DNA from: Tribonema minus
Taxonomy: Eukaryota > Sar > Xanthophyceae > Tribonematales > Tribonemataceae
NCBI GenBank assembly: GCA_017506865.1
Contig: JAFCMP010000536.1
Coordinates: forward strand, 1,302,001-1,366,000
Reading direction: 5' to 3'
Length of the DNA stretch: 64,000 bases
Part shown: piece by piece, positions 1 through 64,000 of the stretch
Layout of the letters: each line of letters opens with the position of its first letter
Position numbering within the stretch: position 1 is the stretch's first letter
Translations under genes and position numbers: made by a program
The notes under the pieces: generated by a model
Told to the model about the DNA's origin: nothing
Databases searched by the model: none
What the model saw: only the letters and a program-made list of their open reading frames with translations

Positions 1-1943
1 GCGGCCATGGTCAACAATGGCGTGCACATACTTCGGAGTAGTATGCATTGCAAGCAGCATTGGTCAAATTCAAAGCATGCCAACGGCCACGCAAATGACG
101 CCGCTCATGTTCAAGAATTGCGGTCAGCTCACTGATGAGGGCAAGCTGTAAGCAACTGATTGTGCTTGGAAGTCGCTCTGATTGCACAAGCGCACATACA
201 TGTATCACGCGTCCTGCGCACAAGTGCACATACACACATTCAGCGCAGTGCCGCTGCCAGCCACTGCAGCTAGGTACTAGCATGCCAAGTGCACGTATAC
301 GTACGTAGGGTGTCACTTCTTGCCATCAGGGCTGCAATATGCTCTGTGAACCTGCATATTTAGCTGCCTCAGGCTGAACAAGCTGCATTGGGCTCCATCA
401 TATCCAAAGTGCAAGCGCATATGTCACATCGACTTCTATACCTGCGCACAAGTACACTGGCGCGCTTACGCTCGGCACTGTTGGCAGCGCTCCACATGGC
501 GTACTCTGGCCGTGTCATGACACAAATGGCAGAATCTAGGGGGGGGGGGCACATGGAGGAGGACGTAGGGGAGGACCCCGAGATGTGGCGGCGGCGGCGT
601 TTGAGTGGTTGTCGTTGCGACACTTTCAGACTGTCATACGACATGTAGATTCCTTACAGCTAGATGCCAATCATCTGGGCTTTTTCGCGCCCTGAGCGAG
701 AATTAATAAAAAGTACACACACGCTTTTTCGCGCCCTGAGCGAGAATTAATAAAAAGTACACACACATGCTACATCCACGAGTGAGAACAAGGCGACACA
801 CCTACAACATGGCATTTCCACAGCCACAAGTGGAATATAATAAAAGTACACACACACGCAATTAGTACAATGCCGCTGCCATCGACTGCAGCTAGGTATA
901 GCACGCCAAGTGCACGTAGGGTGTCACTTCTTGCCATCAGCTGCAATGTGCTCTGTGGACCTGCAGAATTAACTGCCTGAACAAGCTGCATTGGGCTCCA
1001 TCATATCCAAAGTGCAAGAGCATGTGCCACATTGACTTCTATACCTGCGCACAAGTACACATATGGCGGCGGCGGCGTTTGAGTGGTTGTCGTTGCGACA
1101 TTTTCAGGCTGTCATACGACATGTAGATTCCTTACAGCTAGATGCCAATGATCTGGGCTTTTTCGCGCCCTGAGCGAGAATTAAATAAAAGTACACATAC
1201 ACACAATCAGTGCAGTGTCGCTACCATCCACTGCAGGTAGGTACTGTGTAGCATGCCAAGTGCACGTAGGGTATCACTTCTTGCCATCAGGGCTGCAATA
1301 TGCTCTGTGGTCCGGACCTGCATATTTGGCTGCCTGAACAAGCTGCATTGGGCTCCATCATACTATGATGATGATCCAAAGTGCAAGAGCATGTGCCACA
1401 TTGACTTCTAAACAGACGAATCAGCTTCTGCTGGGAACTTCAAGGGTTGAATTCGAGGCGTAACGTTATTCATTAGCCACCGTAAACCACAAGTCACAAA
1501 ACAAACATCTTCCTCACAGATCTGCTCTAGCCAATCATCCCTGGAAACTGATCTGATACTGTATACATGTACTGAAGTGATACACACGCGCTCCTGTGTG
1601 TGATAGAACAGCAGCATGGCAATGACTACAGCACAGGTGGTACTTGGTGCTCAGGTGCATGATCATTATGCTGCAAGCAAATCGAGAAGCAATGGATTCC
1701 GCTTTGCATACTGCCTCATTGTACAACATGTTGGACATGCGTGGGGGCCAAAAGCAGCTGCCTACTGAGAAGTGCAGCCGATGCCCACTGGCATACACCG
1801 TTAAAAACTAGAACTACAGTACTGATGAACCAGGTATACTACTTCGAAGTATATAACTATAGAACATACAGCGACCATCAGCCGCCCTGCGCTCAATGAA
1901 TATCTCCTGCAATTCCGCATACATCCACAATACCCCCAGTCAA
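1..1943. repeat. Gene-free repeat region with three related blocks
   Basis: I find no convincing coding sequence here. Three related blocks recur in direct orientation at about 241-455, 870-1062 and 1207-1409. Each holds the string CATGCCAAGTGCACG, a stretch reading TGTCACTTCTTGCCATCAG (ATCACTTC in the third block) and then CTGCATTGGGCTCCATCAT. A shorter unit (TTTTTCGCGCCCTGAGCGAG followed by AATTAATAAAA) occurs at about 679, 724 and 1157. Related, more diverged versions lie near 21060 and 24090, so it is probably a dispersed repeat. The short ORFs in this stretch lie across the repeats and look like chance. Confidence 0.7.
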
Positions 1944-4900
1944 TCACCACGCAACATAATCTGTCCGTTGCCGCTTCGCGTCACTTTCCTCATCACCCCC
2001 CTCAGGTCCCCGTTTCCCCTTCCAACCCCCCGCCACCTCCGCCTCCGCCGCCTCCGCAGCTTCCGCCGCTACTGCTGCCGCCGCCGCCGCTGCCGCCGCC
2101 GCCGCCGCCGTCGCCGCTGCCGCCGCTGTCTGAGCCGCCTGCTCCCACCCATCCTTCCTCACTGCCTCCACAGCAGCGCTGAGCAACCGCAGAAATGCCG
2201 GCTTCGCGACGCCCACCTCGCGTAGCTCATCGGGCGTGACGCGCGCCAGCAGCGCGCGCACATACGTCATCTCGCCCGAGAACAAGTCAGAGAGCGACTG
2301 CGCGAGCGCCTCCGCGTCCGCGCGCTCCAGTTCCGCGTCCAGCTGCTGCACCAGATCGATGAACGGCGCCAGCGCGAGAGACGACTCGGAAGACGCTGCG
2401 TCGGCACCGCGTGGCGACGTATCTGGCGGCGGTGGCGACGGCGGCATGCGCAGCCGCCGCTGAGCAGGTGCCAGCTGCTGCGCGGCGCCCAGAACCGTTT
2501 TGGCGGGCTTGCTGTTGGCACGGAGCATTGGCAGATCGGCGCTGCTCAGCAGCGCCAGCGTCGTGCGCGTGTAGAAGCCGGCGGAAAACAGGCCGTGGGC
2601 CACCTTCTGCAAGGGCATGGCGTCCGGCGCCGTGTTTAGGGCACGTGCCAGCCATGCTCTGAGCGATGCGAAGTCGCCTAGTGGCTCGGTGGAGTTGCTG
2701 CCGACCGCACTGCCACCGCTGCCGCCGCTGCCGCCGCCGCCAACAGGGGCTCTGCCACCGCTGCCGCCGCCGCCGCCAACAGAGCCTCCGTTGCTGGTCA
2801 CAGCGGTGCCTCCAACCGCAGCAGGCTCAGCAGACTTACTGTGGGCTGCACCGCCACCGCCGCCGTCACTAGGGCTGCCGTTGCTGGCCCCAGCGCTGCC
2901 AACAACCGCGGAAGGCTCGGCAGAGTTGCTGTGAGCTGCACCGCCACTGCCGCCGCCACTAGTGCTGCCGTTGCTGGCCCCAACGCTGCCAACAACCGCA
3001 GCAGGCTCGGCAGAGTTGCTGTGAGCTGCAACGCCGCCGACGCTGCTGATAAGGCTGCCATAATTGGCCGCAGCGCCGCCAACAAACGCAGCGGCAGCTG
3101 GCATCGCTGCGGCAGCAGCAGTAGCAGCTGCTGCTGCAAGCCCCGCGCCCTGGTTGGTGGCGCCACTGCTGATTGATGCAACGGCGACTGACACAGTATC
3201 GCTCCTAGCAGCAGATGCTGCTGCCATAGCATCGACAGCAGCGGCAGCGGCAGCTGCCGCATGAGGCAGCACAGAATAGCTGCTGCCAGCAGCACCGCCA
3301 CCGCCACCGCCATCGCCGTAATTGCTGTTGCCGTTGCTGCGACCGCCGTCGCCGCGATCGCCATCGCCGCCGCCGCCATCGCCGCCGTCGCCATCGCTGC
3401 CGCCGCCACTGTTGCCAGCAGCATTGGCGTTGTTGGCGGCACTGCGCCGCTCTGACGCTCTAAGAGGTGCCTCGTCCTCCGACATCAGAGCAGACGCAAA
3501 GCTGCCGTTTGCACTGCCGCCACTGCCAGCGGAAGTGCCCCTGTCATGATGTGCGCTGGCGGACACGCCAACCAAATTTACAGTGGCATCAGTAGCTGCA
3601 GGGGTCGCATGAGTTGTTGGGTGCGTGATGTCCGCAGTCTGTGGACGCAAACGCTGCGGTTGCTGCGGCTGTTGCTGTTGCTGCAACTCTGAGACTCGCT
3701 GCTGCTGTAGCTGAAGTTGCTGCTGCTGCTGCTGCTGCTGGCGCTGCGATTGCTGCTGCTGCTGCTGCTGCTGGTGCCTGTGTACTGCCTCTTTCTCCTG
3801 TCGGTCGCGTTGCGGCTTCTCTGGCGCACGCGCAACCGGCACTAGTGCACTGCTAGCAGCAGCGCTGTCTTCACGACTGCTGCACGCCCCAAGGGCCTCG
3901 TGCTCATATTCGGGCCCACCAATATAAACGTCATCGCCGTCCTCGCCACCGCTGCTGTCCCGAGAATCACTGGTGTTATAAAACTTTAAGGTCCTGCTGC
4001 TTGTATGCTCATTGCGCGCTCGTGCTTTGCCGTTGCCACGCCCAGCGCCGTCAGTAGCGCCGTAGCTGTTGCCATGGCCACTGCCGCTGACGCGATGCCG
4101 CGACTGTGTACCGCTTTCGCTGTCGCCGCTGGCGCTACCGCCGTCCCCACTGCCACTGCCGCTGCTGGGGCAAACAATGGGTGTGGCAGCTCTGCGTTTT
4201 TGTGTACCAGCTGCTGCAGCGGCGACCGCTGCTGGTGCTGCTGCTGCTGCTGCTGCTGGTAGTAGGGATGCGTGGCTGCTGGCACCGCCGAATCCATGTT
4301 TGCTCCTGCGCCCACCGCGACGCCCTCCGGCAGTGCTCTGCAGGGGTCTACTGCCCCCGTTGCTGCTGCTGCCACCGCCGGCATTGCCGCCGCGGGTGCC
4401 GCCACTGTGACTGCCACCGCCACCGCCGCTGCTGCCGCCACCAGCACCAGCGCCGTCGTTGCCCTCGTCGCCGTTGCCACCAGGCTCCTCAGTGCCGCTG
4501 CTCCCAATGCTGCTGCCGCCAGATCCAGCATATGCTGCGTGGGTTCCTGCAGCTGCAGGGGCGGCGGCGGCGGCAGCCGCTGCTGCTGCAGCTGGTGCAA
4601 CAGGGGCGACGGCGGCCGCAGCCGCTGGCAGCTGGTGGAACAGGGGCGGCAGCGGCGTCAGCCACTGCAGCTGGTGGAACGGGGGCGGCGGCGGCAGCAG
4701 CCGCTGCAGCTGGTGGGACTGGGGCATACGGTTCACCTGCCAGCCTCGCTGTCTCCGGCTGAACTCCGAGCTCCCGCAGCCATTTGTCCTCTGCTGTGCC
4801 CGTGGTGGAGCGCTTCTTGCGCAGGCCGCCGGTGCGCACCCACAGCAGCAGCGCGATTGAGGTGGCAGGGTCCGCGTCCCAGCTGCTCTCCCCCTTGATG

Positions 4901-5607
4901 GCAAGGTCGACGCACGTCGCGGCCATCTCACAGCCCTGGCAGTCCAGCATTGGCGCATTGGTGTCGACGCTCAGCTCGTTCACGAGGTACATGACCGTGG
5001 CGCGCAGCCGCAGCGTGATGGCAAGCTGCAGCAGGCCCTCGTTGATGACATACGCCCTATGTGCCGGCTGCACGAGGTCCAGCAGTGGACGCAGCGCCTT
5101 CAGGGTGTCCAGGACCCTGACGTCTGGGTCCCACTTTACCCTGCCCGGCGGGACCGCCTCCCCTGGCTTCCCGTGCCACAGATCGCAGTTAGCGGGCGAG
5201 CCGTTGCCCCAAACAGCCAGGTAGAACAGGTTCCTGGTGCGGCCGCATAGCCAGGGCAGCGGCGCGCGGCGCCCGCGAGCCGGCGCCGCCGCAGCCTGCG
5301 TGTACAGAACTGCGCCCGGCGGCAGCGCCTTGATGAGCGCAACAAGCACTTGCATGCACGTGCCGCTGCCGCTGAGGGCCGCTTGCTCAATGGTCAGGCG
5401 GTCCTGCCCCTCCGGCTTCCACCACGGGTCCAAGCAACGAGCGGGGTGCAGCGCTGCCAGTGCGTCGCGCGCAGCAATGAGCGGTGCGTCCTTGCCATCC
5501 GCCGCCGCCGCCCACGCATCCTGCTGAAGCTGCTGAATCGGGCAGGACTGCTCTGGCAGCGGCGCCCGCTTGGTGCCGATCTTTATCTCGCCAGACCTCC
5601 GAGCCAT
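1944..5607 (-). CDS. Large Ala/Gly/Ser/Gln-rich protein, apparently intronless, frame broken once
   Basis: I do not recognise the family. The start at 5607 opens a 372-codon frame with a globular N-terminal half (about 300 residues, many Leu/Ala helices, weakly ankyrin-like). The frame becomes meaningless near 4625, where a second frame continues without a stop to 1944, giving about 1,220 residues in all. The change of frame falls inside a tandem repeat of AGCTGGTGGAAC units that are 39 bp at 4631 and 4670 but 40 bp at 4591-4630. One extra base there explains the slip. The C-terminal part holds Gly/Ser-rich linkers, Gln runs at about 3650-3800 and three repeats of about 30 residues built on AHSNSAEP (about 2815-3030). 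Near the end are two helical segments resembling SAM-type domains (around LRAWLARAL...LLSSADLPML and LFSGEMTYVRALL...FLRLL). Those domain calls are weak. The absence of introns is unlike its neighbours. Confidence 0.6.
2760..3030. repeat. Three tandem 90-bp coding repeats
   Basis: Within the large low-complexity gene, three direct repeats of 90 bp encode diverged copies of a peptide with AHSNSAEP, AVVG and ASNGS, separated by Gly-rich spacers. The repeats stay in frame, as expected if the coding sequence is under selection. Confidence 0.7.
4591..4747. repeat. 39/40-bp coding tandem repeat containing a one-base length change
   Basis: Units begin with GCTGGTG at 4591, 4631, 4670 and 4709. Their lengths are 40, 39 and 39 bp, with a partial fourth. 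The 40-bp unit reads CGCTGGCA where the next reads CACTGCA, so one G is extra. That single base moves the minus-strand reading frame of the surrounding gene. Confidence 0.8.
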
Positions 5608-8155
5608 CCTGCTGACCGCCCTGGCTGAATGTGTCAGCTCCTAGTGCAGGATCTGGCGATCTACGATCGAGAAAGCAGTGGCAATGTGCACGTTCAGAGA
5701 GCGCCTGTTGTGGTTATATTGACAGCTGCAAGAAAGCAATGGCAGTGTGCATGTTCAGGTAGCGCCTGTTGTGATAACAATTGACAGCTGCGAGCTGTCT
5801 GCAGCTTGCCTGCAGAGTGATGCACATGCCAAAGTTTCGCTCAGCAACTCCCTTGGCGGACCTGGCGGTGCCAGATTGGTCGTTGACTTGACGCAGGGCA
5901 AGAACGCCTATAAAGGACAAAAATCACGCTTTCGAAGGCTGGCTGCGCAGCAACGTATCGACGCTTCAGTCAACTGGCCCGAAGAAAACCGCGCTGGCTG
6001 CGTGAGACGAAGGCACCAATCCATCTTTGCAGCAACCTTGCGTGCCGATCATCGCACTCGGAAACAAGTCGAAAGCTCATGAATTCTTCGACTACGCATT
6101 TTAATCACAAGCGTTCTGCGGCCTGACAGAGTCTACCAGCAGGAATGGATCTGACAAGCCATCAAGACTGCATCTCCGAGACAGTTGCGCGCTGCGGATT
6201 CATTACTCGTACGCACAAGCTGGCTCACTGGCGCTTCGAGGGACGCACCTGAGGAAAATCACCGGGACGTCACGGCCACGCGCTAGCACTGGGAAGAGAG
6301 CAGCCTGAAGGGCAAAAGGCCTGAGTGCCGGTCGAGCAGTGCACAAAGGTGCGACTGGCGCGTCACATCGCTTTTGGCGTCACATTTTCGTCTTACCGCG
6401 AAGCTGCGCTCCGCTAAGAGCATGTCCACCGGTGGCAACTTCATCGCCGTCTATGGCGACCCCTTGGAGAGGGCCGAGAATTGACGTGTGCACCGAGTCG
6501 TCGAGCTTGCACTGGCGGCTAACATAACACGCTTTCCCGCAAAACTCTGCACCAGCTGCGCTTGCTGATGCCCAGCAATTTTGCTCGCAGGACCGCCGTC
6601 GCAACATGTTATGCCAGCTGTAGCACTTCGTGCGCTGCAGCCTGCTGGTGCAATTTGCAGCGTAGACAACCATGGATCTTGCAACGGAGCGGCTACGATA
6701 GAGCGCAGCGAAAGCCTGCCTGTATTACGCTGCTGCTACACTGCTGAACGATATGCTGAAGGTGGACAACAGTGCGCGCGTACTGTAGTTTAGGTGCAGC
6801 TTACTAGCGCTGTTGAAGCGGAGGGTCATTTGGCTCGCTGCAATTGCCGCAGCCCTATACTGGCGACAAGCCCTATACTGGCGACAATGGGGGCGTCCAA
6901 CTTGGATGGCAAGAAAGATAATCGACGCATGACATCAGCCATAGTCGGCGGTAAGTTCGTGCCGGTGCAGCAGCGTGCCGTGTAACAGCGTCTCTTCATA
7001 GCCAACAGGTGCCGCGAGCCGATTTATGTTTGGTGCCGGTGGACACGCTCTAATTGTGGTTGGTGGTGCGCGACCGGGGCACCTCAAAGCTCTGCCGCAG
7101 CTGCAAGCAGGGATGTCTTCCTGGCTGGCCCGCAACGCTACTCCGCTCTCCTTCGCAGCAAATGATTTACCTCGAAGTATATGGTAGCGTCGGGAGGGAA
7201 ACGCAGGATGAGGCTATCATAATGGTTGAATGACATTTAGCGTTGCTGAGCATCCGTGCTGTGCATTCTGTGACAAGCCCAACTCTCCAGCATTGCACTG
7301 CTTTTAAAAAAGGCAATTGAAGTGTATCAAGGCTAAAGAGTTGATCAAAGCAAGCCTCATCAGTCATGGCCATTGTTGATTGCCAGTAGCCAAACGACTT
7401 TCTACCTGTACCGCGTGTATGAGCACCACAAAGTTCTCATAGCCGAAGCTACCAGAAGCACTGTAGCATCAGGGTGACAGCAAAAAACAATGATGCAATG
7501 ACCGCTACATATAACCATATTCACACACGTGCTACACAGGACCTGCCTTCCTGCAGTGCTGCGATGGCAAGGTTCCCAGCAAAAGCACGTGCTGTCATTG
7601 ACTGCTGCAAACTGCGTGCTATGGCCACACTGTGACCATGCAACTCTCTCAAGCAAGTTGCAGAGAAATTGAAAGAATGCAAGCAGCAGCAGTTGCTGGT
7701 GCTGAGCGTTGCCGCTGGTGCGATCTCTTGCCCATACCACCACACAGCCGGCAGCAGCATCCATCACATCAGCAAGCGACGCCGATGCAAACGCTATGCA
7801 ACAGCATACACAAGCAATGCCGCAGACCCCCTCTGTGAAAAACATTCGTTCACCCGCAGCGGCACAGGCGCGCTCGATCCGAAAAGGGGCTGCCGCGGTT
7901 GCGACATGCGCGTCGGCGCTGCTGGGTCCGCTGACTAGACTGGCGCTCTGCGCTGCACGGTGTATGGACTTTCTCTCTCTCTCTCTCTCTGGTGGCAGCG
8001 AAAGGCTGGCTGGCGTGCTAGATACAGTATCTGCTGACTCTCGCATCGGTGGGGCGCGCGCGCCCATGGCCGGGTGCGCTGCTGTCGCATTGGGGGGGGC
8101 GGGGAAAGCTGTTCCAAGAAGAACAGGCGTTGAAATGGCCCCTGAAGTGGGCTTC
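5608..8155. other. Intergenic stretch, no gene recognised
   Basis: Both strands were read for conserved motifs and splice-joined exons and nothing was recognised. It holds a (TC)n run at about 7973-7990. It lies between the 5' end of the low-complexity gene and the 3' end of the AN1 gene, so it may contain the promoter of the former. ORFs of up to 221 codons here have no family features. Confidence 0.5.
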
Positions 8156-10076
8156 TCAGATCACGTCGACCTTTGAGAACGCGCCGCCGCCGACAACGGT
8201 CTTGGCGAGCTGCGTGCGCTCGCTGGCCTTGAAGTCATATGTGCACGCGTGTTCCTCCGGGTACCGGTGCTTGGAGCAGTACACGTACCCGCAGCGGCAC
8301 GCCATGCCTGCGGGCATTCACAATTTAGGGGGGGTAAGCGTGACGCACCTTGGCATGGGTCGCCTTATCATGTTTGATGCATCATGGCTAAGAGGGAGCG
8401 ATTACTGCGCATGATGCTGGTGCGCATGCGACGTTGAAGCAGCATCACTTATGTAACTTGATGATGGACGTGTACAAAAGGCCTTCGGACAAGACAACAG
8501 CAAAACGGATTGTGCACGTCAACCGCAGATGAAACCTTGACTGCACACTATCATCAAGCCAACAAAATCTGCATGTTTTATTAGGGAAGCCCAAGAGACC
8601 CTCTCAATGGTGTGATTGCACAAGCAGCTTGCATGGGGTCATGGAGGCTAATCATGACCAAAGCAGCGGCGAGCAATGAGATGCTACAGGTGTGCCAGAC
8701 GAATTCACATACTTGCAAACGTGACTCACTTGCATAGTCAATGACATCACGTTGTTGTCGGGCACACTACTACTGAAAACCACAGGCTGCTGGACATCAG
8801 CCCAGTAAGCAATGGTGAGAGTTCAACAGTGCAACGTGAAGATATAAGCAGACACATCGATGCCGTCAGATTCAGATACTTCTACTTGAAGTATGTAACG
8901 GCACACATTTAAGCTGAGGACGAGCTGGTTGTAGATGTGAAAGCATGGCCTACGCACGTTGGCCAAGCATGTCTTGCTGGTGCTGCAGCAATCAGTGCAT
9001 GCTGGTGTGTAGAGGGCTGCATGCACAGTGGTCGACAAAAATGGCAATGTTGTCCACTTGCCAGGCCTTGAACAGCCATCTAAATGACCGTAAAACGTTG
9101 AGATGCTTCGAGTGCTGTGACGCTCAAATACCCACTGCAACTAGACCGCAGTTGATGATGGAAAGTACTGAATTCAGTTGTATTAGACTAGCCCTGCGGC
9201 GGTCAGTCACGATTGCAATCGTGTGCAGCGATCAAAACAGAAGTGAATGTCTACCACCGTCACCACCATGACAGCATCAGCGAAAGCAAAGGGAGCTATC
9301 GCAGAGCACCATGAGAAAACGTGAGAGGGTTGTGAAAGACCATACTGTGCACAGTGCTCATCATGCTCAAGCGCATCGCTGAGCATTAATGCACGGCAAT
9401 CGATCCAGGGTGATACTGTATGCTTCAGGCGCAAGTGCAGTCATGCAACGATAGTGGGTATCAAGTCCAAACGATGACATCGTGAACTTTGTTGGCCAGA
9501 TTTGCTCCAACGCTTGAAGCACAGACTGCCTCTGCACCAGATATGAAACAGTGGCTGACATTCACCGAGATTGGTTGAAGGCCTCAATGGTTAGGGCATT
9601 GGCGCGATCGACGGTGACTGGCCGTGCTTGCATATGGCTCGTGAGACAAATGCTTGAAGGCACAGTTGATATACGACCAATCGGTAGAGACGGCACCAAT
9701 AATGACATTGATTGCCGAAATTTTCCGCTCTCTTGCTCGCACATCACCTCAACCGGGTCCGCGCGATAAACACCGGCACGAAGTCAATGCACAGCGGTGC
9801 TAAGTGGAAATTAGGTGGTTGAACGATGGAGAGTGCGCTGAAGTAAAGAGTTGCACACTCACCGGTCAGGCCGACTTTCTTGTTGCACCCAAAGCAACGG
9901 GCCTTGTTGAGCTGCACAGCTGGGGAGCCAGCGCTCCCTGCCTCGGCAGCATGGGACGCGCTGGCAACAGCACCACCCGCAGCGGCCGCCGCTGCTTCCT
10001 CGCCCTCTTTCTGGCCAGCTGGCTTACGGGGGTCACGGATGAGGTCCTTGTCGTCCTGGGGGCGGTCCACCTCCAT
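8156..10076 (-). CDS. AN1-type zinc-finger protein (two exons, 121 aa)
   Basis: Exons are 10076-9863 and 8307-8156 (stop TGA), joined in phase 1 (ACC G | GC ATG) with donor GTGAGT and acceptor CCCGCAG. The first 50 residues are acidic and Ala-rich linker. The AN1 finger starts at RCFGCNKKVGLTG at the end of exon 1 and continues in exon 2 as CRCGYVYCSKHRYPEEHAC, which supplies the full Cys/His set. The tail AKTVVGGGAFSKVDVI matches the C-terminus of stress-associated AN1 proteins. Many relatives carry an A20 finger before AN1. None is visible here, but an acceptor-like AAAGTCAG just before the ATG leaves room for upstream exons. Members of this family bind ubiquitin-pathway partners and act in stress responses. 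The intron (8308-9862) is 1.55 kb. The gene is divergent to LST8. Confidence 0.88.
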
Positions 10077-10642
10077 CTCTCCAGCAGCTGACTTTGTGAT
10101 GTGAGAGGGCCAGCTCCTGCGCTATCGCGCTGTTAAGTGTCGCGGAGAGTTGTGCTCAGACCGCAGTCTGCAGTGGTGCTTCGATGTGGCTGCAGCAGCA
10201 CTTTGCTGTGCTCCCGGTGTGCGGTACGTGCGTCCTCTCCTTTCTCCCAGTGAGTGTGTCAAAGCAGACCTCTGCAGGCGGCCAGGGAGGTACTCACTGG
10301 CTGTGAGGGCAGGGGCGACGCCGCAAGAGGCACTGACACCGGACAAGCGCAGCCACACGTTGCTCCGCGGCAGACTGGTTTTTCTGACGCCGATGAAGGG
10401 AAAGTGCTCTCAGCAGCACACCAGCTCCCGTCTCGGGGGTTCGGGACATCTTGAAGGGTTTTTGGTGAGGTTGACGCGCCTACTTCAGTTCTCCTGCTTG
10501 TGAGAGAAGAACCGTGGACCAGACTGAACCATGAGATCTAGTGATCTGAGCAGATGCAATGGAACTTTGTAAGCGGCCGATGGATGCCGTCAGCGCCGCA
10601 GTCTAAATCTGCCGATGCTCTGCTGCCAACTCATTCCTGAGG
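10077..10642. promoter_or_regulatory. Shared upstream region between divergent AN1 and LST8 genes
   Basis: These 566 bp separate the first ATG of the AN1 gene (-) from the first ATG of LST8 (+), so both promoters probably lie here. No TATA box or other element stands out. This is an inference from gene orientation only. Confidence 0.45.
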
Positions 10643-13600
10643 ATGAACTCCGTGATCTTGGCCACCGCGGGCTACGACCACAAGGTCAACTTCTGGGAGC
10701 CGCCCAGTGGAGTATGCAGCAGGACCCTGAGGTACAGCGACAGCCAAGTCAACTGCCTACGCATCACACCCGATAAGCAGGTGAGAACTTTGTGAAGCAT
10801 TGCTTTCATCACAAATGAATGAGAAACTCTGTACTCACAGCACTTGGCAATATTTCAGGTCGCTAATCAAAACATAGGTACGCCACCCACACCAGGAACA
10901 GTGTGCACAAGAGATCACATTTTACCAATTCTTTCAGACACCATCATCTCTTGTGGTGCTTCCAGTCTGTCATGGCCTGGACTGTCAGGCAAAGCACGTC
11001 TGCAAACTCACTTTCGTGCGCACGACAACCCCCCACAGCATGCACCTGACGACCCACATAGAGCATGCCACCTCTCACACTCACACCAGCTTTGCTCGCA
11101 ACAGCGCTGCGTCGTCCGCTGTGTACCTGCAAGTAGTGCCTCGCTGCGAGCTCCCATCTCCCAGCGCCCGAAGTATGCTACGCATTCAATGCTTAATGCG
11201 TGCATGGGTTACTATTTGTGCTGTGCGCTTTCGCAGTTCCTGGCGGCGGCGGGCAACCCCCATGTGCGACTGTTTGAGATCGCCTCGCAGAACCCCAACC
11301 CCGTGGTGGCGTACGACGGTCACACCACCAATGTGACGGACGTGGGGTTTCAGAAGGACGGCAAGTGGATGTTCACGGGCAGCGAGGATGGGTCGATCAA
11401 GGTGAGGTTTGAAGTTTCGCCAGCCGATCATCAAAGTTGAAGTTTTTGATCTCTGTGATGCGGTGAAGCGGTCTGAGGCAGGCGTGCAGTGGCAGCTACT
11501 TGGGTCAAAACAATGACAATTTATGACATGGCGACAGATGGCGGGGGTGGACCCGCCAGCACCGACTCTCCTGTACTTGACATACGTTGATTGCAGTAGA
11601 CACGCTTGTGTTTGGTGAAAGATGCGCGCAGATCTTCTCTGCCGACGAGGATGGCTTCTCCGAGCCAGTTCAACATTGGACTTGTCACATTCTGACATAT
11701 CCGAAGTGGGCATCAATTTCTGTACAGTGTCCGCAATGGTTTGATCACTTCTCTTCTTGCCTTCGCCAGCGTTGGAGTTTCAGCAGTAGAGTTGCTACAT
11801 TGCTACATACTGCATTCCTGAATTGCTGACAAGTGATTATGGCTGATTCAGAAAGATGGCTCAGCGCTCGTTCCGCAAACGTGCAATTGTCGCAACCGCT
11901 GTACCTGGACCCAAGCGCAGCTGCATGGCTCGCCTGAGCACTGCTGTCAGTCGTGCAAATGCTGCAGCAGTCATGATCGTCGTCGAGTACACCTCCATGC
12001 GCGGCACACACACCCTAATCATTACACTGTTGCGGCGAGAGCAGACTGGCAGCGGCGCTGGGCCTGATTGCGCGCACGGCCACCGCCATCATGCGCGCTG
12101 CATCTCTGCCGAACAGAGAGCTTGCCACCCTGAAGTTGATCAGATGGCGAGCGACTGCAAGTGGTGGCTCAGTGAACCGGATGCCTGATCCCCCGTGCTG
12201 TCTAACATCATACCAACACACCCCCTTGCCGCTGCTGAACATGATCGTTTTGTAACAGATCTGGGACTTGCGGGCGCCGGGCTGCCAGCGCAACTACGAG
12301 GCCAAGGTCAGCAGCACGCTGCTGAGCCGTGTCACGCTGTTGCATGCCTCAGTGTGCCACACAAAATCACACATGGGGTGCGTTGCTTGCGCACATTGCG
12401 ACGCGCGAACGCTACGGGTGTGGAGCACGTCTTTCTGCTGGACCTGTTGCTGCGTTGCTCACAGACGCACCGCTATTTAACGCGCCGCCGAAGTTTGGAG
12501 AGTGTGTGTATTGGAGTCGCTGCGTGGTCACTGTACCGGTTGTTGAGACCATCGTGTCGTGGTCACTGAACAAAATTTGACCCTAAAGTTTGGGTCATGA
12601 CATTGCTGCATGTTCACCATGCTCTGGCACCGGCTGTGCCGCCACATTTCGGTCGCAAGCGGTCAGCCGTTTAATACCCATCCCTCACTGCTGTATTTGC
12701 AGCTGCTGAGCCATGTCAAGAGCTGGATGCTTATGCACAAGGGCGTTGCCCTGCTGCCTGTAGGCAGTAATACGCAGCGCGCTGTCATTCGCGCCATGTT
12801 CGCGGTCCAAAGCTGCAATAAAATGAGCATTGCTGCTGCGTCTTGCGTTTGGGCCGCAGCTGTGATCGTTGCCACGTCGTGCGCGTCGCGCAGTCAGCTG
12901 AGTGTTGCTGCTGCTTTTGCGTCTCGCAGGCGCCCGTCAATGCCGTGGCGCTGCACCCCAACCAGGCGGAGCTGATCAGCGGCGACCAGCAGGGGAAGAT
13001 CAAGGTCGGCGACGCGCGCAACAAATGCATGCGGCTGCTGTACATTGTGAATGTAGATCAATCGGTGATAGAATGAGATTTTGTTATTTACGTGGAGGCC
13101 ATCGACAGCAAGCGGCGTCTACATGTCCGGAAGTGTAAGCAAGTGCGAACCGGTGCTGCAGCCGTGCCTTACTTTGGGACCTGTTTGCGTGAACCGTTTT
13201 CTGTCACGACTGCATTGCACACTAACGCGAAACATGATGTGTCAGCAATGTCTCTTTGCGAAAGCTCAATCCTTCAACTGCCTTTGTGCTCTTCTTAATC
13301 AGAAGACCACGTCCGATACCACTCGATTGCTGGCGCCAATTCCATATGGGCCGCTAAACAACCGCTGACGAAAGAGTTCGGGTTGCGAGCACAGCCTTGC
13401 AACCACAGGAAGCAGATGTGGACACGCAATGCTCTAAGCAGCAGCAGCAGCAGCAGTTGCGCAGCTGACCCCACTCTATGCGCTCTTTGCGGTCGTTGGT
13501 GGGCGCAGCGCGGTGGGCGTGCTGCGCGCAATCAACCCTCGTCCTAAACCTACCCTGACCCTACTAACTCGTTGGTCCACAGCGCTCAACCTCCCCCCCC

Positions 13601-14038
13601 CCCCCCCCTCATGCTTGTGCTGAGCCATGCTGCAGTCGTGGGACCTCACGGCCAGCAAGTGCATAGAGATCGCCACGAACGGCGACGAGCACCCGATCCA
13701 GAGCATCAGGTGAGGGCATCGCTTGCTCAAACGTCAACTTTGACTCAACAAGATCAGATGATCGTTGTTACCTGCGTAATTCACTGTGTGCCTATCGTCC
13801 TCTTTTCAACGCAGTCTGCGTGCGCGCGCTTCGCAGCCGCGCGCGCATGCGCGTTCTGCGCCGCCGCGGCCTTCTAGTCGTCGTCAGCGCATCTTGCGAC
13901 GCGCACGTGTCGCGCGTGCATCATGGCGCACCCCCCTGACTGCAGCAGGACGTCAAGGATAGCCCTGTTGAACTTTGCAGCTGCGCGTGCTCCCAGCGCT
14001 GCCACGACCGTTGACCCCCCCCACCCCCCCACGACCGT

Positions 14039-14069
<31 letters not shown>

Positions 14070-16219
14070 AAGTTTACACATACATGACTTAAGCAGGTTG
14101 ATGATGCATGATGCATGCCAAAGTGCACCTGTCTTGCAGTGCGAGTGAACTAAACCTCAACATCTCTTGGTGAACCCTTTGCAACAACACACACGCGACG
14201 GCTCGATGACTTCACTCTTTAAACGTCACTTCGCACGTGCGCAGCGCCGCCACGGACGCGAGCGTCATCTCCCCCCCCCTCCCCCCCCCCCCACCCGCGC
14301 ACACACACAACACAAAACGACGCAACAACTTCACTTTCAAACTTCATCTCGCGCGTGCGCAGCGCCGCCACGGACGCGAGCGTCATCGTCGCCGCCGGCA
14401 GCCACGGCCGCGTCTTTGTGTTTGAGCCGGGGCGCGACGGCCGCAGCTACGCGCTCGCCTCGCACTTCAAGGCGCACGAGGGCTACCTCTTGAAGTGCGT
14501 GCTCAGCCCGAATGTGCGCCAGCTGGTGACGACGGGCAGCGACAAGACGGCCAAGGTGCGGCGCGCGGAGCGCTGCGCGCACTGCTAGGCTTAGGGTTAG
14601 GGTTCGGGTCAGTGTTGAAAGGGTTAGCTTTAGAGTTGAAGTTGCTGTTGAAGTTGCACAACGGGCAGTGACAGGACGGCCCAGGTGGGGCGAGCGGATC
14701 GCTGCACGTCGCGGGCACGCGCTGTTGGAGTTAGGGTCAGGGTTGAAGTGAGGGTTAGCGTCAGAGTCACAGCTAGGCTTGAAGTTGGACGACAAGCAGC
14801 GGCAAGACGGCCGAGGTGCGGTGAGCGGAGGGCTGCTGCGCAATGCAGACGCGCTCTGTTAGGTTTAGGGTCCGGGTCAGGATTGAAGGGAGGGTTAGCG
14901 TTACAGTCAAGGTTAGGGTTGAAGTTGGGCTGCTGGACACGCCGCGAATGAGGAGGCAGGCCACGGAAGCGCTGCTGGTGTCAGGGTCAGGGTTAGAGCC
15001 AGGGTTTTTTACGCGGTGTTGAATTACCTGCTTCTACGTGAATGCTTAATAGTCACCAAGAAGTGATTTGGAATCATGATCATGTTGATACTCATGCGTA
15101 GAACGTGTGCGGCAACCAGACGAGCCTCCTCATGACCTGGCATGTGGCTGTAAAGTACTGAAGTACCTGGTACCAGTCTTGCAGTCTCTCAATGACTGTG
15201 AGCTCGCCATTGTGCCGCCTTTGTTGAACTCAGTCAGGTCTGGAAACCAGATGGCAACTGGTATGGTACTCACCTGGCATAACAGCGGCGGCGCACGTAC
15301 ACGGTGACACAACGACGGCGACAAAGTTCATATACTGTAAGTCGCTGAACGAGTGAGCTTGTGACTGTACCGCATGGTTTAAACCTCAGGTCTGGAACGT
15401 GGGCGGCAACTGGCCGCTCGAGAAGACACTCGCGCAGCACCAGCGCTGGGTCTGGGACGCCGCGTTCAGCGCCGACTCGAGCTACCTCGTAACCGCCAGC
15501 AGCGATCACAGCGCCAAGCTGTGGGAACTCAGGTGATTGGCGCTAATATCAAGTACTTGCAGTTTGTGCCTTGCACACTATGCCGCGTTCAGTGTGGATT
15601 CGAGCTGCCTCGTAACCGCCAGCAGCGACCACAGCGCCAAGCTTTGGGAGGCTGTGGGAACTTAGGTGGTTGGTGCTCACATCAAGTACACGCAGTTTGC
15701 ACCTGGCATACTATGCCGCATTCCTCTTGTGATCATGCGACGTGCTGAAAAAAAAGCTCTTGGATAGGCACGCGAGCAGCAATTGCGCAGGCAGCAGTAC
15801 TGTTCGGAACCGAGCTACCTGATGACGGCCAGCAAGAGTTGCGTGTGCAGACCAAAAACATACCTCATGGTTAACTTCACGTCGCAGTGCTCACCACGGG
15901 CGATATTAGATTCTGTGACAGACAGCAGCGGTTGCAGGGTGGTAAACCTGTGTGTGCCTGGTCACTGAGACTGTACACAGCACTTCAAGTCACTTTACTT
16001 GCAAGTGGAAGGTTTGTCTCACGCCGCGCATTACGTCTTGATGAGAAAGCGTCATGTGCTGCTATAACTACTGCTCTGGGGTGTGTGTGACTGAGCATCA
16101 TCGCCACGCGTGCTGCGTGCGTCAATTTTCCCGTTCTCAGGAGCGGGGAGGTGATCCGCCACTACATAGGCCACAGCAACGCGGTGACCTGCGTCGCGCT
16201 GAACGACAGCAGCACATAG
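10643..16219 (+). CDS. LST8: LST8, WD40 subunit of the TOR complex (8 exons, 304 aa)
   Basis: Exons: 10643-10780, 11237-11401, 12259-12306, 12930-13004, 13636-13709, 14363-14555, 15390-15532, 16141-16219. All junctions keep phase, and the total is 915 nt including TAG. The protein begins [20 protein letters not shown], the usual LST8 opening. It shows repeated WD blades: [72 protein letters not shown]. It ends [26 protein letters not shown]8 is a seven-bladed propeller that binds the TOR kinase domain and is shared by TORC1 and TORC2. The length matches the family (about 300-325). Exons 6 and 7 have partial copies in the adjacent introns. The sequence right after exon 4 could be read on as VGDARNKC, an alternative or remnant of the blade. 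Confidence 0.95.
13595..14069. repeat. Poly-C tracts in LST8 introns 4 and 5
   Basis: Long C runs occur at about 13603-13612 and 14046-14069, with further C-rich tracts near 14272-14292. They sit upstream of true acceptors and could act as polypyrimidine tracts, or could be assembly-sensitive homopolymers. Confidence 0.7.
14245..14269 (+). repeat. Upstream partial copy of LST8 exon 6 (acceptor + 5' part)
   Basis: The string GTGCGCAGCGCCGCCACGG and the following bases repeat the acceptor and first 25 nt of exon 6 (14363), 118 bp upstream. The copy then runs into poly-C. It would offer a second acceptor but no full exon. Confidence 0.8.
14556..15005 (+). repeat. Two downstream copies of the LST8 exon 6 donor edge, with telomere-like repeats
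   Basis: The end of exon 6 (GGGCAGCGACAAGACGGCC, donor at 14556) recurs with donors at 14685 and 14816, spaced 129 and 131 bp apart. Each unit continues into a similar intron stretch with GTTAGGGTCAGG-like telomeric words and TTGAAGTTG. These are tandem duplications spanning the exon 6/intron 6 junction. The copied exon tails carry substitutions (for example AAGACGGCCGAG). Confidence 0.85.
15588..15845 (+). repeat. Downstream copies of the LST8 exon 7 donor edge
   Basis: The last half of exon 7 ([23 protein letters not shown]) is repeated at about 15588-15665. There it is followed by a donor GTGGTTGG, and a small duplicated TGGGA tail disturbs the end. A third, decayed copy (CGAGCTACCTGATGACGGCC) lies at about 15811. 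Neither has its own acceptor. Confidence 0.85.
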
Positions 16220-17885
16220 CAACAGCTCGCTGCACCCATTTTAGGTGTGCGCAGGCTCTTGGATATGAACTGCAATGTCAAGTGCCGCCAATTATGTATG
16301 GCTGGCGCCCTCATGTCAATATATTGATAGGCTTTTCAGAAGCGAGGGAGGGGCCACCAAAGATGCTGCCTTCAACTTGTTGCTCAGCTTGGCCTGCGTG
16401 TTGCCTGCGCCATACTGTGTAGCATACAATTTCGATGATCATGGTAGGTGCCGTGTGCATGCGCCATACTCTCAGGCTGCAGCATTACGATAGGTGTGGC
16501 ACTGGGTCCAAGGTCTTGTTGCTCAGCTCGCCTGCCCTGCTGCAAGTTGCATGTGCCGCGCTACACTGTGGCGTCTTGATGGATGGAACGCTTCATGACT
16601 AGCGCGTTGGCCTGCATGCACCAGCACACATCACGTGTGGATGCGTTGACAAGACGGCAGTTGCCATGAAAGCATCTGATTGTATATTGTAACTTTGTGC
16701 ACAAGGCTCAGTGTGTCCATGCGCCACCTTGCGGTGTGGTGTTGGTGCCCCTGCTCGAGCAGTCAGTGCTTGTACCAACGCGCAGTGTCTGAGATTCCAA
16801 GGGCGGAAGTGTGTTGCAGCTTCGGGTGCCAGCGCTTCCTAGAAGTGATCACTTGACATGCCATCCGAAGAGGAGTCCATTGGCAGGCCCTGCCTCGGGC
16901 ATTGCGGCTACTTCAAGTTGATTACGCGAGTAGTGTTGAATCTGAAGTTGGTGCTTCAAAAAATGTTGGTGTACGCTTCCACTGAGCAATGCAAATGCAT
17001 TCAGAACCTTGAGCAATAGGTTTCAATCAGACAGACACGTGCACTTGTTACAATGCATCGCATGCAGACACTGGTAGATCATCGTATGCGCATTTGAGCA
17101 AGTTGCACTGCTTGGCAAGTTTGTTCGCCCCGTCAGCAGCTGCCAGAACGCTCCTTATGATGCAAATCACTGTCTCATTAGAGAAATTTTCACTCCTCGA
17201 CCGCAATTTCCCTCAGGTGGTGGAATTTTTTACGCGCGGTAACGGCTGTGCTGTCTATGTTGTGGGGGGTACGGGGTAAGCTCACCGGCTTGAAGCTGCT
17301 AAGCGCTCCTTGTCACCGTGCAAAAGGTCTGTGTTCACAGCTTGACACTCTCACATCGCCCGGACAAGTTCTCGTCAGACTAGCGGCGCACACAAGTCTG
17401 AATTCCAGGTGCGTCAAGTGCAACTTTCAACTGTCGGAGCGCTCGACGCGATTGAGCATAATCCGTATCCATTGATTGTGAGTATCCTGATCCGGCAGTA
17501 CTGCGATCTGACTCGCGCACGTACTGCATCAGCTTTGCAGTCGATAAGCCATGGCCTCACACTGGTCACCAAAGTTTCACAGCCATCAACTGCAGTTACT
17601 GTAACAACGCTTGCGAACTCACCTGCTAGTGGCACCGCGCAGGCATGTTCATAGCGCGACTTCAAACTTCGCATTGCTGCCTTGTAAGGGCACGGCGAAC
17701 GCACGTGCAGCAGCGCGGCTTCACTTGACGGTCCGATGCGGACCGCGCAAGTTCGAGCTTGTAGACCGGCTGCGCGCACCGCACCGCAACGCGAAATCCA
17801 ACGCCAGGCCCTGTTGCCCCTGCTACTCTGTCTCTCGCCTCTTGCAGGATCAAAGTTACACACAGTGAGCAACGACCTGCACGCC
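16220..17885. other. Intergenic stretch, no gene recognised
   Basis: This lies between the LST8 stop and the secreted-protein gene. Both strands were read and no family motif or convincing exon was seen. The last 200 bp before 17886 contain the likely promoter/5'UTR of the next gene and an acceptor-like CTCTTGCAG at about 17848. Confidence 0.5.
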
Positions 17886-18482
17886 ATGACCACCATCTGC
17901 CTTGCACTGGCTCTGCTGGCGCTCGCCCTGCCTAGCGCCCACGCGAGGGTCGAGGGCGCCCTCATCTGCGAGGGCCGCAACCACAGGACCTACTCCGGCG
18001 GCGGCTCGCCCTACGTGATCGCCTGCTCCCCCCAGAACAGCGCCAACCTGTACTGCACCTTCGACTACATCGGCATCGGCTACTCGTTCCCTGACTGGGC
18101 GGGCGCCACGAGCTACGCGGCCGTCAGGGCGACGTGCCCCACGGGCGCGACGGCGGGCATCTGCACGTACATCTGTGACGCCGGCGGCTCATGCACGTCC
18201 ACCGTGCTCAAGACGTGCCCCGTCAACGAGGAGGCCATCCTCTCCTTCCTCGTCGACACCACGACGCGCCGCGCCACCGACGTCTTCGGCACCGCGCGCG
18301 GCGGCACCGACGACTCGGAGCTCGACGCTGCTGGCAGTGCTCAGGGCGATGGCGGCAAGCGCGAGCTGCCTGAGGCCAACGCGTGCGTGCCCGAGCATGG
18401 CTGCTGCGACATTGTCGACGGCACTCTGTTCTTCGACACGCGCTGCGGCGCCGCTTGCACCCACCCCTGCGGCAGCTCTTAG
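17886..18482 (+). CDS. Small secreted Cys-rich protein (198 aa), unknown function
   Basis: I chose the ATG at 17886 because it begins a typical signal peptide, MTTICLALALLALALPSAHA, with cleavage predicted after the AHA. An in-frame upstream ATG at 17736 would add an Arg-rich stretch in front and is less likely. The mature chain has about 17 Cys, several in closely spaced sets (ICTYICDAGGSC, CVPEHGCC, CGAACTHPCG), pointing to an extracellular disulfide-rich fold. There are no introns, the coding GC is high, and the stop is TAG at 18480. I do not recognise a family. The signal peptide is the only secure functional clue. Confidence 0.75.
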   Translation: MTTICLALALLALALPSAHARVEGALICEGRNHRTYSGGGSPYVIACSPQNSANLYCTFDYIGIGYSFPDWAGATSYAAVRATCPTGATAGICTYICDAGGSCTSTVLKTCPVNEEAILSFLVDTTTRRATDVFGTARGGTDDSELDAAGSAQGDGGKRELPEANACVPEHGCCDIVDGTLFFDTRCGAACTHPCGSS

Positions 18483-20669
18483 ACTCCAACCTCTGAGTGA
18501 GTCAGCATGATCCTCGAGCTGATCTTGACCGCGGCAACCCGGAGCGGCGTGCAACAAGCAGTGCAACAAGTGCAGCCTCTGCGCTTCCATGCGCCTCTTA
18601 TTTGTGACCTACTAGTAGTATCACTGACCCTGTAGGTCAGTTGAAACAGCGCCTCAAGGAGGCTATCTTGGCATTATTGTTACAGTAGAGGGAAATGTGA
18701 TGCGTCTTGCACCTCAAGAACTTGAAGTACATTGATTGTAGTGATCGCTGCTGGCATCGGTTTGTGAAGTTATACTGTGACCTTATAGATACCATCTGCA
18801 CGTGTGCAGCTGTTACTTCGTGCACGCGCAGGTCAGCATGCTCACTGAGCATTGCGGCCTGCGGGCAGTTCGACACATAGAGGTTTCAATTTCGATGCAA
18901 TACATACAACTAGCTTTCTCTGTCCTCGGTTATGCAGCCATACACACGTGGCAGCGGCAAAAGCTTTGGTGTTGCATGCTTGCTGCTGCTTTGTGTGCGT
19001 TCAACGGCGTTGTTGCATCAGTGAACCATCAGATGTCCTTGACAATGTGCTCCTGTTGTTGATGCACACATGTGCACTGATGTTGCAGAAGTATGACATG
19101 GTTCAACTTGAACTTGAAGTTCCTGCTGGCACAGACATCCGATTACCGAAGCTGTGTGACAATTGTTGTGTGCATTCGCGCTGCTCTCATGCAGATATGC
19201 AGCCCTCATGCTGCCTTGAACCATTGAATATTATGGGGTCAGTTCAATGACAACACCATGACGATGGCCGATTTTACCATGATGGTAGACTCATGTTGCA
19301 AACTGTTGTCAACCCCTAGGAACCTAGAGCTTTCACTTGTGTCGAGGGCCACTCGTTGCTTAGTTCATGGTGCACAAGCATAGGCACGCAGCGCTCAACT
19401 GGCATCAAAGTTACTCTGCAAGACATGCGTAGGGCCCTCCAGGCTGTAGCTGGTGTTTTTTCTGTCCGGTGTGCTGCCCTTCACAGTGCAGCTCATTCTC
19501 TGTTTTCACCGGTCGCGGACGCAACGTGCTCAAAAGAGGCAGCCAATTAAGTTGTAACTTCAAGCAAGTTTCAACTTCAAGTTGATCTCTAAATGACGCG
19601 TTGTGGCAAATATACGCAAGATGCAGCCAACGGGTGGGTGATTGGCAGCAAACTTCAACGAGGGTACACACTTGCAATGGGAAGGCGGCAGAGATAGCAT
19701 GGTAAAGCAAGGTGCGGAGTGCGACACTCCTCAATGATACGAGAGAAAGCAGTCAGTGTGTGCAACGTTGGAAATTGAATGTGCAGATTCCAACAGTGGA
19801 CTGTTCCAGTAAAAATGCTTTAAGATGTATGGTTGGTTGCCGGGAAGCCGCATCTCCTCATGTGCAGGCTGTTGTATAGAAATCATCGGCTGTGCCGGCA
19901 CTCTTTCGGAACAAAAGGCCCTCCATGTAGAAGTGCAGAATACGGCTAGGGGGCACCCACTCACCCCCCTGCCGTGCTATCGGAAGCAGGGGCAGCCCAG
20001 AAGGCAGAGGCAGCACGGGCAGCTGCAAGAGAGGGCACAGACAGAGAGATGAGAAAGGCTGAGCACTGAGGTGCAGCAAAAGTGACTGAACTGCAACTGT
20101 GTAGTTGAGCAGTGTGATGCTTCTCTAGAAACTGGCATGACGGCCACAACTACATGGGAGAGTTTTTGTGAATCTCATTGGGTAGGCCCTGAGAGCCGTT
20201 CACGTGAACAGAGCACTGCAACGCATGGTACGTATATCAGCAGCACTTGTGTGTGGTGATGATTATGGTGCCGAAAAGCATTTCAACATATGCTGTCATG
20301 CCAGGTGCACGTCAAAAAATGGTCCTGACACTTTTTGACACCGTTGTCCTCAAGCCAGCGCACGGGTGGGGAGCGAACCCCATGTTTAAGCTGCTCTGGC
20401 CATCTACCACAGGAACGTGAGTGCATTACGCCATCAAAATACCGTACAAACCCCCGCATTGAAGACACCATGATGTTCCTATTGCTGAGGATGGAACGGT
20501 CAAGGGGGTGCTTGCTGCTCATGGCAACACAGGATTACCGCCTCAGGGCGGGCCATAGGGATCGCTGGCAGTGCTCAGCAGTGAGCCAAGCGTCAACGTG
20601 TCGCAGCCTCCGGGCACGCGCAACACCACTGCGCTCAACTTCATTTGAAAGGCATGAACCCGGCCGTAG
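18483..20669. other. Intergenic stretch, no gene recognised
   Basis: No conserved domain was seen on either strand. A short plus-strand Ala/Glu-rich open stretch near 19980-20050 (AAQKAEAARAAAREGT) could be a helix but has no support as an exon. A T-arm-like hairpin on the minus strand near 20360-20380 was considered and rejected as a tRNA. Confidence 0.45.
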
Positions 20670-23600
20670 CTACTTGCTGCAGTGTAGTTCTGGTCGATTC
20701 CATGCGAGCACACAACAGGCCGGGGCCGCTAGAGCTCTGCCGTCTTTCATTGCGCAACCGCCGCCATAGCTGCACATCCCCCGCTGCCTGCTCGTGAGCT
20801 GCGTCTCAAAGCCCCCGCCCGCTCTTAACGCCCCTCGCGCGAAACCCGCATGCTCTCTACATTCATCACCTTTGCGACCGGAAGTTGACGAGTCAACATG
20901 TCAAAGTCAACAACAGGTGGGGGATGAGAGGCCGCACCGCAGCAGCGGCAAGTGTTCCTCGTTAAGCTCGCCGAACGCATTCTGTAGTATCGGCTCAGAA
21001 GTATCTGAGACGAGACGCATTCGATTCTGGTAGCGATGTGGACGTCTACCTTCTGGGCATTTCCGCGCCCTACATGAGCGAGAATTGGAAAAATGTACCT
21101 GTTGGTGAGCCATGTCTCACAGCTGCCCTTGCCGTCGCGCGCGCCGCCGCCGCCGCCCTGGCCCTTGAAGCCGCCGTCGCGCACAAGCTGCGCCAGCGCG
21201 GGCAGCGTCATCTCCTCAGAGTACAGCACCTCCACGGGGACCTTGGCGTTGAAATCCTGCACACGCGCGCAGGGGGACAGTTGCACAGGAAAGGTGATGA
21301 GCAACGCTAGCGTTGCATGCTGAGCGATGCCGTCGCTGCGCCAGTCCGGGATCTTAATCTTCTCAGAGCACGTGAATTTCAAGGGAACCTTCGCGCTAAG
21401 GTAGGCATGAGCAGAAGTGCCCGCACAGAAAGGCGCTGAACAGTGCTGACGCGTCTGAGCGGTGCTGCAGCTGAATTACTGAGCAGTGCTGCAGTCATGA
21501 AGAAAGGCATTGAGCAGCGCCGCAGCCGCATGCTGAGGAGTGCCGCAGTTGTCTAACGCGCCGCCTGCACGCACCCACCGTCTCTGCGTTCCTGGCGCAC
21601 ATTGCAATACCGGTAAGGTGGTGGCGATGCCGCCCTCTCTGCTTTGTTGCAGCCTCTGTTCGTGCGGAGAGGCTTTGGCGTCGGCTGACTGCTGCTGACG
21701 TGTCTCTTTGCCGTGCTAATTGAAGTACAGAACGACACACACGGTGAGCCTGGCAGACCTCAACGGCGCAGCGCGCATATGCTTCATGCTCAGCACGTGC
21801 CGAAGAGGATGACTTGTGAGCGACTCGCACACTCACTTGTCGAAGTAGCAAGCGATGCTGCCCACTACATGCACGCCGCCACCAGCACACAGCTCGCCAG
21901 TACCGTGAGGATGATGTGCACATTACTGGTGAGGCTCGTATACTAAGGGCATGCTAGCGATTCCAAAACACGGACGTCAGGCACCCATTCCAGCACACCG
22001 CTCGTGTTTCAGCAAGCCCAGGCCGCACCCTTCACCGTTTCATACACGCATGCATACATGGCTCACCTGCTCCAGCACACCGCTGAGCTGACCCATGCTC
22101 AGCGAGTCCAGGCCCAGCTCGTGCAGGGGCCGGTCCGGCGGCACCGGCGCGCCTTGCGCCAACTGCGAACCCACGGCGGCGTGTCACACGGCAGTGCACG
22201 CAGGTGCGGTGGCGCGTCAGACAGGGGGTGCCATGAAGTTGCACGAATACGCAGCGCTGTGGCAGGGTTGTGCCTCGCCCCACGCCCCTTAAGCCTCAGC
22301 TGTGCGGCAAATGGTGTGGCAGACGGCAGCCCGAGCAGGTGCGGCGGCACGTGAGACAGGGGGTGCCATGAAGTGTATGAATATGCACGGTGGTGGCTGG
22401 GTTGTACCTCACCCCACCCCCCTTCGCGCTGCTGCTCCTGCTGACGCTGTTGCACGGTGAGCACATAAAGAGGTATATATATTCACACCGTTGTCTCGTA
22501 AAGCCAGGGGTATGCGGCGCTTGGATCCTGCCAGGCAGTGACAAATGTGAATGCGCAATGTCGCACACAAACTGCCGCGCACGGTCTTCGAGCAGCGAGA
22601 GCACGTGCACCGGCGGGATCAGCTCGCATGGTGCTGCGCGGACGGTACGCTTCAATACAAAGGGTTGGATCGGAGTGTACTGTACCTAGCCCCAGTGACT
22701 GAATCACTGAGTAAATCATGAGTGTAAAGGGTGCTCTGCAGCAGCTAGGTACGTGAGCGGTACCGCCACGAGCTTTTTGCCGGTGTGGCTTTGCTGAATT
22801 TGCAAAAGTTGTACTGTTTGCACCCAGCGTCAAAGCACAGATGCAGTGCACGCGTTGAGTCCCCGTGGGGCGCCAGCACATGTTTGTGCTTTCTTGAAGG
22901 AATCTGCATGAAATGGTGCAGACAGCGGGTACCGCTTCATGGCGAGCCGGGGGGCAATGCACAAAGCACTGCAGTGAACAAGCAGTTGCGTAGGTGCGAC
23001 GAGCAGGAACCACTTCTTGGCGAGCCGGGGGGCACCGCACATAGCGGTGCAGTGAGCGAGCAGATCCGCCGCCGACTGCTCGCAGCATGGCGCGCACCTG
23101 AGTGAGAATGGCGGCGATGCGCTGCTGCAGCTCATCGTCGCTCAACATGGACACGTCCACCGGCGCGCCGCCTCCAATGTCCACGTCCTGGCATTGCGAG
23201 CGCATCCAACGGGCGCGCGTGAGTGCTTTCCACCAGGAGATACTGCGCCAAGTCCAGGGCTGGCGGCTAAACCTCCGCCCTTGCGCCGAGGCGGTTGCGC
23301 CCTGCCCTTGCGCCGGTTGCGCCTCGACTGAGCATTTCGGGCCAAGGCGCAAGAGGCGCAACTTAATTGACCCGAAGAGGTTGCGCATGTTGCGCCTCGG
23401 GCGAAACTGGGTTTAGCCTCAGGACCGGGGGGGGCTAAACACCTTGCGCCCCAGCGCAAGCCCTCGTGACGTCACAGCATGCTGTTTTCCGGCTGTTTTT
23501 GGCTTGTTTTGGAGCAACAAATCCACCGACTCGAAAACGTCAGCATGTGTGCCTGTTCATTCGACGGTTCACAACCCGCTACACATGCGAAGTCCCGAAT

Positions 23601-23948
23601 TGTTGCGCACGTTGCGCCTCGGGGCTAAACCTTGTTTAGCCTTTGGGCAGGGGCTCAACACCATGCGCCTACGCCCAAATGGTTTAGCCGCCGGCCCTGG
23701 CCAAGTCGTACCTTTGAAAGCGACTCTTTGGCAAAGTGCAAATCAGCCGGCCGCACAATTGTGCAGTGTGTAAACAGGGTGTCTTCGTACAGGAATGACT
23801 TTGTAGCATCACATCTACTTCAAAGCATCATGAAAGCACCCTCATCCGCAACAATACCAGCACAGCTACCCTCCAGAGTACACTGGTAGCTTCAAAGTAC
23901 ATACCCATGCCTCCCCCCCATGTGCGTCGTCTCGTCGCTTTGCCAAAC

Positions 23949-23981
<33 letters not shown>

Positions 23982-26900
23982 ACACACACACACACACACA
24001 ATGTATTGCATGACTTGAGAGTTCACTAGCACACTCCGAAGTATGATTGACCCATGTGTATGTACCAAGCGCGACATCAATCGCCTGGGCTCGCGCATCC
24101 CCTGAGCAAGAGTTGATAAAGGCTACACTGAAGTGCACTAACCCTAACCCTAACCCTAACCCTAACCTAACCCTAACCCTAACCCGAAACACATGTATGG
24201 ATATGATCCTCATGTGCATCATTTCAATGCCTCTGTTTAACAGGTTAGCAGACTTTGAAGTTTATCATCATACTCTCTTGAGCGACAGTACAAGTACTTC
24301 AAAATAAATGCGTACACCCCGACCCACACCCTCATGTGCGTCATCTCAATCCCCCTACTGCACATACTAGCAGACTTCCACTGCTGCCGATGCCACTGTC
24401 ATGCACGTCCGCGCCTGCGTGTTCACTGGCTGAACGCTGAGCAGAAGAGGCGTATTGAAGAAGTCTATGACTGTACCTCTGAGCTGCACAACTAAGGCAT
24501 TGAAAGTATATGTATACACCCCACCCTCACCCTCATGTGCGCCATCTCGATGCCGCCGCCTCCGGCGTCCGCAGGCGGCGCGCCCTCGCCTGCGTCGCCC
24601 TGATCTTCCGACGACGTGCCGCGCTCGTACAGCGGCGCGAGGGACCCCGCCAGATACGCGCGCTTGCACCACTGCCGCGCGATCTTGCCGCTGCAGCGCC
24701 GGCAGCGACAGCGGCAACACGGGGTGTTGCGTCAGTCCGTTGAGAAGGGGACAATAGTGCTGCGGGCTCACCAGATGGGTCGTTGAGACCTTAATTACCA
24801 CTGCCGAGCTGTCTCGCCGTTGCAGCGTCCGGCAGCGATGCGGAACGCGCGAAGAACGCCACGTTCATGCGCTGAGACGACAGCCAGTAGTGTGCGTTTT
24901 TCTTTTGGGGGGAAAGGGGGGGGGGGGGGGGGTCAGATGGGAGCACAACCAGCATGCTCCAAACCAGAAAGGGTACGCGCGTTACAACTACCAGGCTCGT
25001 CCTTGCAGCTGACGCATCTGCTGCTTAGGGTTTAGGAGCAGGAGGAGGGTTAACTAACCCTAACTATGCTTGTACTGGCCGCTGAAGGCATCACGCCCGC
25101 TGCATGCCGCAAGCTGTCACAGCCGCGAAACCGTCCTGGTGGTCTTGATATTGGTGCGCGGCGCGACGAGCTGCAGCGTCGACACCACCAAGCCCAACAA
25201 CAGGTCGGGTACTTCAACGTCGAAGTACAGCCATGCCAACGTTACAAAAATGCAGTGCTCCCGAGGCAGCAGTGCGCGCGTTGCGAGAACCATGCTCGCG
25301 CTGCCCGTCAAAGTCGTCCACTCCCTGAGGGGTATTAGGAATAGGGTTACCTAACCCTTACCCTGACCTTCACCCTGACCTTAGTTCACCAAATACCGTA
25401 CTCGTCCTGGCCACTAAAGTGATCCGTCCGCTGCCCGCGCGAGCCGCCACGTTCCCAAGACGCACCTGGTGGTCTTGCTATTGGCCCGTGGCGCGATGAG
25501 CAGCAGCGTGGACACGACAACGCCAACATCCATCAGGTACTTCAACATTGAAGTACAGCCAGGCCAACTTCTTCACAACTGGAGTGCTCCCGAGCACCAG
25601 TACACGCATGACAAATATCATACTGACCTGGTGGTCTTGCTATTGGCGCGCGACGCGACCAGCAGCAGCGTGGACACAACCACGCCGTGCTCCGCGCGCA
25701 CGGCCGCGGCGACCGCCGTTGCGACGCCCGCCAGTTCGTCTTGTGAGGCCTTCGCAAGCGTGTCCTTGACCTCGCAGCTCAGCACCAGCTCCTCCTGGCC
25801 TGCGCAAGGGAACGACGGGAGCGGCGGCGGCGGCGCTGAGCAGGGTGGCGCAAACAGCGGCAGTAGTGCTCTGCAGTGACAGTGATGCTCAGCACTAGCT
25901 CCTCCTGGCCTGCGCAGGGGAGCGGCGGCGGCGGCGGCGGCGACAGCGCTGCTACAGCAGCGTTCAGCATGATGCGGTAATCGCGATGCCTGCAGAGTAA
26001 CCTGATAGGGTTCTGGTCTGCGTATTGTATCCTTGACTTCACAGCTCCGCTCCAGCTCATCACAGCCCGGAAAGGAAAGCGACGGCGGCGGCACCGGCGC
26101 TGCCGAGCGTGGTGCAATACTTGATGGAAGCGCTCTGCACGGTACGCGTCAACTAATCTCACAAGGAGAAAGCCCCAACGGCAGCAACGCTCAGCCCAGT
26201 GAGACGGCACTCGCCGCTCCTGGCGCCTGTGACAGCTGAAGTGCTCTGTTTGTTAGAAGCGCGCCCCATGACTTCATAATTCACAAAGCCTGCAAGCTCG
26301 TCCTGGTTGCTTCCACCCCGCGAGTGCAGCGGCAGCTGAGCCTCAGCGGCCAACTGAAGTCAGTAGCGCTCTGCGCGCAGTGGCAGTGGTAGTTGCCCGC
26401 CGATGTTAAAGCACTTTAGTGCAGTCCAAGGCATGTGGCGCGCTACTGGGAAGCCCGCGCACTGGGCTTTATGCGTATACAGCGCAGGAGCACTGTCATG
26501 AGCGTTGTCGCCTTGTCATCAAGCCATTGCTGCTCCCCTGAGCCTCGCCGCAAACTGTTTATGGAAACGAGTCAAAAGATCGTAGAGCTTTAGGTGAGAA
26601 GGTGTGGTTGGCCGTCGAATTGAATGCCTTCCACCAAAAGCCGTGGTCGCCGCTGCTGCGGCAATCGGCCACTTGATATCTTATTTCAGACGCCTCTTCC
26701 GCCTTTGCCTACACCATGATGAGCGCTGTCACCTTGTCTGTCCACGCTGAAGGCGGCAGCGCACCCCGGCCGGAGCGCGTCCGCGCGGCACTGGCAGGCG
26801 CACGCCTGCGGCAGAAATTGCGCACGCGCACGCAGCACAACGGTCACAGTAGAAGCATGGGGGTGATGCAGCTGTGAGTGTGCGTCTACGCGTGCAGACA

Positions 26901-29900
26901 CAAACGATTGGCGCTGCTGTCAGCGTGCACAAAGTGGCCTTTTTGTCGCCACTCCGCACAGTAGCACACTGACGGCTGCAGGCACTGCACGCGGGGGGGG
27001 TGGGGGGCGTTTCCGCATCCACTGCAGGGGTTCAGTGACACACACTTCTTCAACAAGGCAAGTTACTAGCTGGTACGCAACAAGATCGCATGCACTTGTG
27101 CGGCCCGCAGCTTGGCGGGTCAGTGGTGGTACCGGCTTTCGTGTAGGGGGACACGGAATGCCATCCCAGTCATGAACAGTATCAATCATGAGCGCTTGGT
27201 ATATAGTTGCGCTGACGCTGCAGTGCGCGTCACCTCGATGTCCTGGGGGTAGTGGTTGCGGCCGCCGATGATGATGAGGTCCTTTATTCTGCCGCACACA
27301 AACAGCTCCTCCTTGTACAGGAAGCCCTCGTCGCCGGTGCGCAGGTAGCCCTTGGACCAGTCTGCACAGCGCACGTCAGAACAAGTCTAGTTCACACTGT
27401 GCACTGCTGGTGCCAGCATGTGCTCGTGCGGGTAACGCAATGCCTACCACAACCATCGCAGCACTTGGTCATGCGGGAGTCATACACCGTACACGTTCAC
27501 GCACGCGTTCACGCCGGGGTATGTATCGTGCCAGCAAACACGCATACATGTACGAAGTATGTGTATTCACGCCAGGGGATGTGTACCTATGCATGTATGT
27601 ACACGCATGTATGTATGTTCATACCAGGGCATGTATCATGCCAGCAATCATGCATGTACGTATGCATGTATGTACTGGAAGCATGTATTTATACGTGTAT
27701 GTATGCATGTATTTATGTTCATGCCAGGGTGAGTATCATGTCAGCATATGTATACACATACCCGGTTCTGTCCCATCTGGGGGCTCAAGCAGACCCTCGT
27801 CCGCGTCCTCCGTGGCGCCTATCTGCGCGCAAAACGCATTGACGGACTTGCCGTGCTGGCGCCAGTAGCCGCAGGCCTGTCGCACGACACGCGATTCGCA
27901 AGGATGCGTCACCGCTGCAAGGTACCAAACTTCAAGGCAGAACTTCAGTTGACCGTGAGCTTCAGCCCCACGGCCGGGCATCACAGCGGCGCGTGCAATG
28001 ACCGCAGTAGCCACTGGCGTTTGGCCATAGAGGAGCCGGAGAAGCTGGCAGTTGGTGTGCACCTCTGGGCGATTGCTGCAAGCCAACGACACTGAGCCCG
28101 CAGTTGCCTCACTCATTCATGCATACATGCCTACATGGCGAAGTACCACGTCTGCTTGCTGGTGCCGCCACACTCAAGTGACGTTTGTCCCCAATGTATA
28201 TGCATACATTTGTTGTCCAATGTATGCACAAGTCAAAGTACCTGCTGTCGGGTACAAGCACCGGCCTCGCTTGCGCTCACGACCCAGATGTCACCACACG
28301 CAAGTAAATTAATTGAATGTCATCATACGTACCCACTACCTGCGAAGGTACGAGCACTGATCTTGCTGGTGCTATGCGCACGTGACCATGTCACAATAGT
28401 ATGAGCACTGACTTTGCTTGCGCCGGTGACCCAGATCCCATTGCATGTGCCTAAAGTCTGTCATCATGCGTACCTACCTACTGCGAAGGTATGAGCACTG
28501 ACCTTGCTCGCGCTGGTGACCCAAATCTCGCCGACCACGCCGTCCGCCACCTCCAGGCGCGTCTCGGCATCGACAATCTGCGTGGCGAGCGTTGTGGCAG
28601 TGGAAGTGAACTTGCGATTCAACAGCGCACGGCAGGCTGCCAATGAACGTACAGAAGCAGGGGGTCTGTCAGAGGTCACGGTCGCAAAGGCCGTCTGCGT
28701 AGGCATGCGCAACAATGGCCGAAGGCGTACGCTCAGTGGTGCTTGCTGGATACACATGTGAAGACACGAGGATCACCGCCGGAACCTCAACCCTGACCCT
28801 AAACCCTAACCCTAGTTGGCGCGTATCGGCATCGACGATGTGCGCGGCGAGCGTAGCGGCAGCGGGCGTGACTCGCGATTCAGCAGCATGCGCTCTGCGG
28901 CGATGGTCACAGTCAGGGGCAATCGTGAGCGCACGCCAGGCCGCCCAAGTGCGGCAGGGTAGGGTCAGAGGTAGGGTTAGCATGCCAGCGGTTGAGACGT
29001 CATCGAGGCCGGCGCTGTCAGTAGCGCTTGAGCAACGGACGCCGCGCGTGAAGCCAGGCAGGCGCGTCTCGGCGTCGACGCTCTGCGTGGGTAAAACGCG
29101 CCAATGGTGGAGGGCATGCGATTCAGCAGCACGCACGACAGGGCGCCAGCGTGCAGAAGCAGGAGGCACGTCAGCGGTGGTGGAGGCCGCCGCTGTTGGG
29201 GCCGGGGTTAGGTTCAGCCGAGATCGCAGTGGCCGTGTGACGAGCGGATTGAACCAGGCGCGTCTCAGCATCTACAATCTGCGTGCGTGAACGCAACGAT
29301 GGTAGCAAGCATGCGCGCATTGGAGGACAGAATGTGTTACCGCGGCAGCACGGCAGCAGGACGTGCGTCCGAGCAATGGGAAATCTGTGATCTGCGTGCA
29401 CATGCGCAATCATGGTGGGAAGCGTACGCACACATTGGCGGTGATTGCTGGATGCACACGTGAAAACACGATGGATCACTGCCAGAACCTCAACCTTAAC
29501 CCTAAACCCTAACCCTAGACAGCGCGTCTCGGCATCGACGATCTGCGCGGCGAGTGTAGCGGCAGCGGACGTGACTTGCAATTCAGCAGCACGCGCTTTG
29601 CAGTGATGGTCAGAGTTAGCGAGCGCACGACAGGCTGCCAATGTGCAGTGTATTAAGTAAGGTTAGGGCTTCCGGCACGTTTCGGTTTCGACAATGATGG
29701 CCGCAAGCATACGCACATTGGTGGTGCTTGCTGAATGCACACGGATTGCCGCCTTAACCCTGACCCTAAACCCAAACTCGAATTCTCTCAATCTCTAACT
29801 CTGAGTGCGGCAGCAGGGTGGCCTCGCAAGCGGCACTATGCAGCGGCAGTAAGCCAATCGGTGTCACAATGGCGTGACCTGAAGATATGCTCATGACCCT

Positions 29901-32900
29901 TGGCATTATGGCACTTCAAGGCCCAGGAGACGTTCGCAAATGTGCACAAATGATACGGAAGTATTTAAAACCTAGTACTTACATGGACCGCTACAGCAGC
30001 ACCTCAGAGTACCAGTAATATCAGGTGTCATAACCCTAACCCTTGCCCCAAGCCCTCACCTTCAGATCGACGCCCTCGCCTCGGAAGGGGTACCCGCAGC
30101 CGACCAGCACCCTGTCAGCGCCCCCTTCCGAACCCTCAGAAATCTCAACCTGGGCACGGAAGCAGCGCAAGCATGCAGTGAAGGTGGCAGAGTCAACGGG
30201 GTTAGGGTTAGGGATGGAAAACACCGCAAGCAGAAAGAAGAGACGACAGTGTCAAGGCCTGCTGTCTCTACGTCAGTCTGTGAGCTATGCACACTGCCCA
30301 GCTGCTGCTGTGCAGCGAACTCACAGGCAGCTTAACGCGCATCGTGCTTGGCAGCGCACATGACACAACCCAACCCGAACCCTAAACCTAACGCTTAGCA
30401 CTAACGTATGATCCATGTGGTTGTGACGTGAACGCGGAGGAATGGCACTCCCCCTTTCCCCATGGTCTGCTTTCCCCATCGTTCAGTGCCATTTCACTGG
30501 CAGGTGACAGCCGTGAATGCTCACCGCAGCTGTTTTGCATGCGAGAAATACCAAACCTTGTGCAACATACTCTCGCTATCTCCTACGAGAAGGCATTTGG
30601 GGAGTCGTGCATAAGCAGCGGTAGTGTCAGCCGCTTGTCAACCTCCAGAGCACCTTGATTTGTGAGGTTGGCACGATGAACCTCGCTCAACTTACCTATT
30701 GTTGCCACTCCTGCCAGAAGGCAGTGTACAAATCATGTAGGGGGTCAGTGTCGATCTCACCCATTTTGTCAAGGCATTCCCCTACTAAAATGCAATTTTG
30801 AAAATGTCAATCTCAAAGGCGTTTTCCTGCTCTGCTGGTTATCCTCGTACCACAAGGCACTTCACAGATGTCAACCTCCAAGGCAGTCTCCCAGTAGAAG
30901 GTACTTTACTGGTCATGCAAGGGCAACACTGGTCTTACCCAATACCACCCGCTGGTGACACCGTCTTGATGGAGGGGATTAGCGTTCATGTTCAGAGGTC
31001 ATGCGAGGGCAGTTGATCCTCAAGATGCCCCCCCTCCCCCCCCCCCCCCCCCTTACTAGGAGGCACTTTGTAGGTTATGGAATCCAATAAGAAGATCGTA
31101 GAGCTCTAGGTGACAAGGTGTGGTCAGCCGCCGGTGCCTTCCACCAATGACCGTGGTCGCCACTGCTGCAGCAGTTGGCCGCGAGTCAAACAGTACCAGC
31201 ATATCCACAGGAGCCAAGAGACTTCTGTGTGCAAGGTTTTTAGCATTATATGAGCAATATTGTCTTACCTGCTTGTCAACCTCCAAGGCATCCTTGTCTA
31301 CCCGTAGCCGTGATCGCCCGCTGCGGCAAAGGACACGAATAAGCACGGCACACCCAAGGCATGAGGGAACGGTGTCAGTCTACCATGTCGCACGACCCCG
31401 CTCTGCCACGATTGCAGGCAGCAGCATCAAGCAGCTGTCCAACTCAGAATATGTGCAGGCTTGCTCTGGTTAGTTGTCGCGTCTAATATCAGCTGCTGAC
31501 AGGCGGTCGCATCAATAGTGAGATGTTGTTTGAAGGGCCGAGTGTGGCCAAGTAGCAACTACGTGGAGAGGATCACTGAGTAAGGTCCACAGCGTGCGAC
31601 TGCATCTACTTCACAGCACGGGGAAGGTGCAGCAGTTGCGTCCCCTGTGTGGTGCACATGGAGGTTATACAAGTCTCGTGCCAAGCACACGGAACAGGAT
31701 TGTATCGCGCAGTGAGCTTGGTGGGTGCCGAGCACATGCATGCTACATGAGCCTACATACGTACAGGTACATTACACAGCACGCCTCTGACATAACACAA
31801 TAGGTCGTTCCTGGCATGCAAATGCGTGCACAGACTCACTGACACCCTACAGTTCTGGTCATAGGTGAGACCCTGTGTCGCGCTCTTCTGCGGACACTGC
31901 CAAAGGATCGCGCCAAGCGCGGCACTTGTTATCCGGCAGACAGCAGTGCTCAGCCAAGGTTTAGCAACGAGCGCGCAACTGCTTTTGGACTCACCCGCTG
32001 CAGACAAACACTGTGTGCTCGGCCAGCCCATAGGTAGGAAAGATCACCCCTGGCGGTAATCCTGCGCACGGCACAATGACCTCACCTCAGTCACTGTCGT
32101 GTTTAGAATCTGATGAGTGTCTCGACACACTGTGAAGATGATTGTACAGAATATGAAGTTCGGGTGAGGTTTAGGGTTAGCGAAAGGGTTAGGTATGGGC
32201 AGCAACTTAGTGCTAGCAGGAGAGATCACTCGACAGTAAGTGAGCGTTAGCAGGACAGATCACTCCTGGCAGTGATCCTGCCCACAGCAGCAGTTGATAT
32301 CTCAATCACTTGTGAAGTAGTGTGGTGCAACGCAGCATTAGAGCGGTGAGAATGGACAGAATATGACACGTAGGGAGCGGCGACAGCGGCACACACTGCA
32401 TTGCATGTCACGTACTCCATCGAGCGCATGACAAGCATGCGGGCACAAAAGCAGGGGCTCATATACGGCGCTATGGAGCTGCAGCAGTGAGCAATTGTGA
32501 CGGGCGCGGCGCCAGGTGTGTGTTCCAGCTTCGTGTGCAATGCTGGGCTGGCAGAAAGAAGTCGCGCTTACGCACGATGAGCAATGCGTGCATCTGCCCA
32601 CTGCCCGCATGATTGGATGTGGTGGCATGCTGCGCAGCATGGGGAGCGCATCTTGCACTTGTGTTTTTGAAGCAGTCATGTTGGTAATTGTGTTTTTGCT
32701 GGCTCGGAGACACTACAACCTTGCCATTGCAGCTGCGGCGACAGAGTTGAGCGTGCACGGGCGCCATGGGCCTTAATAAAATGGCAGCGGCCGCAGTTAA
32801 GTATTGTTTCTAAGTACTCCCGTCAGGCACCAAGGCACTGCACGTAATGATAGAAGTGTGCTCTTGCAGTTGCGTCCACATCTTGAAACCGCCACTTCAA

Positions 32901-35900
32901 AGCAGTGACCTGGTGACCTGGTGCAGCACAGCTCCGTACTCACCATGTGGCGCAAATGCTTTTTAAAGAGGGCCTGCAGGTGACGCGCCACAGTGCGCAA
33001 TCGGACCTCTCGCAATGGTGCAGCCGTCAGTTGAAGTTGATCGAGAGTGTGCGGCGCGCTGCTCTGACGGCAGACCAGGCACCACCTCGCGCGTACTGCG
33101 GCGCAGTGTACCGCGCCACGGTGCACAATTGCATCTCTCAGAATGGTGCAGCCGTCAGTTGAAGTTGATATAGAGTGCGCGGCACGTCACCACGCTCACT
33201 CACCGTGCGGCGCGAATGTGTCGTAGAAGGCGCGCATGCTGTGCTCGTCCACGGGTTCCGCGCCGTTGATCTGCGACGGTCGTCACGCATGCGGAGGATC
33301 GTGTCACATATTAGTGCCCAATGTCGCAGGTCACTGCGCTGTCTGGGTAGACGTTGTACTGATGTACGTGAATGTCGGATGCGAGCAGGCATCGAAGCCT
33401 GCTGCTGCACAGCAGCCGCCTTCATGCACTCAATATACGAGACCTTGCGGACCGCCGACGCGTCAACACACAGAAGACCGGCAATGGGAGCGTGCAAGTG
33501 CGCCGTGTACTTCGAGTACTTCCAGAAGCTAGGGTGAGTGCTCATGTGATGGTGTTGGGGTACATCGATAGTGTTCGAGTGCACAGTGGGATCTGGGTCC
33601 TGAGAGCGTTGTGCACATGCACTGCACCACCGCGGTACCCAGCTCAGCACACCATGCCAACGCACCATCATATCGTAAGTAACGACGCAGATGCGTAAAA
33701 ATGCATGCCAACAGGCAAGCGGCAAGCTACTATTGCGTCCGCAGCTCGCCATGATATGGTGCAAGACCGACCTGATCGCGTGATTATAGAGCCAACTGGC
33801 AAATAACCGCCATATCATAATCACCATGTGCCTGACGCAGCTCAGGGCTAGCTGCGATTCGTGGACACGCAGCGCGTCGTACCATAACAAGGCACCACAA
33901 TACGCTGTAAAATATGCCACAATTGCATGTCTACATACGCCAACAGGCAGCGAAGCGGCAACCAACTGCTAAATCATAATCACCATGTGCCTGACGCAGC
34001 TGAGGTCTAGCTGCGGCGCATTGGCGGGTCGCAGGTCCCTCCATTTTCTTGCGCACAGGCCAAAGGCAAAGTTGGGGGCCTGCGGGGGGGGGCAGCGCTT
34101 GCGGCTCTCAGTGAACCACACTTCATGGTTTCACAATTGAAAAGTGCGCAAAATGATATGTTCATCAACTCGCCACGAACAAAACTATCCTCGAAACTAC
34201 CCAGTAAGGTGCACAAGCCTGAGCGCGTAGATAATATCCAGTGACGTGCCCATGAAAGGCAGACTCAGAATACATAGATGATAACGTAGCGACGTGCCTG
34301 TGAAGGCGCACTCAGCCCCCATCGGCTCTGATGCGGATGTGGCAAGGCTACCGCAACTGAAGGGGCAGGCGCCGCTGAGCATTGTGCATGCATGTGCGAA
34401 TTTGCCAAGTGTCGTGCAGATGCAAGGATGTCAGTGTTGCAGTCAGACGGCAAGGCAGTCAGGCACGAGACATATCAGTTCTTGCTGAAAGCACTTGTGA
34501 ATGGTGACGCAACAGAGAAGATTCCGTGATGCCTGTGGATGGGCGCCGTGTCGCCAGCGTCACCACGATGCCCAGCCAGACCTTAGCCATATACCAGGCG
34601 AGCACTGGTTGAGCACTGCCAAATCAAACGCCATCGTGTGATAAGTGAGTTTTGTGAAAGCGCACTGGAAGCTGTGTACCATGCAGGAGATTTCGCGCCA
34701 GAGCGTACTGCTGGAAAAAACGCCCACACTGCACAACACTGTATGAGAGTCAAGTCCATCTGTGTCTTCCCATGTGAGCTTCTGTAGTACAAGGAGTCCT
34801 CCTTTTCTCACGACGACCTTATACAGCCACATTGTCCCAAATACCTACTGCTGTGTAACACATTTTATCTTATACACACCCACCCCTATCTTCTTGCGTA
34901 CTGAAGTGTGTATGCACGAACTCGGTGGGGCTAGGATACTGTGTACTATACGTACCAAAGTGCGTATGCACAAGTTGGGTGGGTATGTAACTAAGCGCGT
35001 CGTCACCTGCATGTGCGTGCCCCTGTAGCGGCTGATCGCCTTGACCCAGACTGGAGGGGCCCTGACAAAGCTGTGGCGCAACACCACAGCAGCAGCACAT
35101 GTCGTGAGGTCAGCCCTTGTGCAAAGCAAGTAAAAATGACGCAGGACATGTTGCAAGGCAGGTGATGCTGCCCGCCCACAGCTTAGGCTACAGGTGCAGG
35201 GTGACCGTACAACTGAAGTATCAGCCGCACTTGGCGCCATGGTAAGTTGCTGCTCCGGCACGACGGCACACTAGCACCGCCGATGAAGGCGAGCCGGGAG
35301 GTGCCACAACCATGGTAGGTAGGTATGGTCATGTGCTGCCGATACACAGCAGCTGACCGCAGGCTAATAGCAAATGCCGAATGAAGATGGATTGAGCACG
35401 ACATATGTGGCGATTCGCTCGGCATCATCACAGCCCCAACTCAGCAGGTAAAGGGTAAATCCGTGATTGTTGTGCAACCGGTGTCGGAGTTTTTGGACCG
35501 CATTGCTCTAACATCAGGGCTCCAGGCCAGCGCGCGAAAGCTACAACCGACCTGCACCGCACCTGCATCACACATAAATCGTCACTTGACGTAACCACCT
35601 GTGCACAACACATGATTTGTCACTTGACATAACCACTTGTGCACAGCGGGGAACATGCGCACACCTGATTGGGCTCATGTAGTACCCGCTGCCGCCGCAG
35701 CTAACCCTAACCCTAAAAAAAAACTGCAGTTGAACCCAATAATTGATATTATTTTGACTGCCCCCGAGGTGCATCAGGTTGAGTGTGCTCACCTGATTGG
35801 GCTCATGTAGTACCCGCTGCCGCCGCAATACAGCACGCCCAGCAGGCTGCCTATCAGCCCCATGTCGTGGTACTGGGGCAGCCAGCTCACCACCACTGTG

Positions 35901-38900
35901 TCAGTTGAAGCCTGACAACAGGGATGAAAACAAGGAGGTTCAGCTTGCAAATGAGTAGGTACATGAGGCAGCGATCAGCTTTGCATGCAACAAGTGTCGG
36001 ACCACACATCATCAACTCGGTTCTGGGACAGCCAGCTCACCACGATCGTGTTGACTGAGGCCTGACAGCAGAGACATGCAACTGACGCATCCAAGTGAAA
36101 ACACACACAGACAACGAACATGGCATGGTCAGGAAGTTGCGTGACGGAGGCAGCAGGTTGCATGGAAGAATACTCAGAGGGGATACAAAGGTACCTTCTC
36201 AACACTTCACAAATGACAAGGTGCAGAGCGGTATGGCCACGTGATTGATGCCTCAGCACCAGCACCAAGAGTGGGCAAGGATTGCTCAGCTTCTTTAAGC
36301 GACATTAGGACTGGAAATGACCCAGGGGCGGCGTGCAGTATTTCGCTGGCACAGGCACCTCAGATAAGCGCCATTTGAAGTGGATGTAAGAATGGGCGCA
36401 ACTGCGTGGCCCAACTGTGAGGAGCGTTGCTGGTGTGGGCAGTGCTCGGCGCACCTGTAGCTCCCTGACGATGAGCGAGAGGTTGTGTGCGAGGTTGCCG
36501 TGCGATATCTTGACTCCCTTGGGGTCGCTGCGGCGGCGGGCAGACCGGCGGAGAGTTCAGGATGAGCACAGCGGGCCTAGAAAAGAGTATAGCATGAACT
36601 CGCTGCGCATACCGTGGCCTGGTTGCGGCAGTGTCACACAAGCGCTGTCACGACGAGTCGGGTCATGTTATGTTAGTGCACAGAAAGACGCCAACAGAGT
36701 CATGCAGCGCACCACACATACGCAACTCACTTGCTGCTAGTATGATGCGCGTGAGCTTACGAGCGCTGCTGCCCTGCAAGCAAGGGTGCAAATCCTACTT
36801 GCAACAAACCGCACTTGCAACAAGCTGCTCCATCTCACCTGGTGCTGCCGCTGGTGTACTGCAGGAAAGCCAGCTTGGCTCTGTCGACGCCGCCCGTGAG
36901 GCCATCTGCCCCCCCTGCGTTCCCCTTCTTGCCCCTCCCTTTCAACTTGTCCTGTCAAGCGATGAGAGAACCAGGTGACCAGGCTGAGCAAATATGATTA
37001 TGACAGACATTGCATGATGCCTTGGGCATGAAAGTGCCGCACTTTCAGCAAGGTGTCCGCACTTCATGCGGTCGGGTTGACGGGTTACTCTGCTGCCTCA
37101 AAGAAACAAGTGCACTACTTGTACTTGAACTACCAATATCGCACCTGGTCGCACAGCAGGACACTTGTCGAGGACACACCTTCTTTGCGCGCTTCCATGT
37201 ACCCAGTTCAAGTCAACCAATGCGCAGTTGTGCAACTTCAACACACGGGCGCAGCGCGGGATAGATCTGCGTGCAGCCGCCGGGACCAACGTCGTGACGA
37301 GCGGCGAGGACCAAAGCAGCAAGGGTTGCGGTTTGAATGGAATTAACACAGCCTTCATTTGCTTGACCGATTAAGGGGGGCAATGGGGGTTGGTGACAGC
37401 GGAGGCATTGGCGCCCTAGAGTGACAGTAGGGTTCGGGTTAGGGTTTAGGCCAACACCATTGCCACTGGCGCTGCTATCTTTTGTAATCGGCTCTCGCTA
37501 GGGGGGCGTGCCAGCAGAATCATTGGCTCAATGTTTCCATGTTTTCCGCCCACAGATGAGGAGAGGCGTCTGCGGTGCCGGCACAGCATGGAGCAGGACA
37601 AGTACATATCGCTGACCATTGCCGCTGTTGACAGAAGGGGGAGGCCCATTGAGATCCCCTTTGACCAAGGTACATACACGCAAATGCAGCAAGCAACTCT
37701 GAAGAGATATGCAGGGACTGACGCAAAGCATGAGGGTGCGCAAGAGGTGGCTACTCTTGAAGCGAAGAAGGGCAAGGAGCCACGGGCATTTCGCGACCTT
37801 CAAGTGCAGTTGCTCATGAGAACGGAAGGTGACACAAATGACGCGCTAGCTAAGTCACTGCTGCTCAGGGCATACCCAGAGGAGGCAAAGGAAGTGTACA
37901 GGCAGGAGAGTAACCCTGTTGGCCTGCCTGCAGAGCTGCTTGTTGAGAAGCTGCAGCGCATGTGGACCGTAAACAACAAGAATCTGTTCACAGGCACGGG
38001 CAACAAGGTCAAGAGCGTGGCGGCCACGCGCACGGCCAAGCGCAGTCGCATTGACAGCGACAGCAACATGAGAGTGATGATGACTATGCTGTTTCCGCAG
38101 GTTGCCCCTGCCCCATGCACTCAGGGAGGGACGCGCTACGGGCGCGTGACGGTGGCAGGCATGGAATGCCTTGAGAACGACCCTCGTGCACAGGACGCGC
38201 GGTCTGCAGAAGTGCAGCGGCAGGGCGTGTGCAAATTCTGTTGGGAGGGGCCGTCCGACGGGGGCTTGAGGGGGGCATAGGTGCGCGGAGAAGGAGCTTA
38301 TGCAGGGCCCCCTGCTTAGCACACGCCCCGATCTCACGCACAAGCGCCGCGCGGATGAAGGAAGCGCGCAGGACTACGGGAGGGGTGGGGCGCGACAGCG
38401 CTCAGACGCAGTCCCATACTACGGCAGAATGGGCGGCGATGCGGTGCGCAGAGATGAGCGGTACAGCGGCAGAATGGGCGGCGGCGGCGCCATGCGCACA
38501 GATGAGCGTGCACCTTACGGCACGACGCGCGGAGATGCGCGCGCGCCCATTGTCTGACAGCTGTCTGACAGCTGAGTGGTTTAAGCTGCGCACTTGTGGG
38601 GCTGATAAGGCCTTGAACGCGAGTTCAATTCCTACGGAAAGCACAATGTGAACAGTACAAAACAACTAGCTTCAGCAACCTATAAAAAGATTTGTCTTTA
38701 TATAGGGCGCGCGCGCAGATGCGCGCGTGCCCTCTAGTGCCGTAAGGTGCACGCTCATCTCCGCACATGGCGCCGCCGCCCGTCCTGCCACTGTAGCGCT
38801 CATCCCTGCGCACCGCATCGCCGCCCATCCTGCCGTAGTACGGGCCCGCCGTCTGAGCACTGTCGCGCCCCACCCCTCCCGTAGTCCTGCACGCTTTCTT

Positions 38901-41900
38901 CATCGATTCACTGGAGCCGCTATTAGCAATTGGAGCCACGCAGGCTCTCACTGGGAAGGTGGCCAGCAGAATCACTGGCTTCATGAGTGATTGGAGCCAC
39001 GTAGGCTCTCACTTGGGGGGCGTGCCAGCAGAATCATTGGCGCAATGTTCCCTTGTTTTGTGCCGCAGGAGTCCATTCACTGAAGCCTTGATTAGCGACT
39101 GGAACGAAGTGAGGTTTGGGTTAGGGTAAGCAGATGCGGCCTCTCACCGTCACTACCCACTGCAGCGCCGGCCATTTGACGCCCTCCCGCGCCAGCTTGG
39201 CTTTCAGATCTGCAGCCTGTGCGGGACGTGGTCGTACAAAGAAACAAGCGCATGTGAGGTATCAACAGACAACAACACTGTTAGGGTAATTGAGCCACAC
39301 AAACTATTGTGCCGATGGACGCATGTGCACTGGTCACTGCCCCAGGGAAGAGTCTGAATTTGACCCATGGGAGCAGCGAGTGACTGTGACATATCTTGCC
39401 ACGATACGCCGTCTTGGTTTTGAGAATTGGAAGTTGGGATTAGGGGGCTCACCCTGGATAATATTTATATCCTAAGCAGTATGCATGCCCTGTGATGCGT
39501 CTGGCCACAAGCTTGCTGAGGAGCAAACAATTCACGCCTTCAGCAATCAACGAAACAAAACTGTCAGGTCTGCGCAACATCGGTACGTCATGTTTATTGA
39601 AGTAGAAACAGAGCAAAGATATTCCGGTGCAAAGAGTGAAAATTGTGTAGTATCTACATGAAAAAACGCGAATGAGAAAAGAATTTTCAGCCCCACGTGA
39701 ATACTGAGCTGAGCCGACGGCACTGCAGCGCAATGCACCTTCTTTGTGTGGCCGTAGAGCGACAATTTGAGTGCGAGGCGTCCGTCACTGCATTTTTGCA
39801 GTGCTTTCCGAGTTCGCTGTACTTGATGACGCGAGTTCACCGCACTGAATGTCGCGGCGCAACGCACCTCCTTTGTGTGGTCGTAGAGCGAGATGCGAGG
39901 GCGAGACGCGCGCTGCGGTACTTTTGCGCAGTATTTCCGGAGTTTGCCTGTACTGCATGACGCGAGCTCAGTGCACCGGATGTTGCGGAGTTACGCACCT
40001 TCTTCGCGTGGTCGTACAGCGATGACGTGAGGGCCAGGCATGCACCGCTGTCATCCGCAGCTCTCGCAAAGGCCTGCGGCCAACAGGAGAATGTGGTTAT
40101 AGGCTCTGTGTCATGCCTTTGTCGATGACGCCACTTGCGCACATGCTTTGCCGTACGTTTTCTTGGTTTTTGGTGACCACTGAGGGCCATGTGCTCGCTC
40201 TGGCAGTCCCATGCGACATGCCTAGCGCTGTGACAATTGCCCTTGCCCTTGTTGTGGATTTCAGGCGATGCTGCGTGAATTCATACATGTTCATGATTCA
40301 GGACCGCGGACTTGTGTCAGCAGCCACGAGCTCGGCTTGGCTGGCGAACGATGCAGTGACCTTGCAGCAGGCAACCTACTACTTGAAGTACCTACACATG
40401 TTTGTCTGTAGCTCTGGCAGAGCATGCGGGCAGCAGTCGCAGTTACTTGACAAATTACGTGACAGAGGTTCTTGATAGGCCTCTCTTGTGCCGTGTTTGC
40501 ACTCATGCAGACAGACACTAAAACCTGTATACGCGCCAACTGAATTGAGGGGATGATAATCTCCTGCAATGCAACTCTCATAGTAAGCTGACATCAGGTT
40601 CATGTGCCGGCGTAAGATACAGTGAGTGGTTGCAGCGTCAAGAAGCACTTGTGCATGCAAAACAACATCCCTCTAACACGCGGCACATGAGCAAGGTGCA
40701 GTACGATTGAAGTCGCAAAGAAGCGGGGGGCTGAACCCCCTGCAAACGAGGCAATTGAGCACACGACCAGCTGCGCAGTGACGGCCGCGGTGTGCGCAGC
40801 TCCATCGCAAGCCTCGGGCACACTGCACGCATGACGCCCGCTTGTCAACCTTAGCTCTGACATTAGGCTCAACTTCAACCCTAGCCCACCGTCCACACTT
40901 TCGATACGTGTCATGAACCAGGGAGTGAAGAAAGTGAGCGCAGGGGGCGGCAACGCTCGCGACTGACGCAAGTATCGCGTCCGAGCTATTAAGGTTGCAA
41001 TACGGAGCCGAAGTGGCCGCGTGCAATCTGGCTGCGCTAGACAGCCGGGCGCCCTGCGGGGCATCTGTACGGACGGTCTGCGACTCATTTGAAGTACGCA
41101 TCTGCAGGTTGAGTCGCGTCGTTCCAGAAAGCGAGCTGCTGGTCGCCTACGATACACACACGAAACCTGCTCACTGTGAAAACAGATGTTAAAGTTTAAA
41201 AAACTGTCGGCTTGCGAAACGCAGAAATTCTGCAGGCGCCCGAATGGATACCGCTAACGGTCCATCGCAGACTCAGTTGGTGACAAAATGCGTGTGACTC
41301 ACCGAAATGTCTTTCTGGAGTTTGCGAGGGTCTGGAGGGTACACTGGGACTGCAATCACGCCCGCCCTGGATTAGCATCAGGTTAGGGGGGCGGCAGTGA
41401 ATGAGCACGCAGACAGTCGGGTGAGTGCAAGGGCGGCAACTAGATGTGGATGTCAAGCAATCAGACGCAGACTGTGGGTGTATGACGATTATCAGGATGA
41501 CTGGTGACGGGGATCACAGCATCAGGCTCATCTGCCATCTTTGCGAGCCACATTTGACAGTATATAGGCACTGGGCAGCCAGACCTTGGCTGGCGCTTAT
41601 GACATTTCGGCCCGAAACTCGTTCTGTCCAATCCTGCATTGGGCAGGCCGCGACATGACAAGTGCTGGTTGTGTTTACCAGCCATACGCACCGGCAGATC
41701 GACGAACCGTGCTCTGTTGTTCCGAATGCACTTGGACTCTTTTTTCCGCATTGTGACAGCACTTTTATGTAGCTGGCCACACGCTTGTCGCTCCCTGGAT
41801 GAAAGAGACACAGCCAGCGTGCGCGTAAGGGCGTGCACCAGCCGGCACCTGGCCGTGGCCATAAAATTGGTTTGCAATGAAGACAGGCTTATTTGTTATT

Positions 41901-44311
41901 TTCCTTACTTGGATGCGCGCCCTACTTCAACTTCAAATTCAGTGCTTGACCCTAGCCCTAACCCACGTCCACGCCGCCTGCGTCACCTGTGACAGGCCAC
42001 AAACACCACGACGCAGTGCAGCGCCGTGGCCCGACTTCACTTTCAACTCAAATCCTAAGCCTAGCCCAACGTCCGCCAGCTCACCTGAGACAGGCCATGA
42101 ACGCCACGACGAAGTGCAGCGACGGTGGATACACCAGCAGCGCGCGGTCGCCCACCTGCTCAGCACGTAGTAGCGCGATCAGCGTGAGGAGTCTTGTCAA
42201 GTGATGGTCACATCGACGTGTTACATTTGCTATGTTCAACATGCATCCTCAAAACTTCAGAACGTGGCGCTGTCAAAGCCAGCAGCGCGCGGTCGCCAGC
42301 CTACTCAGCACGTAGTAGCGCGGTGAGCGTGATGAATCTTGCCAGGTGAGGGTCGCATTACACCATATTGCCATGATTACATTACATCATACTAACATCA
42401 GAATCATGGCATCATAGAAATACAGCAGCGCATGGTCGCCGGACCAAGACATCAGTAGTGCAGGACAAGGCGCGGCAGGGGGTTTGCAGCATTTAATCAT
42501 CCACGTAATAGCCATCGGCACCGGGATCATGGTTGCGTGAGGGGTTGCATCATCATACTTCTACAACGCTTATTATAAATATAGTTACTGCACATTTAAA
42601 GACGTCAGAACACGGAATCTCCAGAGACAGCAGTGTCGCATGGTCGCCGGACTAGACACCAGAACAAAGCGACACGGCAGGTTCGGGAAGTGGTCTAGAG
42701 TTCTAGACTTGTAGAGTGGTGATTGTCTTGCACAAGATGAAGCAAACACAGCAATATCCTCAAGATCAGGGGGCGCTCCTTGCACAGCAAGCACTCTGCA
42801 CTGAATGCAGTCAAGCATGTCAAAGAGGACGCGCCGAAGGGCGCCGCTCACCTGCAGCTTGTACTCGCCGAGCAGCGCCGCGGCGAGGTCTGCCGACGCC
42901 GCATCCACTTCCTGCGCCGTGCAGGCGCGCACGACGACAAATGGGAGTGGCAAACAGTCAGGCTCGAGGCTGCAAATGCAGACACACAGATATACCTACC
43001 TACAGAGATGAGGGTCTCATTCTCTGGGACCCTCGGGGCAAGGTGGCGTGCGTTATGCTAGCTGAAATACTCTGCAAGCGCCGTCCTGAGCACACTGGAT
43101 GAGCACTGTGGTGCATGTTGAAGTTGCGTGTACGGAGCCGCGCCATGCAGGCTATGCTCGGCATGAGGCACCCATTGAGCGGGCACTGCAAGCACCTGTG
43201 CCGCGCGGCGGTGGGGGCCAGGGACAGCGCACGGCAAGGCTGCACTGTAGAGCGAGCTGCACTAAAGCACCAACTGAGGTAGGCCACAGCAGCGTTCACA
43301 TGAAGTGGAGGCAACACTCCTGCACATTGTGAGGCGAGTCTGGCCGCAATTGGCACCTACGACGAGATGTATACGTGTCAGCGTGACCATAGGGAAAAAC
43401 GCAGTGGCTTGTGGTGGCGGACAACTGCGGTCGCGCAGCGAAATCATTCTGCACTATCGGCCTGCTGATTCATGTCCGCATTTTCCGCAGGAGCAGCCGG
43501 TGCGCTGTGTCCTACGAGCTGTAGCCTCTGACTGCCACCGAGAGCCATGTTGTCACCTGACACACTGGTGCGTCAGAAGCTGGCGTGCACCGTTAGCTGT
43601 ACTGCGTCTGCACGGTGCTGAGAGGTGACCGATCGCGACGCACAGCCAGCGGTCGTCTGCGTTGGCATCATGCTCTCAGCTTTAACAAAAACTAGTGTCT
43701 GCACGTTGGCCGGCCCTGGCCGGAAGTGTCCTGTGTCCGTTCTGCAGACGCTTATCAGCGCTCAATTCACACTTCAAGACGCTGCGCCATGAGCCAAGTG
43801 AGAACTCTGTAGAGGCGTTGAGGCGATTGTATCCACTAGCAGGGTATACTGATGCAGCTGGCTGTGTGTGGTGCAGTGACTGTAAGCATGTTGCCTCAAC
43901 CTCTCTTGCGACCATGCAGCGAAGGGAGATCAGAGGAGCTTACCGCATAGGTGAGGCCCATGGTCTCTGCGCCATCATCGTCCAGATAAGTCCACAGCCG
44001 CTGCATTATATGCAAAGTACAGGCAAAGCAACGTAGGCAATTACCTGTCACCTATCATCAATCGACTATTTGCATCAGGTGCAATCCAGAAGCACGAAGC
44101 CTGTCTACGCGTCATGACGCACATCGACTGGCTGCGCCCCGCTCAAAAAAACCGTTAAATGGCTTTGTGAGCAAACTCGAGCCGTTGCAAATGGGATTGT
44201 GGTGCAAGCAGCGCTGCACGCAACCATAACATCAGGATCTTTGTAGGATTCTGTCACCTTGTTGGGTTGCGTTGCGCACCATCGCTCGAGCGCCTCAGGC
44301 AAGCTCTCCAT
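20670..44311 (-). CDS. Fatty-acyl-AMP ligase fused to an acyl carrier protein (at least 25 exons)
   Basis: Exons, 5' to 3': 44311-44258, 44000-43944, 42911-42852, 42155-42085, 41366-41303, 40073-39999, 39216-39148, 36951-36839, 36527-36455, 35911-35793, 35070-35007, 34079-33984, 33270-33204, 32061-31995, 31320-31269, 30149-30060, 28577-28503, 27876-27762, 27361-27234, 26790-26733, 25799-25628, 24690-24531, 23187-23098, 22162-22067, 21256-21099. Exon 20769-20670 is a tentative last exon ending in TAG. All joins keep phase, giving about 780 aa. Adenylation motifs appear in order: [24 protein letters not shown] (typical of acyl-AMP ligases), [38 protein letters not shown] and the catalytic-lysine end [11 protein letters not shown] Gly-rich linker and a carrier domain follow, with the phosphopantetheine serine in [12 protein letters not shown]. 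The enzyme should make acyl-AMP and load the acyl chain on its own carrier. The start [11 protein letters not shown] may lie in a second exon. The gene spans about 23.6 kb for 2.3 kb of coding sequence. Confidence 0.9.
20786..20820 (-). repeat. Downstream copy of the ligase exon 25 donor edge
   Basis: The minus-strand string GAGACGCAGCTCACGAGCAG repeats the end of exon 25 (GAGACATGGCTCACCAACAG). Its presence downstream supports the donor chosen at 21098, because edge copies in this window mark true exon ends. Confidence 0.6.
22186..22400. repeat. Tandem duplication of about 150 bp in a ligase intron
   Basis: Two diverged copies share AGACAGGGGGTGCCATGAAG and the flanking GGTGCGG..GGC and GGGTTG(T)...CCTC segments, at about 22200-22290 and 22338-22420. 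This is non-coding intron sequence between the last two carrier-domain exons. Confidence 0.6.
23912..24345 (-). repeat. Three downstream copies of the ligase exon 22 donor edge
   Basis: The end of exon 22 encodes IEMAHMR before the donor at 24530. The minus strand repeats this edge at about 24330 (ATTGAGATGACGCACATGAG), 24208 (ATTGAAATGATGCACATGAG) and, weaker, 23912. Spacings are about 201 and 122 bp for the first two. All retain a donor-like GGTG/GATC context. Confidence 0.75.
23947..24184. repeat. (CA)n microsatellite and interstitial TTAGGG-type telomere array
   Basis: A (CA)n run fills about 23947-24000. A near-perfect CCCTAA array of about eight units is at 24138-24184. The array sits inside an intron of the ligase gene, not at a chromosome end. 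Confidence 0.9.
24796..24828 (-). repeat. Upstream copy of the ligase exon 22 acceptor edge
   Basis: The minus-strand string GCTGCAACGGCGAGACAGCT resembles the true edge GCTGCAGCGGCAAGATCGCG at 24690. The AG has decayed to AA, so this copy can no longer act as an acceptor. Confidence 0.6.
24913..24932. repeat. Poly-G tract
   Basis: A run of about 17 G residues lies in a ligase intron, and similar runs occur elsewhere in the window. Its length is likely to vary between reads. Confidence 0.8.
25134..25556 (-). repeat. Two downstream copies of the ligase exon 21 donor edge, with palindromes
   Basis: The end of exon 21 ([12 protein letters not shown]) recurs at about 25135-25190 and 25466-25520, about 331 and 162 bp past the true donor. 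Each copy is followed on the plus strand by a perfect inverted repeat: GTACTTC AACGTC GAAGTAC at 25209-25228 and GTACTTCAA CA TTGAAGTAC at 25537-25556. The palindrome is therefore part of the duplicated unit. Confidence 0.85.
25890..26312 (-). repeat. Three upstream copies of the ligase exon 21 acceptor edge
   Basis: The start of exon 21 (GCCAGGAGGAGCTGGTGCTG after TGCGCAG) recurs near 25919, about 26066 and about 26310 with increasing divergence (GATGAGCTGGAGCGGAGCTG; CAGGACGAGCTTGCAGGC). The nearest copy, 120 bp away, keeps a perfect acceptor. Confidence 0.8.
27500..27740. repeat. CATGTATG-rich minisatellite
   Basis: This is a tandem array of diverged units built on GCATGTATGTA and TTCATGCCAGGG. 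It lies just downstream of ligase exon 18 in the gene's sense, and its units resemble the GTATGTG donor context of that exon. Confidence 0.7.
28819..29600 (-). repeat. Four or more upstream copies of the ligase exon 17 acceptor edge
   Basis: The start of exon 17 (IVDAETRL, acceptor GCCACGCAG at 28578) recurs with copy edges at about 28839, 29082, 29278 and 29542, spaced about 196-264 bp. A fifth, faint trace is near 29670. Copies keep the words ATCGTCGATGCCGAGACGCG and a conserved upstream CGCTCGCCGCGCA segment, but none has the rest of the exon. CCCTAA-type repeats accompany several units. Confidence 0.9.
30620..30900 (-). repeat. Downstream copies of the ligase exon 15 donor edge
   Basis: The exon 15 end (GCCTTGGAGGTTGACAAGCAG) recurs as GCTCTGGAGGTTGACAAGCGG near 30633-30655 and as GCCTTGGAGGTTGACATCTG near 30870-30893. 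Weaker traces lie near 30735 and 30805. Confidence 0.7.
31030..31052. repeat. Poly-C tract
   Basis: A C run interrupted by one T lies in a ligase intron. It is likely to be unstable in length. Confidence 0.8.
32220..32290 (-). repeat. Upstream copy of the ligase exon 14 acceptor edge
   Basis: The minus-strand string GCAGGATCACTGCCAGGAGTG mirrors the real edge GCAGGATTACCGCCAGGGGTG (exon start 32061), 216 bp upstream in the gene. GATCACTC repeats lie beside it. Confidence 0.8.
32936..33180 (-). repeat. Copies around the ligase exon 13 donor edge, about 130-bp unit
   Basis: The string GGTGCAGCCGTCAGTTGAAG occurs at about 33018 and 33143, with flanks that also match (CTCGCAATGG / CTCAGAATGG), spaced about 130 bp. 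The exon 13 end plus donor (TTCGCGCCGCACGGTGAGT) has a decayed copy ending near 32944, 260 bp away, which is twice that unit. Confidence 0.65.
33825..33851 (-). repeat. 27-nt copy of the end of ligase exon 12 with both splice sites
   Basis: The copy CTAGCCCTGAGCTGCGTCAGG.. encodes LALSCVRHM, against LDLSCVRHM in the real exon (33984-34079). It is followed by the same donor GTGATTATGATT and preceded by ATCGCAG, which could serve as an acceptor. It lies 159 bp downstream. As a 27-nt in-frame micro-exon it would keep phase if included. Confidence 0.75.
35665..35702 (-). repeat. Downstream copy of the ligase exon 10 donor edge
   Basis: The sequence coding for [10 protein letters not shown] plus the donor is repeated almost perfectly 128 bp past the true donor. 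It ends abruptly at CCCTAA telomere-like repeats. Confidence 0.9.
36019..36066 (-). repeat. Upstream copy of the ligase exon 10 acceptor edge
   Basis: The minus strand reads CTGTCAG then codons for [13 protein letters not shown], against [13 protein letters not shown] in the real exon starting at 35911. The copy diverges after about 40 nt. Confidence 0.85.
37531..38280 (+). CDS. Unknown element-encoded protein (249 aa), probably frameshifted near its end
   Basis: The ORF has ordinary mixed composition, unlike the chance ORFs around it, with charged helical segments ([32 protein letters not shown]) and a C-terminal [13 protein letters not shown] run of six G at about 38267-38275 precedes the stop. 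In the next frame the reading continues GHRCAEKEL, completing a Cys-x2-Cys...His-x-Cys pattern like a zinc knuckle. It then runs into an Arg/Gly/Tyr-rich tail ([19 protein letters not shown]) to about 38557. This suggests a one-base slip in the G run, or decay. The ATG at 37531 may be preceded by an intron, since TTCCGCCCACAG is a good acceptor. No catalytic motif was recognised. Confidence 0.5.
   Translation: MFPCFPPTDEERRLRCRHSMEQDKYISLTIAAVDRRGRPIEIPFDQGTYTQMQQATLKRYAGTDAKHEGAQEVATLEAKKGKEPRAFRDLQVQLLMRTEGDTNDALAKSLLLRAYPEEAKEVYRQESNPVGLPAELLVEKLQRMWTVNNKNLFTGTGNKVKSVAATRTAKRSRIDSDSNMRVMMTMLFPQVAPAPCTQGGTRYGRVTVAGMECLENDPRAQDARSAEVQRQGVCKFCWEGPSDGGLRGA
38354..38904. repeat. Large inverted repeat, arms about 197-201 bp
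   Basis: The left arm (38354-38550) and right arm (38704-38904) are imperfect reverse complements over about 200 bp. Both contain GACTACGGGAGGGGTGGGGC and TACTACGGCAG(A/G)ATGGGC in opposite senses. They are separated by about 153 bp. Both arms encode the same Arg/Gly/Tyr-rich peptide, so the tail of the element protein has been duplicated in inverted orientation. A transcript of this region would form a long hairpin. Confidence 0.85.
38565..38645 (+). other. tRNA-like / SINE-like stretch with A-box and B-box matches
   Basis: In the loop of the inverted repeat, CAGCTGAGTGGTTTAAGC matches a class II (Ser/Leu-type) D arm and the Pol III A box. About 45 nt further, GAGTTCAATTCC matches the T loop and B box. 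The anticodon arm and acceptor stem do not pair, so this is not a functional tRNA. A tRNA-derived SINE head is the likeliest reading. Confidence 0.4.
39735..39930 (-). repeat. Two downstream copies of the ligase exon 6 donor edge
   Basis: The exon end encoding [13 protein letters not shown] (donor at 39998) recurs with edges at 39868 and 39739, spaced 131 and 129 bp. The second reads [13 protein letters not shown]. Both keep a GTGCG donor. Confidence 0.9.
42275..42660 (-). repeat. Three upstream copies of the ligase exon 4 acceptor edge
   Basis: The exon start GGCGACCGCGCGCTGCTGGT (5' edge 42155) recurs near 42300, 42442 and 42650 (the latter two as GGCGACCATGCG...CTGCTG). Intron sequence such as TACTACGTGCTGAG is shared by the nearest copy. 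Divergence grows with distance from the real exon. Confidence 0.85.
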
Positions 44312-46202
44312 GGCTCCAGCAGGCGCCTTAAACGGCAAACTGCAATCACTTCCTGCCTCGCCAGCGCGGCAGATCACAAGGCAACCAAACCTTCATCAAC
44401 CTTCACTTCACGCTTTTCTTCAACAGAAACTTGAGCTTCGAGAAACTTGAAGTGTGTTATTCCTGAACTCACCCTTGCCAACAGCAGCAGAGATGATTTC
44501 AGTGGTACGGATAGCGAGCCGGGTCGCCAGGTGAGCCTGAACATCTCATCTGTGCAGCGCAGCGCTGCATTGGACTGATCGTGCGCTCTCAGGATTGCTG
44601 GATCGCATCTTTGCTCATCGCCTCTCTGGCGCACCTCGCTGGCCTACATGTTTGCTGCGGATGGGGTGACAGGACACAGGGGCGGACTGCGGTGGCAGCA
44701 GCAGCTGGCGCACTCGGTCCGCATGTCAGCGCAATAGGTGAGCCAAAGGCAATGATAATGAAGTGGTTGTATTGCCTGCGATGCAGTAGTGACGTCACCT
44801 ACACGAACACACCCGAACGCGTGCCCATTGGTCAAATTATTTCCTTGCATTGCAATCAGTCAATGGCTATCATGGCAGTCGTCCAGGTTACTACTGATAC
44901 GATCCAGTGTTGCCAGGTCAGCGGGCACTACGCTCAGCCTGCTGGCTAGCACTACTTCATGACATGCCATCGTCCAGGATGTGAAGCAGCCTAAGCTGTA
45001 GCAGCAGCGTAACAAGTGCTGCGAAACATCAGATCGTGTTCTTTTGTCAAATCGTGCTCAAGCTTAAGGTTTACCAGGGGGTGCATGTATTGTCAACTTG
45101 CTCTCTGGCTGCTAGGATCATGATTGCAATATGTCGAGGTCAAGAGAAACAAGCAGCTGTGCCACAGACTTTGGTGTATTAGAGCACCATTTTATTGTGG
45201 GCATGCAGAAGTGGCATAGCATACCCTCCGCCTCTGACAAAACTGTCGCTGAGCACTGCTGAGCGCTTACAGACTTATTTAGTGGAGCATGCAAATCGTG
45301 TACTTTTTGAAGTAGAACACTTTGTCGCACCACCAGCAGGAGCACACGCATTCTTTCCTGGTGCAGCAGGCGGTGATGCCAATGTGCAGTTGTACATTCA
45401 TCTTGTATTATACGACGGCAGTCACATGACCGCCGCACTGTGCGCCTGGGGCAGCGTCTCTGTGTACAGCTGTACGTATAACTTCAATTATGTGCCGGCA
45501 GCTACGTTACTGTTGCACTTTGCGCTTGGGGCCATGTCCCTGCCGCGCGTCAGAGCCACCACCTGCATTTCACGGCACCTACACAAGGCCTATTCCTTGA
45601 CGCTTTGCAACATCCAGGCCTGCTGGTGTCCATCCACTGAGGTCTCATTGCGACGCTTGAAAGAAGCTGGCGTCACACGCAGGCGACCCAGCTATGCAGC
45701 AGCGAAAGCGCCTCTGCCCCCGCACCCTGTGCGCACACGAAACACTTGCGAGAGAAGTGATGATGTCAACAGCAGATACCCCACGCATAATCACCACGGC
45801 AGGACCGGACAGCCGTGTGACGACTGGCGCTCATGAAACATCCCAAGAAAATGATTTGAATCACATGTTCCCATCATGAGCAGGTGCATACTGTAGTCAG
45901 AGAAGAAACGGATGAATTCGAGCAATGATAATCAATCACCTGGACTGCACCTGCACCACCGCATTACATGCCTGCGCAACTTTGTGCCATGCAGCGGCAG
46001 CACCGCTGCCTTGCGCGCACGCTGCCGCCCCTGCCGCCGCACATGATACAACCTGAGAGAACTGATGTGAACCCTTGGTTTCCCATCCGACCAGGTGCAC
46101 GCCACTGAAACAGCTGACGAGTTATGGAGATGAAAAATCGCCCTGCTCATGCTTCTGCAAACCTGCGTTTCCTTCATTTGTGCCCGCGTCTGTCCCCTGC
46201 AG
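44312..46202. promoter_or_regulatory. Region between the divergent ligase and Prx-Trx genes
   Basis: The two genes are head to head, so both promoters and any undetected first exons lie here. An acceptor-like GATTGCAG at about 44340 (-) suggests the ligase may have an upstream exon. The acceptor CCCTGCAG at 46202 (+) implies a missing first exon for Prx-Trx. A 213-codon ORF at 45195-45836 (+) was not supported. Confidence 0.4.
45995..46045 (+). repeat. Upstream copy of the first recognised Prx-Trx exon edge
   Basis: GCAGCGGCAGCACCGCTGC and the following CTGCCGC-rich stretch repeat the edge at 46203, 208 bp upstream. In this window such copies mark real acceptors, so this supports splicing into 46203 rather than translation through from the ATG at 46124. 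Confidence 0.75.
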
Positions 46203-49200
46203 CGGCAGCACCGCTGCGCTGCGCGCCCGCCGCTGCCCCCGCTGCTGCCGCGCACGCATTCCACGCCACCCCCCGCGCGCACGCCAACATCTGGTATGAC
46301 ACCGAGGAGACGGCAGCCGTCATTGGCAAGCCCGCGCCCACGTTCGAGACGGCCGCAGTGATTGATGGCGAAATCGAGAAGATCTCGGTGAGTGTGCCTG
46401 CCTCTTGCGGCGGCAAATGTCACGGCCGCAAACTGCTTGTTAGGTTGCGGCTTCAGCACTTCCATAACAAATCTTCAAGTTTTTCATCGTGTTTTCCATC
46501 GTGTTTTCTTGTTTTTGTTTTTCCCAAAAGGTCTCATTCATTGTGAAATCTGCAGTACATTTGTGTCAAGGCCGCAAACTGCCAACTGTTTCCATTGCGC
46601 TTTGCAGTTGCCGACTGCACTTTTCCTAACGTGCATATCTCGTGACCTCATTCGTGCTTGATGTTCGTCAGTTCAGTTCTCGCACTGTTCTTTTTTTAGT
46701 GTGCATATCTCGTGAAACTCGTGGCTGATGTTCTTATCACCATGCTGGCCGACTCAAGACGAATGTGCTCACCTCCCTATTCCCGTTCTTTTGCTGCCGC
46801 AGCTGGAGCAGTACAAGGGCAAGTGGACTGTGCTGCTGTTCTACCCCAAGGTGAGCGCCGTGACGTGCATGCGCAAAATCAGTACACCAGAATGGACTGA
46901 TACATTCCGACCTGGCACGCTTGCTTTGCGATGCTGCTCCGGAACATGAATCCTTTCAAATGACACTCTACACTCAGTGCAAATTCGTCAGATGGCCTGA
47001 CTGTCATTTCCTGACCTTCCATACTTGCGTTGCAATGCTGTCTGGAATAAGGTTCGTGTAACCAATTTGTGTAATCAATTTGGCGGGATTGGCGTGCTTG
47101 GCAGTTTTGGGCTCTCACTTGTCGAGCCACCCAGTATACTCGCCGTGCGCCACACAGATTGTAATTCTATTGCTCGTGCGCAATCACTACATGGGAAGTT
47201 CGCGGCTCGAGCTCACGCTGTATACGCATGCCCGCTGCCGCACAGCACCCTCATGTGAAGTACACGTTACAAAGCCGTGCGGAGCGCGTATGACGCGATT
47301 CAGTGCTCCCCAAATTGTGCATCATTGAGTCAACATTTAAGATAACAATGCGTCCTGTATAGAGGAAGGTTAGAACAGTGGCGTGTTGTAATCAGCACCT
47401 TGGCGCAACGCATGTACTTTTTGAAATATTTGTCGTGCACCCTCTTGCGAGTGTTTGTGCCTGACGGCGCCCTGTGCCATCTGAAACTTCAAATCGTACT
47501 TCGCCGCGCGTACACAAGGTTTATTACAAGTGCACACTGTCGAGGGAGGGAGCTCAAGATATACACGCACTCATTGCCGCACAGGACACCTCATCTTGAA
47601 GTTACACGCCCCAAGGACAGTGCAAACGCGCATGTTACCCTCTTTGGTGCTTCCCGAATTGCGCGTACACAAGGTGTCCTTTGTAAGAAGGTCACAACAC
47701 TAGTATACTGTTGGACGCAACGCGTGCACGTTTACTGATACGTGTGCTCTCATTCATTTCAAATATGTTTGTACCTCCAGATGTGGCGTCTTCTGCCAAC
47801 TACAACTTCAATCCCTGCTTCGCTGTGCTCTTCCTCCAGGACTTCACGTTTGTGTGCCCCACCGAGATCATCGCCTTCAGCGACCGGCACGACGAGTTTG
47901 AGAAGCTCAACGCGCAGGTGCTGGCGATATCAACAGACACTGAGGAGTGCCACCTGGCGTGGTAAGCAACAACCACTCAGTTGGAGCAAGATACATTCAC
48001 AGCATGGCTTCAAGATGATAAACTCTATGGCTTTAGAGAAAATATATGTTCAATTGCGGATTTTGTAAATCATAGATTCTCTTCAGCTCCAAAAATAGCA
48101 GGTTGCACAGGGTCACCATTTTTCAGCGACCGCCACGAGGAGTGTGAAAAGCTCAACGCGCAGGTGCTGGCGATATCAACAGACACCGACGAGTGCCACC
48201 TTGCCTGGTAAGCAATCAGTCAATGTCCCTCCAATCCAATCCACTTCTGAAGAGCGATGCGTTTGAAGCGCAGGCATGGAGCTTTAGAGTACGTCATCAT
48301 CAGCCCATTGCGTGTACCAGGAATTGTTGGGATAAGCTTGCGGTGCATCGCGGTCTGCAGAGTGCAGTGACAGCGGTGAATGGTCTAAGGAACTTACCAC
48401 TTCACAGGTTGCCATCGGCAGTCGCCTGAGGTGCTGCCTGGGAGTGCATGCACGCTGCGCCGTTGACGGCAGTTGCGCTCTTGAGTCAGTCGGTCGGCGG
48501 AAGGCGAACTCGCAGAGTGATGCAGTGCCAGCTCGGCAAAGCCTGTTTTCAGGGGGTGCTGCTATTCACTACTTCGAAGCAGTTTGACGTATTGGCATGA
48601 ACGAGTCACATTTGGCAGTGCTCAGCCCTGCATTGCGCGCTGCGTGCTGGTGCCTGCGGTGACCACGTCTCGATGTTTTGGCACAACGATGACAGTTACT
48701 ACATCTGCCAGACACTTGCGTCAGTGCGCTGCGATCGCTGCTGCCCGCTGCCGGCAGTGGACACTTCAACAGTTCACTGACTTCAGGCGGTGACATTGTG
48801 AGCCAATTGGCGTGCTCTGCGACCGTTCTCACAGCGCGTATCGCCTGCACTGCTGCTGCTGCTGCTGCTGATGCTGACCGTGAATGAGTGCAGGACGAAG
48901 GTGCCCCGCAAGAAGGGGGGCCTGGGGCACATGAAGATCCCCCTCGTCGCAGACACCACCAAGGTGACATCATGACACCAAGTTGTGCTTTTTATTGCGG
49001 ACTAGTAGAGAAATCATGACGCCAAGTTGAGATTCTTATTGCGGACCAGGAGACGCTCCTCGCAATAGCGGGAACACTTGTCGCTGCTCAAATCGTTGCT
49101 ACTGAGTTGCATTGAGTTGCATGCCAACCCCATCTTTGTGACTTTGAAGCACTTCAAACCTTGAAGACCCCCCTCGTGCGGACACCACCAACGTTACGAA

Positions 49201-52200
49201 AAGACACGACCATAAATTGTGCTTTGTTGTGCGGACGTATGCCGGCAGGAGACGCTCGTCGTGATAGTGGGAACCCTCGCTACCTCTCTACGGCTCGTGA
49301 TTGCTACTTAGAATTAGTGTAAGGACAATTGCATCCTGCTGACTCTGAGACCCCAAGCTCTTCAAGACCCCCTTGCGCAGGTTGCCATCAACGTGGATCT
49401 ATCAACAGCAACATCGCCAACTCAACTCCCAATGCCCACATTCAGCAGGGCAGCATCTAGGGTTGCCGCCCTTGACATTCGGCTCAGCTGAGATGGTCTG
49501 CACGGTGCCGAACACCTTCATGCCTTTCATCTCAAATGCCCAATTTGTGCAGCCTTCGGCCTCCGTACGCTCGTGCCGATGCGGGCTTGCATTGCACCCC
49601 TCCCGCACGCTCAATCACGACCTGGCACGGGCATTCTAACCCCACCTTCCGCCTGCACTCCGCAGAGCATCGCTGCAGACTATGCTGCTCATACATATAT
49701 CAAATCATTAATATGGGTGTACTTCAAAGTAGACTATATACTTGTAGGCTAAATATATGGCAACACATGGTCTGCGGTATGCGCCGCCGCGCGCGACGAA
49801 CGCCGCCAGCAGTGCAAGAATGCTCTGCTCTGCTCCAGACAAACACCAGACACCGATGACTCATCCCTGCCGATCTCAATGTGCGGTTTGCAGAGCATCG
49901 CTGCAGACTCCGGCGTGCTGATCGAGGAGCTCGGCATCGCGCTGCGCGGCCTGTGTTCTGGAGCAGATCACCATCGACTTGACGTTCTACAATGACGCTG
50001 TTTAGGCCCTTGACCTTGCACGGGTATTCTAACCCCGATCTACGCGTGCAATCTGCAGAGCATCGCTGCGGATTACGGTGTGCTCATTCAGGAGCTCGGC
50101 ATCGCGCCGCGCGGCCTGTTCATCATTAACCCCGACGGCGTGCTGGAGTGACACTGTCAACTTCAACCCCAACTGCCCACGGACTTTCTAATCGCGACCT
50201 TTGCCCGTGTTCCACAGAGCATCGCTGCGGATTACGGCGTGCTGATCCAGGACCTCGGCATTGCGCTGCGCGGCCTGTTCATCATCAACCCCGATGGCGT
50301 GCTGGAGCAGATCACCATCAACGGCCTCCCCGTGGGCCGCTCCGTGGACGAGACGCTGCGGCTGCTCGCGGCGTACCAGTTCGTGGCGGAGCACGGCGAG
50401 GTATGTATGGGTATCAGACTTACATACAGTATGTATGCTGCTGTCTACCAGTTCGTGGCGGAGCACGGCAAGGTATGTAGGGTATGAGACATATTTGGAA
50501 GTATACAGTATGTATGCCGCTGTCTGTGGACGAGAGAGACGCTGCGGCTGCTCGCGGCGTACCAGTTCGTGGCGGAGCACGGCGAGGAATGTATGGGCAT
50601 GCCCAGTTATCCAAAGTACATATACAGTACGTACACGAGAGTGTTCTGTTTGCGTGGTCGAGACGCTGCGGCTGTTAGCGGCGTACCAATTCGTGGCGGA
50701 GCACGGCGAGGTATGCAATGGGTGCCAAGCATGTATACAGTAGGTATGCTGCTCTCTGTACGAGACGCTGCTTATGTGCGGTGCCTATCATTTGTGGCGG
50801 AGCACGGCAAGGAACGGGACATGAATAGCATTACCTGATCCACATTCATTGTGTAACTTATTGTACCGAAAAGTGGTGGCTGCCTTCGGTTTATGTACCC
50901 CAAAGGGCGCAATCTGAGTTTCATATCTATACGTAAATCGAATAAATTGCTGCTTCTGCACTGGTGGAGATGTGCCCCCCCCCCCAAACACTTGACCCAT
51001 CCTGAGTTACAGGTTTCCGTTCGTCGTTGTGGAGTAATCGTGCTACACTTCCTACCACTCGGTAGCTGAGCCTTGCTCTGTCAGCCGATGAATACCGTTT
51101 TGTTTGCTCGCTGCGTGTGTTTTTTGTGTGCCCATCAGTTATGCCGGGAGATGCCCCCCCCCTCCCCCCCCCCCTACTTGACCCATCCTTATTTACAGAT
51201 TTTCGGTTCTGTTGTGGATCAGAGTTGCTATGATACATGGCCTATTAGTCTGAGCCACCCCTCCTTCAGCTGATACATAACATTTTGGTTGCTTGCTGTG
51301 CGGTTCAACCCGTCAGGTATGCCCCGCCGGGTGGACCCCTGGCGGCAAGACCATGAAGGCAGACGCCGAGGGCTCTCTTGAGGTATGACGCTTCAGATTT
51401 GAAGTTGTGGCAACCGCCGCTGTGATGTACCACGCCGCAGCATGACGCCAGCTTGCGGCTTTTTTCACGGGGTACGGCGGATAGGCACAATCAAAGGGGT
51501 ATGCTGCTATGGTCACCAAGGAGAGTGGCGCCTGATGTATTATTGTTGTGTGGGACAAGCTCTGGGAGCCACACGAGGTAGCGAGCGCCAGCCGCAGCGG
51601 TCACCTCAACCCGTGCCCCTAAAACCTAACCCTAACCCTAACCTCCCATATTAGGGTTAAGCGGTCACCTCATCCCGTGCCATCAGTACAGTGATGCCCC
51701 CAACGGTCGTTGATGGTGTGCGTGGGGCGTGGAATGTACACTATTGTACAGGCCTTCATGCAGCCCTTTTGCGTATGCCGTCGAGTGTGCCACAGTGCCC
51801 GATATCTACTTTTCACACGCCCGAGCAAAGTGCACGCAGCTGCATCTGCAGCGCCAGCAGCTATTGGTCGTTGCCGCAGCCAATCACCACCTGCGGCACG
51901 TCATCCAGCACCTCTACTTCAAGCCAGTGGCTTCGATTTCCTGCACTGTTTACGTGTTTCTGGTTACCACAGGCCCTTCACTGCCGTCCGATGATTGACT
52001 GTTGTAGACACACCGCCTCATTTGATCCACTTTGCGCTGCCTGCCTTGGTTGATCCACTTTGTGTTGCTTGCCTCGTTTGATCCACTCTGCGTTGCTTGC
52101 CTCATTTCATCCACTTTGCGTTGCTTTACTTGATGATTCGCATTGCGCTGCTTGCCTCGTTTGATCCCCTCGGCATTGCTTGCCTCGTTTGATCGACTCT

Positions 52201-54257
52201 GTGTTGCTTGCGGTACTTCTTGATCCACATTGCGTGCGTACCTTGCCTCGTTTGATCCACTCTATCTTACTTGCCTCGTTTGATTCACTGTGCGTTGAGT
52301 GCAGTACTTCTCAACCGTGGAGGGCGAAGGCGACGTGCTGGCTGCCTCCGACAAGGTCAAGGTCATCAAGACCCCGCAGGACTACAAGGTGAATACTTGA
52401 AGTACTTGTTGCGGTACTTATTGAAGTGACATTTTTGAGGTAGCTCCCCTGATCATGTCCGTGCTTTGCCTCGACTGAAGCAGCATGCTCATGTGTACGT
52501 GCAGAAAGGGAGCACTGGGCGATTTGGGCTCAGTCTTCTGAAATCCATCATAGGTTAAGCTGGATATCATTTCATTGTGTGTACAAGATTAATTATATGT
52601 GCCTACCGGCAGCTTCAATGGGCGCATGGGTGCAGCCATGAAGCAGCAGGTCTCATGCATTCCTCTCGTGCTGCCTGTGCTTTATCTAGACTGCAACAGC
52701 TGGTCCCAGAGAGAGAGAGAGAGAGTGCTGGGCGAGTTGGGCTCAGCCTGCTGTAGTTCAACTTGGATGTAAGCTGCATGCAGCTTCATCTCGACTGTGC
52801 ACTTCTGCTTACTGGTGCTGCAATGACAGTGCATGCATCGATCTTGGCATGGCATCCGCGTCTGCATAGCAATCCTGGATCAGTACCAAGCTCGCCGATA
52901 GCTGCCGCGCCCACCAACCATGATATGCTTCCTACCAATCTCAAACCATGCATAATGCGCTCCAACGAGTCGCTCTCCTGCAGTACGCTGACGCGACACT
53001 CGATGATCCATGTGGAGCGTATGCATTGCGCCCCACAATTTCGTCTCGCAATATGACGGTAAAACCGCCTGCTACGCAGCCATTTGCTTCATATTGCATC
53101 CATGGTGCTCTCCGTAACTGTCACCAGAGTGCAGTCAAATGACGCGACACTCAATGCTCTGTGCGCTGCGCGGTGGCGGTGCTGCAGACCGTCATCAAGG
53201 AGGGCCTGCACCCCACAATCCCATCTCCCAATATCATTGCAACACCACTCCTACCAACCGCCTGCTACACAGCCACCCCTCGCTTCAAAGCGCATTCATG
53301 GGGCTGTGCATAACTGTCATCAGCATACCCTAAGTACACTGATGTGACACTCAATGCTGTGTACGCTGCGCGGTGGTGCAGAACGTCATCAAGGAGGGCA
53401 AGGCGGTGGTTGACTTTGTCGCACCCTACTGCGGGAAGTGCCGCCAGGTACGCTTCACAGTTGAAGTTTGTGTTAGCAGTGCTGGAGCGTCAGTCATAAG
53501 GTTGAAGTCTCAGGTGCGCCGCGCACGTCTGCAACACCCGCACCGCCGCTGCATGCATGTGCGCACTCGTGCGTTGTGTCTGCGCCTGCGGTAGGTTTCA
53601 TACATCCTGCTGCTTCACCTCTGTGAGCCGCTTGTGCGGTGGCAGAGGTGCATGTTGCGCTTTGAGGGGCGGAGCGCTGCCTTCACATTGCTGCTGCCAT
53701 CGTCAATGCGCACGACGCAGTTTGGCGGGTGGCACCCTACGTAAATGGATGCAGATGCTCATGGCGCCTAGGGTTAGTGTTACGTCAGGGGCTAGGGTGA
53801 GTGTGAGGGTTAGGGTTAGGGGTTAGGTTAGTGTTAGGGTTAGGGTTAGGATGAGGGTTAACCCTCAGTCCCCGCCGCTCTCGACCGTGCTATGGTATGT
53901 ATGCGCCATGGCCATCGTTAATACCTTAGGGTTAGGGTTAGGCTTCCGCGCTGCTCTTGACCGTGCTATGGTATGCATGCGCCATGGCCATCGTGGCTAC
54001 CGCCCACATGCGCCTGTGGCACATCACGTGTTCGTGTGCCACAACGGTGCAAATCGGAGCGAGGCCAAATCAGGGCCAGTGTCAGGCTTAGATTGACTTT
54101 AGTGAAGCGCAACATTGTCGCTGGAATGCACCGTTTCCATGCGGCACTCACTGACAAATCTGCAAGCACCAAAGCCCCTCCTACTGCCCCCTGATGGCAG
54201 TTACACAAGGTCCGCGCATGAGCTGAGCATCACCTCGACCATGTTGCTGTGTCGCGC

Positions 54258-54296
<39 letters not shown>

Positions 54297-57252
54297 GCTG
54301 CTGCTGCTGCCGCTGCTGCCGGCTGCCCGTGCCGCGCGCAGATCATGCCGTACGTCAACGAGCTGAGCGAGGTGGGTCATCCTTATTGTCATACTTCACA
54401 CACTTCTCGTGCAGGACGCTTCGGTCCGTGAGCCAGTGCCTTGGAGCCTTGCGTTGAGCATATGCAATGGCTGAAAGAAAGGCCTGGGCTCGTACTTCAA
54501 CTTCCTGCCAACCGTCCTCCGTCTGCAGCAGTGACCAGATGCTGTCAGTCGTGAAGTTGGAACTACGCACACGCAGTGCAGAATGGAGGTAAACGTAGAC
54601 CTGCCGCAGGCAGCCCGCAGGCGCTAGCGTAGGCGCCGCGCCAGACCAGAACAACAAACAAGAGCATTCACTACGAGAATCGAGAGAAATGTAACCGAAA
54701 TGTACCGGCCATTCTCGACGGGTAGTCTAAAGTACATCATCACGTCACATGCAACTGATGAGTGTTGATACTGAATCAGACACTAGAATATGATTGAGGT
54801 CCATGTATCAACAGTGAACACGTGCACCGCAGCCTGCTTCGTGCCGCAATGCGCGCTCGCCGCCTCGCGCCTGCCTCTGCGTGCTGCTGGGGCATTCTGC
54901 AGTCGCACGTGTACGTGGGACAAGTTGAACCGCGTGCGAGGCCCCTCACTTGAAGAGGCGCGGCTTGTTTTGGGGACCTGTGCCCCTGGCTTGGCTGAGC
55001 AGCGCCACCCATGGGCGTGTCTGATGCAGACTGTCCGGCAGAATTCAGGAAGGGTGGTCTACGTAGCTTCAGATCCCTCCCAGGGCTTAATGTAGATTGG
55101 TATTGGCCGCTCGCTCTTCAATCTCATCAGTGTAGAGCGCTGCCATGCCACGCCCCCAAGGCTTGAGTTTAGTTGAGCGCGTGAGCTGTCGAGCTCATCG
55201 CCATGCCCTCCTTAAAAGAGGTGTTGTGCGCTGATGCGACATTGTGGTTGCGACATATTGACCATGCACGCTCATGCGCTCGCGCCTCCTCTTCTGAAGT
55301 TACCTCTTTGCGCTGCAATGTTCTGGCGTCGCCATGCCCCAGCACAAAACGCTCCAGCACGGCAGTTCACCTGCGTGAGCCTCCTCACAAGGCCTGTGCT
55401 GCAACTGAGCCTGTCCTCGACTATCCCGCCCCGACACAGCGCATGCATGCTGTGAATTGCTCTCAAGCCGTTACTGCCCCCCCGCTGCTGCTGCACCCTG
55501 CAGAAGTACCAAGACGTCACGTTTGCCAAGTTCGACACCACCGAGGACGCTCTGGTCGAGCTGAGCGCTGACCTGGGCGTGCAGGTGCGTCACCTGCCGG
55601 ACTTGAAGTACTGTTGACCTGCTCTGCAGTCAGCCTCTTGCTCTTGCTGGGCGCTGCGGCATGTGCTATGCTGGCCGGGCACTAGTGGTCTGCGAACATG
55701 TCACTGCTTTATCTCCATAGAAACGCTCTTAATCCTAACCCTAACCCCAACCCTGTGTGTCGATCAATGCTATTTTTTCAAAGAGTGGTCATAGCCCAAG
55801 GGCGCAGCAATTCTGCTCAATGTGAAGCACAAACATAAGCGAACACAGTTTACAAGGCATAAAGTACGCGCTGTCTTATGGTGGACCAAATTGGAGTTAT
55901 CGCTGCATCAATGACAGTTACCTTTGGCAAGGACTTGAAAGCACAAGCTCATGACTCGTTTTTCATTTATGTTGTCTGGACAACACAATTTGCCAACAAG
56001 AACGCATTGTGTTCATGAGCAAAAATTGACTGCTTGCTCCATGGCTCAGCTTGGCCATCGGCGCTTTGCAGAAAGTGCAAAAGTTTTTAGCGCAGTACAT
56101 GATGAGCGCATTGTACCGCCCGCTGTGAACTTCAAACTGTGCTGCCGGCAGGCGCTCCCCGCATTCCACTTCTTCAACAACGGCAAGCCCGTTGGCACGC
56201 CCGTCACCGGCTACAAGAAGAAGGCTCTTCAGGTATGTACTGATGCTCAACGCTCAGCGATCGCAGGTTGAGCGGCGCTGCTGCCGAAGAATAGGGAGTT
56301 TGAAGGATGCGTCGGATGCGTTGACGCAATCGTGTGCTGGCATGGAGGACATCATTATGTTGCTTAAAAGCATAGGTTGCTGAGCGCTGCCGCCTACAAG
56401 AAATGCGCGTCGTTGCAGCGTTTTGGCGGCATCGTGTTAACAAACCAGCGCGCTTTTCTGCGATAGGGTGTTAGTGTCAGGGAGCCGGACACAGCGCCTT
56501 GTGGCAACGCAATGACGTGCCTCACTTGCACTTTCTGGTGGTTGCTGCCACGCCCCAGCCTGAAACTGCGCTACTTCAACTAGTTTGGTACATTGATTTC
56601 ACAGGAGCCGGACAAAGCGCCTTGTGGCAGCGCAATGACATGCCTCACTTGCACTTTCTAGTGGTTGCTGCCACGCCCAGTCTGACACTGCGCCCCTTCA
56701 ACTAGCTGGTACAGTAAACCTGATGTGCTGAAAGCAAGCGGCCAGCAGGCATGTAGCGGATGTGCTGCTTGCGTCACGCTCTCTGCTGTCTGCAGGGCTG
56801 TGTCGTCGTTACAGCCTCAGGCATGAGGTCAGACTGTTTCTCGCATGAACATGGCGTTGCTGCACTGCAGTAGCACACGTGCTTGCGCGGACGGCAACAG
56901 CTGCGCTGCCGAATGCAGCCGCTGCTGGCTTACAGTTGACTTCCTTGCGCAGAGCTCATCGTGCGTGCAATCCATGTCTGCTTTCAAGGCGCGGAAAGCA
57001 GGCAATTCACGCCATGTCAATTTGCAGACATCATCCATGCTCCGGTCCCCCTGGCGTGACCCGAACGCATGCAAGCTCGCAGACCATCCCCTGGCACAGC
57101 ATTCGTCGCGCCTGTGTGCTGCTGTTTTACCTTCATTTCCGTATTCCTCGAATACTTGCGCCGGATCATATTGATTTCTGTGATTTTCTCTTCTACTTTT
57201 TGCCGCATCATCGCTGCAGGCGGGCGTGGAGGCGCTGCGGGCCGAAAAGTGA
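46203..57252 (+). CDS. 2-Cys peroxiredoxin-thioredoxin fusion (11 exons recognised, first exon not found)
   Basis: Exons: 46203-46387, 46803-46850, 47840-47961, 48894-48963, 50218-50400, 51317-51382, 52305-52388, 53382-53447, 54342-54371, 55504-55584, 56152-56232 and the terminal 57220-57252 (TGA). Phase is kept at every join. An unspliced start at the ATG at 46124 is the alternative. The N-terminus is Ala-rich and may be a targeting sequence. The peroxiredoxin part has the peroxidatic Cys in FTFVCPTE, the [10 protein letters not shown] motif of over-oxidation-sensitive enzymes, the resolving Cys in HGEVCPAGW and a YF motif (EYFS). With no stop it runs through [12 protein letters not shown] into a thioredoxin domain: [14 protein letters not shown] active site, FAKFDTT, and the cis-proline in ALPAFHFF. 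The enzyme should reduce peroxides, with its own thioredoxin domain as reductant. The thioredoxin site is YCGKC, not WCGPC. Several exons have edge copies. Confidence 0.93.
48121..48209 (+). repeat. Downstream copy of the Prx exon with the peroxidatic Cys, lacking that Cys
   Basis: The copy keeps [19 protein letters not shown] and the donor GTAAGC. It begins at an internal TTCAG that could be used as an acceptor, 246 bp (donor to donor) after exon 47840-47961. It lacks the FVCPTE segment, so splicing to it in place of the real exon would give a protein without the catalytic Cys. Confidence 0.9.
49666..50217 (+). repeat. Three upstream copies of the Prx SIAADYGV exon acceptor edge
   Basis: AGCATCGCTGC after a CAG acceptor begins at 49666, 49894 and 50059, before the intact exon at 50218; spacings are 228, 165 and 159 bp. 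The first breaks after about 20 nt. The second lacks codons for FIINPDGV. The third reaches INPDGVLE, then a TGA. Upstream flanks with GGGTATTCTAACCCC (a CTAAC branch-point-like word) are duplicated too. Confidence 0.95.
50401..50815 (+). repeat. Four downstream copies of the same Prx exon's donor edge
   Basis: The exon end (YQFVAEHGE plus donor GTATGT) recurs with edges at about 50472, 50586, 50710 and 50811. Different lengths of upstream exon are retained, the longest beginning at [13 protein letters not shown]. Donors are GTATGT, GAATGT (dead), GTATGC and GGAACG (dead). TATGTATGCTGC intron words are copied with each unit. Confidence 0.95.
52016..52304 (+). repeat. About 30-bp minisatellite abutting a Prx-Trx acceptor
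   Basis: About nine diverged units of TTTGATCCACTNTGCGTTGC plus TTGCCTCG run straight into the acceptor GAGTGCAG at 52304. One unit carries GGTACTTCT, the start of the exon itself. The array looks like very short repeated duplication of the intron end. Confidence 0.85.
52712..52727. repeat. (GA)n run
   Basis: This is a short AGAGAG microsatellite in a Prx-Trx intron. Confidence 0.8.
52985..53381 (+). repeat. Tandem copies upstream of the thioredoxin active-site exon
   Basis: The edge CTGCAGACCGTCATCAAGG at 53188 copies the true edge GTGCAGAACGTCATCAAGG at 53382, 194 bp away. The shared flank GACACTCAATGCT(C/G)TGT and the segment ACCGCCTGCTAC(G/A)CAGCCA show at least two rounds of duplication, with an older copy from about 52990. 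Confidence 0.85.
53770..53950. repeat. Interstitial TTAGGG-type repeats
   Basis: Interrupted GGGTTAG units fill 53770-53860 and recur near 53927-53942 in a Prx-Trx intron, with a duplicated flank GACCGTGCTATGGTATG(T/C)AT on both sides. Confidence 0.85.
54258..54322. repeat. (CTG)n run next to the thioredoxin [10 protein letters not shown] exon
   Basis: About 20 CTG/CCG triplets end just before the acceptor CGCGCAG at 54341. The tract may serve as the polypyrimidine region. It is intronic, so it codes for nothing in the spliced product. Confidence 0.85.
56486..56715. repeat. Tandem duplication of about 119 bp in a Prx-Trx intron
   Basis: GGAGCCGGACA(C/A)AGCGCCTT and the following GTGGTTGCTGCCACGCCC occur twice in direct orientation, with about 95% identity over the shared words. 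Confidence 0.85.
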
Positions 57253-58100
57253 TGACCTAACGACCGCCATCGCAACTCGACTACTGCAAAAAAACACCTA
57301 CTGGCATCGCCACGACTGCCACCACCACTCTCTGAAGGGGGGCGCCGGGGCTGCTGCAGCAACAAAAGGGGCCCTCTATGCGCTGCGTCATGCGCGCGCC
57401 TGTATTTTGGGTTTTGGTACGCCAGTCAAGCTAAGGCGCCATTGCCACAGTAAAGCGCAGTGCGCATGCATGCGGCTGTCTGCCATGAGCGGCAAGGCGG
57501 GCGGAGAGCTGGATTGTCGCGGCTCTGAATAATGATGGACGCACACCTGAATGCATGAATTTGCGTCTCATGCATCCCTTTTGTGCACGCCTGTGTATCT
57601 CAAACTTTGCACCGCTTGCAGCGCGCGCGTGTGTGTATGTGTGTGTGTGTGTGTGTGTGTTGAGTTGGACGCGTTGCAGTGCGCGTGCCTAAGGGCTGGC
57701 TGTGCCACTGCCAGCTCTCCCACTGCCAGCCGCACGTGCAGGGCGTTCATCAGGTCGCGGGGGAGCTGAGCGTCGCCGGCGCAGTTCGGAAGCACCATCT
57801 GGCCGCCGTCGTTTGGGCGGGCAGTGGGAAAGCGTGCGCCAGCTGCTCAGCTGGAGTCGCCGGGGGGGAGATCCACTACGGGCGGACAAACTGCAGTCCT
57901 GTTGTCAAACTGTCCATGTCGGCGCTAGTGGACCCAATGAGGTCGGTTTAGGTTGCGTGGGCGTGTGGGTTGCCGGGACACTGTGGCTGATGTCATTGCT
58001 GCGATGCAGTGCGTCGGTGTACATAGAACCTTTCGCTGCTGTGCTTGGAGTTCATGTGCTCAGCCTGGTCGTCGCCGCTGCTCGCCAGTTTGGACGAGAC
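57253..58100. other. Region after the Prx-Trx stop, no gene assigned
   Basis: This holds the 3'UTR side of Prx-Trx and a (GT)n run at about 57636-57660. A GC-rich stretch at 57700-57900 has an open minus-strand reading (NCAGDAQLPRDLMNALHVRL) that could be an exon of an unknown gene, but there is no family match or splice partner. Confidence 0.4.
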
Positions 58101-58500
58101 TCCTATTAACGATCAGGTGTACATGCCATTGGTCTCCTAGTACGACAACGGTCTGATGAGGCTTGAATTGCGATGAAGAGCCTGAATTGAAGGACCCACC
58201 AATTATGTACCCCCTCAACTGAAACTATGACGGAGCAACCAGTAGTCGCAGTCGGTGCTAGATTACCACAGTCGGGCTTGTAGGTGGCGTGGTTCCAACC
58301 CTCAACACAATTGTATGGTCACATGAATGCCTACAGGAACTTACTCTACTACTAGTAGTAGCGGTTGGTCCGCAATGGGGTCATCTTGCTGGGTGCCTTG
58401 GAGCGGTGTTCTTCGTCGTAAGATCTGTTACAACAACTGAAGGGTATCAACCTCTGAAAATAGTGTCGAGCTTACCGAGTTCAAGCACCAAGCCCCTTCC
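58100..58500 (+). pseudogene. Possible organellar large-subunit rRNA fragment in the nuclear genome
   Basis: CTCCTAGTACGA at about 58135 matches the conserved start of the sarcin-ricin region of large-subunit rRNA. The following bases differ from the universal GAGAGGACC. About 300 nt later, GAAGGGTATCAACCTCTGAAA resembles the conserved 3'-end segment GAAGAGATAA..GCTGAAAGC. Base composition here is more AT-rich than the flanks. The match is partial, so this is a suggestion, most likely a mitochondrial-type insertion. Confidence 0.3.
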
Positions 58501-60589
58501 ATGAAGGCAGCAAGCGCTTTTTACACTTCGCCAGTTGAAGTGGACTCTCCATCGTGACAAGCTAGTCCCACTCTGGGTAATTCTGTTGAAAGTGGGGTGG
58601 CTCGGGGTCTTCAGTGGTCCACCGGTTAAACCCCCCCCCCTCCCGGGGGCGGGGGCTGGGTAAGCTGCGCTCAAAGCGTTTTGCCGCAAACCTGATACGA
58701 TACGTGTCTGAAAGTGCCTGCTCCAGCATGACATAATATAGTGCATTCTAGATGTTCTGTTTCGAAACTCGGCACGAATGCAACGTGTACAAGTTGACAC
58801 CTGTGCCAGCCTGCGTTTAGAAAAACAATACTGTGCAACGATGCACCAAAGGAGCCAAAAATTTCCAATATGTGGTGGCACGAGACGTAACGCTGTGTGT
58901 CATGTGCCAAGTAATACATGATGACATGCGACAACACAAGCGGAATGGTGTTATAGCCGCATATGAAGCTTCAAGTTCAGGCACTTCGGACCATTGACAA
59001 AGAATGCAAAACAAACACAATCATAGGCAATACCACCATAACAAATTATTAACGATGCGTATTGAGTCATGGACGCGTGCCCTTCTGAATTTCTGCATGG
59101 GATCGTGGACCCATGCTGGAGAGCACCGCTGAGCATCAACTTAACTCATCCAGTGCCACACTTCCCGGCGGCCATGCAATAACTGCAATCCGTGATCGCA
59201 GAGATCATCACAATCTGTACATGTATGTAGCAGCGCCTGCACCAGCGTACTGTGCTCCAGATGACCATGCAGCATCCCATCAAAGGTCAAACATACTGTC
59301 ATCGCCACCAAGCCAAAGCCCAGACGGTACAGAAGACGTCGATCAGCGCCACCAGCGCCACCACCACCACCAGCACTGCTGCAACGCAACCACCTGCGCC
59401 GTGATCATCACTTGGCCCGCCGGGACTGCATCTTGCATTGCATCTGTCAAGTCGCCTCTTCAACCTGGACTGCATGCACTGCATCTGTCAAATCGCCAAT
59501 TCGACAGTCAAAACCAAGGCCATGATGTAGAGGATACAATGTCATGTGCCTCCACCATGATCTTGATCCCAACCGGCGGTCGGCCCGTCTGTCACCGCCT
59601 GAGTTGACCAAAATAACGTGCAGATAACATCACCTGCAGTTTCTTGCACTGTAGGTGTATGACGCAAGCCACTGACACAGGCCAGATTGATCTGCTTCAT
59701 CCCCTAGACTTGAGCAGTGCAAAAGCTCAGAACACACATATAAAAAAGAACACTTGCGCTCGAGAGCTGCAGCGCACGTGCCAGCATCAACTGGTGTGCC
59801 TTGCTATCATCACCGCTGTCATGTGCCATACCTGCGAAATGCTGATGACGGTTATCACGGTTGCACGTCTCTGCTATGCCCCGTCCTAGTCTGCTCCTGA
59901 CAGCTGTCGAGGTGCTGTTGCCTTTATGTAAACTGTCATCCAACTCTGCAACTTCTGCCCAAGCAAGCCGGCCGGCCTCCTCGCAGATTTGTACTGTGGC
60001 CTTGCTCCCACCCCCGGCTCTGCCTCCACGTGGGCACGCCTTGTCAGGTGCCTTGTTGCTGCTACGTTCTAACCCAGCAACACGCGCTGAGCCACGCTGG
60101 TGGCCTACGCGTTGGCGTGCACCTCCCTGACGTCGCCACCTTGAGGTTTCGTCACTTCATTTGTGCCATTTTCTTGTGCTTCCTGCATTCTGCACGGCCG
60201 CCAGCAGCACCACAAGTCCCCCGCCTGATGCGCTTGCTGAATTACCAGCCGGCGCGTCCAAATGTGCTGTGGTTCTCGCTATCAATACCGAACTCGGCCA
60301 AATACCTCAAGTCTTGAACTTAAAGTTCACGTGGAAAGTTCAACAATGTGCATCCCTATGCAAAAAATGGCCCAGAACAGTCCCAGAACCCGGGATGTCT
60401 AAGGAAAGGGTCCCGGCCTGAAGACCCCTCGCCAATAAAATGCACACGCACTTTAGCTGTAAGCTGGCACGATGGCACGTGCGGCAAGTGTTCGGTCCAT
60501 ACCCTTGGTCAAGTCCAGGTGCACCTGCCTAGCTGCCAGAGCCTGCTTCAGATAGAGCCCTTAAATTGCCGTAAATCTTTTTCCCAAAC
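58501..60589. other. Intergenic stretch, only a doubtful coding fragment
   Basis: No secure gene was found. On the plus strand at 60085-60130, GLRVGVHLPDVATL resembles the GVHIADV motif of RNase II/Dis3-type enzymes. At 60216-60317, VPRLMRLL...LWFSLSIPNS follows in a compatible order, but no splice structure or further motif supports a gene. A C run with a short G run lies near 58628-58655. Confidence 0.35.
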
Positions 60590-62982
60590 ATGGCCGATGA
60601 TGAAGGCTTGTGGCCTTTCTCCTTCTCGCTGGAGGACGCTGGCTCCACCAGCCCCAGTTCTCAGAAGCTGGCTGCCAGAGCGAGGAACGCAACAGCTGCA
60701 GCGGCGGCGCAGCAGCAGAAGCAGCCAGAGCAGGAACAGGAGCAGCAGCAGCAGCAGCAGAACAAGCCACTGCAGGAGCAGCAGCAGGATCTCACGGCAC
60801 AGTGGGGCAGTCGCAGCGGTGCAGAAATCTGGCAGTTTCCGGCATCTCCTGCCGCTGCCGCTCGTGGCGCAGCTGGCGCAAACGACGCAGCGCGCATGTC
60901 TACTGTGCCCTCAGCATTGACAACGACCGCATGGCAGCATCAGGCGGACTCCGCTCCTTCCACGTTGGCATTAGACGACCTGTGGGACATGCCACAAACC
61001 GCGGAAGGTGGCCACGATGCGTTGCCGCACAGCGCGCCAACCACCATCAGTGCAGCCATGAACGGTGCAGCCTACCCTTCATTTCGATTGGGTGACGGCG
61101 GCGGCGCGGATGACGGCGGCAGCGGCGGCGGCGGCAGCAGTTCCGTCAGCGCGTCTCGCGCTGCGGTCATGCTGGACAGCACGGGCAGCAGCAGCGACAG
61201 CGGCATCACGGAAGCCATGGCCGCCGCAGCGGAGCAGTTGTCACTGCTGAGCAGTGATGATCACGATCCTGCTGCGGCTGCTGATGCACCGTGTGCTACA
61301 GCTTCATCGCTGCGCGCCGGCGATAGTGGCGCATTGCCTCTGGTGATCGCAATCGCTGACGATGGCGTGAGTGACGGCAGCAGCAACGACTCGTCTCCTG
61401 CCAGCAGGCTGCCGCAGCGCCCCGCGAGTACTGGGGTGAGCGCTGCTGCTGCTGCTGCTGCCGCCGCCGCTGCCGGCCAACAGCAGCGGCCACACTCGCA
61501 CAGCGGCGTTGTGGCTGAGGCGTTTCCGGCTACGCAAGCGCCGGCGGAGCAGGAGGTGCATATGCCTCACGCCGCATCCGCTGCAGCGCTCATCCCTGAT
61601 GTCAGCGCAGCACCTCAGCCAGGCAATCATCGCAGTGTCGCCGACACTGACATCGCGACGACCACCGCTACGAGCGCTGCGCCCTCGCCAGTTCCGCCGC
61701 CACCCAAGGCACCAGAACAAGCTGCGGCCTTCATTGATGTTGATAACAACTCTAATGGCATACGCAGCGCTGGTAATGACAGTGGTGGCGCCAATGGCGG
61801 CAACGTCGGTGACAGCAGCGGCGGCGGTGGCACAGGTGCCACCGACGGCATTGGGCGAGCCCCTGTCAAGCTCAAATGGACCATCCCGCCGAAAGTACGG
61901 AAGCCCGTGCCCCCGGCATGGTCGGATGTACAGACTGCAGAGCTCAAGGCAATCATGAAGATCGGACAAGCGCCAGGCCCTGCGCCGGCGGCGGCGGCTG
62001 CTGCTCCTGCTGCTGCTGCTGCCGCCGCGCCGCAGGAACGGCGCGCCTCCAACAGGACCAGCTGGAGCAGCACGGGGGGTGGCGGCATCGCAGCGGCAGC
62101 GTGGCCTGCAAGGCGCGGGTCCAAGCCTGAGGGCTGGGGCAGCGGCTCAGCCGCAGCTGGCAGCAGCGCTCCGAAGGCGGCAGCAGCAGCGGCGGCGGCG
62201 ACGGCAGCGGCGCATCGCGTGACGTCAGCGTCTGCGAGCGGAGGCTGGCCGCAGCGGTTGAGCAGCGCAGCGCTGCTGTCGCCGTCACAGGGCGGCTTGG
62301 CGGTAGGCGCGGCGGTGAGGGGGGGGCTGCTGGGGGACAGCATGCAGCAGCAGCAGCAGCAGCAGCAATTCTCCACGCCGACCAGACGCCACAGTGGCAG
62401 CAGCAGCGGCGCTGGTGTTGGCGGCGCCAACGGCGTGGCGCCAATGGCGGCACGCGCAGCGACCGGGTCGTTAACTTCAACTCCGGGGAAAGGCGTGCAG
62501 GCCGCGCGCGGGCCGGTGCAGTTCGGCGTGGGCTCCGTATGGGGGACGCAGCAGCAGGGCCGCACGCAGCAGCGCTCGAGAGAAGGGCACGCGGCTGCAA
62601 GGTCAGGCGGCGGCGCCGGCGGCACGCCTGTGACTACTCCTGTCGCCGCTGCTGCCGCTGCGACTGCGTGGCCAGCGTCTCTTCCCGCCAATGCGCCGTC
62701 AAATGACGGGCAGACGCAGCGTTTCGGAACGCTGGGCATGTGGGGCAAGCCGCAGCGCAGGGCGCAGCAGCAGCAGCAGCAGCAGCCACACTCAAAGCAG
62801 GCTTACGGCGGATCTGACGCCCACGGCGGCGGCGGTGCTAGCGACGCTAAGGCTCAGGCGCCTCCAGCGCCCGCTGGTGCAGCCGTGGCTCCCGATCGTG
62901 CTGTGTTGGATCAAGCAGCAGCAGTCGCGGTGCCATCGACCTCTGCGTGGAGCCATCCGCAGCGCCAGCCGCCGTTGTCATC

Positions 62983-63023
<41 letters not shown>

Positions 63024-63988
63024 CACTGCCGCCGGCGCTGCTGCTGCCAGCGCAGCAGCACCAGCCTCCGCAGCGCAACCTGTCCGCAAGCGGCAGTGTT
63101 GATCCCAGCTACATGAGCCCAGCGGGACCCTCACGGGGCTGGCCACCGCCTGTCAGCGAGCCTGTCAGAACTGCGGCAGAGCTCAGCGCCACTGCTGCGG
63201 CGCGGGAAGCAGCGGCGGTGGCGGCAGCAGCAGCAGGACGTGCGCGAAGCGGATCGTGGGGAGCTGCGGCGGTGCCGTCGTCGCCGGCAGCTGCCGCGGC
63301 GGCAGCAGCGCGGTGGAAGCATGGCGGCGGTAAGGGTGCTGCAGCATGTCTGCCGTCGCCTCTGCGCAACGAGGCTACCGCGACCGCGGGCGTTGCAGCA
63401 GCGGCAGAAGCCGCTGCGAAGCCCGCTACAGGCGGGAGCGCGACGGCGGTAGCGGATGTCGGCAGCAGGCACGAGACCACCGAGCGGCAGCAGCAGCGGC
63501 AGCGTCGGCGCTGCGCTCGCGCTCTAGCCCGCAGCCGCTGCCAGGCGCATCGGGACCCGTTGAGCGCTGCCGACGGCGCTGCTGCGGCGGCGCGCAGCAG
63601 CGGCAGCGGCGCCGCGCCCGCCATGTTCTGCGACCGCGTTTTTGGCAGCGCCGCTGCCGCGGCGCCGCGGCAGTGGGGCCTGCTGGGCCACCTGCACGGC
63701 CAGCTGTCGCAGCTCGTGTATCTCAACACGGCGGATGCGGCGTGTGTGCTGTGCGTGGGGGGCGGCTGCGGCGGCGCGGCACGCGTGGCGGCGGAGTGCT
63801 GTGCGCTGCGCGCGGAGGGGGTGATCGAGGGGGAGGGGACGGCGACGCTGGTCTTGAAGTTTGACAACTTCATCGACTCGGCGGATGGCGATGGCGGCGT
63901 GGGGGATCTGGGGGTCTGTGCGGCGCTCGCCACGCCCTCTGGCGCTGCTCTGGAGCTGGCGGCGGAGGGCGGTCCGCAGGTCGAAACG
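60590..63988 (+). CDS. Trp-Gly-rich low-complexity protein, first exon of at least 1,133 codons (right-truncated)
   Basis: The start ATG at 60590 follows an in-frame TAA at 60572. The frame is then open for 3.4 kb to a strong donor GTGAGT at 63989, so the gene continues beyond the window. The chain is Ala/Gln/Gly/Ser-rich with long CAG-coded Gln runs (about 60740-60790, 62344-62370, 62766-62785, 62984-63025) and Ala runs. About 20 tryptophans are scattered through it, eight as WG or GW (QWGS, GWGS, GGWP, VWGT, MWGK, RGWP, SWGA, QWGL). The last 120 codons, from MFCDRVFG, look globular (HLHGQLSQLVYLNTADAACV, LVLKFDNFIDSAD). I do not recognise a family. WG/GW repeats in disordered chains are known from Argonaute-binding proteins, and that role is only a possibility here. 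Confidence 0.8.
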
Positions 63989-64000
63989 GTGAGTTGTGTA

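Follow-up and report, generated by a model that had tools for sequence, protein, structure and literature searches.

Polarised partial copies of exons in the introns of the xanthophycean alga Tribonema minus

Exon stuttering, also termed sequence stuttering, has been described in chicken (Hron et al. 2026, Genome Biol Evol, PMC12954441), and this avian phenomenon is the closest known case to the arrangement reported here and a precedent for it. According to that paper, stuttering involves 115 genes and 236 introns with 1 to 44 copies per expansion, the introns show strong length polymorphism, and 190 of the 236 are on the GC-rich dot chromosomes. GC-rich loci are presented there as an association and not as part of the definition, and the authors remark that gerbil genes are also a case. 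In the literature searched, which was mostly open access, the two terms were confined to that single paper. A paper on repeats in Ectocarpus describes long introns and tandem repeats, and copies of exons are unmentioned in its passages on these. Among titles and abstract openings, from a literature without most subscription papers and preprints, none mentioned copies of this kind from algae or other protists. Two other kinds of repetition in introns are familiar. Introners are dispersed families of repeated sequence in introns, and mutually exclusive exons are complete exons with two splice sites.

The window is the whole stretch of 64,000 nucleotides of T. minus DNA analysed here, and the genome behind the wider screens comprises 158.2 Mb in 554 contigs. 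Exons of three window genes were placed by eye from the sequence, and the joined frame was then tested for openness. The models are as follows.

10643..16219, plus strand: LST8 gene, 8 exons; the joined exons give an open 304-aa protein
10643-10780, 11237-11401, 12259-12306, 12930-13004, 13636-13709, 14363-14555, 15390-15532 and 16141-16219, plus strand: the LST8 exons
21099..31320, minus strand: presumed fatty-acyl-AMP-ligase / acyl-carrier gene, modelled in part as 11 exons in one open frame; the full gene is longer
46235..57252, plus strand: presumed peroxiredoxin-thioredoxin fusion gene, 12 exons; exons 2-12 give one open frame to the stop

The first peroxiredoxin exon (46235-46388) is approximate and was left out of the joined frame. 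The family names of the ligase and peroxiredoxin genes are presumptive, being taken from motifs recognised by eye. Residues 3-301 of the 304 encoded by LST8 match yeast Lst8 (5fvm_C) with an E value of 2.1e-108 in phmmer. The joined LST8 exons thus match Lst8 end to end, and the LST8 copies described below therefore lie outside the modelled coding sequence. With the peroxiredoxin and ligase exons in open frames as well, the coding sequence modelled in these three genes is intact despite the copies. Other open frames in the window are one of 1008 aa on the minus strand (1944-4970), rich in alanine, serine, glycine, and glutamine and containing trinucleotide repeats; one of 383 aa on the same strand (4489-5640); one of 264 aa on the plus strand (17688-18482) that has a signal-like stretch, ends rich in cysteine, and might encode a secreted protein; and one of 276 aa on the plus strand (37450-38280), in which no family was recognised by eye.

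Partial copies of exons are found in the introns of all three genes. The copies located individually in the window are listed below, where upstream and downstream refer to the direction of the gene.

14209..14269, plus strand: upstream copy of LST8 exon 6, with the intron end, AG, and the first 25 nt of the exon (exonic from 14245)
14658..14928, plus strand: downstream copies of LST8 exon 6 (3' end, donor, and intron); blastn to 14529-14788 gives 72% over 273 columns
15582..15723, plus strand: downstream copy of LST8 exon 7, comprising its 3' part and the following intron; 80% over 142 columns
24298..24353, minus strand: downstream copy of the 3' end of ligase exon 24531-24690 with donor; 82% over 56 columns
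25135..25194, minus strand: second downstream copy of ligase exon 25628-25799, with GA in place of the donor GT
25464..25524, minus strand: downstream copy of the 3' part of ligase exon 25628-25799 with donor; 89% over 61 columns
25887..25951, minus strand: upstream copy of ligase exon 25628-25799, acceptor and 5' part; 86% over 65 columns
28399..28437, minus strand: downstream copy of the 3' end of ligase exon 28503-28577 with donor; 90% over 39 columns
28818-28887, 29059-29178 and 29522-29590, minus strand: more matches for ligase exon 28503-28577
29254..29285, minus strand: upstream copy of the 5' part of ligase exon 28503-28577
48122..48215, plus strand: downstream copy of peroxiredoxin exon 47840-47961, positions 37-122 with donor; 91% over 94 nt
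49157..49192 (limits approximate), plus strand: downstream copy of the 3' end of peroxiredoxin exon 48894-48963
49894..49954, plus strand: upstream copy of peroxiredoxin exon 50218-50400, positions 1-61, AG kept
50059..50148, plus strand: upstream copy of peroxiredoxin exon 50218-50400, positions 1-90, AG kept
50446..50812, plus strand: four downstream copies of the 3' part of peroxiredoxin exon 50218-50400, from 50446, 50516, 50653, and 50748; two keep GT and two have GA
53063..53205, plus strand: upstream copy of the intron end, acceptor, and first ~18 nt of peroxiredoxin exon 53382-53447; 76% to 53256-53399 in blastn

The exon set combined the 31 exons modelled in the window with 50 taken from ten CCT chaperonin genes elsewhere in this genome, and the copy screen leaves out aldehyde dehydrogenase, HSP70, and AMP-binding hits. 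CCT exon limits are the ends of HMM hits and not splice sites. From 56 CCT hits one was dropped at a locus border and five were set aside as copies before counting, among which the hit at C279:808720 is possibly a genuine exon. Each exon edge supplied a probe of at most 40 nt, which was compared with the flanking introns in a four-cell test with 100 dinucleotide shuffles per test. In the window, the 5' edge matched significantly upstream at 7/31 exons and the 3' edge downstream at 9/31. The opposite cells held a single 5' edge matching downstream (1/31), marginally, with a score of 23 against a null maximum of 22, and no 3' edge matching upstream (0/31); no antisense comparison was significant (0/124). 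Exons with copies in the polarised cells are LST8 6 and 7, peroxiredoxin 3, 4, 5, and 8, and ligase 1, 3, 7, and 8. When real introns of the other two genes served as the comparison, the four cells gave 7, 11, 1, and 1, with 2/124 antisense. The 50 CCT exons, compared with real introns of other genes, gave 14 upstream matches of the 5' edge and 16 downstream matches of the 3' edge, none in either opposite cell (0/50 and 0/50), and 3/200 antisense.

A stricter screen of all 81 exons, with 162 edges, found partial copies at 35 edges, 73 in all; copies weaker than its cut-offs may exist. Upstream copies invariably carried the 5' part of the exon (31/31) and downstream copies the 3' part (42/42), and none of the 73 was a whole-exon copy, defined as at least 90% of the exon. 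Sixty-nine of the 73 lie no more than 15 nt from the exon end. Affected edges have 1-6 copies, with a median of 2, and the exonic part has a median length of 62 nt. The first-pass annotation had claimed strict polarity, which stands for 73/73 copies at the strict cut-off beside the one marginal 5'-edge match downstream in the shuffle test. It had also claimed partial copies for at least 17 exons of three unrelated genes. The occurrence in all three genes was borne out, but the number was not, as 10/31 exons pass the shuffle test. The window counts above exceed those of shuffled introns and differ by side and orientation, and the CCT counts extend the pattern beyond the window. The claim that most introns are built partly of exon debris proved too strong, since 13 of 28 introns hold a copy.

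The source of each copy is local: adjacent introns were matched in 29/134 cases and distal introns of the same gene in 0/400. Introners have been reported in algae and dinoflagellates, and that record is what favours insertion of dispersed intron-making elements of this kind, or of other transposons, beside exons. Such elements are nevertheless an exceedingly improbable source, because the copies match their own neighbouring exon. Moreover, the 1251-bp peroxiredoxin array, the single array searched against the whole genome, was found at its own place and at one other, weak match of 71% over 112 bases in a search that skips very common words. An artefact of assembly or haplotype merging is scarcely more credible. 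Merged haplotypes should yield near-identical whole-exon copies, which are absent among the 73, whereas divergence between copy and exon reaches 22%, and a single edge can have as many as six copies whose exon limits differ.

Local direct repetition is common in this DNA. In the self-comparison of the window, 50 of 57 blastn pairs were direct and less than 2 kb apart, and one pair at that distance was inverted. A repeat survey covered the window and 20 further loci, 12 picked for CCT genes and eight blind, for 248 kb in total. With low-complexity sequence filtered, it found 243 direct and 3 inverted repeats within 2 kb, many of the direct ones sharing arrays and so not independent. Nearest copies were spaced 60-180 bp apart in 103/142 pairs. 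In the three genes, 14.2, 20.6, and 27.5% of intron sequence consists of detectable local direct repeats. Since the eight blind 10-kb loci range from 0 to 13 direct pairs each, repeat density differs strongly between sites. Direct repeats of ~140-240 bp with 78-95% identity also occur at 222-1413, outside the three genes.

The introns contain a second kind of repeat, resembling the telomeric TTAGGG motif. There are 35 matches to TTAGGGTTAGGG with at most one mismatch, against 0.05 expected, at 14586-14996, 24136-24188, 28790-30391, 51623-51643, 53769-53944, 55732-55752, and other positions. In the three genes, 9/28 introns contain clusters of these repeats, and 184 kb elsewhere hold another 38 clusters. 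They are not in excess within the duplications: 11/61 clusters fall inside duplication spans, where 12.9 are expected. Fragments of plastid psaA were also seen in large contigs, at C168:558700-559000 and C490:626250-626500; a psaA family search listed 11 fragments, the longest covering 56 of 711 model positions. One plastid-derived psaA fragment, in a contig of 1.2 Mb, scores highest among solved structures against 9ygv and 9m4f (103 bits), ahead of 95 bits for the following entry; 9YGV is photosystem I of giant kelp, and 9JJ8, from the haptophyte Emiliania huxleyi, scores 85 bits. On this single match of 54 residues, a non-diatom ochrophyte is the likely source, perhaps one close to brown algae.

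The best explanation of the partial copies is very probably recurrent tandem duplication of short segments, where duplications that span a splice junction leave an intact exon and a decaying partial copy. The polarity follows from tandem duplication together with one intact exon, and it points to a mechanism and not to a directed process. Short segments would often be duplicated in tandem, placing copies mostly 80-180 bp apart. A unit lying across an acceptor would create an upstream copy consisting of the intron end, AG, and the 5' part of the exon, and a unit lying across a donor would create a downstream copy consisting of the 3' part of the exon, GT, and the intron start. The copy still joined to the rest of the exon would keep the gene working, so that selection would tolerate the event, and the detached copy would decay as intron sequence. 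Repeated events would then produce the 1-6 detectable copies per affected edge. The birth event was presumably a slip of replication or repair, the process is probably still ongoing, and the copied splice sites are likely to be mostly ignored.

Similarity that continues into the intron is what contiguous tandem duplication requires. Flanks were aligned at all but one of the 16 polarised window edges that reached significance. In these 15 cases, identity across the first 20 nt past the copied splice site was at least 70% in nine and 40-55% in the other six, with random pairs reaching ~51% in the same comparison. Similarity extended for ~40 nt or more through the donor into the intron at three of nine inspected CCT edges (C5:352998, C51:25807, and C279:806008). 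These flanks, the direct orientation, and the local source uphold the initial attribution to tandem duplication across junctions. Retention of splice sites in the copies, claimed at the same time, was confirmed in part: the splice dinucleotide is kept in 7/11 window copies, and the other four were scored as lost, including the LST8 exon 7 copy, whose edge is displaced by an indel. Several copies combine 90-98% identity in the exonic part with near-random sequence in the adjoining intron. The eight pairs displayed for this contrast were chosen from 19 with at least 90% identity, and outside the window their exonic nature was judged from splice-like motifs and not from gene models. High exonic identity beside near-random intron tells against one simple duplication followed by neutral decay.

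The share of repeats at exon edges bears on whether tandem duplication is uniform. Among 29 non-redundant repeats in the three genes 17 touch an exon, compared with 13-27% expected under eight uniform-duplication settings, which tells against uniform duplication as a complete account. Uniform simulations also produced polarity exceptions in 9/97 and 7/164 copies, compared with 0/73 observed, which tells against uniform placement. A possible, though doubtful, addition to tandem duplication is that exon edges are privileged, either because duplications start at working junctions or because conversion refreshes the copies. A near-star relationship among copies is in its favour: over 71 pairs, copy-copy differences amount to 0.76 of the summed copy-exon differences, and the simulated ratios are lower (0.61 and 0.68 with uniform, 0.70 and 0.72 with edge-biased duplication). 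The exonic parts of many copies are, in addition, far better kept than the intron parts. The observed star ratio is, however, just slightly above the simulations, and some copies retain both their exonic and their intronic part. The excess edge share over uniform duplication is a lead and not proof, for the simulations are built on assumed rates and the 29 repeats, treated as independent, cluster at few exons. Edge share, star ratio, and missing polarity exceptions together suggest preferred exon edges or conversion from the exon, none of them being decisive.

A pair of HSP70 paralogues, inverted relative to each other (C522:955201-957300 and C522:982201-984200), also has a bearing on conversion. 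Identity extends to 2246 of 2271 aligned bases. Third positions differ at 11/163 sites and two introns by 28.1 and 29.5%, so that homogenisation may act on the exons of this genome too; a further intron is nearly identical at its end, as after gene conversion. Within the alignment a single indel reaches 5 bases or more, an intronic tandem unit of 29 bp, which is a sign that tandem duplication may be recent, loss in the other copy being equally possible. A wider reading, in which working junctions are the preferred launch points of ongoing, genome-wide intron growth and the exon edge acts as a repeated template surrounded by star-like debris, is rather unlikely. The route that belongs to the same joint reading, through splicing- or transcription-coupled breaks or through one-way conversion from exon to copy, would share that low likelihood.

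The copies themselves look mostly unconstrained. At 18 multi-copy edges, private changes number 63/52/83 at codon positions 1/2/3 (p 0.023 against an even distribution); sites at which every copy departs from the exon in the same way count 6/0/10, and mixed sites 10/5/25. The third-position excess of private changes arises in part because exon GC at the compared sites is 0.62/0.43/0.82 over the three codon positions. Private changes are close to even, and the copies therefore behave mostly as debris. Gaps in CCT copies shift the frame in 20 cases and preserve it in 2, with 3 stops, and gaps in window copies shift the frame in 3/3. Over all copies, 239/447 exon-copy mismatches are at third positions; these, and the p value of 0.023 for private changes, weigh against purely neutral copies. 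Coding constraint was nonetheless dropped as the main reading on account of the distribution of private changes and the 20/22 frameshifting CCT gaps.

Use of the copies, as alternative or poison splice sites or as exons under selection, is improbable. Such use would fit the retained splice dinucleotides, the third-position-rich exon-copy differences, and the spacing between copy and exon, which is a multiple of three for 9/11 window copies, 18/35 nearest copies (p 0.02), and 32/73 of all copies. The p value for nearest copies is one among several post hoc tests, and in-frame spacing is a weak hint. Against use are the near-even private changes, the frameshifting gaps, the partial nature of all 73 copies, and the stop met in 9/11 window copies when the reading frame is extended to the copied splice site; using the copied sites would therefore mostly truncate the protein. 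The copies had further been described as graded by age, and a clean grading was not found. Identity declines weakly with distance from the exon (rho -0.26, p 0.025), and among 21 sites shared by two or more copies there is no outward order, 8 favouring the farther copy and 9 the nearer, with 4 ties.

Recurrent tandem duplication across splice junctions can be set against the systems described elsewhere. Introners are likewise repeated sequence in algal introns, but they form dispersed families, whereas the copies here match the adjoining exon. Duplication of whole exons, as in mutually exclusive exons, also repeats exon sequence in an adjacent intron; in contrast, 0/73 copies here are whole. 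Intron gain by tandem duplication, as in ATP2A1 and in the potato RdRp gene (PMC4974935), has the tandem duplication in common with the present case, and in potato RdRp the unit likewise runs from the end of an intron into the 5' part of the following exon. In those instances a new spliced intron is made, whereas here existing introns would grow, with the copies staying outside the modelled coding sequence; the coding sequences modelled from DNA require no new intron between copies.

The resemblance to avian stuttering is closer. By comparison with PMC12954441, both systems have imperfect intronic tandem repeats with units of tens to hundreds of bases, a lateral part of an exon copied with its donor or acceptor into the neighbouring intron while the exon stays intact, and a source at the exon border that affects proximal and not distal introns. 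The exonic part has a median of 62 nt here and 36 in chicken, and the median number of copies per edge is 2 here and 4 in chicken, the cut-offs of the two screens being different. Unlike the bird loci as described there, those of T. minus lie in a photosynthetic lineage unrelated to birds and are distributed over several large contigs, and repeat density is not associated with GC over 20 loci (rho -0.01). This compact genome allows short tandem duplication, the growth of introns, and the origin of decoy splice sites to be counted against a neutral expectation. With exons as conserved rulers, duplications crossing a junction stay recognisable and can be oriented long after those confined to introns have faded. 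Exon stuttering is thus extended from birds, and the gerbil genes, to a distant photosynthetic lineage, and its presence on ordinary large contigs speaks against GC-rich microchromosomes as a requirement.
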